The notes under the pieces are model-generated. The model did not search any database. It was not told where the DNA came from and saw only the letters and a program-made list of their open reading frames with translations. Source: Nymphaea colorata (taxonomy: Eukaryota > Streptophyta > Magnoliopsida > Nymphaeales > Nymphaeaceae). Taken from it: a stretch of DNA of 64,000 bases. The translations under genes were made by a program, and so were the position numbers. Of the stretch, positions 1-64,000 are shown piece by piece. The number at the start of each line of letters is the position of its first letter. The first letter of the stretch is position 1. The stretch is from assembly GCF_008831285.2 (NCBI RefSeq), contig NC_045148.1:15354802-15418801 (forward strand), read 5' to 3'.

Positions 1-80
1 CCCGAGACGATCAACCCCACACCCAAGCAGTATTTGAAGCAGTACAAATACTGCTTGGGTGTGGGGTTGATCGTCTCGGG
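1..80. repeat. Perfect inverted repeat (35-bp arms, 10-base loop)
   Basis: Bases 1-35 are the exact reverse complement of 46-80, separated by the loop gaagcagtac. The arms are GC-richer than the DNA to the right. The outermost pair is base 1 with base 80, so the visible arm is limited by the window edge and the palindrome may continue to the left. It could be a fold-back element, the centre of a larger inverted duplication, or an assembly fold-back at a contig end. Confidence 0.95.
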
Positions 81-680
81 AGTGGTCAATGCACCAGAGG
101 CCGAATCAAACTAATTTTAGACTCGGTCAAAGTGGACCAAGTCCAAAAAACGTCCAAATTTTAGTTTTTTTCTCGGCTTGTGTCAATACTGGTACTTCAC
201 TCCAATAGGATTGTCAGTGAGCTCATTATAAATTTGTGAAATTTTTGGAATATTCCTAAGTAATTGATTTTACTGCTACTTTTTGTTAAGTAGTGGACGG
301 TTAGGTCCTAATAGTTGATATCTATGGTGATAGTTTGCGTGATTGTGGTTGGACAAGGTCATAGCTCTTTGGAATGACATTTTGAAGATTTTGAACAAAA
401 CAAACTACTAAATTTAGAACATCTTAAATTTCTGCAAAAAGTGTACCAAAATTGAGAGGGGAAATCAACTTGCTGGCTAAAATGATGCCATTACCGAATC
501 TGGCTAGAAAGATTGGGTTGGCTCTTGCTTGTTATAATTCCTAAAGTATGATGTGATTTGCTTTATGCCACTACTTCACTATATTTGCTTCAAAATGAGG
601 AGATCTTTATGGCAGTGATTGATTTTCTCTGTAGCATTTTCTTCTTTTATTCTGAAGTATAAAGATTGTACTTGATGCAG
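81..680 (+). other. Probable intron or upstream part of the carrier gene
   Basis: No coding exon could be matched here. The carrier exon at 681 starts in phase 1, so at least one earlier exon must lie upstream. The preceding family segment (end of the first carrier repeat) is not visible in 81-680. T-rich sequence runs up to the acceptor at 679-680. Confidence 0.5.
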
Positions 681-2507
681 ATGGCCAGCTTTCACTTGGT
701 GGAAACATCTTAGCAGCTTCTGGTTCTGGAGTTGCTACAGCTGTCACAACCAATCCACTCTGGGTTGTTAAAACACGACTTCAGGTGAACAATTACGTTT
801 CACTTTGCAAAGAACTGATATGCTTATTTATTTTCTCTTTAAACAATTTTTGCAAACAATAATGCAAAATTGTTCAAGTCTGGATTATGATGTCTGTTCT
901 GTTTGTACTTCCAGCGTCATTTTCTTGAGAGGTTTTCAGCATTAGACTAAACTTATTTGGAGTTGCATTTTTCTTTTTCACTACCAGGGTGCATCATTTT
1001 GCATTCTCGTGATGGTCTATGATGGTGAACTATTAAGTTTTGCATCAGCATTATAAGCTGGCGAGCATAAGGTGTAAATGCTGTGATGATATTGAATTGA
1101 TTTTGTAAATATGAATTTCTTGCTTTTCTAAGTTGTTTTTGCTGATCATCATCGTGGGAGCATGTGTTTCTGGAATTTAAAATGTGCTAATTTTTTACTT
1201 GTTTACAATTTTTTAGTGCCTGAACTGAGGTTGTCATCAGAGGCATGCAGTGACAAATGCAGCTTCTCTATTTCTCTGAGCATGTGTGTAAATTTGTATT
1301 GATTTGTCTTTCCTTATTGAGCTGCAACTTTTTTGCATGTTTTTCCAGACGCAGGGAGCTCGTTCTGGTGTTGTTCCATATAGCAGCATACTTTCTGCAT
1401 TAAGAAGGATTATGAACGAAGAAGGAATTTATGGACTTTATAGGTAGTTCATTTAAAACTTATATTATCTTTCTATATACTTTGTTATTGAAAGCTAACT
1501 TATTTGGACTTTGTGATAGTGGTCTCCTTCCATCCTTAGCTGGTGTTAGCCACGTTGCAATTCAGTTTCCAGCCTATGAAAATATAAAATCTTACCTAGC
1601 CATGAGAGGTACTGGACGTTCTTAATGTATGAATGTTGAACTTCAGATTGTTTTATGTTTTTACTGCTATGTGCTAAACTAGAATGATTTCCAGAGAATA
1701 CAACTACTAAGGAGCTCAGCCCGGGGAATGTTGCTCTTGCTTCTTCTTTATCCAAAATAATTGCTTCAGTTATGACTTACCCTCACGAGGTAAAACATCG
1801 GTCATCAATGCAACACAGAACTATGCCTCATTTGTTTGAAGTTTGTTATTTTAGTCATATCTACTCTGGAGGTATATCCCTGAATTTGAAAATTGGAGCA
1901 ATTGTACATTTCAGGAAGAGTCCCTATCTCAGTTGAAATGATGACCTGCCTCATTTTTAGGGTCGACACCTCATCTCGTCTCTGTTTTTCTCAAATTAAT
2001 CTTTCTGCTCCAAAGTTAGGCACAGATAGTTCCTCGTATCATGGACTTATAGTTGTCCTTCCGAGAAATTATTGCCAATATAGCAAAGCAAATAAGATGG
2101 TTTCTTTTGAAAGAGCTCCAGCGTTCTGGATTGAGAAGTTCAAGAACCTCTTTATATGTCAGAATAGTGTTTTTTCTGTATCAATCTGGCAGATAGTTAC
2201 TTTGGTATTACTTTTTAAGCAATATAATGAAGTTCCTAAGTTCATTTGGATGGTTTTCCCCCCTTTTAATGCTATGCAATAGGTTGTCAGATCCAGACTA
2301 CAGGAGCAAGGATTTTTGCATCAATCTGGAAAGCAATATGAAGGTGTTGTTGATTGCATTAAGAAGGTCTTTCAAAAAGAAGGTATTCCTGGGTTCTACC
2401 GTGGGTGTGCTACTAACCTCTTGAGGACAACGCCATCTGCTGTCATTACTTTCACAAGCTATGAGATGATTCATAGACGACTATGCCAAATGTTTCCTTC
2501 CCAATAG
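681..2507 (+). CDS. NDT2: Mitochondrial carrier family NAD+ transporter, 3' part (NDT2-like)
   Basis: This is a membrane carrier that exchanges NAD+ for nucleotides across an organelle inner membrane. Five exons are readable: 681-784, 1349-1443, 1520-1608, 1695-1789 and 2283-2507 (stop TAG 2505-2507). All have GT-AG borders and phases that join. The carrier signature is visible as [11 protein letters not shown] in the first exon. A second signature, [15 protein letters not shown], is split between the last two exons. The end reads [24 protein letters not shown], typical of the plant NDT/folate-carrier branch. Motifs such as [18 protein letters not shown] and LSPGNVA resemble Arabidopsis NDT2 more than NDT1, from memory. 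The C-terminal tail is short. The N-terminal third lies left of the window or has been lost at the fold-back. The exons present carry no frameshift, so the gene looks functional as far as seen. Confidence 0.88.
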
Positions 2508-4953
2508 CACTTGAAAGTGAAAATATCACCCGAAAACTTAAAGGGGCTTGTGGAGCTCCTTACATATTGGTACGAAGTGCAAGTAGGATACTGTGAACTG
2601 GCAACCTGGAGGAAGTGGAGGCAATATTTTCGTTTTTAATGTTAGGGATATAACTGCACCACATTCTTTTTTGGTGGAACTGTGGCGAGGGGTTATTTCA
2701 TCGCAAGTAACAACTACTGTTTTCTGGGAAAACATTTTTACTTCAAAATTTGGTGATAGAGATGCAAAGCTAATACCACTATGAAGATTTTTCTCTTCTG
2801 CAGTCCGTTCATCACATTATACATTCTTGAATTGAATAATCTTGACTGTCTTGCTTAGCATTAGTGTAGCAGCTTGCTTTTGCAACTTTTGTTATATAAA
2901 ATTCAGAGAACTCTCTCTGGCACAGTTGTGTTTTTTTGTTGTTGAGCCTGTATTCTGATGTTTCATAACACAAGTGAATTATTTTTTGATGGAGTTCTGG
3001 TTTTAACTGAATGAAAATCAACCACAAGAAGTTAAGTTCCTAATACTCTTCTGGATGTTTTTGCTTTCTGCTTTTGATGGAATAAGTGTTTTCCCTTTTC
3101 TACCAGTTAGAGCATTCTGGTGCATCTAGTTTGCTGCATTTGGGGTTTTATTTGAATGGTTTGGAAGAATGGAACCGGATCACGAGTCAGCTATTTAATG
3201 GGCTGTCCACCATCTGATTGCTTAGAAATTCTGAATGGAACCTTTGAAAATGGAATTGGTTAGGATATGATGTTTCCTCGTCCAAATCTGAAAATTTGCA
3301 ACCTTGGTCAGATTTATCATACAGAAATGAGCTTCTCCGATAGAAATGTTTCCAAATGCAAAATATCGTTTTTCTTTTTATGTTGTGATCTATATGCTCA
3401 TTTCTGGGATCTTCATCTAGACTTCGTTTTCATTTTGCTGTAATTAATTCTTATGCATGCGTGCCTAAACTTTTCTCTAAATTTCTCTCAAGAGTAAAAA
3501 AGCATAGCCTTTTCTCATTCGGTATTGGTAGTTCTTCCTTCCCAGAGAAAATTTTGAAATCAAGATTTGCGATTGGAAGCCTTTGATGTTTCACTAATTT
3601 CATTTCCTCGACCTGGTTAATTTCGAAAATTACTTCGTTCCACAGTAAGGCTGGGTACAATGCAACATCCGGCTTTTAGCTTAACTCGATTCACCTTCTA
3701 AATTCTTTCATTCATCTGCAAGAAGAATGAAGAATGGTGCTATTTTTTTTCACCCAATGAAGATTCCAGTGCAACGCGAGTTGGTCGTCTCAGTTTTGAC
3801 TAATGCAATCGTTTTAGTTGTTAAATGCTTATGCCTGCTAAGTCTATGCCTACGAACGTTTGCGCGTAAAAATTTCTTCTATAAATAAAGGGCTCCATGT
3901 GACGTTTCACAAGCAGCTACGACCCTTACTCGTTTTCTCCTTTATGCATTTTCAAAGTCTTTCTCAGTTCGTTTCAAGTTTAGAAAGTTCCTTTTCTTCT
4001 TGTCCTTTTTTTGTAGATTTGCTCATGAACAGGATGAAATTTGTGAATGAGCTGTCCAAGGCTAAATTATCAACTAATTAATGTTTTGTATTCAATTCAG
4101 ATAATCTGAGCCTTAATTCTGATTTAGCTTGGCCTCATCTAGATTGGCACTCTGTCATTTAATCGATCAGCACTCTTCTGTCATTTTAATTCGTCAATCG
4201 TCATCATGTCAATTTGGCACTAGGGAGGATGCTCTTCGTTGAAATATGGCATAGGCACAATTATTATTTCACTTATACAAGCACAAGTATACACGATGAG
4301 GACTCATAATTCCCTTTATGCGAACACAAGTATTTTATTCCGACTGTTGAAATATGACAACCAAAAGGGGTTGAATTCTAACCACTTTTGACAAAAACAA
4401 GAATACGTATTTACCTACATAACTTGGCCCATAGCACTCCATACCGAGATTAATCGATCGCATTGTATAGGGCTTTATAGAATTGAAACGAACAATTTCT
4501 AATATTTTCTAATTGTTCATTGACTGCACCCTCCATGCCGAGATTACTCAAAGTTTACCTTCACGTTTGTTGTTTCATTGACTACTGGAGGGTGCAACCT
4601 GTTTTGGGATACAAGCCGGACTTTACTTGCCCACGGCTGGGAGCCTGGGAGTCTGCGTTCTGGTTTTTTATTTTGTTTTGTGACTCAACAATATAAGAAA
4701 ATCGGAGGGGCTTCGGCCGCTTCGGGTTCTCGCCCCCTCCGTTTAAGGCTCAATGGATGTGGGAAGCGGGGACGCCGGGGAGTGTTTGAGGGACGTTCAC
4801 TAGTGGCGTTGATGGACAATAAATCTGCTTAATTCATTGCCGGCTTACAGAGTTACAGTCGAACCGGTTCCTCCGTCGTAGTTGGCGTTCTTCTTTTCCT
4901 TCCTGCGGCGGCGAGGCTCGATAAGCGTATTGGCGGCTTCCTCGCTGTGTGGG
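2508..4953 (+). other. 3' flank of the carrier gene and 5' flank of the PPR gene
   Basis: No further coding exon is supported. The first several hundred bases are likely carrier 3' UTR. The stretch 4578-4953 is GC-richer and is the likely promoter and leader of the PPR gene. No certain TATA box or polyadenylation site could be assigned. Confidence 0.4.
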
Positions 4954-7350
4954 ATGAAACATATAGCCCTTAAATGGCAGAACAAGCTGGGGGAGAAGAC
5001 CTTGAGAGACATCTCGATAATGGGTAGGCAGATGAACCTTGGAAAAAGAGGAATTCCGGAACCAGCTTCAGAAGAAGTGTCCGCCGATCCATCCAGAGGT
5101 AAGCAGCTCTTCAGTCGGTCTCAATGTGGTGCCTCTGTTTTCAACAGCCCAGGTTCTGATTCGCGCTGTGATGTACTGGAAAACGAAAGCTTTTCACATA
5201 ACAATCCTGATTTTCGTGTTAAGTCTATGGGAATTGTTGATTCACGTTGTGAATCTGGCGATGCCCAATTGCTATCTGATGGTCAGAAGAAAGGAGGAAT
5301 GAACGTTTCACTGAAAAATCATGATTCACGTATAAGTTTTGCGGGAATTTTTGATTTAAAACGTGGCCACCGAAGCACCCAGTCTTTTTCTATTCGTAAG
5401 GAAGACGTATCGGCAACTCCCACAAAACTCTCGAGTTCCTTTAGCAAAATGGAGGGCAGAAACTTTGATACCATCAATAAAGATCTAGTGACGAATATGC
5501 TTGAGATGAAAGACTGGTTTACTGTGTTAAATGGTGAGTTCAAAGACAATTTAAGCGTTGTGACTCCAAATTTTGTTATTGGAGTGTTAAGGGTTCAGGA
5601 GAAACCTCTGCTATCTCTCAAGTTTTTCATATGGGCTGCTCATGTTAATGAGGATGTTGCAAAAGATCGTTCAGTGAGGGGTGCTATAAGCGATGTGCTT
5701 GTCATGAAAGGTCCGGTGGTTTTATCGGTCGAATTGTTGCGGGAGCTCCAGAATGTTGGATGTAGAGTAACGGAAGATTTGTTCTGTTTGTTGGTAAATA
5801 GCTGGGGAAGATTAGGACTTGCCAAGTACTCGAGTGAAGTTTTTGGTCAGATGTCATTTTTAGGGCTGAGGCGAAGTACTCGCGTGTATAATTCTGTGCT
5901 TGAATGTTTGGTGAAATCAAATTGCCTTGATTTAGCATATTTTAGGTTTGAGCAAATGGAGGGTGATGGTTGCGTACCAGATCGATTCACGTACAATATC
6001 CTTGTTCATGGAGTCTGCAAGATTGGGATAGTTGAAGAAGCTCTGAGGCTTTTGAAGCAAATGGAAAATGCCGACATCTGTCCTAATGTATTCACTTATA
6101 CAATGCTCATTGATGGGTTTTCTAACGCACGTGACGTTGAAGGTTTGCTTGGGGTCGTAGAGATGATGAAGAGAAAAAATGTGGCTCCTAATGAAACCAC
6201 TGTTAGATCATTGGTGCACGGTGTTTTCAAGTGTGAAAATCCACGTCGAGCATATGAAATTTTGGTCGACTTCCTGAAAAAGGAACCTGGTTTGTATAAA
6301 TACTCAACCAGTTCCATGTTACACTGCCTCTCTAAAAATGCGATGGCAGGGCAAGCTATTGAGTTTATAAGTGAGATGCGTGAAAATGGTCACACTGTTG
6401 ATACAGTTACTTTCAGTCTTGTGATAAGTTGTCTTATCAAATCCTCTTGTCTTGTTGAATCATGCAAATTAGTGGATGAGGTTCATAAGCGAGGAGAGAA
6501 ACTGGGACTTGATGTGTATCTAATGTTGGTTTCTGCATTGTACAGTGCAGGTCGAAATGAGGATGCTGAACAATATGTTTGCCGGATGGATGAGGATGGG
6601 TTGCTTTGCAATGTCTATGCATACAATTTACTGATTAATATTTTATCTAAAGCAAATGATATGGACAAGGCATCAAAAATATTCAGTGACATGCGAGAAA
6701 GAGGTTGCGCTCCAAATCTTATATCCTTCAATATGCTTATAGGTGGCCACAGTAGAAGAGGTCAGGTTCATAAAACTCATGAGCTGTTGAAATTACTCCT
6801 AGAACATGGTTTCAAGCCTGATATTTTCACATTTAGTTCCATAATAGATTGTCTTTGTAGAAACCATCAGTTAGAAGATGCATTGGACTGCTTCAGTGAG
6901 ATGGTTGAATGGGGTGTCCCTCCCAATGAGGTCACTTACAATATCATTATCCGTTCTCTTTGTAATGTTGGGCAAGTTGGTAGATCATTGTGGTTACTGC
7001 AAAAGCAGCTATCTGACGGGATCACCCCTGATGTTTTTTCTTTCAATGCTCTCATACTGAGTCTCTGCAAAATGAAAAACCTTGAGAAGGCAAAGGATCT
7101 ATTCCATTCCATGTCAAGGTATGGTGTCACTCCTGACTGTTACACATACAATGCCTTTATTAAAGCTTTATGTGATTCAGGAAAGACGGATGGAGCCAAA
7201 ACTGTTCTGATTATGATGGACCAGAATGGCTGCAGCCCAAACTCCCATTCATACTGCCCAATAATTGATGCCTTATCCCTTAAAGGTTGCTTTGAGGAGG
7301 CCCAGGAATTGGCTCAAATATGTAGAAAGAGAGGTATTCTTGTGAAGTAA
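4954..7350 (+). CDS. PPR40: P-class pentatricopeptide repeat protein, PPR40-like (intronless, 798 aa)
   Basis: PPR proteins bind organellar RNA. Arabidopsis PPR40 (At3g16890) is mitochondrial and linked to respiratory complex III. The first in-frame ATG is at 4954, and the frame closes upstream at a TAG at 4879-4881. An N-terminal region of about 240 residues without clear repeats is followed by about 14-15 tandem 35-residue P-type repeats to the C-terminus, for example DRFTYNILVHGVCKIGIVEE and NEVTYNIIIRSLCNVGQVGR. There is no E, DYW or SMR domain. The segment LVNSWGRLGLAKYSSEVF, followed by VKSNCLDLAYFRFEQM, matches my recollection of the PPR40 family, which is the basis for the symbol. A single exon is normal for plant PPR genes. 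The frame is open throughout, so the gene is probably functional. Orthology to PPR40 is recognition from memory, not a search. Confidence 0.9.
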   Translation: MKHIALKWQNKLGEKTLRDISIMGRQMNLGKRGIPEPASEEVSADPSRGKQLFSRSQCGASVFNSPGSDSRCDVLENESFSHNNPDFRVKSMGIVDSRCESGDAQLLSDGQKKGGMNVSLKNHDSRISFAGIFDLKRGHRSTQSFSIRKEDVSATPTKLSSSFSKMEGRNFDTINKDLVTNMLEMKDWFTVLNGEFKDNLSVVTPNFVIGVLRVQEKPLLSLKFFIWAAHVNEDVAKDRSVRGAISDVLVMKGPVVLSVELLRELQNVGCRVTEDLFCLLVNSWGRLGLAKYSSEVFGQMSFLGLRRSTRVYNSVLECLVKSNCLDLAYFRFEQMEGDGCVPDRFTYNILVHGVCKIGIVEEALRLLKQMENADICPNVFTYTMLIDGFSNARDVEGLLGVVEMMKRKNVAPNETTVRSLVHGVFKCENPRRAYEILVDFLKKEPGLYKYSTSSMLHCLSKNAMAGQAIEFISEMRENGHTVDTVTFSLVISCLIKSSCLVESCKLVDEVHKRGEKLGLDVYLMLVSALYSAGRNEDAEQYVCRMDEDGLLCNVYAYNLLINILSKANDMDKASKIFSDMRERGCAPNLISFNMLIGGHSRRGQVHKTHELLKLLLEHGFKPDIFTFSSIIDCLCRNHQLEDALDCFSEMVEWGVPPNEVTYNIIIRSLCNVGQVGRSLWLLQKQLSDGITPDVFSFNALILSLCKMKNLEKAKDLFHSMSRYGVTPDCYTYNAFIKALCDSGKTDGAKTVLIMMDQNGCSPNSHSYCPIIDALSLKGCFEEAQELAQICRKRGILVK

Positions 7351-7356
7351 TAAAAG

Positions 7357-7405
7357 AATAGCTGCAGACCAAACTCCAATTCATAGTGCCCAATGCTTGA
7401 TGGAA
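7357..7405 (+). repeat. Decayed duplicate of the last PPR segment after the stop
   Basis: Bases 7357-7400 repeat the coding stretch starting at 7225 with a few substitutions. The offset is 132 bases, which keeps frame. Two TAA codons (7348-7353) and a further in-frame TAG separate it from use. It looks like a former C-terminal extension or a local duplication now lying in the 3' UTR. Confidence 0.75.
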
Positions 7406-8877
7406 GACAGAAAATGAAAACAGGAGGAAGATGTGCTATCCTTAGAAGCATTTAAATGAATTTGCCAGTTTGCGATCCAGTGCTTAGCGTTTCTTCACAT
7501 TCTTTATGAAATTGCCGTTGCTCTTTTTTGTCGTGATGGGGTTTCTGTATTTGAAAGGATGATGGTTTACCTAGCGCGTTCACTTGTGAATACAACGCAG
7601 TGGGGGGAATGTTGTTATGATGGTTTTGTAACCAAAACTTATGGCCTTTTTGTACAAACCACTTCTTTCTAAGCCTTTACACCTTCTGAAGATCTATTCA
7701 TTGAGTCTCAGGCTTGACTTAAGAAGTTCCAGGTTCGAGCATATTCAGACAAGGTGATGTGGAATCAAAATATCATGTTGTTTTCCTTTGAGGTAATTTT
7801 GAACTCTGGACACCATATTACCAATTGAATATCCCTCACTTGTTTATTTCTATTTTCAATAGGAAAACTGTTTCTTTCTCCATATTACAGAGCCTCTTCT
7901 TTCTGTCATAAGTAGCACAACCTCGGCTTATTTGTTATAATTGTTTAACCCAAAGCCAAGTGAGGTAAACACGCCTACTGATGCCTTTCTGCTGGTCACA
8001 TGTTTACTGCTTCTCTGTTCGTATAGTGTATGGTAAATCTCACTGGTTTTTGTTGAAAGCATGAAAATATGCTTCCTTATGTGTCATGGGATCGCTCTGT
8101 AACTTGTTCATTTTTATTGATGTGATTAAGCATTACCAAGAAATCGCAACAAAAAAGCCTTACACGGGATTTCTCAAGAAATAACACATTGTGCAACTAG
8201 CGTTGGTTGATGTTATTGTTTTCTTACGTACGATAAACGACAACTCTTTTTGCATACTGACTCGACAGTATTTATGTCAAAAAGCGTGAATTTTGTTCTC
8301 TTGCATTCTGCGGAATCTGTGGATCAATATGGAACTCTTTTTTTTTTTTGTGTCAAAATTTTATCAAGACGAATTGGTATCAATGTGTGGGGAAAGAGGC
8401 TTTACGTGAATTTAATATCTAAAAATCTGTAAGCATATCCTTGAAAACTACCCTTTCAAAGTCTTATTTGAATTTTTCTGCTCCTTTTTTTGTTTAACTT
8501 TATGTAATCGGGTTATTATTGAATGTTACGGACAATTGTGGCTATCTGCTCTTTGGAATTCTCTGAACATATGGTACTATTTACTTTTCTTAGGTATAGT
8601 TTCCCTTTTGTATGCAGATAATGGATTTCCCGTTGAGAAATCAAAAGATGATTTGAAGCTCCTTTTTTCTGCAACATTACTACTGATTGACCTGTGTACC
8701 TGATGTGCCTCGATCATTAGGAGCTGATGAGGGATCTAATGAAATACGAGATGAAGATGAACATTTTTTTTATGGCTACTTTGCAAAGATCTGTGCATGG
8801 TCATCTCCTCAAGTATGTCAAAGTAGGACATGGAAGAGCATTGCTCGGAGAATTGGTGTTGATGTTGGACTGGAACT

Positions 8878-8962
8878 TGTTTGTGAGGCAACCAAGGTCG
8901 ATAACAAGTTTTTTTTATCATGTAAAAAAACATATTATCAATTTAAAAATTCCTATTTTTGT

Positions 8963-9001
<39 letters not shown>

Positions 9002-9077
9002 AGTGTTTGTGAGGAAACCAAGGTCGGTAACAAGTTTTTTTTTTTTTTATCATGTTAAAAAGCATATTATCAATTTA
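8878..9077. repeat. Diverged direct repeat around a (TA)n tract
   Basis: The unit at 8878-8945 recurs at 9004-9077 with a few substitutions and a longer poly-T run. A (TA)n tract at about 8966-8999 lies between. The spacing is about 126 bases. Confidence 0.75.
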
Positions 9078-9103
9078 TATGTATGGAAACTCAAAGCACC
9101 CGG

Positions 9104-9483
9104 TGTCCATGGCTGGATGGCTTTTTTCATATTATGCAACTGGATGGCTTTTTTCATATTATGCAACACTTCTAATTTTCGTGTGATATCTCTCTCTCTC
9201 TCTTTATATATATATAAGATGATTTTTTAAAAAAAAAAAATTCGCATCAAAATCTGTCGGCAAATATATATATATATATATACACACACAATTGAATTCA
9301 GCTAGCCTGCGTCCATAGCTGGACGACTTTTTTCTTATGTTGCGATGCTAAAACTGTAACAAACTGTTTATTTTATGATGCTAGTTTATCGGTCATGGTT
9401 TTTAGTCATCAACTGCACTATTTACGACAGGTTTTAGCGTCATAATTCACAAAATATAAAAAAGGGTCATCCAGCCATGGACA
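9104..9483. mobile_element. Candidate non-autonomous terminal-inverted-repeat element
   Basis: A perfect 16-bp inverted repeat, tgtccatggctggatg, lies at 9104-9119, with its complement at 9468-9483. The element would be about 380 bp, a MITE-like size. Inside are an exact 27-bp tandem duplication (9114-9140 and 9141-9167), a related motif gtccatagctggac near 9312, and (TA)n/(CA)n tracts. I could not define a target-site duplication or superfamily. Confidence 0.45.
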
Positions 9484-9857
9484 TTGGTCGGTTGATTGAA
9501 ACCATGGCAGAAAAGCACCGTTATCTGCCAAATGTTTTGTTATACCCACAGATATGCACGGTCACTAAGATCAGTAACGACGGTTTTGGCAAGGGATTTT
9601 GCTGCATTTCCATGGTAATTTTAATTTAATGATTTCCGAACGGCTTTCACTGTCGGAAGTCGGGACATCATTGGCATTCTCAATGGCCTAGATTTTCCAA
9701 TGTTTAAAATCATTCGGAAATGAACAACAAATCCAACGACTATTTGCGTTTGCATTTGAAATGCCAAACCTGGACAGTTTTTGAGCCGTTGGGATATCCA
9801 TTGCCGACGGTGAAAATTTCAAGTGAAGAGTAGAAAATTTAAACAATGTGTTTTAAG

Positions 9858-10056
9858 GGGTCGTTTGGTTTTCTGTTTCAGCAGATAGAAGGAGCTATGA
9901 AACAAACAAACGCCATACAAAAGAGACATCATATTTGCCCCTAAGATTACCAACAATGGACAGAGAACACCACTAACAAGACAGACGTGACAATGGTGTG
10001 GTTGATAGAACATCCTGTCCATTCTGTCTAGCGGACAGTTATCAAACAACCTCTCA
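9858..10056. mobile_element. Possible MITE (Tourist/hAT-like ends)
   Basis: The left end reads ggggtcgtttggtt. The right end, read on the minus strand, begins gaggttgtttgataa. These are imperfect inverted ends of the GGG-GTTTGG type common in plant MITEs. Length is about 200 bp. No clean target duplication was seen, so this is a weak call. Confidence 0.35.
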
Positions 10057-10625
10057 TAAACCACAACAAACATTTTTATCAGAACATGTAATTTTGAAGA
10101 TTTAGTTGAGCTCAATATTTGGATTGTAGACGGCAACAGCATGTATAATTTGATAATGGACCGCAAGATGAGACTGGATAATAGCGAATTTCTTTCAGAT
10201 ATCCGCACAACTAGTCACGGAGAAATGCCGTTTCTCAGGAACGCAAAGTTTCGTGATGATGCTACATGTATAAGAGATTTTCACTAATGATGGTTCAGGA
10301 TAAAGCAGACGTCATGTTCCAAATATTAGGATCAAGAGATGTGGCAATGCCATGGATGACATTATAAATTGTTATCACGATTATGAATGGAACCTAAGCT
10401 ATGAATGCCCAAGCAGAATTGAGTTGACCAGTCTGCTTATAAAACGATAGATATTTATGTTAAGCAAAAATCAAATAGTGTGCTTATATGATCGCTAAAA
10501 AATCTTCATAATTTCTGTAAGGTACTTACAACACAAAGGAAAATGTACATGGAAATAATTATAATTTTTTTTTTCTTTTGTCCCTGTTAGATAGCTGAGC
10601 TATTAACTTAAAACTCCATATTTAT

Positions 10626-12673
10626 CTAACGGTACATGCCTCTTTTCCTCTTCAATTTTCCTACAATTTCGACACCAACACGTGACAGTTCTCGTCTATC
10701 ACTGCTTCTCCTTGATTTCTCCAGCTGATTATTCAGTTTGCTTTTCGAGCTCTCTAGATTTTCTGAGACTGCTCCTTCTGAATCTTGTTCCTTTACACCG
10801 TCTCTTGTTTTAGTTGAATGCTCTGGCTTTGCGATTGTGCTTTTTGGGCTGTTTCTTTTGGCCTTCGACTTTGCCACAGCCGTCACAAACTTCTTCAAGT
10901 GTTTTATATATTCTGGATAAAGCTCAAGGTTGCAGTGGCCACCACCTTCTAGCCACAAAGGTTTGAATTTCTCCTTGCTTAGCTCCCAAAGTAGCTTTCC
11001 ATGTGAGAAGTTGACCACTTCATCTTGTGTTCCCTGATATTCAAGATTTCTCTTGGGTGAAATGCAAATCGATAGAAGCTTTACTGTGAACAAATCTGAG
11101 AGAGATGAGAGGACTTACATGAATTACTAGTACTGGACAATTCACAAGGCCAATTTTATCAATATTCTGCAAAGAGCATAAACAAATTCTGAGATATTAT
11201 TCTCCCACATAAGCCATTTATAACCAAAAGATATATCATAAACCATCTACAACCAAAACACAGATCATAAGCAAGCTACCTTATATATGTCAAACCAATA
11301 CGTGTGCTTCACTGGATATAGTACTCTAAGGCCAGAGAGTATGGGGCTATGCAGCACCACTGCTCTTAGCTCTGTAAGTTGGGAGGCCAGGTCTAACGTT
11401 GGTCCACTCCCCACTGACTGACCATATAAGATCAAGTCTTCATCTTTGACCCCGTAGTGCTCTTTGAGGCATTTATATGCCGCCTCAATATCTGCATAAG
11501 TATTGCACTCGCTAGGCTGTTGTGATGAGGAAAGTAGTTAGAGACAATATGAAGAGAAAAAGATATCTATGCTATAATGATAGAGTAGAACTACAGAATC
11601 ACCAGGTTCATGCAATTGTCTACGGATGTCAATGACCCACCTTTCCTGTAGAATGTCCATAGCCAGAATAGTCATACCTGCAGAAGAGAAGCACTAGTTA
11701 AAACCAGGATGTTGGAGACTGGGGGAAAGAACTTTGTCTCAGTCCAACTCGAGAATGGAAAACGACCATCAAGGATATTATCCCTGTTTCCAGCACTAGT
11801 CAGCTTTCTAATCTTGAAATGACAGATTCCTAAGAAGGAAGTTTGTGTCGTCGAAATTTTAAAGTCGATCACGAATAGCCAAGGATGATGGCAGGTGAAA
11901 TCTAGCATGCTGTGGGGATTATCTGGCCATTAATTAGTCGTATAAGCAGTTTGCATCCTTGGCCAAATATTCTCAGTGCGCACTTTCCTGTGAAATGATC
12001 TCATCTTCGCGCGAGGAAAACCACTCTGTAGTCTGCTGTTGTTCCATTTAATCGGTGATTCATGATCAGGCCAAGTTTCTTTCAGAAGAACAAGTTGCTC
12101 TCTGAACTCAAGACATTATCTAGGTGCAGATGTAATTCATTTTCTACTGTCTTGGCTGCATTAGCATGCATTGACATTGATGTGGGGAGAGAGAGAGAGA
12201 GAGAGACAGATATGATCTGAAAGAACCCATGCAAGTAGAGAAAGTAGTGTAGTTGCTAGCTCTACTTTTGCCCATTTATGAATTGACAATATAAAGTGTG
12301 TAGCTGGAAATCCATTGCGACACATGCTTAGGTGGGTCCAGCATGCGAGCCATCCCTGCAGCAGCCTCTGCCAGGAGCACGTGGGCAATCAAAGGGCAGG
12401 CTCCCTCCCGATCATTGAAGAGGCCATTCTTTTTTTTTCTTGCTCTATAAATGTGAAAAGGAGGTTCGTATGTCAGATCAGTTTCATGTGTCATCACCAA
12501 CATGTCACCTTGCATCGACAAGTTACATGCCAAAATGATGTTCAAAGATAGATTGAAGCAAACAAGTAGCCAAGTTGCAAAACTAGAGCCACTCCACCTA
12601 TTAACAGAATTAAAAGAGCCACCAAAGTTGGTCAAGCTACAGAATTGCCTGAAAATTCATCTCTCTCTCTCTG

Positions 12674-12705
<32 letters not shown>

Positions 12706-15700
12706 CTTGGTAGCGGATTTATGAGTTCAACCCGCATCATCAATCGTGCGCTCTAGTACATAACGGTATAATCGATTTTGTTATTATTGTCATTTTTGAT
12801 GATAAGAAGCTGTTCAAGCACTCGACCGCTTGATGGATTTGTTACTTGAGCCTTAATGGATCTCACTACATAAGAAGAAGATCCTTGGTAATTCCTGACC
12901 ACGTGCCCTGTCAGGAAAATGTCCGAATTGCAGAAACCTTCATAATCTCTCTCCTGCCACCTGCTCTCTACCCTGTAGGAGTGCAGTATAATGCGTAAGA
13001 GAGCTCAGACTGCAGGGTGGCAGGATTCCGCTTGGATTCAAGATCTTTAACAGAACATCCTTCACAGTCTTCCTTTTATCACCTGCTCTCTACCTGTAGT
13101 AGTGCAGTATAATCAGTAAAACCACTCGTCTGCAGGATGAGAGGGTATGGACTCGATTCAGGGTCCTTAACTTGACACGTTTCATGAATTTTTTCTCTCT
13201 CTTACCATCCGCTTTCTTCCTGAGGTAGCTCTGTATTATGATTAATTTCTGCTGCAGTTGGATCTCCGGACTCTTGTGCTTGCCAAGCTTCTTGAAAAGG
13301 TTCGTTTGTTCTAGTTGTGACAATTGTTCAGCTGTATTATGTAGTCAGTAGTTTAGGTTTCAGAAATTTTATTTGAATTTCTTTTTTTCTTCCACAGAAA
13401 AACACCTCCTCCCCACTTCCTTCAAAAGAAAAAGAAGAGGAGTATAAGGATTTTACTGAAAAAATGTAGAGCTGTTCTAAAAAAAGTAGAGCTTTTTCTA
13501 TTTATGACACTAGAAATCAACCTTTCTAGTTGCAGTCGAGGTATGCACTGTGCATACTGCTGAAGCCTGATTTTTTTTTCTTCTCAAATCCTCGATCTTC
13601 AAAATGGTAACTAAAAAAGTAAAACCCTGAATGGGATCTTGGAGTTTTCTATGGCATCAAAGTTAGAACCCTAGTCACCCTCTTCGAAGAACATGTCTGG
13701 TAGTGGGGGTGTGCATGCTTCTAATTCTCTACAAAGTTTGGTGTCCCATGCCTTTGGATTATTGAATTCCTGCATCCCCTGGCCTTGGTTCTCTTCCTGA
13801 CCAATAGGATGTTCAATGTTTAATAATTAAAAAATCCGATAGTACAGGTGCTTTGGAATAATATATCAGAAGATGATGATAAAAAAACAGAAAACAGAAA
13901 GCAAGTTGGCCATAAAATTAAAGATAATCCAAAGTATCACCTCTTGAGCACAAAGATCCACAAAAGTACAGTAGCTCGCTGAAAAATAAAAGGATGTCAG
14001 CACCTTGGGCCAAGACTTTGTCATGTACAATCGCAACATGAGCAGCGGCCATGGTGCAGGTCCCAATGCTCGAGTTTAGATACTCAAACCTCACTTTCCT
14101 TTGTTTGTGCAGCGTAAAGAACTATGAGGAGGGAGAGGTTAAAGAAAAAAAAAAAAAAATAAGTTCTTTTCTTTTCGAAATAAAAATTCCGTATACAAAT
14201 TTTGCTTTTCAACACTTCGTTTTATATGGAAAACTTCAATCATTGAACGATATGCAGCTAAATTCTTCAATCGCTCCTTATGAACAGAGAAAAATCATGA
14301 TCTCAGATCACTTACGTCAAGGACACAACATAGACGACCTAAATTCATGTGAAGCAATAATTCTAGTTGTTTCCATAAAAGATATTTATTTTTCCACTAT
14401 CAAAGTTTTAATGCTACGGGAACTGCTAAACATTTTATGAGTAAACACATTTAAACTTGAAAACTAATGGCTTAATATATGTTTACTATCAAATTACTCT
14501 AATGATTTAGGAAAAGTGTAGGTATATTGTATAGGATCAACAGCTCTTCTTTCGAGTCTTTCTAGATATAATCACATGCTCTAATCAATTTTACAGGAGC
14601 TATTGATATACATTGTTTCTTACAACCCTAGATAGCGGTCTCATTCCGAAATGCAAGATGGTCAAATCCATCCTGACCACTAAAGTCCACCATTCTTTGT
14701 TTTTTCCATGGACATGGAGACCACAACACAGGAAATGCCTCATGGTCTCACCCACCAATCTAGCTTGACGGGTCCCACGGTCAATAGCCCCTACTTTTAT
14801 GTATATATATATATATATAGGGCATTTCATAGATGAATGGTGTTCTCTGAAAGTGCAGCATATACTTTTCACTGTCCCCCATTGCTTGAGTACATCCAGA
14901 ATGGGTCTGGTGAGCACGCCAACAGGTAGGGGCGGTGGGTCCACAGTTGGTCAAAGGCTAGCTCGCTGGGTTAGGTCCATCCTCAGCTATGGACAAACAA
15001 GTACAGACTGACTGCACCATGTTGGTACACACAAAAATCTCATAAGAGGCTGTGGCAGAGAGTCTGCTTGAATGGGCATCAGAGTCCAATCACAAGCTAT
15101 GCTTTGCGAACGTAGGACCCGCACCAACTAAGACCCAACGGGTCCACTTATTTGACCTCGAAAGTGTCACTCTACAGATCTGGTGTTAGTGAGTTGCACG
15201 TTACATGTATAAGGTAAGCACCCAAAATGGTATACTGGGTCAGTCAACTGTAGACCACGGACCCAGTCAATGGTTCTGAAATTGGCACGTCTCATGGGTC
15301 CCTCAGCCTCTTCTTCCACTCTATGAAACTCTTAGTCATGATCTATGAAAAGATGAATGTTCGAGAGCCTTTCTTCCACTTTGAAATGATATAGACATGG
15401 TATGCATGCTTTACCTTATAGCTAGCATGGTCCAAGTAGGGTGGGGACGGGTGGGTCCGAGCGCAGGCGGTGGCCTCGGCCACCGTTGGCCGGTTCTGAA
15501 TGAAGCCGCTGCACCCATCAGGACCATTCTGAGCGGGTAGACCCACACCTGGCCGCCGTACCGCCAATCATGGCCGGTACCCGGCGGGATGGCGAAGGGA
15601 GGACCGGCAGCTTGTTGCACCACGCAGAGGCTAACTTCGATTAAAGCGAACCTAACCCGTATGATTGACACGGGATGGTCCATGGCTACAATTATTTGAA

Positions 15701-16377
15701 GCATGGATGAATAATCTACATCGCCGTGCTCTTAACAATTGTTAATAGAGATCGGAAAGGACGCCGGTAATTTCAAATCTGTTTGGACGTCAAGCTCCTG
15801 ATCATGGAAGAGTTATTCTCCACGTTAACGCCTCTATAAAATAGTTAACGTTACTATGTAATAAATGGCGATATGTGTGTATATCACGTTAAAAACAAGT
15901 CGATGGAAGTAGCGTTTCTTAGTGCAGCCCACGCGCTCACAAGACTTCGCTCATGGTTCTGTCAGATCAGAGAGTCAGTCGACATGGTTTTCTGTCTTAG
16001 GGGAATGGTGATTCACATAAATTGTGATAATGGAAAATGGGAGAAGCAGAGGAAGGGGGACATACACATACATACCCCATGAGGTTGACGCGCAGGTGGA
16101 CGCTGAGCTCGATGAAGAGGTCGAGCATCTGGCCGAGGTCGGCGGCGTTCCCGTGGGAGTAAAGCAGCGTGGCGGTGGCGGCCGAGTGCCGGAGGTAGAC
16201 GGCCACGATCTCCTGCCCCCTCCTCGTCTTCAGCCGGTGCAAGTCGACGTCGTCCCTCCGCCCGATCTCCGTCAGGTACAGCCTCCCCGACTCCTCATCC
16301 GTCCCCACCCCATAGGAAGGCGGGCTCGGCGGGAAGAACGCCAACCTTGCAGCGATCGTCGACGTCACCGCTCCCAT
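10626..16377 (-). CDS. ABHD17-type alpha/beta hydrolase (serine hydrolase, 343 aa, five exons)
   Basis: Family members are membrane-associated serine hydrolases; animal ABHD17 removes palmitate from proteins, and the plant role is less clear. Exons in coding order are 16377-16076, 11677-11641, 11516-11280, 11166-11119 and 11033-10626. Lengths and phases join to 344 codons including stop. Seen motifs: the [14 protein letters not shown] oxyanion region, the junction NLMG/YDYSGYG, and the nucleophile elbow GQSVGSG (exon 3). The acid is probably the Asp of GTQDEVV and the base the His of GGGHCNLE (both exon 5). The last ~80 residues are Lys/Arg/Ser-rich and look disordered, as in plant homologues. 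The N-terminus MGAVTS fits an N-myristoylation site (inference). The first intron is 4398 bp and carries only repeats. All key residues are present, so the gene looks intact. Confidence 0.93.
12182..12207. repeat. (GA)n microsatellite in hydrolase intron 1
   Basis: An uninterrupted GA dinucleotide run, followed by gacagatatg. Confidence 0.85.
12661..12699. repeat. (CT)n-(TA)n compound microsatellite in intron 1
   Basis: A CT run passes directly into a TA run of about 11 units. Confidence 0.85.
12955..13270. repeat. Three diverged tandem copies of a ~122-bp unit
   Basis: Units start near 12955, 13077 and 13200. Each begins with a version of cacctgctctct, followed by tgta..agtgcagtataat, then ctgcag and a short purine-rich tail. 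The first two are clearly alike and the third is more diverged. They lie inside the first intron of the hydrolase gene. Confidence 0.65.
14796..14819. repeat. (TA)n microsatellite in intron 1
   Basis: A TA run within the long intron. Nothing else nearby is assignable. Confidence 0.8.
15430..15690. other. GC-rich island in hydrolase intron 1, function unknown
   Basis: This stretch is clearly GC-richer than the surrounding intron. It has open frames on the minus strand (15411-15704 and 15343-15567), but neither translation resembles a family I know. It may be a captured gene fragment or an alternative first exon/promoter of the hydrolase gene. Nothing decides this from the sequence. Confidence 0.3.
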
Positions 16378-16860
16378 CCTCCTCCTCCTCCTTCACCACC
16401 GCTCATCCCCTCCTCCTCCTCCTCCCCACTTCAAAATTGCTCCATTTCCTAACCTTTATTCCATAGAGAAAATCTATCCAGAATTTCGAGAGATGGGTCG
16501 TTCTGGAGCCAGAAAGGATGAAAAGAAATCGCAGAGAATTATTGGAAGATGATTGGAGATGATAAAGAATAAAATCCAGGAAAACAAAAATAAGAAAAGG
16601 AAAGATTCGGCTCAGTGGTATTCTCTGCGCCGAGATGGCCGTGGAGGAGAAGGCCGGCTTTTCTTTTATAGGGGAGACCCGGGGAAGAAAAGGAGAAGCC
16701 GGGATGTCCACTTTTTGCTTCCGGATTTGCCCTTATAATGTGACGCGAATAACAGAGCGGTCCTCCGGTTGAGAATCCGGGAGCTCCCAGCGCTTGGGGT
16801 AGTAGCAGGGGGATTTTAGAAAAAAAAAATTTATATATATGTATATATATATATATAATC
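16378..16860 (-). promoter_or_regulatory. 5' leader and promoter region of the hydrolase gene
   Basis: On the minus strand the sequence just before the ATG is a GAG/GGA-rich purine tract. Three upstream ATGs are visible, starting at 16464, 16445 and 16406. The first two open very short frames. The third runs 14 codons to about 16365 and overlaps the main ATG out of frame. A (TA)n tract lies at about 16834-16857. The transcription start cannot be fixed. Confidence 0.4.
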
Positions 16861-18740
16861 AAATTTTATTAGAGCAAATTTTTTTAGTTTAGTTCATTCA
16901 TTGGATTATACCGTCGTTTCTATTGGCTCAACCCGTGGATCTGTTCCTAAAAAAAATCCTGGCCAACTGACTTCCCTCCTCGATAGTAGAACCATTAAAA
17001 GAGACTTTCGGTGGGACCCACGTAACAAAACGGGCATGGGATCATGGACTTCGGGTTGGATCAGGACACTCTAATTTTGCTCCTTGTCGAGTCTACTAAC
17101 ATATACATTTAGTATTATTTAGTATTATGATTAAAGTTCCGTAAATATATTAAAAATGGGTTGTCATTAAGTCCATTCAGATGGTACATGTCTTGTCCCT
17201 TTTAGTAATTTCTACGTAACATAGGGGCTGATTCGTGAGTTGATTGGAATATGCTGCTCGTGGAGCTCTAGGCAGTAGGTTTACTGTTGGGTTGGACCGA
17301 CTGATCCATTTGGATCAAAGTCCAGATAGAATTTAGCATCAGTTTGATTTGTCTTTAACATATTTATCAAGAGAATATTTACAGATTTCTAGTGATCAGG
17401 CATCAATGCGCATTTTGGTATTTGGTTGGACGTTTATTTTTGTATATTTTTTTGTTACAAATACTATTACTTTCTTATTTTCTTGAATTTGTTATTAGAA
17501 AATATTGTTGAATAGATCAATCCAAGGTTTATTATTATTATTATTATTATTTTGGGCGACCTTAGGATCACTTGGTTGTCGTGGTCAAAAGATTATCTAA
17601 GGTATCAAATTTTTGGCACATTTCTAGGAGCATATTTTTCTTAGATGATGGGAAAAGGGAAACACGATTCTCAAAAAAAATTACAAAGTGCATCTTTACA
17701 ATTTTTATATATAAAGTGAGTAGCTTTTGCTCTAACACTTTTATTGCTGAGGCTAATATTATAGTATTTTATCGTGACCAATCTAGCTCAAGTTGCACCA
17801 ACTTGCCATGAATATTCTGGAGTTTAGGTTTCAAGTTTCAACGTTTACAAGGTAACTTTTTTTCCCTTCATGCGAGGAGAATATAGCAGATATTTAGTAG
17901 TTAATACCCTCTCTCTCTCTCTTTTTTTCTTTATCTTTCTCCTTCTTTAGCCACCTCTGACCGGCTTTTCTCTCTATCATTCACCCATAACATACCTTTA
18001 GGTTCAGTTCTGCATCACACATTTGAAAGAACATTTTTTCTGACATGTCGACCTTCATCCACCTGACCCACATTGTCCTAAACATTGCTTCTTTTTCGCT
18101 TATTTCGTGTACTACTTCTTTTACTTTTGCCTTGTGTTACTATGCTACTTTTAAGTCGGTTGTTCCATGGCTTTCCTATCATGCCTTTTGGTTCTCTTGC
18201 CCTTGTCACCTCGTGCCATGGTTTTCACTTTGTGCATTTTTACTAGCCACATCAACACCTTAGATCATCTCCATCTAGCTAGTCAGTGTTTTCTTTGTCT
18301 TTCTATTTTGAAGTTGAGGTATATCTTTTTGTCTAGTCTTTCCTCCTCCATACTCTCCCATCTCCTCTCATTCTGAGGAAGCTTTTCTTCTTTTCACCTT
18401 AACCTTTAGTCAGCAGTAGGTGGCATTTGACTTGGCGGTCTTGGCTCATTTGTTGATGGTGGCGGGTTTGAGAAGAGCACAATAATCGCATGTTTATGAA
18501 CAGAGTAGAGAGTGCCGCTTTTGTTGGATGTATTATAAAGGCAGCTGTCCACTTTGCCTTTTGCATTGGTTGCAGGATTACTTCCACCTTGGATTAGCTC
18601 GCTCAATCCCTCTTCCTCTTGTTTTTTGTTCTCTGATTTTTGTTTCTGCATGTTTTTTCGCTCTTGCTTTCTATGCTATTTTTCTTTTGCTGTTTCTATT
18701 ACTTGTTGTTTGGTGACGTCTTATCAATGCTTTTGCGACT

Positions 18741-18742
<2 letters not shown>

Positions 18743-18796
<54 letters not shown>

Positions 18797-18807
18797 AGAC
18801 ACACACA
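18743..18807. repeat. (TA)n-(GT)n-(AC)n compound microsatellite
   Basis: About 20 TA units run into a short GT run and then an acacacac run. Confidence 0.9.
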
Positions 18808-21094
18808 TATGATAGGCACATGCAAGCGCGCTAATTCATACCTTACACAAGGCTTTAGTGCACCTGGTTAAATGAATAACTTTTAGTTGGAGATTTTGTT
18901 GTTCAACACTTAGAACTTGTATATCCTGCGATAGGGAGATTTTGCCGGTGGACAAGGAAATGTAAAGAGCTTCAATCAAAACAATATCCCTATTCCGTGG
19001 GACAATCAAAACAAAACCTATTGCCTATTCAACGTTTGGCATATTAAAAAACACGAACAATTTTTCTTGTTAACATACACACACATATTTATAAATATGA
19101 TGCCAATGCTGGAAACTATTGATAGTTAAAACTTAAAAGTTTATCTCTCAAAGTGCAATAAACTTTTGTTAAAGACACATTTTTATTTTTATTCATTCTT
19201 TATATAATTCTAAAAATAAAAGTATATACTTCCAAGTGTGTCTCGCCTAAGTGCTCATAATCAGTGAAGCTGGCAGCATCACGTGATGAACTGGAACTCA
19301 AAGTCGGCCATCCATGAGTTTGATACAATTTTCCTTTGTTTCTACCTGTTTGGTCTTAATAGATTGATCAAGTGCGCCTGCTTTTCTTCTCTTTTGGAGA
19401 AAAAATGACGATAAGGTTTGAGACTCACAAGTGGTTGGGACTTTTTTCACTTTGCTATCATTTTCTTCTTTCCGTTTTCGAGAAGGCAAGCACAGCATGG
19501 GTCGTGTCTGGGTTCTCTGGTCTACCTTTCGCCAGTCAGGGTCAGTGCTAGCTAGCTTTATACTTCCCTTTCGGTCTCACCATTACCAAATAATTTTGGC
19601 TTCATATTCTCTTAAGACACGGACTTAAATCACTCATTCGCCGTTTTTTTGGGTGGTAAGATGAAAAACTCCGAAGAATATAACTATGGTGATTAACCAT
19701 TAAAAGGTGTAGTTTTTTTTTCTGTTGAAAGAGAGCATAGTTGAAGCACATAAGCTGAGGGCAAGACATAAGCTTGTCGAATTTATCGCCAATTTTTTGA
19801 GCAGATTCATGGAATAGTTTTGTTGTTATTTCCATTGCCGAACGGCCCGATAAACGAGTTTAAGCTCCAATGTCTTCTCTATCATCTAAACTTAACTTAC
19901 CAAAGTGAAAGCCAATAATTCAACAAGTATAAGCCAAAACATTTTTGTATCTAAAAGCACAATGTTGTTGGGGGGACTCACATTAATTAGTGGAACCCAT
20001 TTGCACATTGCTATGCTACTATTGGAGGAAAAGGTCCTAGAGCATGCTCGGCTCGGTCAGTAACTTGAGTGGTGGATCCCATAGAGCCCACGGGCCGACC
20101 ATGGGGAGGGAGACACCCCACCTGAGCCCCTTTGTGTTGTCAACATCACCGTGTTTGGGCAGTCTGCTAAAGCTCGAAGTGAAGACGCTTCGGGTGTGGG
20201 TTATGTGTGGGCAATTGCTCACATGGATCCTAAAAACTTTTTTATTTTTACGTTGATATTTCTGAATAATTTTTCTCATTTACAAATTGGTGCCTTTTAA
20301 AAATTTAAAATTGAATAGATTGTGTCACTTAGCTAGAATTTTGTAGAGTGTGACCCGATTGCCCTTTCCGATAAATTTAATTTCGGATCGATAAGTTCTT
20401 GATCCGGAACCAGCCAGTGAAAATTAGATCATCCCCACTAGGTCCAGCAAATTTTTTAGGTCTGTTAGGTGCATAATCCCTTAAAATTGTGAAATTTTGT
20501 GGTCCAAACAGGCCCCGGCCCATACTTGTTTGGCAGTTTCAGAGTTTTAGCAACTTGCTTTTGACAAAGAGTCTTGCTTTTTCTACATAAAGAAAAGTTG
20601 GTAAACTGCTACGAGATCTTTTGAGCTCATTTGGGCCTGTATTGAAGATGGGGATGTTTGATTTCCTTTCTCCAAAGCAGGTTGATGGATTATTTTGGGG
20701 TAAAATATAAGGACAATTTTAACTTTGTTGGGAAAGTGATCGTTACCTACCCTACTGACGCAAAACATGTATTATGGCTTTCCTTTCCACTTTCTGTGGG
20801 GGGGACCGAACTCATGGCAAGAAAAGCCAAACACGGGTTTAAGTTTTCATGGAAAAATTACTCCTCAATAGTTGTTTGTGTCCCTAGTCAATTCCTTTGC
20901 CGGTGAAAACTCGCATCACCTGTCCATTTTCCCAAGGTTCCCGATTATGAACATATGGTGCGACTGCAGAGTCTTGACTCTCAAATCATTTTCAATTTCT
21001 CACTGAGAGTGACTCTTCATGGAAATGAGATATGACTCGCCAACATGGGGAAATTAAAGCCCAAAAATAACATCAGTTTTCTTTTTCCCATAAT

Positions 21095-21280
21095 TAGGGC
21101 TGCACAACGAGTCGAGGCAACTCAGGCTCGACTCGAACTCGCTCGACAAAGCTAGGCTCGAGCTCGACTCATTTATAAATGAGTTGAGTTCGAGCTGAAA
21201 GTTAAACTCGAATCAATAAACGAGTCGAGTTCGAGTTGCAAGAGCTCGACTCGTTTAAACTCGACTCGACTCGTTATATT
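21095..21280. repeat. CGAGTC/CTCGA-rich repeat, possibly hAT-like
   Basis: The segment begins tagggctgcacaacgagtcg and consists of alternating gactcg / cgagtc / gctcgag words in both orientations. Short-word repeats with a tagggctg start are seen in plant hAT-like non-autonomous elements. The right end is not clear. Confidence 0.45.
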
Positions 21281-24200
21281 AAATCAGTTGAATTGAATGA
21301 ATCGGTTCGAGAAACCGGTTCACCGGTTTAGGGTAAAAACTTTCTCATTCTTCCTTCTTCCCATCTGCTCTCTCTCTTCCGCTGGACCGCTGCTGACTGC
21401 TACCTTCTGGCCCTTTCTCTTGCCGATTTTGCAGCCCGTTGGACCGTTGTTGCTGCCTTCTCTCGCCGCTTTCGCTGGACCGCTGCTACTGCCTGCTGCC
21501 TTCTCAGTTCTCTCACCGCTGCTGCCTTCTCTCGCCTTTCCCCTATGGGCACTACTCCTTTGGACTGCAAATGATAAGAGTACGACGACATTCTGGTTGA
21601 GGAGTGTTCTGCTTCCCACCTAGGTTTACAAGCAGCTATAACCCCAAGAACGGAAAAAAAGGAAAGAGGCTTAAAAGCCGCTTCCTGTATCTCCTTTCCC
21701 CCTCCCATCTTTTCATTAGGTTATACTTAAAAAAAGCTAAGAAGGTAAGTTAAGTAATAAACATCGTAGTAATTAACTCTTGGCATGATGTTGAAAGATC
21801 ACATCTATTTGATCCCGAACAGCCATTGTTTGATTTGAGTGAGCTGATAGATGGTTTAAGATATGGTCATGAATTTTGTGGTCTTTTGGTGTTTGGTTAC
21901 ACCAAATTCAATCAACGCGAGTGACTGATAGACATACTCCAGCACCAGTCTTTGTCCTATCATCACTTGTCTGTTCCGCTCTTGCTTTGCGAAATCAAAA
22001 GCATATAACAGTGATATAACTCAATATTCTACGTATAAAAGAGTTATTTCTACTTACCATTAACCAGGTGGATGGAGCTGCTGTTAGTAGGTATGAGTAT
22101 AACGATGAGGTTGCTAGATGCGGCCGTTTTCGCAGAGAAGGTTAGAACCATTTTTTTTCCGGACTGTTGTCTGTTTCGAGATATGGAAAACTGCATTAAC
22201 TGTGAAATATCTTTTCGCAATAGGAACGCAAATTTTTGTCACCATAGATTAAGCACCAACTTACTATAAACAAGCTGGGTCGCCATGCTCCATTCTGAAA
22301 GAAGAGATCAGGACCTGACTGGGAGATGGGTGCAACGCCCTTATATGTGACCAACTTTCTTCTGAAGGAATTGCCGGTAAAGTGTATCATCTTCTGAAAA
22401 CAGTCAGAAGAGAAACCTGAGGCGTGTCCTTTTCATTTACCTTATCATGTAGAAGTAGTTTTGTTGGAAAAGCTGTTGAATAATTTAGCAATTGTGGTTG
22501 CCGGAAAGAAAGGCCTCCCTCACTTGTCCCACCGGAAGAAGCAACTTCTTTAACTTCCATGGACACCGGCTCGAGTCAGTGAGCGGTAGGTGGTTGGTTG
22601 GTCGCTAGTTTAAGTGGCATGGTCGTCCACAACCCTTTTGCCAATGGAAGATAAGCGATGCATTAGTTAATCAGCTGCGCAGGCTCCAATTTAGGCACTG
22701 ATGTAACCCTGGATCCTAATAGCAGAAAGAGGGAAGGGCTCTGCCTCTTTCTCAGGCGGCCGTGGCCATGACACTGACATAAGAAACATCAAGGAATTCA
22801 CCAACCTTAGAGACCGGTTCATGATGGAAGGATTTTCCTTTGAACGGGATTAGCTTTTGTGGAACTTAACAATTCTTGGCAGGTTTCCTTTAAATGAAAT
22901 TGGTCATTCTAAAAAAGATAGATGTTTTTTGGGAGGGAAAATTGGTGTATCCAACTTGGTGAGTTTGATTTAAGCTCAAGCTCGAGTAAATTCAGTTCTA
23001 TATTCTGCTTCTCCTAAAATAGTTTATGGAAATAGTGTTTCGATTGTTACGAATCCCGGAAATTGATTTCAGATGGCTGGACGGCCAATATATATTCTTA
23101 CTGATGTTCTAAAACCTAGAACAAAATTGTGTGATTTGATTAAAAAGAGAACAGTGAGTGTTTGCAAGCATGTTTCAAGCTGGATGATCGTAGCCGCCAG
23201 CTTGACAATCGAAAAGCTTTTTCTGCAAATCTTTGTAATTTGTACTTCAGCTTTTGTTAATGGGCAGAAAAGGAGATATTCTGTGAAACTTGAACATGTG
23301 TGTGAGAGAGAAAGAGAGGGGTTTTCTTTTGCACAGTGCGGCTAGAAAGGGAAAGAGGGTAGGCCTTCCTTTTCTGCAGACTAGCTGTGCATGAAAATTA
23401 CAATGCATTGCAGTTTCAAGATTTAAATGGTTTTTTCTTTTTTCCTCCTTTCTGACAGAACTACTTTACATTAAGGAAAAGAAGGCAGATAAGTTGCCCC
23501 TGATACCAAGCCTTTGTCGTCTTCATTCAAATTGAATGCTTTTAATTAAGTAGAATTTAGGCTTCTTTTTTATCCAATCTCTATCTGTTCTGCAACAAGA
23601 CGGCACCACTAGTCCATTATAAGAAACGAAGCTTCCTTCTCTGCAATCACGTTCTTCTTCCTGTAAATGTTCACCTCCATAATAAAAAGGAAAAAGGAAG
23701 ACCTTATCCAAATCAACGTATCTCTCTGATGAAGTATATGAACAATAGCAGAACGGCGGAAAGTTAGTAGATAGCAGAGGCAGGGCCACATGGTATCAAC
23801 CTTCACGTACTCAGAATTCTCAAGATAAGGACTGCCCACATTGAGTTGAGCCTTGTGCCAGTCTTCACCTAATTTAAATTTCTAGCTCGGCCGCCGGTAG
23901 ATAATGAAAACTAATTGGCCGGGCTAGGTTTCGGAGTTTGTACCTCATCCATGTTTTTTTCTTTCGTTTCAATTATTTGGCGACACTTGTTATGCTTTTA
24001 AACTGGCGGCCAGCACAAAAAACGATGATCAAGAATCAGAAGCAAACTGTGTGACTTGAAGCAAGAAGAATTCAAGCCTCTCCATACCAGGTCTGCAGAA
24101 CAATCGAAGATATTTCGAGCTCAACCAGGGCTCCAACACAAAGTAAGCAACAGCCTAAACTTTTATAGATGTAAAAAGCCAAGCTCGCATATTCTCATTT

Positions 24201-25857
24201 TGGTCCTAACTAAGTTTGATTGAGCTCAAGTAACTCTCTGAAATGTTCTTAGAAAAAAACCATTTATAGGTCTTAGCAGACAAAAGAAGCTATCAGACTT
24301 AAAGAGTTTGAGATTTCACAAGGGAGATGCAAGATGCAAATGCCACCTGCTGAATTTGGTGATTTTTTGCCCTTTTTTTTTCCTGCGTTCCCTTTGACAA
24401 GTTTAATTGCATAAGTTAGAGTAAACTTGCTTCGAGTCTGTATGTCAGATTATGCAATTCAGCATAGCTTGAAGAATAGCCCAACCTCTACCATTGAATG
24501 CCCAAGCTAGCTCTGCACATTCATTCAAATGATAGCTAGAGCTTAAGCAAAACACCAAGCAGCTTTCGCTTCATTCCCTTCCTCACCTCTACCCACATTC
24601 AACACCCTTGTCCATTTGTACTTGTAGAAGCCATTTCTTTTCTGCTAGTCGATTCTCTAGCCTCTCCTGCAAAATTGATCCATGATGTGAATATATCTGT
24701 GAATATGTGTGTGTGTGTGTCTGTATATGTGTTGGTGAGTGAGAGAGAGGAAAAACATGTCTGGTTGAAACAAGACCTGTCTTTTACAGAGCAGAGACAA
24801 GCTTTGCCATTAGCAAATAACTTCATGAACTAGGCTCTGATCCACTTCACCAAATTGAACCCAAAAAACTCTCACTTTTTCAGTTCTCACTGTATTCGAA
24901 TCTATAGTCAACAAGAGTAAGAGCTGTTACTTTCACTTTGCTAACATGTTACATGTTTTACTTTCACTTGTACTATTGCAAAGAATAAAAATTCAGGAAT
25001 TTGATTAATTTGCATCGATCATGTGGTACTAGCAAGCAAGGGACCTTTTATGGAGGACAATCTTTTTTACCTATGCATATGAACAAATATGGCCCACAAA
25101 CATAGGACTATGGAGAGGTGTCCATACCTGAATGGCAGGCAGATTACTTTTCTGAGATGCATTAGAACCAGTACAGCATTGGTGACAGTACATACCTTAT
25201 TCAGGAAGCCCATGCTTTCTATCTTTTTCCTTTTCCTTTAAAACGCTTCTTCTTTTTCTTTTCCTCTTTCTCTTTCCCTTTCCCCTCCTTTCACAAAGTC
25301 TACTAATTGTGTTTTCCTAAAGTTGTGATGGAACCCAAGTGTAGTACATGCAGTAGGGTCAGAAATACAGCAGTAATACTGTCAAAAAAATTCGGTATCT
25401 TTCTCAGCTTTTTGCTCCTAAACTTGAGAACAGGTCTCACTTTCTGAAGTACATGCAGGGGCCTGTGCTTGCCACCATCTGCTAACTAGGGTTAAATGTG
25501 GAGTTAACAGAATTTAGTGACAGTAAGACCCATCAATGTATAAGCAAGTTTTCAACTCCAAAAGTAATTGGATGAGTTCAAGCAAAGCATAGCTCCAAGT
25601 TCATATCGATAAGTTCTCTGATCAATAGTTCTTCGAAACTACGTGGCGCTATACAAAAAGAAAAATCAGAACCATGAAGATCATTTTTCAGAATAGGGAA
25701 TAAAGCGTGGACAAGATGAAATTTTCTCAATTAGAAAGTAATGTCCTTCGACATCATAGGATCATGTGCATGTTAAGAGAAAGTAAAACTCTTAAAAAGA
25801 CGAGACTTTTTCCTTCCTTCACAGGGTAATTCAGTATTAAAAACACACACTGACACA

Positions 25858-26287
25858 TAGGGATGTCAATATATCCGATTTGAATCGGGTATCCGACCGA
25901 TTCAATCCGATCCGAAAAAATCGGATATGGATAAAAATTTAATATCCGATTAAGAAATCGGATCGGATTCGGATTTAATAAATGACATGCGATCGGATTC
26001 GGATATACATGAATATCGGATCGGATTCGGATCGGATTCATTTTTAGACAAATATCCTCTATCTAATACTTAGAAAATGGCAAAATCTGGTTCAAAATTC
26101 GGATTTGGATTCGGATTCCGATATAAATATAAAAATCGAATTCAGATTGGATTCGGATTGTAAAATCGGATTTCGGATTCATATATGACTTTGATTTATT
26201 CGAATTCGAATCTGAATATATGAATATCCGAAAAAGCGGATATGATTAAAATGTATTCGATCCGAATCTGATCGGTTGACATCCCTA
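25858..26287. mobile_element. MITE-like element, copy 1 (tagggatgtcaa ends)
   Basis: It starts tagggatgtcaata and ends ggttgacatccctaa, giving inverted ends of about 10-12 bases. The interior is built from many cggattcggat / atccgat words in both orientations. Length is about 430 bp with no coding capacity. The ends resemble hAT-superfamily MITEs. No clean 8-bp target duplication was seen. A shorter relative lies at 47900-48147. Confidence 0.65.
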
Positions 26288-29200
26288 AGTCACACACACA
26301 AATAAAAAGAGAAAAAAGAGAAGCCAACTAATCTTTCGTATCTACCACATTGCAACTCGATTTTCTATATATTACAAAATGACCTTCAACTATTCCTGTA
26401 TGATAAGTCCATGGATTCACTTATTATATATTTCAAATACCTTATCTAGACAGAACAATTTCCGCGTTATATGCTAGCACGAAAAACCATCTTCCCACGG
26501 TTTAACTTGAGGGGCATTCCTGTCCATTTATAAAGGTAATTTTTATCCACACTGTTTTTACTTTTTACCCAACAGGGGTATTCTGGTCATTTTCACACTT
26601 AGCCTCTTCTTATAAACCATAACATATAACCTGATGCTAGAAATATGGAGTCTTGTAGGAACCCCCAATAAATATTGGAATTCAAATAACAGGTTAAAAT
26701 TAAGGACACAGAATGTATCGTCAACATGTTTCCTCCATTAAATATATTTTGGAGTTAGGTGCATCGTAACAATAAAGCTGAGAAAACAGCGAGGGCATAA
26801 CGGTAAATGTGGTTGAACAGCATTTAAGAAAATATCCTGCTGGGGTGTGCTTTCCAAATGCTTTGCTGTAAAATGTCATCAAAGGTGTTCCAAAAGCACT
26901 GCAAAGAGCTTCTCTTATTTAAATCATGTCAGTGGTCAAATTACCAAATTGTCCAGAGCCTGGGAAAAGAAACTTTTCCTCGCTAGCCTGCCTTTCAAAT
27001 TTAATTCAGACTTTCAGTATTCAGAATTTTCATCTGCGGTTCAACTTTTGCAACTACTTTTTAAAAGTAGGTTTCACATTTGTTAATTTTTCCATATTAG
27101 GGTCATTCAGTTTTTGGGAACTGCCAAATGGCTGCTCGAGGTTGGTGAGTCACCAAGTTAATAAAAGGAGAAATTTAAATTCGTCACCATCCTTTAGCTA
27201 TAATCTCTTGAACGAGCCTCAACGTTTTACTTCAGCGCAATTTACTTAAAACCTGCCAAACAATAAAATGTTGCTTTTGCACTTACTATGAAGAACAGAA
27301 CAAGTATTATAATTTCCTTGTGGGACTTGGTTAATCCTAATGGTGTGTTTGATAGCTTCTGATATCATATTAAGGTTGATCTGTAATCCCTTACATGTAA
27401 AACAGTTGAAATGGTAGGCCCCTTTTGGAATTACACCAAAAGTAAGCACCGATTTGGAAAAGTGCCTTGTTTAAATGTTCTCAAAAATCTCCACTTCTGA
27501 CATCAAAGTTTGAAACAGGAGTGTTTGTTTTATGCTGTGAATTGTATGCAGCATGATGATATCATCATCTTCACCTTTCAAAGAAAAAAATGAAGTTATA
27601 AATATTGGAAGCACCGATCTGTGATGTAAACACTGTTTAATCTGAGAATGAGAACATTATACACCTTTCTTGGTTTAAGAAACATGGTATGATTGAAGAT
27701 GTTGTTTTCGAATTTAATAATCAAATGCCAATTGTGATTACACTATGTTATCTGAAATAATAAGTTAGCATTCTTATAATATGTATTCCAAGAACATAAT
27801 GTTTGAAACACTTTTAGAATTGCATCTTGAATGACACAATACCATATTTCAAAACCCTTGGAGAAGAGTCTCTCTCCTCACATTGTGATTCAATGGTTTT
27901 ACTGGCAATGGATGCTTGAATATTGTGCAGTTAATGATCGAGGAGAGGCCTGGAGCGCGTTTGATCCATGGAACAAAATACAAATGTGGGATGAGCAGAA
28001 CACACCTAAGCGCTATTTTATTTTTTCTTGCCCTTTCTATTGGAGTTCCTTTTATTGCTTTTTTTTTTGTACTCCACTTTTGCTAAAAGCTTGCATATTA
28101 TTCCTTATGTTCTTTCATCTGCGACGGTGAAAAAAATTAATCAATCGACTATAAGCAGCAAAGCCTGTCATGTGTCGTTATATGATTGAGTCACCGTCAT
28201 GATCATTCAATAAAAAGAGTTTAATTTTTTTTTTCAATGAAAGATTCACATGTGAAGTTTTTTTCTAAAAGTTTTTTTTTTTTAGGAAGAGTTTGTGATT
28301 CAAGCCCTAGGACATAATCCATATGAAGTCTCCAACATATAACCTTTTGCAAAAGAAGGATATTTGATGAAGGCAAATTTGAAATACATTTATCCTTTAA
28401 AGTAGCTAATGTATTGAAACCAATATTCTGAACTTGGTTTTCAAAAATCATGTAGAAGCTCATAATGCAGTTGCACAGTTTAGACCCTCAAGTAATAAAG
28501 CATGTATATAGCCAAAGCAGGTTACATGTAGAGGCAGAACCAAAAAAAAATTATGAATGGTGCTTAATTATAGTTTCAAAATTTTAACATGAGTTAAAAT
28601 ATAATTTTTTAAAAATTTTATATAAGTTAAATATTTTTTAAAAAATTACATGTAATTCTAAAAAAAAATTATGAGGGGCCGGGCCCCTATCTGCCCTTGG
28701 TTATTCAAGGGAAGTTGCCCTAAAGATAGAAAAAGATTACATTTTAGATTTTGAATATCCTCGAGTCGATCTACCCGCAATTTTTTCTTCAGTTTAAGCG
28801 AGAGCCCAAAAGCCAAAATTACATTTTCAAAGCCAAATAATATGATTTTTTTAATACCCTCATTTTTAATGAAATATATCAAAAGCAAGCCCAAGTTTCA
28901 AAAGTTTTTATACCACTACACCTCATATTTTGCAAAACGTGTTATTTGTTAAGGCATTTGGCATATGATGATAGGAAAGAATCTTTTGTCAGGGGATTTG
29001 AGGCATTTTTACTTTGATGGCTATATGTAAAACATTAAAAGTAAGCTTGTTTTTTATTATTTATTGTAAAATGGGGTGGCGCCACGGCAAGTCTTTGGGG
29101 CCATTTCCTTTCTTTGATTTTTTGGTGGCCAGTTGGGGGGAGGCGGGCCCCATGCCTTGACACTCAAGTGGAACTCGCATTTATGAGCTTTTCAACTTAA

Positions 29201-29400
29201 AAAAAAAAAAAAGTCTTGGAGCCAACCGTCTCCAACTCATGGAGCCGAGCTTTTCCACTTTGGATTCGAGATTTGGTGTCGAGAAAAAATAGTCCAACCC
29301 TTCCACCATCCACCTTTCGTTTTTTTTTTTTTTTTAAATTGTGAAATGTGATGGCTGTGCAACGGCTGGAATCGTGTCCAGAAAAAATTTACTGATGTTT

Positions 29401-29640
29401 GCTCACCTCAAGGTGGGTGACTCGCTGAGTCGCCTTGCAAATCGCCCGAATCATATCGGATCGTTAAACAAAATTAACCACAAACCAAGGTTTGGCTCGG
29501 CTCGCTCTTGACTCGCCCTTGACTTGGCCCGACTTACCTTTGACTCGGTCTATGAATCGCTCGATTCAAATTATTTTAAAACTTGAGACGAGTCAAATTA
29601 CTGACCCGATGACTCGGTCGTCTGTCCATGCACGTTTGAG
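29401..29640. repeat. Second GACTCG-rich repeat patch
   Basis: Repeated gactcg, cgactc and tgagtcg words, similar in style to 21095-21280, with no coding frame. Borders are not defined. Confidence 0.35.
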
Positions 29641-29929
29641 TCATGGATTTGGTGTTTTCGTTATTCTATATCCGAGAAATATTTCTTTCGACTCGAAGGT
29701 TAGGAACGGAAGCGGCACCCTTGTCAGTACACGTGGCTTGAATGAAGGAGGAGGACTGTATTTCAAGGTGGCTACCGAGAAACTTTGCCCTACTGTGAAC
29801 CACCACGAATTAAAATATTTATTGGACTATTAAAAATACAATTAAAATATTTGCATAAGATGAGCATGATGGTGGCGATGATGATGGTGATGACAGTGCC
29901 GATGAAGTTTGATTGAGTACAGTTGTGCA

Positions 29930-30980
29930 TGAGAGGTCTTCTTCTCCCCCTTCCCCCTTTTTTTCTCTGCCCTTTTTCTCTCAAAGATCTAGGGTTTTTT
30001 TCTTCCTTCTGATCCAGCCCTCTTAGGATCCTCCTCCTCTTCCTTCTTCTTCTAGGGGAGGCCGGATGGATCAATAATGGGCTCAATGCGCGTTCCAATT
30101 GTGGTATAGGCTTGTGATTGCCGCTCAGAAGGTACATCTCGTGTTTGTTCTAGCTTTCCTTTTAGCGCCATTGCTTTTTGGTGATGGTTGGGATTTAGTC
30201 GCTGCTTGGGTTTTCTTTCTGGCGTTCAAATGGTGGATTTGGTGAAGCCTCTGGCGTCAGGGTTTTTTGTTTTCGGCTTCTTATCGAGATGGATTTGGTG
30301 AAACATTTTGGTTTTTGGTCGCTTCCATTTCGTGCTTGTGTTTCTTCTTCTTCTTCTTCCGACTTTTTTGGTGTAGATCAGATGTGGGTGTTCTCTCTTT
30401 TGGTTTTTGGCAGCGGTAAGGAAAGATTAGGGTTTCTTTTGTGGGAGTTTGGGGCCTTGAGATTTTTTAAGAGGTGAGGGCTGAGGAGTGAGGAGTACAG
30501 TGCTTGTGCATGCGTGCTTTTCTTTTTCATGTTTTGTCGAACAGTTATTTTTTTTCCCTTCCTTGTTTGGCTTGAACTGTAGTTTGTCAAATAAGGAGGT
30601 TTCAAATATGCAGAAAAATCTGGAACTGTTTGAGCTTCTTGTCCTTTGTGTTTCCTCTTTCCCAACGGACGGAAGGGCAGATCCCCCATGGTGAAATCGC
30701 TGGTCTTGTTTGAGGGCATGATTTTGGAATTTGTTCATCATTTCAAAAGTAGAAGATGGCGAACAGACGCCTCTTTGAAACATTTCTGGAGTTCAACGTT
30801 AAATTTGGGCCTTGTTTTCTTTGCCTTTTATCCTTGTTTGAAGGAAATTAGAATCGCTTGGGTAACGGAAAGTTGTGATGGAATTGAAATTTTATCGAGA
30901 ACGCTGCAAGGAAAAAGAGAAAGAAAGACTTACATCTTATCTGGAATTTGTTAAACAGGCATGAGAGATAAAACTTTGCA
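29930..30980 (+). promoter_or_regulatory. 5' leader region of the PP2C gene with a leader intron
   Basis: A pyrimidine-rich stretch with ctagggttttt (29930-30060) is typical of plant 5' leaders. A plausible donor (gtacat) lies near 30131 and the acceptor is at 30957-30958, giving a leader intron of about 0.83 kb. The second leader exon then starts 2 bases before an ATG at 30961. That ATG opens an 18-codon frame ending at 31017, out of frame with the PP2C and overlapping its start. Exon limits here are inferred. Confidence 0.45.
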
Positions 30981-33900
30981 ATGCCATCTGAAGCTATGGG
31001 TGATACAGAGATACTGAGCTCTAAGCAGAGAGAAGAGATGGCAATAGGAGACAGAAGGCGGGCGCAACTTGTGCCACTTGCATCTTTGATCGGCAGGGAG
31101 TTGAGAAATGAGAAGATGGAGAAGCCTTGTGTAAAATATGGATGTGCTGCACAATCTAGGAAAGGGGAGGATTACTTCTTGGTGAAGACCGACTGTCAAC
31201 GAGTTCCAGGAAATGCTTCTACAAACTTTTCGGTTTTTGCTGTATGTGCTCTCCCACTTTGTCTTTGCTTGTATGTTCTGTAATTGCACTGGATGCTGGT
31301 TTTCCCTTCCGTCACTTTGGTGGTTTAAGACCATCTGCATCTAAAACTGGAAATGGCTATGCGCGAAACAGGAGGGAGACGTAAGACTGATATTGTCAGT
31401 TGGTTTTCAGATCTTTGATGGGCACAACGGGACTGCTGCAGCTATATTTACACGGGAAAACTTGTTGAATCACATTGTGGGTGCAATACCTCGTGGGCTT
31501 GGGAGGGACGAGTGGCTTCAAGCTTTACCTCGTGCATTGGTTGCAGGATTTGTAAAGACGGACAAGGAATTTCAGAGCAGAGGTAAGAAGATAGTTCTAC
31601 GTTCCCTGCTTATTTTGTTGCCATTGCCTTGTCTTGTGTCCATCTCTGAATACCGCAAGCAGTGATGTTACTGCATGAATGCCCATGTCTGGTCTCACTT
31701 ATTCCTTTCTGCAAGTGATTGAGATGCATGTTCATGCTTCAATGCCATGTACCGTTTATGGGTTGGTATGCTTATATTATCTGAGATTACTTTTTTATGA
31801 ATTTGGGCTACCAGGAGAGACTTCAGGAACTACCGTGACATTTGTAATAATTGATGGATGGACGGTGACGGTCGCTTCAGTAGGAGATTCACGTTGTATC
31901 CTGGACTCTCAAGGTGGCTGCATTTCGCTCCTCACTGTCGACCACAGGCTGGAGGAAAACGCAGAAGAGTAGGTGTTTTTCCTTATATTGTGTGTCGAGA
32001 AGGTTTTGGTTCCTCCAGTATGCTAAATCCTTTTGGTGTCTAATTGCATTTGTCAACTTAATTGTAGGAGGGAAAGGGTAACTGCAAGTGGCGGTGAAGT
32101 GGGAAGGCTGAGTCTGTTTGGTGGCTCAGAGGTACAGAAATTCTCAATGTTGACTCCCATTCATGTGATCATTGAGAACAAGAGGCATGGGTCATTTAAT
32201 AATGAAGCATGCATTTTTTAAACTGTTTTTATTGGTTAATCTTAGGCAATGGACATTCTGCAATTTATAATGTTTTTCACAGGTTGGTCCTCTTCGTTGT
32301 TGGCCTGGAGGTTTGTGCCTTTCAAGGTCGATCGGTGACATGGATGTTGGAGAGTTTATTGTTCCAATTCCATACGTTAAACAAGTAAAGGTACTTGGTT
32401 CTGCTGTCCAACCATTCTTTATTTTGATCAAACTGTGTTGAAGTTTCCTCCTTGTTTTTTAACTCTTTACATAGTTGCACCTCAACTTTCCTTTTTAGCC
32501 TTTTAGGTAAATTGCAAAACTCTACTTCTGTTTATTGCATAATCTTTGGGGTCTTGTGTCCTTGCACTGAGAACCTGTAATATTGTCATCTGTCTTACCA
32601 GCTATCGAATGCTGGTGGAAGGCTCATAATTGCTTCTGATGGCATTTGGGATGCTTTATCTTCTGAGATGGCAGCAAAGGCTTGCCGTGGGTTGCCTGCT
32701 GAGCTGGCTGCAAGACAAGTTGTTAAGGTACTGCTCTCTCTATATTTAATATTTGATAATTACATATCTATTTGTGCTTATTATGCATTATTTCTTCATG
32801 GTGTAAACATCAGGTAGGAAGAGTCTGCACAAGCCAAGAACTTTCTTTTACCATTTTTTTGATCAACTATTCTCCAACGGGAAGCAATGCATGACAACAC
32901 AAGTCTCGATTTTTCTTTCTTGTGTTGCTTATGTTGACATTTTTGCAGGAAGCTCTGCGATCAAGGGGTCTTAAAGATGACACAACCTGCATTGTTGTGG
33001 ACATAATCCCACCTGACCGTGCTGTTCCGCCCTCCTCTCCTCCAAAAAAGCAAAACAAACTGAAATCTCTCATCTTCAGAAAGAAATCACGAGATTCTGC
33101 AAATAAATTATCACAGAAGCTATCTGCTATAGGTATTGTGGAAGAGCTGTTTGAAGAAGGCTCTGCAATGCTTGCAGAAAGGTTGGTAGCTCCTGACCTT
33201 GTTAGAATCGGTTATAACTTTTTTGGAATAAAATTGAAAATTCCATAAAGGGAAATACTTCTGCTACGCTATGTTACTCCCTTTCTGTGGATGGTTTCAT
33301 AATTGAAGTTTGGATCTTCATTTTTGTTTTTGATTTCTCTGGATATTTTTGATATGATAATCTTTTGTATTTTTCTTTAGAAATTGCTGGTTTGAGGTTG
33401 TTTTGAATTTTTTTGCCCTTTAAATTGTTATCTCTTGCTAAGTTAGTGGATGCTATTGTCGTGAAGTTATTGTTCACGTCACAATCTAATCAATTGGGAC
33501 TAACTTTGTCTTTACTGCACCTAGAATCTGTATTTATGGACGATATATTTGGTATCTGCCTACAGCTGTTAAGGTTTGATCTTTTAGAACCATATAACAT
33601 CACCTTTTATTGTGTTATACGGTGTGGTGGCAACTGCATCGTGTCAATGTTAATGTTGGAAATAACTGATGTCAGTAGGAAATAAGAAGCAATACTAGAA
33701 GTGAAGGAAAAGTATTACCTAGCATAGACAATCAGATTCAAGGAAGTGGCATGAAGCGGTAGCTCAGATGAGAGCAGGGAAGCAAATTTTGAAGTGGGCA
33801 GGCCTGTGTGTGTGTGTGTGTGTGTGCCTGCAAAACTTGTTTTCTCCAGTTGATCTGTCTCACTGCATCGGTCTTCTCATTTGGTGCAAAAGCAAATTTT

Positions 33901-34726
33901 GGTATTTCAAGTGGAAAAAAAATCTTGTTTCCTCTCTTTAGCTTAAAATCAGAAATTCCTTTAAAACTTCCATTGTTCTGGCTTCTTTAGGCTTAAAAAG
34001 GAAAAAATCCTAGGTATGAGCTTCACTTAGAAATTTGTAGTGGACGTCTTAGTAGTTTACTGCTGTTCCCCATCTGAGAGATAGGCTATTTGAAGGTTGT
34101 GCTATTTAACTTCAGTGGTTTGCTTTACCTTAAAAGGGTTCTGATGTGCTTGCGCAAGAAGTTGTGGAATAAGCTTCATACGTTGGAAAATGGTCTGCCG
34201 CTCTCTTTGTTTCTCTTACTGTAGGAACTTTTCTGGACCACTTAGCGTGTAGAGATGCTTTAGCCTGCCATTGGGTTCTAAGCTGGAGTGGTCCAAATGC
34301 ATATCCTATTCTGCAGATCATCGTTGAAAACGACGTGTTAGATAGATGCATGTTATTTCGATTCAAAATAAGATGAAATGTACGTTTTTTATTGATTGGC
34401 CAAATAAAATTTCCCCTCTTGGACATGCAGTTTTTCTTCTGTTTTTTCCCTCACTGGTCTTTTTCTTTCTTAGTATTCAATTTTAGTAATTCGTATTGAA
34501 CATTTTCAGGTTGGGAAATGACTCGACATCCCAGACAACTGCTGGGTTGTTCACTTGTGCTATTTGTCAAGTTGATCTTGCTCCTAGTGAGGGTATATCC
34601 GTCCATGCCGGTTCCATTTTCTCAATGAGCTCAAAGCCATGGGAAGGCCCTTTTCTTTGTGCTGACTGCCGAATCAAGAAGGACGCGATGGAGGGTAAAC
34701 GGCCTAGTGGAGTCAAAGTAGTATAG
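30981..34726 (+). CDS. Protein phosphatase 2C, PP2C12-like (444 aa, eight coding exons)
   Basis: A Mg/Mn-dependent Ser/Thr phosphatase resembling Arabidopsis At1g47380 (PP2C 12). Exons: 30981-31241, 31411-31582, 31815-31968, 32068-32131, 32283-32390, 32602-32727, 32949-33181 and 34510-34726. They sum to 445 codons including TAG. Seen: KKGED-type N-terminal motif (RKGEDYF), FDGHNG metal site spanning exons 1-2, SGTTVTFVI, VGDSRCIL, GGLCLSRSIGDMDVGEF, ASDGIWDAL and KDDTTCIVVDI with the distal aspartates. The last exon adds a Cys-rich tail, CAIC...CADC, followed by KKDAMEGKRPSG, which is conserved in this PP2C branch and may bind a metal (inference). An in-frame ATG at 30996 is an alternative start with a better context. 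No frameshifts; this is the intact parent of the partial copy at 57.3-60.1 kb. A (GT)n tract lies in intron 7 at 33806-33825. Confidence 0.94.
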
Positions 34727-36640
34727 TCTTTCTCTCTCCCTCTCTCATTTTTTTTTTCTCCAAAGGTAACCCATTTTTCTGCACAGGCGAGTGTCTGATT
34801 TCACTTGGCTGACGTGGCAACCCGTGTATGTAATATTTTCCTTTTAATAATATAATGTCAGTGTGGATGAAGAGAAACTATGACATTTTGGGTATGATTT
34901 ATTCCATATATTCTTTGTAATTTTGAGATGAAAAATATATATGGATATCATAATTAAAAGATACGTTGACTAACCTTTGTTTGTTTCTTGGGTACTGGAC
35001 CTAAACATTTCATTGAACTCCGGTGAAGTAAATTTGGTAAATTTACTGACAGTGCAGAATCAGCCAGCTATAAAAGCATGCGCCAAGTCTTTGCCCCTAA
35101 AACTTGATTTTACATTTGGTGGTGTTTAGGAAGAAGCTTGGTCACTAGTGCATTTCCACGTGGAATTTATGTAGCTTCCTGGAGTATATCAAGAATAGGG
35201 AAATATTTGAAGAAAAGATGACATTTTTTGCAGGCGGAAATCAATAGGGGAGTTTCTGGTTTGTCCTTCTGTTCCCCCTCTGTTGATGAAATTCAAATGC
35301 AGGGTCTGCTTGAAAGACTCTTCTAATAAGCGTTTAGAAATGCGAATTGCGAGAGTGCAGATGCCTTTTCCGTCAAAGAGGTTGGACTTCGATGGCTTCA
35401 TCGACCCCATCCGATACTACAGTTGCTCTCTTCCCTCTTCAACCTTGGTTTATGGCTTGGCAGCCGGCACCGATGAACTTGGAAAAGCCTTAAAAAAGGA
35501 AGTGTTGCTTGGAGCTGGAGGGCATGTAGCTTCTTGGTCTGCCTGTTTTGCAGAGCCACCAGCTCCGTTCTGGAATCTACGGTGATCCAGACTGCCGATG
35601 CCCATCCACCACCATAAACAGGACTAAGGGGGGACGAAGTTGGTGGCAGGTGCCCTGTCTGGGTCAGGCTTCATGTCGACCTGCTTCTGCCATGTATGGC
35701 AGAAAATGCTAGCCAGTGTTCATGTCCGAACCAGGTAGGCAGAAAACCTTCTACGTTCACCTCTCTGGATCTTGCTTCACCTAAACGTTGACCCACCTCC
35801 AGGACCAACACAACAAGGTGGCCGTTGGGTTTCAGAGAAAGCAACAAGAAGGGTGGTTTGGGGTCAAAACTGTGGGGAGGGCGGGGTTCAAACATCATGG
35901 ACTCCCCACAACCGGGCAATCCTGTGGAGAAACTTCCCATGGCGTTGGCATTGAATATATTTTTTAAAGCAGAACAGCTAAGGGGGAATATGTGTCTGGC
36001 AGTGGGCCCTACCAACAGAACCATGGTCCCCAAATCAAGTCGAGGTGGGTCCGTAGTTCGTGTCCGGGTCCGGCCCATTTGCACCACTGGCGGTGACCCC
36101 ATATGGGTCAATAGAAAAAGAGTCTCCGTAGAGGTTTGCTTCCCGGGTGGTCCAGAGACGCACATGCGTTTCTCTCACCTTCTAATCATAGTCTTCGCAC
36201 ATGTCTGCAAGTGGGCATCAAATTCCATAAAAACATTGTTTCCGGCCACCGGAATCGTCGCCATCAACGCTTGTCCTGGAATCGGAATCAAATGGTCAAA
36301 TTGGGGCAGGACTCTTGAGTTGCCGTGAAGCTCAATCAAGCGCAATCATGGCTCTTGTTAGAAGGTAGTACGTCCGTCTTTCAAATTCTTACCATTATTA
36401 TTATTACTAGTAGTAGTATTTCCCTCTACAGCTCAACGAACTATCTGCTTATAGTTTTAATGTAGCTTTTGCTTTCATGGTGGATGTCAGATTTCTTGAT
36501 GTTCCAGCGAGAAGCGAGTGCCTGGTGAGCCACGGCTTGCCTTTCTACGCCGGTGGCAACTGCCGGCTAATTTCCCGTCGATCGGCCTTTTTCATGAGTT
36601 CTCCAGATTAACGAACGTTTCATTTTTAAACCGCATGATA
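32913..36640 (+). repeat. Segmental duplication, copy 1 (PP2C 3' end plus downstream flank)
   Basis: This block, from just before exon 7 through about 1.9 kb beyond the stop, recurs at 57295-60082 in the same orientation. In the other copy two internal parts are missing (about 33717-34390 and 34410-34669). From 34670 to 36328 the two copies align at a constant offset of 23447 with only two substitutions noticed (near 35459 and 35665). The flanking parts differ much more. Confidence 0.95.
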
Positions 36641-37168
36641 GGCGCCTTAGATTAATCTCCAATCGTTTGTGAAGTGTTAAAATTTTTGAATTTGTTTTGT
36701 CACACGGTCCTTTGAAATTAAAAAACGTTTGAATATCACCATTGAAGAAGGGAGACCAGTACCATTGTCATTACCTTCAATCTAGCTGAGCTTTCAGCGG
36801 CGGTACTTGAGGAGTAATTGTACAAGGGTAGGCTCCTGTTTGATGGTCGTCAGCAAAAGTATGGCGTGTTCAAAAAAATCAGAAAAACAAACAGCCTGTT
36901 TTTAAGAACATGTGGCTAAAAGATGATCTCCTATTATCAATTTCTGTGTTCCAACTTTTTCAGTATCCGTTTGTCCTTTCTACTGTGTAAGATTCTCCAG
37001 CCTGTACTTCACGAAGAAAGGAAATTTCACGACAGGAGGATGTTCATAGGGATGGATAGATGATCTGGTCTACAGAAAACCACCCAAATAGATCATAAGC
37101 CCCTTTAGCTTGATCGGTACTGGATTCATTCGAGCGATCTTTTTGCCAAGAAATTTTGATTTTAGGAA
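34727..37168. other. Intergenic region downstream of PP2C
   Basis: It contains the PP2C 3' flank, most of it inside the duplicated block. Long open frames overlap on both strands at 35671-36328 (164 codons minus, 167 codons plus), and 35283-35585 is open on plus. None resembles a known family and some lack an ATG. 36641-37168 shows nothing recognisable. Confidence 0.45.
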
Positions 37169-37173
37169 CAAAG
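37169..37173. repeat. Target-site duplication of the copia element (left)
   Basis: CAAAG immediately precedes the left LTR. The same five bases follow the right LTR at 42988-42992, as expected for LTR retrotransposon insertion. Confidence 0.9.
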
Positions 37174-37544
37174 TGAAAACAAAAGAGAGACACTCGAGTT
37201 TAACGTGGTTCGGTACTCTACTCAAAAGTATGAGAGACACTTTAAATAATAAAGATTTTGTACAAGGAGATTTACATGCCATGTTTATCATATCAATCTC
37301 ATTGATTTCAGTATTGGGAATTACATCATTTTGAGAGATTTTAGGAAAGAAATTCTGGTTCATAACTGTTTTGGCTGGAACGTTATCTTTATCAGCCTGC
37401 ACGATGAGGTTCTTGGCAGCGCCAATCTCTTACTGATTGTCAGCTTCAATCTCTTACTGATTTTTAGCTTCAATATCTTTTTGGTTGGCACCGTCAATCT
37501 CTTCCTGATTTTTCTCATGTCTGGTTTGAGCCTTATCATTAACA
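37174..37544 (-). repeat. 3' LTR of the copia element
   Basis: 371 bp bounded by TG and CA on the plus strand. Compared with the other LTR it lacks about 42 bases in several short deletions near 37195-37245. It contains a decayed version of the 24-bp tandem repeat. Confidence 0.93.
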
Positions 37545-38161
37545 TTTCCCCTCAAACTTGTGGGGGATGCAATCCATACACCAAGTTTGTTGCGTAAATT
37601 TTCAAGTTGAAGTCGAGGCAGTGGTTTTGTAAAGATATGAGCAACTTGCTTAGTAGAGGGGATATATTTGGTAATGAGGGAGCCAATAGCAACTTTCTCC
37701 CGTACAAAATGACAATCTATATCAACATGCTTCATCCGTGAATGTAATGCTGATTTGATGGAAACCTGAAGGGCAGAAATATTGTCACAATATAATATTG
37801 GAGGTCGAGAGAGAGAGACTCCAATATCCCGCAGTATGTAGGTGAGCCATATGAGTTCAACGGTGGCGGATGCCATAGATCTATATTCAGCTTCGGTACT
37901 TGAGCGAGCGATAGAATTTTGCTTCTTCGCACTCCAGGAAATAGGATTAACACCAAGAAAAGTGCAAAATCTTGTTGTGGAACGTCTAGTGAGAGGACAT
38001 CTTGCCCAATCCGCATCAGAGTAGGCTAACAGTTCAATGGCTGAATTCTTCATGAGTCTAATCCCATAATCAAGAGTTCCATGAACATATCTCAATATTC
38101 TTTTAATCATAGACAAATGAGATGAAGTGGGATTTTGCATAAATTGGCTTACGTAATTCAC
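37454..38161 (-). pseudogene. Copia RNase H domain remnant, running into the 3' LTR
   Basis: Open frame with the copia RNase H features AYSDADWA (first Asp), EAEYRSMA and LYCDNISAL, then a KHVDIDCHFVREKV tail. The frame crosses the purine tract and continues into the LTR, where it reads NQEEI/NQKDI repeats before a stop at 37454. It is out of frame with the reverse transcriptase part. Confidence 0.9.
37545..37557 (-). other. Polypurine tract of the copia element
   Basis: On the minus strand the sequence GTTTGAGGGGAAA directly precedes the 3' LTR. This is the usual plus-strand primer position. Confidence 0.75.
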
Positions 38162-38162
38162 A

Positions 38163-38910
38163 CTATATGATATATCTGGTCATTGTAAGATATTGTAAGC
38201 CCCCTACGAAGCTTCTATACATAGTAGCATCAATTTCCACTGCGTCTTGAGTTGAGGATGGGCAAAAGTTTGTGACCATGGGTGTGGGCATATCTTTGAC
38301 ATTCAGTAGGTGAGCCTTATCAAGCAACTCATAGGCATATTTCCTTTGATTGAGGATCATATATTGATCTTTGAAGTGAGCATCTATGCCAAGGAAATCA
38401 TGAAAAAAGCCTAAGTCCTTCATGGCAAATTCTGAGCTGACTTGTGAAATAAAATCCTGTATTTGCTTTGTGTTATTTTCGGTAAGGATAATATCATCGA
38501 CATATAGTAGTAAAATAAGAATTCCCAGTGTATTTCGACACACAAAGAGAGACGGATGAGCAACACTTGCAAAAAATCCCAATGAGAGAAGAAATGTACC
38601 AAATCGATCATACCAAGCTCGAGGAGCTTGCATACGTGATCTGGTTTGATAGAATCCCAAAATCCAAGAGGTTGGTCTAGATAAACAGGTTCTTGTAGAA
38701 GTCCATGCAAAAAGACATTTTTGACGTCAAGTTGACGAATATCCCACGCATGATGAAGAGCAATAGATAGAACAATCCTAATAGTAGCAGGTTTTACCAC
38801 TGGGAAAAAGGTCTCAAGAAAATCTATTCCAGGAATTTGAGAAAAACCTTTAGCAACAAATCGAGCCTTAAGGCGCTCTACTGTTCCATCACTTCGTAGT
38901 TTTGTTTTGA
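38163..38910 (-). pseudogene. Copia reverse transcriptase remnant
   Basis: Two overlapping frames (38420-38800 and 38163-38660) carry VKPATIRIVLSIALHHAWDIRQLDVKNVFLHG and the catalytic YVDDIIL box. A frameshift near 38640 separates them. The part upstream of 38800 (to about 38910) continues the domain in another broken frame. Confidence 0.9.
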
Positions 38911-38914
38911 AGAC

Positions 38915-39815
38915 TCATTTGCTGCCTATAACATGCATGTCCTTGGAATAAGGAACCAAATCCCATGTATTATTATCATGAAGGGCTTGTATTTCTTCTT
39001 GCATGGCTCTCTTCCAGTTAGGGTCTTTGAGGGCTTCTTTGATGGAGCGAAGCTCTTGAGGAATAGAACAAGCAATAAAATATTTGGGATTCGGTTTCAC
39101 AATCCCATCCTTTGAACGAGTCACCATGGAATGAGAGTTGGTTGCTCTATTGTTGATGATGATCTCCAGCGTATTTTCAGCTCGATCATTGTTTGACATA
39201 TTTCCTTTGCCTTGTTCACCAGTAGGAGTGCCATCTAGCCCATGTGAGATAGTGTCACTTCTTGTTGCTGCATTCATATGTCCAAGACTATCATTGTTGG
39301 AGTCAATATTATTGACCATGTTTTCACTGTCTTGAGCGCTTGTGATAGTGCCATTCGGTGCATCTAGGATAGTGCCCATGGTGGTTTCCTCTTGAGTAGC
39401 ATTTGGCTGAATAGAGTCGGGAGTGGTGTCATCCGTTGTATTGGTCACCTGCATGCTCACTAAAATTTGTCACCTCTTGAGTCGAGTTCATGGGGAGAAA
39501 TAATTTGCTTGGCTGGTTGTACGGAAAATTTTTCTCATCAAATACAACATGTCGTGAAATGAATATTCTTTGAGTTGGTGGGTATAGACACTGATATCCC
39601 TTGTGTTGTTCCGAATAGCCAAGAAAAATACATGGTAAGCTTTTTGATTCAAACTTGTTCTTAGCGTATTCGCCAAGAAAAGAAAAACACTTGCATCCAA
39701 AGCTGCGAAAACTTGAATAATCAGGTTGTTTGTGAACTAATTTCTCATACGCCATGTCAAGTGTAGCCGAGGGAAGCCTATTTATCAACCATGCTGCAGT
39801 AGAGAACGCTTCCAC
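38915..39815 (-). pseudogene. Copia integrase C-terminal part and linker remnant
   Basis: 39429-39815 encodes the integrase C-terminal region typical of copia (AAWLINRLPS, FGCKCFSFL, KCIFLGYS-like CIFLGYSEQHKGY). 38915-39460 encodes the low-complexity linker and the start of the RT region (KEALKDPNWKRAMQEEIQALHDNNTWDLV). The two frames overlap, so there is a frameshift near 39445. Confidence 0.85.
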
Positions 39816-40982
39816 TCAAAAATGCATAGGAAGAGAGCTATGAAATAAGAGAGTGAGGCCAAGTTCAGTAATAGACCGATGACACCGCTCTGCCATCCCA
39901 TTTTGTTCAGGTGTTTTTGAGCAAGCCTTATAATAAGTAATACCACTAACCTTTAAATAGGATGCTAAATTTTCACCATTAAATTCCCCACCTTCATCAG
40001 TTTGAAAGATTTTAATCTTCCCATCAAACTGATTTCTAATCATAGCATGGAGTTCACAAAAAATCTTAAACAAGTCTGATTTGTTTTTCAAGGGATAGAA
40101 CCATATAAATCTTGTGCATTCATCAACAAAAACAGCATAATAACAAAACTTTTGATGAGAAGAAATCGATGCTGGCCCCCACAAAGCACAATGAATTCTT
40201 TCAAAAGGCACTTGAGAATGTTCTTCAACATCAAGAAAATGAAGTCTACTCATTTTTCCTAATTGACAACTCTCACAAACATGCATAATAGCATTTTTAG
40301 AGGAAACACTAATCTTATTTTGTTTCTCTAAGAAACTTATTACTTGAGAATGCGTATGCCCAAGTCTCTCATGCCACGTACTTCTGTCTGCAGACTTGAA
40401 TCGGCTTGAAAAAAGAGCTAGATGTCCTTCACGCTGGAGTCCATAGAGATCGCCAACTCTAGTTCCCGTTGCCACCATTTTGTTGCTCACTTGGTCCTTT
40501 ATGACAAAGCCGTTAGCATCAAACATAACAGAGTATGGCATATCAAACGTTAATTGACTCACTGAAAGAAGATTCTTTTTTATTTCCGGAATAACCAAGA
40601 CATTCTTTAAAGTGAGCATATGATTACGAGCAGAGACTTTGGCCATTTCAGTATGAGTAATAGAATGTTTTTCACCGTTGCCAACCATCACTTTTTCATT
40701 TCCATAATATTTTTGTATGGAATAGAGATTACCTGGATTATCCGTGATATGGTTGGTGGCGTCAGTGTCTGCAAACCAGGTTTGATCTTGTCCATCAGAA
40801 ATTTTGAGGGCAGCAAGAGCCGTTGGAACATCTTCAGCTTGGAAAGCTTGATTAAACCTGTGCCAGCAATTCAATGCCACATGATTTGGTTTACTGCAAA
40901 TTTGACACGTCATTCCCTTATAGGGATTTGGAGACCATGTCTCCTTTTTTGGATCTTCTTTGTTTTGAGAATTTTTGCTCAT
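39816..40982 (-). pseudogene. Copia zinc knuckle, protease and integrase core remnant (388 codons)
   Basis: The longest frame of the element. It has the CX2CX4HX4C zinc knuckle (CQICSKPNHVALNC) and a protease site read as WFADTDATNHI, where the usual DTG or DSG is DTD. The integrase HHCC zinc region (HERLGH, CESCQLGK) follows. Core acidic positions are visible in FVDECTRF, QTDEGGEF and TPEQNGMAE. A stop at 39816 cuts it from the integrase C-terminus. Confidence 0.93.
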
Positions 40983-41141
40983 ATTATTGCTAGCTTGAGG
41001 GAAGTCTCTCCCTGTTGAATTGAAATGATGCCTATTGTTTTTATTGTACGTGCGTGGCTGCTGGTTTTAGTGTACGACAAAGGCTGAATGATGATTTATT
41101 CCTGCCTCTTTAGCATGAAGTGCGCGCATGGTTTCATGTGC

Positions 41142-41779
41142 CTATAATAGTGCAACAACTTCAGTGTATTGCATGGTGGGAGGTCGTGTGAGCATGGAGG
41201 TGACAAACGCTTCATAACCACTCCCTAAGCCATTTAATAACCAGAACACCTTGTATTGATCAGAAATAGGCTTACCTATGGCAGCCAACTCATCACAAAT
41301 AGCCTTGAACTCTCTTAGATATTGCAAAACAGATAGATCTTTTTTTCGATGAAGCTGTAATCGTTGGGTCAACAAGAATTCACGCTCTTTGATTCATGAG
41401 CAAAAGCAGTAATAAGGGCATCACAGACTTCTTTTGAAGTCTCCAAACCAACGACTAAACCAAGAACCTCTTCAGAGAGAGTTCCGGTGATCCATCCCCT
41501 CAATAAACAGTCTGATTTCTTCCATTCAAGAAAATCAACATTCGCAATAAACTCATTATTGCTACTTATAAATTCAGCAGGCTTGGGATGATTCCCATTA
41601 ATAAAGCCACACATGTTCTGACTTTCAATAAGGCCAAGGAGCTGAGTCTTCCACAATAGGAAGTTCGATTGAGTCAGCTTCAATGAAGCGAAATTTGCGA
41701 CATTTAGATTATAGGGATAAGGGTACTTAGCTTCTCTGGAGGCTTCTATATTCTGCTCTTCGAGTAAAACACACGCCAA
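41142..41779 (-). pseudogene. Copia gag remnant
   Basis: The translation (LTQSNFLLWKTQLLGLIE..., LQYLREFKAICDELAAIG, FWLLNGLGSGYEAFVTSML) is the copia gag (UBN2-type) domain. A frameshift lies near 41372 and a stop at 41142. The nearest upstream ATG (41801) is one base out of frame. Gag is therefore broken at several points. Confidence 0.9.
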
Positions 41780-42562
41780 TAGTTAGTGCAGAGAAAGACA
41801 TTCTGAAATCTGTTGCAGGAAGCTCTCAAGTGACAGTCGACCTTTTAAAATCCGTAACTCCTCAACCGCTGCTTCAAAAATTGTGAAACTTGGTAGGAAT
41901 GATCTTCACAAGTAGACGATTTTAAAAAGCCCTTGCTCGACACTTGTTGTCGCCGGAGCTGACAATGCCGGTCGCTGGAATCTGGCACAAATTCAGAGTT
42001 CACAGAATCGCAGGAACAGGCCCAGAAATGAGAGCCAGGTGGAAAAATTATGATTCCGGCCTACTCCAATCATGAAAAAATATGACTTGTGGAGATAACG
42101 CTGGTCGATTGATCAGAGGCTAAAATCAGCAATACTCTGTTCATAGAATCGCAAGAACAGAAATGAGAGGCGGTCGGAAAATTTATGATTCCGGCCTGCT
42201 CCTGTCACCGAACAGGTCGAGTATGGAGGCGTTGGAACCGCAACAGAGAGGCGGTCCTTCTTGTAAAATTTCAGGCTGAAAGATCTCCTGAGGAGATAAC
42301 GCCGGATGATGGAATGAAAAGGCGATAAGCACTTGTCCTTTTCTTCCTGTGTTCAATAGGCGATAGACAAAAAATTTGAGCACTCTTCCTTGGTGCTTCA
42401 AAAATTTTGTAAAGGCTCTAGAAAGATCTGTAGGTACTCAGGAGTTGTTTGAAGTCCTGCTCGATAGCTCCAAGAAGCAATATTGAATGGCGCAGTAGAA
42501 GTCGTCGTCGTGAGATGGAAACCTCTTTGTTCTTCCTCTGATTCACGACTGCTTCAAGACAC

Positions 42563-42574
42563 GCTCTGATACCA
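42563..42574 (-). other. Primer binding site, tRNA-iMet type
   Basis: On the minus strand TGGTATCAGAGC directly follows the 5' LTR. This is the standard copia PBS complementary to the 3' end of initiator tRNA-Met. Confidence 0.92.
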
Positions 42575-42987
42575 TGAAAACAAAAGAGAGACACTAGAGA
42601 GAGCACAATTTAACGTGGTTCGGTACTCTATACCTACGTCCACAGTAGCTCTCAAAAGTATGAGAGATACACTATCTCCATCCTTTAAATAATACAGATT
42701 TTGTACAAGGAGATTTATATGCCATGTTTATCATATCAATCTCCTTGATTTCAGTATTGGGAATTACATTATTTTGAGAGATTTTAGAAAAGAAATTCTG
42801 GTTCATAACTGTTTTGGCTGGAACGTTATCTTTACCAGCTTGCACAATGAGGTTCTTGGCTGCGCCAATCTCTTCCTGATTTTCAGTTTCAATCTCTTCC
42901 TGATTTTCAACTTCAATATCTTTCTGATTGGCAGCGTCAATCTCTTCCTGATTTTCCTCATGTCTGGTTTGAGCCTTATCGTTAACA
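42575..42987 (-). repeat. 5' LTR of the copia element
   Basis: 413 bp with TG...CA ends and the fuller of the two LTRs. It carries four 24-bp tandem units at 42858-42953, in an open minus-strand frame. Confidence 0.93.
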
Positions 42988-44401
42988 CAAAGTTGCATGG
43001 AACTTTTACGTCGCATGAAGTTTCACGTAACTCTAGATTTCGTAGTTTGTAATTATTCTAAGCTCATAATGAGGATTTTATGAACGAGTTTTATGGGACA
43101 AACGGAGAACATATGACATTTTCTAAGGCAGTTCCTTTTGCCACAATTGATCAAACTCCTGCTTGCCTTCATTTGATGCTTCCTCTTTGCCGAACAACCT
43201 CAGTTTATTGGGTATAAAACACAACATTTTCAGTCGGGGACTCACCATCCTCATGCTTGAGAGAGGGAATCCCAAGTTCTTTCAATCACAATTGATAATG
43301 GTAGTGCATCGTATGAAGAAACTGCCATTCTACTTCAGTCATTGGTTGGAAATTTGGATCACCTAATCTGTTCGATCATAATGTAAAAGGATTCAATATG
43401 AAATGATACTCTTCTAATGTAATCGTCACTAAAAATATGGCGTTTTCACTGTTCGTTGCAAACGAGGGAAACCTTGATCTGCCTAGGCTCTTACTCGCTC
43501 GGTCGCTCATATTGTTGCGGCTGAGGGTTGCATCTTATCAGCCAAGTTTTTCTTTAAAACTAAAGAAAATTAAAAGAAATGAGAAACTAACAAAGCAACA
43601 TAAAAAATAAGTAGATAAGCAGCAGATAATTATTAGAAAATGGAAGTGACCCAACAGTGCTTATGATGTTCTCTATGTTTTTCTTCTCTGTGATTGACCA
43701 TGTTTCCACCTGTTGTGTAGATTGAGTGTTTGATATGAAGAAACAAGGAGAGAGCTTGAGATTAAGGAAAATCGAGACAGATCCTTCAAACATTTTAAAC
43801 AGAAAACAGGCGGACATCTCGAGAGGAGCACATTATGGAGGATTCTACTTTTAAATTCGTGATCTTTAGGCCCCAAGGGAAGGTGGTTTTACCACATCTC
43901 ATCTTGAGTGATTGAATGAAATACTCCTCTTTATCTTAAGAAGTTGTTTGGCAATGACAACAGTGATAAAATATTCAATGAATTTGTTTCAGAGTTAGAG
44001 CAGACTCATGAAATGCTATGTTACCATCAAAAAGTTTGTTATTATCCTCATTGCCAACTGACCTTTAAAATTTCTTGATCATTAGAATGAAGAGGGTAAT
44101 AATATTCAAGACGTCATCAAAAGATGGTTCAAATCAATCTCCTGGCAAGAAAGAAAGAAAGAGCAACTCCACTTGGTCTGGGAAAGCTCGAGCTCTACCA
44201 CACAAAATCCCGGTCTGAAACTACATCCCTTCAAAAAGGCAAAGAAAGATCGAACCAACCAGACCAACACTGTGTGGTGCAAGGGATTCTTTACCCGGGC
44301 TGACATTCAAGGGTCTTATGTTTGAATCCTGTCACTCGTCTGGGGTCTTTCCCTCTTGGGTTACACATTCAGATTCCTCTTTTACCATTCGGTCATATAA
44401 T

Positions 44402-44520
44402 CGAATTCAGGTGAACTTCAACTTAAACAATTGACAGAAATTAAGACTACTCTACACATGCATCGAATTCAGGTGAACTTCAACTTAAACACAGAAATTA
44501 AGACTACTCTACACATGCAT
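44402..44520. repeat. Tandem duplication of a ~60-bp unit
   Basis: 44402-44463 and 44464-44520 both start cgaattcaggtgaacttc and end acacatgcat. The second copy lacks a few bases. Confidence 0.9.
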
Positions 44521-44533
44521 GAAGATCATGCAG

Positions 44534-44538
<5 letters not shown>

Positions 44539-44573
<35 letters not shown>
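44539..44573. repeat. (TA)n microsatellite
   Basis: About 17 TA units. Confidence 0.9.
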
Positions 44574-44575
<2 letters not shown>

Positions 44576-45556
44576 ATCAAAGTGCTACCATGTATTATAA
44601 TTTAATTATTTTATAAGCATGTCAGTATTGTTTCATCTAAGTTATTTTGGATATATAACAGCATTATTGCCATGTAAAGTAAAAATGATAGTATTATTAT
44701 TTTAATAAACTTCCGAAAGCCAAGCCCCTCCGTCGACTGAAAAGTATTTTATATCCTACAACTAGATCATCATTAAAAACAATAAGACAAAAAACCCACT
44801 TCAAAAAATAGCATGTGTCACTATCTTATTAAATCTTTCTAAGATTATTATAAGTTTCTTATGTTTTTAATTATTTTTGGCAGCTTTCATTTTTTTTTAA
44901 ATGTTTTAATATTCCTTTCATATCGATTCAGCCAAAATGTGAATCGGTCGATTTGCCGACTTGGCAGTGATTCTTGCAACGGTGGTCGACAAAAAAGGGA
45001 TCTCGCGTTAAGTTGTATCATGTTACGGTTCTTTCAGCTCTCCTTTACGCTACAGAAAAAAGATTTTGACTAGATGAGCAGCCATTTTTACTTCCACTAG
45101 TATTTTTGTTTATGGTTAAAAACGAAAATTTGTCTACAAATTGACAGAAAAGTGACACCAATGGAAAAAAAAATTAATCATGTGTGAAATTATAAACAAA
45201 GTGTGGTTTGAGAATTGAGATAAAAAAAATTCCACCAATGTAATAAGTAAAACATTCTTCTCACGAGAAATATATATGTATGTGTGTGTGGAAATTGAAA
45301 CGAGTGGTGTTGTCAATTCGCTAAATATTTAACTCATTGATCGGAACAGAACAATAAAGTATTACTGTGGCATACACTGTTGGTAATACTTCCATGGCTT
45401 AGAATTTTTAATGGTAGTTTTAAACCAGCTGATTTAGTTCTCTCTCCCTCTCTTATATATAAAGAGGTGAAATTTTTTGGTCATCCATACCTTCATCTAA
45501 TCATGACTGCTTCTAAGAGGTCATATGATTTTGCAATTTAAACCTGGATGAAAAAC

Positions 45557-45559
<3 letters not shown>

Positions 45560-45620
<61 letters not shown>
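45560..45620. repeat. Long (TA)n microsatellite
   Basis: About 30 uninterrupted TA units, followed by ggggga. Confidence 0.92.
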
Positions 45621-45623
<3 letters not shown>

Positions 45624-46853
45624 GGATAGAGAGAAAGATATAAAACGCGTAGATACGAGAAGGATTATGAACAATCTCAACTCTTTCAGTGGATTAAAAA
45701 AAAATGATTAGGCATTTTCAAAATCTAATAATTCACAGTGAATCACCAAATTGTTCAAATGGTAATGGTGGACATGGCTACCTTTTAATTTAATTGAGAG
45801 GAACCATGGCCCATCCCCCCACCGAATTTTTGAAAAGTAGGTAAATATTTTTAAAATTTTAGTTTGACTCTAGTGAAAATTTTGAAAAATATAATAGACA
45901 AGAATATGAATTCAAATTTTTGGTCTTAAAGTACATCACAATCTTTGACATTAAGGATACGCAAAATTTTCATAAATGGTCACAACAAAATTTGAAGTGG
46001 CAAATGAAATTGATGATATGGGCAAGGAGACAAACTAACATATACTTTTGCTTCATCTATGACAATTTTGGGACCCCGTGTTACGAGATGTAGATGACTA
46101 AAATGTCCCTACTAACTAAATGGAAGAGGTCCCTATAAAGGCAAAAAATGGTATTTATTCAAAATATACTCCTAAAATGACCAAAATACCCCTTGATTTG
46201 AATTTGTAGGAGTAGCCTAACATGGAAGCATAAAATGTTACGATGTTTAACAAATTTTCAAATAGTTTAAAGAATTTCACTAGAAAAGTTTTAAAAAATG
46301 TTAACTTAGAAAAGTCATAATTGTAGTCAAAATCTCGGAATTTTATGAGTTCGAAATTACATTTGCAAAATTTTCAAAAAGTTAATAAAGTGGTAAAGTT
46401 TTACTTGTAAGCTTAGAAAAATTTCAATTAGCACAAAAATTTCACACAAACATTTATAAAAGCCAACATCATTGCCAAAATCGCTTAAAAAGTTCAGAAA
46501 CTACTTGCGTGATTTAATATTATTTTAATTTTAATGGTACATTAATTTTTTTTTTAATAAAAAAATGCTGGTCGTTCGTCTTGGAGAGTGACCACCATAT
46601 TCGGCTGCACACCTTACTTGCCTTCCATCATAGACAATGACTTGGGAGAGCTAGGTGCACCCACTTGCCTCTAATTACCCACAACGACAAGGAAGAGCTA
46701 GTTTCTCTCTCTATGGCAGGTGAAAGAGCTGCCATTCTTTCTCTCTCTTATTCTGCACTAACTAATCAATAAATTCAAAATCTTAAGATAAAAGAAAGCC
46801 TCCACTGGTTTCACATTAGACAAGATCTAAACTCAACTTTCATAGAGGACCAC

Positions 46854-47330
46854 TCTCTTAAAATGTAGTGCTTGCGTGAGTTATATTATTTGAAACTTTT
46901 TTCTTTGTATAAAAATATAATGCAATAAAATATAGTGTTTCGGTAAGCTATAATGTTTAATACATCATTTTTTCTTTGTATAAAAATAGAATGCATTCAT
47001 TAATTTACGGTTTTGCTCTATATTGCAAGACGACACTCATCATCAGCTGAGATTCTCCACTTAAAATGGTTTTTGTCAAAAACAATGTTTGTTTTTTGCA
47101 CGTATTAGAGTAATTGCAAAGATCTGCCCTTAAATAGAACAACTTGTTGTTTCAACAATATCACAGGCTTAGTTTGACTAAGCTCTTAAAATATGGCTGT
47201 TTGATACTTTTTCCTTTGTATGGAAATAGAATACGTTAAAATATGGTGCTTTTGAAGCTTTTGTATAGAAATAGAATTTTTTTTTTTTTTACTGCTTTGC
47301 TATGTATTGCAAGCTAACACTTTGATATGT
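46854..47330. repeat. ~400-bp repeat family member (AT-rich)
   Basis: It shares diagnostic words with the array at 56041-57294. Examples are cttaaaatgtagtgcttgcg, ctttgtataaaaatagaatg, attgcaagacgacact and tttcaacaatatcac, in the same order. About one and a third units are present. No coding capacity. Confidence 0.75.
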
Positions 47331-47899
47331 AATATATAATGTTATATATAACATATAAAAAACATATATATAGTCAATAGGCATATAGAGAAAATGTTTA
47401 CAATGATAATATTAATTGCAATGATGTTGGAGTAAATCCTCCACAATCTTGAGCAGTTCCTGTTTCCTCAACCAAAACAAGAAGTGATTTTTTTCACTTT
47501 AAAAAGTTACTCTGTTTTTTTTCTTTTCTCTTTCTTAAAAGGGTGTTTGATAATAAATGGGTGCACATGAGGTGGGTTTACCATTAGGCTGCCTTTAGGT
47601 TTATCGAGCACAAGACCATGGGAACTTTTTACTTTGTCTTACGGTTCTCCCTTCTTCTTCTTCTTCTCCCTTCCTCTGCTTAATCTGCGGCTCTGTTCTG
47701 TTCTCTTCAAGTTTTTCCCTTCAGATTAAAACTGTACGGAGGAAAAATCAAACACCCTTTCGCCCTTCAACTATCTTGTATTTTTGCTGAAAAGGCCAAA
47801 GACCTGAAGATTGGATTTGGATTTTAAATTTAGACTTACCTTGTAGTAAGAACCAACGGGTTGGTTTTCTTTCTGTTTTCCGTCTATAGTCATAGTCAT

Positions 47900-48147
47900 T
47901 AGGGATGTCAATATATCCGATTTGAATTGGATATCCGACCTATCTGATCCAAAAAAATAAGATATTGAAAAAAATTTAATATTCGATTAAGAAATCGGAT
48001 TGTATTCCGATTGTAAAATCACAATCGGATTTCAAAATCAGCTATGACTTTTCTTTATTCGAATTCGAATCCGAATACGTGAATATCCAAAAAAACATAT
48101 ATAATCTAGGATATATCGGATCCGAATCTCATCCGTTGACATCCTTA
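47900..48147. mobile_element. MITE-like element, copy 2 (tagggatgtcaa ends)
   Basis: It starts tagggatgtcaatatatccg and ends gttgacatcctta. It has the same ends and cggat/atccgaat interior as 25858-26287, but is only about 250 bp, so internal words have been lost. Probably an independent insertion of the same family. Confidence 0.65.
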
Positions 48148-48856
48148 ATAATCCTTATGTTTCTCTTTTTATAAGATTTCCCAGCACAGTTTTTTTTTTT
48201 TTCCTTTTCCTTCACATTTTGACAGTTCTAGGATTAAGTTTTTTCGGATCATTAATGGCTAAAGCTTATTTGGCCTCCGTTTTCCGCTTCTTATTTTCTG
48301 TTTTATGTTGATTTTCAGCACGCTTTAGGTATAGATTAAAGGCATTTTAGATCAGTGGATTACTGTACTTTACATATACAATGTATATTCCTTTTATATA
48401 TGATTATATATGTAACATGAAACCAGCCGGCAACCTCTTCATTGCGCTAGCTGGTCAATCTTCTTTCTCCCAACCACTAACATAGTTAGGTAAATTGTGT
48501 CTTTTAGATATATATATAGTTCAAAATAGGTGGCCGAATAAAACAATGTAAATAATAAGGATCGAGTGGTGAGATGTGCCAGCAACGTTTTGCTATCCAT
48601 TTTGACAATAATAGCTATTTGTTAAGATTTAATATCTATCTCGGCGACCTTTATAATTGGGTAATATTAATTTGTCTTGAATGGGGCGATGAATTGTTCC
48701 CATTGTATATGGAGCAAGCAAATCTAATTGCTAGAGAAAATGGAAACACTGGTGAACATGAGATAACTTTGCAGGATTTATTTGCTAACTAAGTTGCCAG
48801 AAATATTAATTTATTAGATTTGTTAACTTGTTTGGTCATGCATGACATGAACATTA

Positions 48857-48858
<2 letters not shown>

Positions 48859-48905
<47 letters not shown>
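48859..48905. repeat. (TA)n microsatellite
   Basis: About 23 TA units. Confidence 0.9.
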
Positions 48906-48907
<2 letters not shown>

Positions 48908-50885
48908 TAGTCAGTTTTACACGCACAACAGAGTGAATGGGCAGTAGTGAGAGAAAGAGAAAAAGCGGCAAAGAGACCGGATGGCCGAGGGTCGAATTGA
49001 AATCCATACTTTGTCGGACGCTGTTGGCATTGCGGATTTCAGATACACTAAAAACCTCAGATTTGAGGTCCGACTAAGTTGGGAGGGAAAATGGTTGGAT
49101 CTCTTACCATGGCTAAAGGGTGCAACTTTGTTCATCGACTCTGTGCTTGGAATTAAGACTCCCATCCCTTATTCCGGCTGTCGTACATTTCGTTCTCATT
49201 TCTTTATATTGTTTCTGTATTCTGAAAGGAATCCAATTTGCATCAAACTGAATCAAAAAGAGAAAAAAAAACACCTTCTATTGTGGGGAATTCATTTGCT
49301 TCTGCAACGATGGGCCACACGATAAAGACTGCAACGACAGTAAGTCATTTATTTCTTCCTCATCTTCTTCGTCATTTACCTTTTCCTCTTGTTTCCTTCA
49401 TTTGTTTGCTTTCCTTTCACCCCCGCGCCTTGTTGGCGACAATCGATAGTTCCTTTGAAACTCGACGCGTGTTTCATTGGTCTTTTCCTCTTGTCCGGAG
49501 GTTGGAATTGGGGACGTTGGTGGGGTTTACATTTCGCTGGGAATTTGGGGATGTTGGTGGGGCGCCAATTTCCTGTGAATTCGGAATTTCATTTTTATCC
49601 CCCATGGCTTCCCCTCTTTTTCTGTTCTTTGTTTCGACGCCAAACACAATGGGGTCACCCGGAATGACAGAGTAGCTTTCCTGTATATGAATATTAGACA
49701 TTGCATCTTCAATATACATGATATTCTGAAAATGATACCTTTTATCAAATTGAAATATCGTGGTGGAGTCGTCCTGTGACATGGGAAGCATTTGGGAGGT
49801 CTTGGACTAGTTTTAAAGATCTCATTTTCAAGAACATGTGAACCGTTGAAAAACTGGTTTTCTTCGGAAAATGTCGAGGAGACATATATGAAAGAAGTTA
49901 AAGTGTTAAAACATAAGGGGAATGTTATGAGCTGTTTTAGCGAGGGATAATTTTCCTACATGCCGACCTTTTCATCATCATGAATGACGTTAGTGCTTTT
50001 GAGTTTTGATTATAAAATTCAACACATTGCTAATGTACATGCCAATTGTCTACTTACTTCTCTCTGGTTTATTAATTATTGACATCCTTGTTACACACAT
50101 GGAACATGGAACTGCTATCTAGTTTATGTATTTATTTGAATGTGAAATCTTTTGTTTCTACCTAGTCATTGTGAAGTTCCGAAATACGAGCCATAAGAAA
50201 ATTGTGCATCACTGTGACTTTAATTGGATGGGATGGGGAGTTTGTTTTGTTTGGCGCGGGGTGTTTTGTGGAAGAGGAGATGGGGTGCTGGGAAATATTT
50301 TACAGGCGCATGAGGGTCTGTTTGCAGGCTACCGTCATAAGGGTTTCTATGAGATCCTAAAAGATTTGCCATCTAGGTGCCCAACCTTCCTTTGTACCTT
50401 AACCTCCAAAAATTATCGTATTGTGAACGCTTTCACAATCTCCCGGTCTTGTTTGGCCGCTAATCTTATCAAACAGAGCCCAAAACTAGTGGTTGACAAG
50501 CTTCAGGGATGCAGTGCTTCTCTGATGCATTTTATCTGACAAACCATGAGTGTGCTTGAGAAAAGTTAAGCCACATGCAAGCCATTTTCCAGTTCAAGAA
50601 ATTTTCGACCCTTTCCTATCCATGTTTTCAATCTGCATTGATTTGTTTAACTTTGGTGCCCAAGTGTAGTCCTGTGCTGTACAGGTTAATAACTCTTTGT
50701 TTTTGATTCTTTGAAACGGGAGACTTTGTTGTTAGCGCTGTGTTCACGAGTTTGGTACCAGAGACATCTGTTCTGTTCATATGGTTGTCATGGTCTTTTC
50801 AAGCACCTAACGTGTCATCTCATCGACTGTTGCTTCAATCATGGGTGAGAGCGGGAGAGAAATGGCTCGTTTCAAAGAACATAGG

Positions 50886-51004
50886 GTAGTTAAAAATCAA
50901 TTCTTCTTCAGTGACATCCTGCCGATGGTTCTGAATCAGTTGCAGTACCCCAAGAAACCATGAATGTGAAGGTGGTTGCATCACACACTGGAAAGTCAGC
51001 AGAT

Positions 51005-51035
<31 letters not shown>

Positions 51036-51200
51036 AGATTTATGTGCAGGATCAGAGAGCAGTTAGAAATCAATTCTTCTTTAGTGGCATCCTGCCAACG
51101 GATCTGAATCAGCTTTACTAACAGATTTACCAATCCCTGTTAATTAACAAGAAACAGTGATTGTTGAGGTGGTTGCGTCGCATACCGAAGAGTCAGCAGT
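50886..51200. repeat. Diverged direct duplication around a (GA)n tract
   Basis: 50886-51004 and 51060-51200 share gttaaaaatcaattcttctt-like starts, then catcctgcc, tctgaatcag, gaggtggttgc and gtcagcag, in the same order. A (GA)n tract at about 51006-51034 lies between them. Confidence 0.7.
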
Positions 51201-51524
51201 CTGCACCTAACACTCTAGGATTAAAGATTTAAAGTATCGTGAGACGGAATATTACATATGAAGAAGCTTAAACTAGATAAGCAAGGCATGATTTCAACCA
51301 TCTGCTACCATTTTCCGGCAGTTTTTCTGAATGAATCGTAGCATCTGATCATTGGTTCGATACATTATGCTCCGATGTCCAGATCCTCATGCCTTGGATA
51401 TACAAAATCAGGTGGACAAGTGAAGCTTACACGGAGAAATTTACATGTTATGAGAACGACTTTTGATTGTAACCTAGCAGCGAACTTTAGTTTTTGGTTG
51501 CACATGGGTCTAATATCTTCCGAG

Positions 51525-52724
51525 TGCTACGCTGCAGGCCTGCAAAATTTGATTGTTTCAATATGCAATCATTCACCAATAACATGACGATACTTCGAAT
51601 TTTTGTACATTTGACAAATGGATTTGCAGCGAGATGCTTGCTTCCATTCCTAGCTGTTTGTTATCGTTTTTTGCTGTTTACTTTTGACACTTGTTACAGT
51701 TGATTATCTATATAATGAGTTGTGCAATGTCTGAATACTTTAATGTTTCCAAATCCAGGAAATGGCGGGATGATCAAAGTAATTATAGGTAAGCATCTGC
51801 AGCATTTATTTGTTACAGTGTGTGTCCTGTTTACTCTACATCAAAATGGCCCCTCAAAGGCTCAAATACAAGCCCATCCCTTAGCCCAGGCCTGCTTGGA
51901 GTTAATTTACTAACTCTTAAACAGTTGACATGGTAGCATAACCATGGCATTTTGGTATCCATGGACCACCACAAAACATTCTGATTTGCTGGGGCTGTCC
52001 AAAGCCCTAAGCATTGGAGAAAGTCACTACAGAAAAACGGAATTCTTCTGTTTTTCTGCCATGCATGAGTATTAATCTTCTTTTTTATGTGCACAGGCGT
52101 GGTTTCAGCTGCTGGCAGTTTTCTCCTGGCAATCGTAGGTTTCTTCATCTGGCGCTGTCTTGGTAAGAAAAGAACACCTTCCTCCAAGCGATTCTTAACT
52201 CGATCCTTTTCGTCCTCCAAAACCTCAAGCACAATTGACATGGAAAGCAGAAGCTTCCACCAAAGGTGTGCTGGCCGTGTCACAATCTTCACATACAAGG
52301 AGCTGGAAGAAGCCACCCACAATTTCAGTCCCTCAAATGAGCTTGGTGATGGAGGATTTGGTGCAGTCTATCTTGGAAACCTTCATGATGGTCGTAAAGT
52401 GGCTGTGAGAAAACTTTATGAGAACAACTACAAGCGCGTTGAGCAATTCAAGAATGAAATTGCCATCCTTTCTGGCATCAGCCACCCAAATCTTGTTTGC
52501 CTCTATGGATGCACTTCGCGACATAGCAGGGAGCTGCTTTTGGTATATGAGTATGTGAACAATGGGACAGTTGGAGACCATATTCATGGCATGCGTTCCA
52601 GTGGAGGGCATCTGACATGGAAGGTGAGATTGAACATAGCTATTGAAACTGCAGAGGCATTAGCCCATTTGCACGGGCTTGAACCACCAATCATTCACAG
52701 GGATGTAAAGACCAACAACATACT
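51525..52724 (+). repeat. Left arm of a 1.2 kb inverted duplication
   Basis: 1200 bp nearly identical to the reverse complement of 53134-54336, with about 409 bp of single-copy kinase sequence between the arms. The outer breakpoint is clear: homology ends at tgctac (51525), and sequences beyond differ. The inner breakpoint is after 52724. Confidence 0.95.
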
Positions 52725-52770
52725 TCCTCCATTGTTGGCCTTATTTCCCTCTCTTGTACCAAACACCTGA
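51759..52770 (+). pseudogene. Truncated LRK10L-type receptor kinase copy (plus strand)
   Basis: A 30-bp mini-exon (51759-51788) and a kinase exon from 52097 encode the transmembrane segment VVSAAGSFLLAIVGFFIW, a juxtamembrane region, and the kinase N-lobe. The N-lobe includes the glycine loop GDGGFGAVYLG and ends at IIHRDVKTNNIL. At 52725 the sequence switches to antisense of the other copy's kinase, and the frame ends at 52770. There is no DFG motif and no C-lobe, and the extracellular exons are absent upstream. The invariant VAVK lysine position reads VAVR. It cannot encode a working receptor. Confidence 0.9.
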
Positions 52771-53133
52771 ATGTCAGCTCCGCAACAGCTCTTACAGTTC
52801 GATTCACCCACTCATCAGTCTCAAACTCAAGTGAAGAATCAATAAATTCATGCAATTCATGATTGTTGATCTTATTAACGGCCAAATTTGCAAGATTTAT
52901 CTCATGCCTGTGCCGTCTGATATCAACAGCAGGCAACGAAGAGATTAATTCTGCAAGTACTACACCAAAACTGTAAACATCACTTTTTTCCGTTAACTGG
53001 TAGCACTTGTGATAGTCAGGATCAACATAGCCGGGTGTCCCCTGAGGAGCAGTTGAGACATGCGTCACGTCAAGTGGGAATAAGCGTGACAGGCCAAAGT
53101 CCGCCACTTTAACATGGAAATCTCTGTCAAGTA

Positions 53134-54336
53134 GTATGTTGTTGGTCTTTACATCCCTGTTAATGATTGGTGGTTCAAGCCCGTGCAAATGGGCTAATGC
53201 CTCTGCAGTTTCAACAGCTATGTTCAATCTCACCTTCCATGTCAGATGCCCTCCACTGGAACGCATGCCATGAATATGGTCTCCAACTGTCCCATTGTTC
53301 ACATACTCATATACCAAAAGCAGCTCCCTGCTATGGCGCGAAGTGCATCCATAGAGGCAAACAAGATTTGGGTGGCTGATGCCAGAAAGGATGGCAATTT
53401 CATTCTTGAATTGCTCAACGCGCTTGTAGTTGTTCTCATAAAGTTTTCTCACAGCCACTTTACGACCATCATGAAGGTTTCCAAGATAGACTGCACCAAA
53501 TCCTCCATCACCAAGCTCATTTGAGGGACTGAAATTGTGGGTGGCTTCTTCCAGCTCCTTGTATGTGAAGATTGTGACACGGCCAGCACACCTTTGGTGG
53601 AAGCTTCTGCTTTCCATGTCAATTGTGCTTGAGGTTTTGGAGGACGAAAAGGATCGAGTTAAGAATCGCTTGGAGGAAGGTGTTCTTTTCTTACCAAGAC
53701 AGCGCCAGATGAAGAAACCTACGATTGCCAGGAGAAAACTGCCAGCAGCTGAAACCACGCCTGTGCACATAAAAAAAGAAGATTAATACTCATGCATGGC
53801 AGAAAAACAGAAGAATTCCGTTTTTCTGTAGTGACTTTCTCCAATGCTTAGGGCTTTGGACAGCCCCAGCAAATCAGAATGTTTTGTGGTGGTCCATGGA
53901 TACCAAAATGCCATGGTTATGCTACCATGTCAACTGTTTAAGAGTTAGTAAATTAACTCCAAGCAGGCCTGGGCTAAGGGATGGGCTTGTATTTGAGCCT
54001 TTGAGGGGCCATTTTGATGTAGAGTAAACAGGACACACACTGTAACAAATAAATGCTGCAGATGCTTACCTATAATTACTTTGATCATCCCGCCATTTCC
54101 TGGATTTGGAAACATTAAAGTATTCAGACATTGCACAACTCATTATATAGATAATCAACTGTAACAAGTGTCAAAAATAAACAGCTACAAACGATAACAA
54201 ACTGCTAGGAATGGAAGCAAGCATCTCGCTGCAAATCCATTTGTCAAATGCACAAACATTCAAAGTATCGTCATGTTATTGGTGAATGATTGCATATTAA
54301 AGAAACAATCAAATTTTGCAGGCCTGCAGCGTAGCA
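53134..54336 (-). repeat. Right arm of the 1.2 kb inverted duplication
   Basis: Reverse complement of 51525-52724 with few differences, three bases longer overall. It includes the mini-exon, its intron and the first two thirds of the kinase exon. Homology stops at gtagca (54336). Confidence 0.95.
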
Positions 54337-54740
54337 ATGACTGATCCCCGTCTTCATGCTCCCAAAAAATCTGGAAGGCTTAGCTGTAGAATGCTAACAC
54401 GTACTAAAAGAGTTTACAAAGGAAAAAAAAAGCATTCAATCTAAATGTATAAAATGGTCCTTTTACCAGGCATTATGCACCGAATACCCCAAGATTTTTT
54501 TCCAGATGCAAAACTCATGGGTGATGGTTCATGAAGGTAAAGATGGTCTCAACAACGTCATGCTGGATTTGTCATCAACATGTGAAACATTAAGAAACCT
54601 CAAACCAAGGAGGGTCCAAAGAGCAGTTTTAAGTTTTGTCTACAGAGTAGGTCTAAGTAAATCAACAAGTATAATGGGCAGCACCATGGTCCATGGAGGA
54701 CATGTGCCAGGAGAAGATATCATGCACAAGTGAACACCTG

Positions 54741-54742
<2 letters not shown>

Positions 54743-54771
<29 letters not shown>
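54743..54771. repeat. (CT)n microsatellite in the receptor-kinase intron
   Basis: About 14 CT units followed by a C-rich stretch. Confidence 0.88.
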
Positions 54772-54774
<3 letters not shown>

Positions 54775-55377
54775 CCACCCCCTCTCTTCTCTCCACACAT
54801 ATAGGTCCAGTTATGTAGAACGAAGTCAATTTTTTTAGACTTTCTCAGGGCTGGGAAAACAGCTTTCTAGGACAGGCTGGGTTGACCACGAAAGCACTTA
54901 CACATGATCCTGTTCCATTACGGTGACTATGCTAATCTATGCGAATACACCCTCCACAAATGGGCAGAACCACCTAATAAAATCAGTGAGTACAGGTGTC
55001 CTTCCAAATAGAAAGTAAAATTATATTGCGCCCACTGGTGTAATTTGTGCGGTCAAGGTGGAAGCTATGATAGTAACAGAACTCGACAGTAAAGAGCATA
55101 TCAGGCTACCTGCAGATTTTGAAGATGATCCATCAGAACAATTTTTAGGGTGCACTCCATCTTTGCAGTAACAAGCAGGGGCATCATGTTCTCCAAATAT
55201 ACACTGGCCCCCACTGGTATTACATTTGAGGCAATCGAACCACCAGCGAAGAAAAAATCCACCACTCAATATGGCAAAAGGTTTGCAGACTTGGACTCCT
55301 CAACACCAGCAGGGATTTCATACATAGGACAATTGATGCGATGGGCATCATCAGGCAGCTTTATCTGTTCCTGTGGA

Positions 55378-56040
55378 CTGTAATAATAATACAGAAAAGA
55401 GCCATCAACACAGCCTTTTCTCTTCCATGAGGACGGAGGTTGCAGATGTCATCTTGAGAGGTAGAGACATTTCGATGGAAAGGTAGTAGAAAGAGAGCAC
55501 AATCGAGCAAATGAGTTCAGGAAAGAAAAAAAGGGTGTCACATCCTCACGAAGATTTTCAGAGAACCAGCTAGACTGGTCCCTAAATCTACTAAAGCACT
55601 CTATCAAATGCAAAAAGAAACTTTAATGGTTAGTGTTAATTAACACATTTGTAATAAACAGTCTAGATTAAGAACTAATTATTGAGTCAATACTTTGAAA
55701 TTAACACACTATATATATATATATACCTGCAGAAACATTATAACCATGTTGCCTCAGAGTTCTGAACCGAACTGAAGATGAGTAGAGGTCATATTTCCAT
55801 GTACTTGGCTGGTATCTTGAAGACATCCTTTGAGCAGCAGACCTACCGCAGCCCTCAGCCCTAGGCTCACATCTCACAAGGGTGGTGCTCCATGGCTTGA
55901 AGTCAGCCTTAGCACTATGAACAAATTTGAAAGGAGCAATGAAACGAGTGGGAAGGCAAGCAAGATGAAGAGCCATCAAAACCAATACGATATTGCGAGA
56001 AGCGTGTGTTCACTCTCGAATGACTACCATAAGACTGATT
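55378..56040 (-). other. Upstream part of the minus-strand receptor-kinase copy
   Basis: It should hold the signal-peptide and first extracellular exon. The minus-strand frame 55985-55741 begins with a hydrophobic stretch (MALHLACLPTRF) and ends at a possible donor, but lacks the GUB_WAK Cys pattern. A (TA)n tract lies at about 55710-55725. Confidence 0.3.
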
Positions 56041-57294
56041 TCCTAGCTTATATAGTGTTGCATTTTGAGTGTACATTGAGTGTCTATAACAGTTAGACAA
56101 TTTCAATACGATTCAACCTCTTAAAATTTGGTATTTGCGTAAACTATGAATGTTGGATGATTTTTTCTTTATATATAAATATATAATGCATTAAAATATG
56201 TATAGTATTTGAGTAAGTTAAAATTATTTGGTACTTTCTTTTCTTTGCATACAAATAGAATGTATTAATTCTTTACACTTTCGATGTGCACTAAAACCTC
56301 ACACTTATCAACTGATGTTCGCTATTTATATCAATTTTATCTAACATGTTTATTTTTGCAAATATTTGAGTAATTGCGCATCCATTTCCAAGTAGTGCAA
56401 TTTGTCATTTCAACAATATTACATATTTGTTCATTAGATTATACAAAGTTGCATTCGAGTGTATGCTGTGTGCCTATAATAGTTGAGAGAATTGCAACAA
56501 CAGCCTATCTCTTAAAATGTAGTGCTTGCGTGAGTTATAATTGTTTGATACTGTTTCCTTTGTATAAAAATAGAATGTATTAAAATTTTTTGACATGTTT
56601 ACTTTTGCAAATATAATTGTTTGATATTCAGTTATAATTTTAAAAAGCACCAGCCACTTTTAAAGAAATGGAATATGGTGATATTTTTTTTCTTTGTATA
56701 GAAATGGAAGACATTCATTCTTCATGGTTTCTTGTGATGTAAAAACCAACAACTGACGTTTGCTACTTAAAGTGGACATTATAAAAAACTATGTTTACTT
56801 TTAGCAAATATTTGAGTAATTACGCAGCCCACCTTTGAGTAGTGCAACTTGCCATTTCAACAATATCACATGTAGGTTTGCAAAATTATACAAAGTTGGA
56901 TTAAGTGTACATTGTGTGTCTATAATAGTTGAGAAATTTCAATGAGGACCAACTTCTTAAAATGTAGTGCTTGCGTGACTTATTATCGTTTGATTTTTTT
57001 TCTTCCTATGCAAATATAATGCATTAAAGTATGGTGCTTTCGTAAGTTATAATTGTTTGATACTTGTTTTCTTTATATAAAAAATATAAAAATAGAATGT
57101 ATTTGTTCATCACGATTTTGCTACGCATTGCTGGCCGTGACACTTATTAGCCAATGTTCTCCAATTAAAATAATTTTTATCGATATTTAGAAACCATCTT
57201 TTTGCTATGCATTGCAAGACGACACTTATCAGCTGAGATTTTCCACTTAAAATGGTTTTTATCAAAAACAATGTTTGTTTTTATCAAAAACAAT
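56041..57294. repeat. Degenerate tandem array of a ~400-450-bp AT-rich unit
   Basis: About three units begin near 56110, 56510 and 56955. Each contains cttaaaatgtagtgcttgcg-like, ctttgtataaaaatagaatg-like, aaatatttgagtaattgcgc-like, tttcaacaatat and ctataatagttgaga words, in order. The last unit is partial and ends in a doubled tatcaaaaacaatg just before the PP2C copy. Related to 46854-47330. No coding capacity. Confidence 0.8.
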
Positions 57295-60082
57295 GTCTTT
57301 CTTGTGATGCTTATGTTGTCATTTTTGCAGGAAGCTCTGCGATCAAGGGGTCTGAAAGATGACACAACCTGCATTGTTGTGGACATAATCCCACCTGACC
57401 GTGCTGTTCCACCCTCCTCCCCTCCAAAAAAGCAAAACAAACTGAAATCTCTCATCTTCAGAAAGAAATCACGAGATTCTGCAAATAAATTATCACAGAA
57501 GCTTTCTGCTATAGGTATTGTGGAAGAGCTGTTTGAAGAAAGCTCTGCAATGCTTGCAGAAAGGTTGGTAGCTCCTGACCTTGTTATAATCGGTTATAAC
57601 TTTTTTTGGAATAAAATTGAAAATTCCATATAGGGAAATACTTCTGCTATGCTATGTTACTCCCTTTCTGTGGATGGTTTCAAAATTGAAGTTTGGATCT
57701 TCATTTTTGTTTTTGTTTTCTCTGGATGTTTTTTATATGATAATCTTTTGTATTTTTCTTTAGAAATTGCTGGCCTGAGGTTGTTTTGATTTTTTTTTTT
57801 CCTTTAAATTGTTATCTCTTGCTAAGTTAGTGGATGCTATTGTCGTGAAGTTATTGTTCACGTCACAGTCTCATCAATTGGGACTAACTTTGTCTTTACT
57901 GCGCCTAGTATCTGTATTTATAGATTATATATTTGGTATCTGCCTACAGCTGTTAAGGTTTCATCTTTTAGAACCATATAACATCACCTTTTATTGTGTT
58001 AGACGGTGTGGTGGCAACTGCATCGTGTCAATTTTAATGTTGGAAACTTGGAAATAACTGATGTCAGTAGGAAATAGGAAACAATACTGAAAAGTATTAT
58101 TGATTGGCCAAATAAACGAATCAAGAAGGACGCGATGGAGGGTAAACGGCCTAGTGGAGTCAAAGTAGTATAGTCTTTCTCTCTCCCTCTCTCATTTTTT
58201 TTTTCTCCAAAGGTAACCCATTTTTCTGCACAGGCGAGTGTCTGATTTCACTTGGCTGACGTGGCAACCCGTGTATGTAATATTTTCCTTTTAATAATAT
58301 AATGTCAGTGTGGATGAAGAGAAACTATGACATTTTGGGTATGATTTATTCCATATATTCTTTGTAATTTTGAGATGAAAAATATATATGGATATCATAA
58401 TTAAAAGATACGTTGACTAACCTTTGTTTGTTTCTTGGGTACTGGACCTAAACATTTCATTGAACTCCGGTGAAGTAAATTTGGTAAATTTACTGACAGT
58501 GCAGAATCAGCCAGCTATAAAAGCATGCGCCAAGTCTTTGCCCCTAAAACTTGATTTTACATTTGGTGGTGTTTAGGAAGAAGCTTGGTCACTAGTGCAT
58601 TTCCACGTGGAATTTATGTAGCTTCCTGGAGTATATCAAGAATAGGGAAATATTTGAAGAAAAGATGACATTTTTTGCAGGCGGAAATCAATAGGGGAGT
58701 TTCTGGTTTGTCCTTCTGTTCCCCCTCTGTTGATGAAATTCAAATGCAGGGTCTGCTTGAAAGACTCTTCTAATAAGCGTTTAGAAATGCGAATTGCGAG
58801 AGTGCAGATGCCTTTTCCGTCAAAGAGGTTGGACTTCGATGGCTTCATCGACCCCATCCGATACTACAGTTGCTCTCTTCCCTCTTCAACCTTGGTTTAT
58901 GGCTTGGCAGTCGGCACCGATGAACTTGGAAAAGCCTTAAAAAAGGAAGTGTTGCTTGGAGCTGGAGGGCATGTAGCTTCTTGGTCTGCCTGTTTTGCAG
59001 AGCCACCAGCTCCGTTCTGGAATCTACGGTGATCCAGACTGCCGATGCCCATCCACCACCATAAACAGGACTAAGGGGGGACGAAGTTGGTGGCAGGTGC
59101 CCTGTCTGGGCCAGGCTTCATGTCGACCTGCTTCTGCCATGTATGGCAGAAAATGCTAGCCAGTGTTCATGTCCGAACCAGGTAGGCAGAAAACCTTCTA
59201 CGTTCACCTCTCTGGATCTTGCTTCACCTAAACGTTGACCCACCTCCAGGACCAACACAACAAGGTGGCCGTTGGGTTTCAGAGAAAGCAACAAGAAGGG
59301 TGGTTTGGGGTCAAAACTGTGGGGAGGGCGGGGTTCAAACATCATGGACTCCCCACAACCGGGCAATCCTGTGGAGAAACTTCCCATGGCGTTGGCATTG
59401 AATATATTTTTTAAAGCAGAACAGCTAAGGGGGAATATGTGTCTGGCAGTGGGCCCTACCAACAGAACCATGGTCCCCAAATCAAGTCGAGGTGGGTCCG
59501 TAGTTCGTGTCCGGGTCCGGCCCATTTGCACCACTGGCGGTGACCCCATATGGGTCAATAGAAAAAGAGTCTCCGTAGAGGTTTGCTTCCCGGGTGGTCC
59601 AGAGACGCACATGCGTTTCTCTCACCTTCTAATCATAGTCTTCGCACATGTCTGCAAGTGGGCATCAAATTCCATAAAAACATTGTTTCCGGCCACCGGA
59701 ATCGTCGCCATCAACGCTTGTCCTGGAATCGGAATCAAATGGTCAAATTGGGGCAGGACTCTTGAGTTGCCGTGAAGCGCAATCATGGCTCTTGTGGTTA
59801 GAAGGTGGTACGTCCGTGCTGCAAATTCTTATCATTATTATTATTAGTAGTAGTAGCACTTCCCTATACAGCTAAACCAACTATCTACGTGTAGTTTTAA
59901 TGTGGCTTTTGCTTTCATGGCGGATGTCAGATTTCTTGATGTTCCAGCGAGAAGCGAGTGCCTGGTGAGCTACGGCTTGCCTTTCTACGCTGGTGGCAGC
60001 TGCCGGCTAATTTCCCGTCGATCGGCCTTTTTCATGAGTTCCCGATATTAACGAACGCTTCATTTTTGAACCGCAGGATATG
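57295..60082 (+). pseudogene. Partial copy of the PP2C gene 3' end and flank (segmental duplication, copy 2)
   Basis: It starts 36 bases before exon 7 (57331-57563 corresponds to 32949-33181) and includes the acceptor. Exon 7 stays open, with five substitutions seen, of which one changes the protein (Gly to Ser). Intron 7 is copied to about 58098. A short island (58099-58116) from about 34391-34409 follows, then at 58117 the last 57 bases of exon 8 including the TAG (58171-58173) and the 3' flank to 60082. The start of exon 8 and its acceptor are missing, as are exons 1-6. It cannot make a phosphatase. Sequence from 58117 to 59775 is almost identical to the parent, unlike both edges. Confidence 0.95.
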
Positions 60083-61754
60083 AACCTGCTCCAATTTTTT
60101 AAACAAATTTATAAAACACTCACAAAGTACTTGTGCTTCTAAACTATGTGGATTGAAGAGGTCATCATCTTCTATCTTGTGCACAATTAAACTCTTTCAT
60201 AGGAAAATGCATCTTCGATCCATGAGCAACACGCTGTCATTTTTTATTAGTAAGGTGCCCAGGTCTCCGCAAATTTGAAGACTATGAACCCCAGAAATCG
60301 GACATGCCAAGTTATTCTGATCCGTTCATCATCTCCAGTACCTTTCGAGGAAATTTCACTGAGCAAGATAAGCCATTTCCGCGGGTTGATTGATCCCTTC
60401 GAAATTTAGTGCAGATGAGAGCTGAGAGACAACAAAGAAGAAGCAAATGGTGAATTTGCAGGTTTTGATACCATGTGAATTTGTATGAACGTTGGTGCAT
60501 TCCGTTGAGAGAGCAACAACGAACAGAACGTAAGAAAGCAGCAGATCAAACAGTGGTATATTATAATGTCTAGAGATTATGAAACAACAATAAAATTGGT
60601 CGAACAAGATAAAGAATGAACCTGCCGACTGTTATACACGCTATACATGGAAAGTCGCCTAGCTCATTAAGCGCCTGTCAAGTGTAAAATTGGAGCCAAG
60701 ATTTTGCAGTGGGTGGGTAGAAGGTTCATGCAAGGCGTATTGCTTGAAAAAATTAGCAGCATTCTCTCTTTACAGCAACCCAGAAAGCGCGGTTTTGTGG
60801 CGTCTACAGCAAAATCTGTCGCTTACTAGAACTGTTCAGATTTATTGAGGCCAGCCTTTTGCTTCTTATCTGATCTTTATCAGGGATTAACATATTAGCT
60901 GCACCGTTAAATTAAATGGTGCTTTCGGAAAAGAAATCGAAACTTCAAGTGGCACTTACCCCAATTAAACCCCTTGATAGAAAAGCGTAGAAGTTTATGG
61001 CAAGTCGCAGTATAATTATTTGCAGTACAGGGAAATATGTCGGCATGATAGCATGTGCGATGGTAATGATATTTCATGCTCAAAAGCACAGATATTGTCA
61101 AGCGATGCCTAAACTGACCATTAAGAAATCTCAATAAACACGAATTCGAACACCACGAGAAGTAGCAAAACTTAAACTCTTAAGTCCATTAGGTAAGCTT
61201 AACATACTTCTTTAAAACAAGATTTAACTTTATTTATTTTCAAAACATTTCAACCACCAGTTTATGGCCACTGTGATATAATATATATAAAAATTTACTG
61301 ATTATCAAATAACATGTGCCTGGGCCCAGAAGAGCGACTATAAATTTATAAACTCTATGCTCTCTCTCTCCACTTGTTTCCCCCGCTCTCAAATGGGTAT
61401 ACAGGAGCACATGCATGAAATCGCGCACGCACAAATTCACACGGCTAGCCAGTCAACGGTCCAAAGGCCCATTTGCACCAACGCCAGAACCTCGGGATGT
61501 GATGGATATGATAAGGGAAATTTGTCGCAGAAAGCACCAAGGTAAGGACCTTTTTGTCAAAAGGAAAAACTGATCATTCTCATTGACAGAACAGAAATGG
61601 TTGCACAGAACGACCCACACGGCAATAGGACACAAGACTCGCGCTTTCACTGAAACCAAAACAGTCAGTCCCATCAGAAAGATTCTATGCTTATCATAAG
61701 CCAAAATTTGAATAATTTCCACTCTATGGTTACAAAATTCACTGGCTGTCGACA
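60083..61754. other. Intergenic region and 3' UTR of CCT6
   Basis: Apart from the LTR-like piece nothing is recognisable. The CCT6 3' UTR should extend left from 61754 on the minus strand. Confidence 0.4.
60474..60638 (-). mobile_element. Possible short LTR with PBS-like site
   Basis: 165 bp starting TG and ending CA. On the minus strand it is directly followed by TGGTATCAAAACCTGC (60458-60473), close to the tRNA-Met PBS form seen in the copia element. No second LTR or target duplication was found, so this would be a remnant of a copia or TRIM-type element. A chance match is possible. Confidence 0.35.
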
Positions 61755-63941
61755 CTAGCTGGGTTTCCTCATATTGCGACCAGCTCGAATGACCTCATCA
61801 ACAAGAAGCAACTGAGAAGCAATAACAGGCCTGTCGAAAAAAATTGCAACCATCAAAATTTTGATATAAATCATGAATGACGAAGTAAATACCTTGAAGC
61901 TTCAGGAAAAACTCTTTAACTGGAATTAGAATTTCATACCCAGAATTAACGATCTGCCGTTTCACCGAATAATTGTCAAAGATGCCCTCAATTTGTGGGT
62001 CGATGGGCTCCCCGGTGTGATGGTTTAAACCCACAACATTGCCCTGATCATGCTCAGCCTGCAATACCAAAGAAACAAGCACTCAGCAGTAGAGCAGATT
62101 GAGGATGACAAAACATTGTTCGCCCAAGATAATGTGTAACCCTTTTTCTTTTAAATGACTAATATCTCAATAACATAAACCTGAAGGCCAATTAGAACAT
62201 CCTGCGTGTCAAGTCCAGAATTTTCAGCCAAAGTTTTAGGAATAACTAATAGCGCATCCGCGAAGGCTTCAACTCCAAGCTGGGCACGCTGCAAATACAT
62301 AAGCCAAAGCAAAAGAACGGATCAAAAAAATTTGATTTTCTCTTATGACAAAATATGTGGAGGCATTTTATTGTGATTTCTCCAAACTATTACCCCTTGC
62401 ACAGTCTTTTTAATGGTGTTAACCAGGTATTGTCTAGCTGCAACCTCAAACGCCCCAGCACCCTGCATTATAGAACAGAGCATGTGTTATCATAAGGAAC
62501 AAGCCCAAGTTCTGAAGCAGTAAGCAGAAAAAGCTCATGCATGCAGGTTTTACATCCATCCACTTGAATTATGGCATCGGTCAATCAGACAGGAAAGGCT
62601 GTTAACTGGAAACTTTTAAACTTCAGTTTGTTTTTGTTATATCACTAAAATTTAGCACTTCCCAATGTGGTCGCTATCATAAATCAATACCAAACTTTGT
62701 ATTTTCTGTACAACCTAAACCAGTTACCAGTTGGCTAACTTTTAGAATAATGGAAACATATAACTAGGAAACACAGAAATATGATGCAACATAAAGCCAA
62801 AAAACTTGCATCATATTACTAACCAAATATTGGACACAAGAAAACAAGCAGTATCTGATGTGAAAACTGAATATCAGGCCTCCGCTATAAAGAAGTAGAT
62901 GACTGAAGTACTATTATCTTGCTTTCCTAGTCAAAATGACATGCGTAAGAGAATGACAAGCCTAATCAGCTGCTGTGCTGAAATCAACTCAAATTTTAAC
63001 GTGCACTCTCATCTTCACCTGGCTCCAAGTTGTGTGCATATATACAGAAGATGAATCAAATTAAGACTAGATAACGGTGACAACAAATTGCCTAACCAAT
63101 CAGTTTTTTTATTGCAACTGCTGTGAGTGCTACATTCACCATCTTAAATTAGAAAAGATAAGCAAAACCATCATCTGACTCACAGATGATCACTTAAAAT
63201 TATAAACTGCACAGGCACTTGATACGGTCGAAATCATGCAACAGCTTTATTTCAAAGTCTATGTTGCATGGAAACTGCAAAAGTGCTGGTAAGAGACATT
63301 TTATGCAGTAAAGAGTAAAAGAAGACATTTGAACACAGCCATATATGAGACTAGTTACTCCTTGTCAAAGGCATTAAATATAAATATGTCAAGCATGTCA
63401 GTGTGTAGAAGTTTAGGACGTGGAGATTTCGTGCTTACTTCACCCTTAGTACTTTCTCTTAACAGCTTCTACAAGCAAATCAGAAAAGGCAACCAATAAA
63501 AAATGCAACATAAGTGGGCAGGTACCACCGTACCAGTACAACTGCTTCATCCTCAATTGTATTTTTGACAGCCCTCAAACCGTCACGAACAGCATCCTTT
63601 ATCTGAGCAATGGTATGATCATTTGGACCTTTAACCATAACAAAAATATGTGTCATAACACTAGCATCTTACATCATTCAAAAGCAAAATAGACAGGTAC
63701 TATAAGTTTATTTTCAGAAAGAACTCTGGCTAGCACCTTTTATTAATATGGTACATGAATTAGGGTTCTTCACATTCTCAACAAATGTATATTTCTCCTC
63801 TCCAAGAACGTGCTCATAAACAAGTCCAGCCCATCCAAGACATTCTGGAGTCAAGTCATTAACGGAATTCACTGCCTCTCCTCCACAAGCTAGGACAAGC
63901 CGCTCCATGTTTCTCCGTTTTGCCCTTCGCAAAGCAATGAT
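61755..63941 (-). CDS. CCT6: Chaperonin CCT subunit zeta (TCP-1 zeta), 3' part
   Basis: A subunit of the cytosolic group II chaperonin that folds actin, tubulin and other proteins with ATP. Six exons are readable on the minus strand: 63941-63737, 63628-63534, 62462-62394, 62288-62181, 62058-61940 and 61830-61755 (stop 61755-61757). All joins keep frame. Seen: [42 protein letters not shown], the [17 protein letters not shown] segment, [43 protein letters not shown] and the C-terminus [15 protein letters not shown]. These are near-invariant in plant CCT6. The equatorial and apical N-terminal part lies right of the window. No defects seen. Confidence 0.96.
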
Positions 63942-64000
63942 CTGAAATAACAACATTTAGCTAGTAACGCCTTCAGCAGCAATTAGAAAAACATACAGCC
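63942..64000 (-). other. CCT6: CCT6 intron reaching the window edge
   Basis: The acceptor for the exon starting at 63941 is present (cag on the minus strand, with a pyrimidine-rich approach). The upstream exons are outside the window. Confidence 0.7.

Follow-up and report, generated by a model that had tools for sequence, protein, structure and literature searches.

We found that two linked copies of the 3' end of a PP2C-type protein phosphatase gene in Nymphaea colorata form a mosaic, in which a nearly identical core lies between diverged flanks. This pattern is real in the assembly. It very likely records an old partial duplication of the gene's 3' end, whose core was later overwritten by cis-linked, non-crossover ectopic gene conversion, a repair mechanism that we infer. 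The event is of a known kind, with a long tract, and does not represent a new kind of phenomenon.

Throughout, the window is the whole 64-kb stretch of DNA analyzed (C11:15354802–15418801), and all features of the PP2C pair are given on its forward strand. Comparing the window with itself placed copy 1 at 32913–36640 and copy 2 at 57295–60080, in direct orientation and separated by ~23.4 kb; the matching blocks were 34670–36640 with 58117–60080, and 32914–33702 with 57296–58095. The original prediction had described two copies with three zones, and realignment reproduced its coordinates nearly to the base. The left diverged zone (32913–33717 in copy 1, 57295–58099 in copy 2) contains the end of intron 6, exon 7 and the first part of intron 7 in copy 1, and an exon 7 relic (57331–57563) followed by the start of intron 7 in copy 2. 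Base-level alignment of 32913–33718 with 57295–58101 gave 33 substitutions in 796 bases. Exon 7 differed at 5 of 231 aligned bases (2.2%) and intron 7 at 25 of 527 (4.7%, with five gap openings in addition), in agreement with the roughly 5/233 and 25/535 predicted. The core (34670–36327 and 58117–59774), predicted as 1659 bp with two substitutions and no indels, was recounted at two substitutions in 1658 bp (0.12%) and indeed lacked indels; the substitutions were C-T at 35464/58911 and T-C at 35664/59111. In the right diverged zone (36328–36640 and 59775–60080), where divergence had been put at ~5–10%, we counted 25 substitutions in 303 bases (8.3%), plus a 10-bp indel and a 3-bp indel. A 50-base identity profile, which the original prediction had called for, showed difference counts of 0 or 1 across the core and higher counts again on either side; that is, a sharp two-sided step and not uniform divergence.

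A conversion test had been called for as well. We used a run-length permutation in place of GENECONV, placing the 60 substitutions at random over the 2757 aligned bases 20,000 times. Runs with no more than 0, 1 and 2 differences measured 794, 994 and 1687 bases in the actual alignment, and each of these lengths was reached in 0 of 20,000 permutations. A Fisher test of the core versus the remainder was highly significant (p = 1.8e-21). A two-change-point scan, run after removal of one base of the left zone so that 59 substitutions in 2756 remained, returned the same segment, with 2/1705 substitutions inside and 57/1051 outside (dLL 48.1). Core divergence was 0.020 of the divergence in the non-coding flanks (95% interval 0.002–0.075), making the core ~50-fold closer. 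Because the step occurs on both sides, and the diverged sequence beyond it is still homologous and colinear on the left (33/796) and on the right (25/303), a single duplication of uniform age fits the data poorly. Flank substitutions were not dominated by transitions (15 transitions and 18 transversions in the left zone, 15 and 10 in the right zone); thus, deamination of methylated cytosines in the flanks does not account for the contrast.

Two explanations of the step had been offered in the original prediction: an old duplication homogenized by a conversion tract, or two exchanges of different age. The sharp two-sided step and the colinear diverged flanks make the first of these the best fit. 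The second, taken to include more than two exchanges, would have the left zone, the core and the right zone each arise in an event of its own; it appears distinctly improbable. It draws on the higher divergence of the right zone (8.3%) compared with intron 7 (4.7%; Fisher test on 25/303 and 25/527, p = 0.049). However, the outer right zone (9/159) showed no difference from intron 7 (p = 0.68); the excess was found in the inner part (16/144), which contains triplet runs and was higher, though not significantly so (p = 0.10). In addition, no unusual run was present within the left flank alone or within the right flank alone. Because the outer right zone resembles intron 7 and the inner excess is non-significant, a separate exchange is unneeded, though it retains a small probability.

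Copy 1 is the 3' end of a PP2C-type gene that is likely intact. The open frame and splice borders placed exon 7 at 32949–33181 (numbered as in the original prediction), intron 7 at 33182–34509 and the last exon at 34510–34726, with the stop codon TAG at 34724–34726. The Pfam PP2C family matched an upstream open reading frame (ORF; 31679–31972, E 3e-8), and the profile scan found no Pfam match for exon 7 itself. ORFs at 32271–32438, 32581–32814, 32895–33245 and 34490–34723 aligned to paralogues located on contigs C8 and C10, with identities of 39–92% by piece, and of 51–63% in another comparison. Exon 7 showed 39–44% identity to paralogous genome loci, and the last exon aligned to paralogues on both contigs. 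These paralogues align in exon pieces only and do not reach the non-coding core. At two of the five differing sites in exon 7 (32972 and 33159), both the C8 and C10 paralogues have copy 1's base, and we therefore assigned these changes to the copy 2 branch. The other three sites were left out because the paralogue codons differ from both copies, and the polarity of exon 7 is uninformative for the core.

The core comprises the last 57 coding bases of copy 1 including the stop, the 3' untranslated region and downstream DNA. Such a location would suit functional constraint, for example by a regulatory or untranslated RNA element that freezes the core, and we regard this explanation as very improbable. 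Copy 2 is a gene fragment, the window gave no Rfam match at gathering scores, and no Pfam family was matched in the three core ORFs scanned. Moreover, the two changes in 1658 mostly non-coding bases must be set against five changes in the 231 aligned bases of coding exon 7. Since the mostly non-coding core (0.12%) is closer than a coding exon (2.2%), simple or coding constraint is a poor explanation for its similarity.

Directly to the left of its core, copy 2 is without two segments that are present in copy 1, a feature absent from the original prediction: 33718–34391 (674 bp) and 34409–34669 (261 bp). Sequence comparison identified a 17-bp island between the two deletions (58100–58116, equivalent to 34392–34408). 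Copy 2 is thus without 33718–34391 and 34409–34509 of intron 7, and without 34510–34669 of the last exon. With neither the acceptor site nor the 5' portion of the last exon, copy 2 is a gene fragment. We considered insertion of 34409–34669 into copy 1 and rejected it; the 5' portion of the last exon lies in this segment and can be aligned to paralogues, and for that reason we take the segment to have been lost from copy 2. For 33718–34391, a query spanning 32800–34669 gave no further place in the genome among the matches listed, so this segment is not a search-visible repeat, and either loss from copy 2 or gain by copy 1 is possible. The 674-bp junction has a 3-bp microhomology (TTA), and the 261-bp junction is blunt, with no shared bases.

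The left edge of copy 2 adjoins a dispersed tandem-like repeat (query 56000–57294, at least 137 genome matches). Its right zone ends at a short dispersed AT-rich repeat, for which 8 other places were found among the matches listed. When three relatives of the right-edge repeat (L018–L020) were compared with 54500–62500, their matches elsewhere in that interval were to simple or low-complexity repeats only. Capture of copy 2 by a mobile element was rejected, as no element was seen spanning the copy.

We searched the whole assembly (407,766,735 bases in 783 contigs), with repeat counts taken as lower bounds. The core, left and right queries each returned two places among the matches listed. A third-copy donor was rejected, as no third place in the whole assembly was listed for any of the three queries; since two places were listed per query, the copies are apparently each other's only partner. 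Conversion is backed by two further observations, namely that no third copy was listed and that the mostly non-coding core is closer than the coding exon. The whole-assembly searches found no separate haplotype contig.

An assembly artefact, in which read correction, polishing or a local mis-join transferred the core of one copy to the other, is unlikely in our view. As described in the genome report (PMC7015852), the N. colorata assembly was built from PacBio RSII reads with Canu self-correction, Arrow and Pilon, which lends the artefact some plausibility. The same report gives 49.8 Gb of sequence in 5.5 million reads, with a mean of ~9 kb; this average is longer than either block, and PacBio reads of such length would span either copy. 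The 64-kb window contains 0 N, so the interval between the copies has no marked scaffold gap. Furthermore, the flanks are still 4–8% diverged, and the step into the core is sharp and not graded.

The presence of a second mosaic pair in the window also speaks for an artefact. This pair is a kinase inverted repeat (51525–52724 and 53133–54336) with 10 substitutions in 1200 bases. Its interior has 839 substitution-free bases, with one single-base indel in a T run inside, and its edges have 7/157 (outer) and 3/204 (inner) substitutions. Divergence at the outer edge departed from that of the run as a whole (p = 2.2e-6) and from that of the run's 415 bases upstream of the kinase exon (p = 1.1e-4). 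Using locus L008 (C11:15224906–15227405) as an outgroup, we placed five of the seven outer changes on the truncated plus arm and two on the other arm; the inner changes split as two on the truncated plus arm and one on the other. The kinase repeat looks like a second local conversion, which could mark the tract as prone to conversion, and it could instead reflect a local artefact shared with the PP2C pair.

Because a second mosaic could mean a shared artefact, we tested other alignments of the assembly. Alignments of at least 600 bp and at least 85% identity were taken among nine loci and positions 50001–56000 of the window, yielding 28 rows; one row was the window's own inverted repeat, leaving 27 controls. 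These controls are not independent, as L029–L030 and L030–L031 are the same comparison twice and many others share members; L029 versus L031, which showed no differences, is the same DNA and was dropped, and two further loci (L032 and L033) were left out. The longest control run with at most two differences was 605 bp, compared with 1687–1705 for the PP2C core. Six kinase paralogue pairs of the same assembly, at 2–3% divergence, had no kilobase homogenized interior and, in their main alignments, longest runs of 366–605 bp, a result that argues against the artefact. Uneven divergence was nonetheless common in the controls, with far shorter runs than in the PP2C core: 7 of the 27 alignments had a run with p ≤ 0.05, and three of these had p ≤ 0.0010 (183, 221 and 605 bp). 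This unevenness probably stems in part from the contrast between exons and introns. A copia LTR pair was uniform in its divergence (20/305 substitutions).

We thus return to duplication followed by conversion. Under this explanation, the 3' end of the PP2C gene, from exon 7 to ~1.9 kb beyond the stop, would have been duplicated ~24 kb downstream in direct orientation, and the duplicates would then have diverged to roughly 5–6% in non-coding DNA. Long afterwards, non-crossover repair of a break in one copy, templated by the other, may have overwritten a 1.66-kb tract, which would have gained its two substitutions after the conversion. The direction of transfer was probably from copy 1, the fuller gene copy, to the broken copy 2. 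Points counted against conversion are the second mosaic in the window, the uneven control alignments, and a tract longer than the range reported in rice.

A generic plant substitution rate is ~6.5e-9 per site per year. At this uncalibrated rate, the flanks would be ~five million years old and the tract ~0.1 million years (0.01–0.3), values of which only the ratio is robust. Dating the duplication from its core would underestimate the age ~50-fold. With just two copies found by the assembly searches, the pair offers a clean natural case of a kilobase tract resetting the apparent age of a duplicate, and general knowledge of gene conversion is unchanged by it.

The ends of the tract bear on how the copying may have occurred. 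Moving outward from the tract, one meets an indel before any other difference at either end. To the left this is the 261-bp deletion, and to the right it is a 10-bp tandem unit (36328–36337) that begins the right zone of copy 1 and is absent in copy 2. This placement of the indels was noted post hoc. The left end of the core coincides exactly with the right boundary of the 261-bp deletion, which is a non-homologous junction. Indels at both ends suit either a conversion limited by pre-existing heterology or one one-sided repair event. In addition, two large deletions separated by 17 bp are more suggestive of a single complex junction containing copied filler than of two accidents. We tentatively suggest, while holding it to be doubtful, that one-sided invasion repair left a single scar comprising both deletions, the 17-bp island and the 1.66-kb tract. 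In that event, a break in copy 2 would have led to invasion of copy 1 from the right side only, after which synthesis would have run leftward over 1.66 kb, jumped 261 bp and copied ~17–20 bp before end-joining with the 3-bp microhomology. If this single-event reading were true, the locus would preserve a natural trace of plant one-sided repair, and the neighbourhood of the PP2C pair and the kinase inverted repeat would be a site of repeated template-switch repair.

A literature search on gene conversion and tandem duplication in Nymphaea, judged by titles and the beginnings of abstracts, returned nothing on the PP2C locus. As a known system, one-sided invasion repair resembles the present case in that one end of the tract is homologous and the other is a deletion junction, and also in the short island and the microhomology at the deletion junction. 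It differs in that, here, treating the deletions and the copying as one event is a hypothesis. A closer comparison is with conversion between linked paralogues in rice. According to a rice GENECONV survey (PMC2277409), conversion tracts measured 4–1237 nt with a mean of 130, and intra-chromosomal conversion in rice and Arabidopsis had a distance range of roughly 35–40 kb. The PP2C pair resembles the cases in that survey in having a high-similarity tract within lower-similarity flanks on one chromosome, a distance (~23.4 kb) within the reported range, and a pseudogene-like partner. In contrast to those cases, the tract reported here exceeds 4–1237 nt at 1.66 kb and consists largely of non-coding sequence, with just two copies found between which exchange could occur.

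Sixteen of the 25 substitutions in the right zone of copy 1, the first member of the direct PP2C partial duplicate pair, fell at 36367–36481, across triplet runs adjoining the end of the near-identical tract. The excess over the remaining right zone, with the zone counted from 36338, was not statistically significant (p = 0.10).

Both edges of copy 2 adjoined AT-rich repeats. At its left edge lay a tandem-like repeat (56000–57294), portions of which were seen again at 46835–47242 when the window was compared with itself. The assembly search returned at least 137 matches to this repeat, spread over many contigs; among the matches listed, the three other places with the highest scores were all on the contig that carries the window. 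At the right edge was a short dispersed repeat (60080–60146), for which an assembly search with a query starting at 60081 found eight other places. When three relatives were realigned without the query cut at 60081, two of them started at 60080, which is also the final base of copy 2's homology to copy 1.

A receptor-kinase-like gene formed an inverted repeat (51525–52724, + strand; 53133–54336, − strand), and Pfam Pkinase matched ORFs in each arm. Base-level comparison of the arms showed 10 substitutions in 1200 bases, arranged as a mosaic: one stretch of 839 bp was substitution-free, and the outer edge was diverged (7 in 157). In the + arm, the kinase copy is truncated. Separately, the window self-comparison showed an 80 bp inverted self-match (~94% identity) at the window start (1–80).

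Between the two PP2C copies lay a Ty1/copia-type element (37240–42987, − strand), with Pfam Pol_BBD, gag_pre-integrs and rve matched on 39816–41066. A 305 bp repeat occurred near both of its ends, and the 20 sites that differed between the repeat's copies represent a divergence resembling that of the old PP2C flanks.
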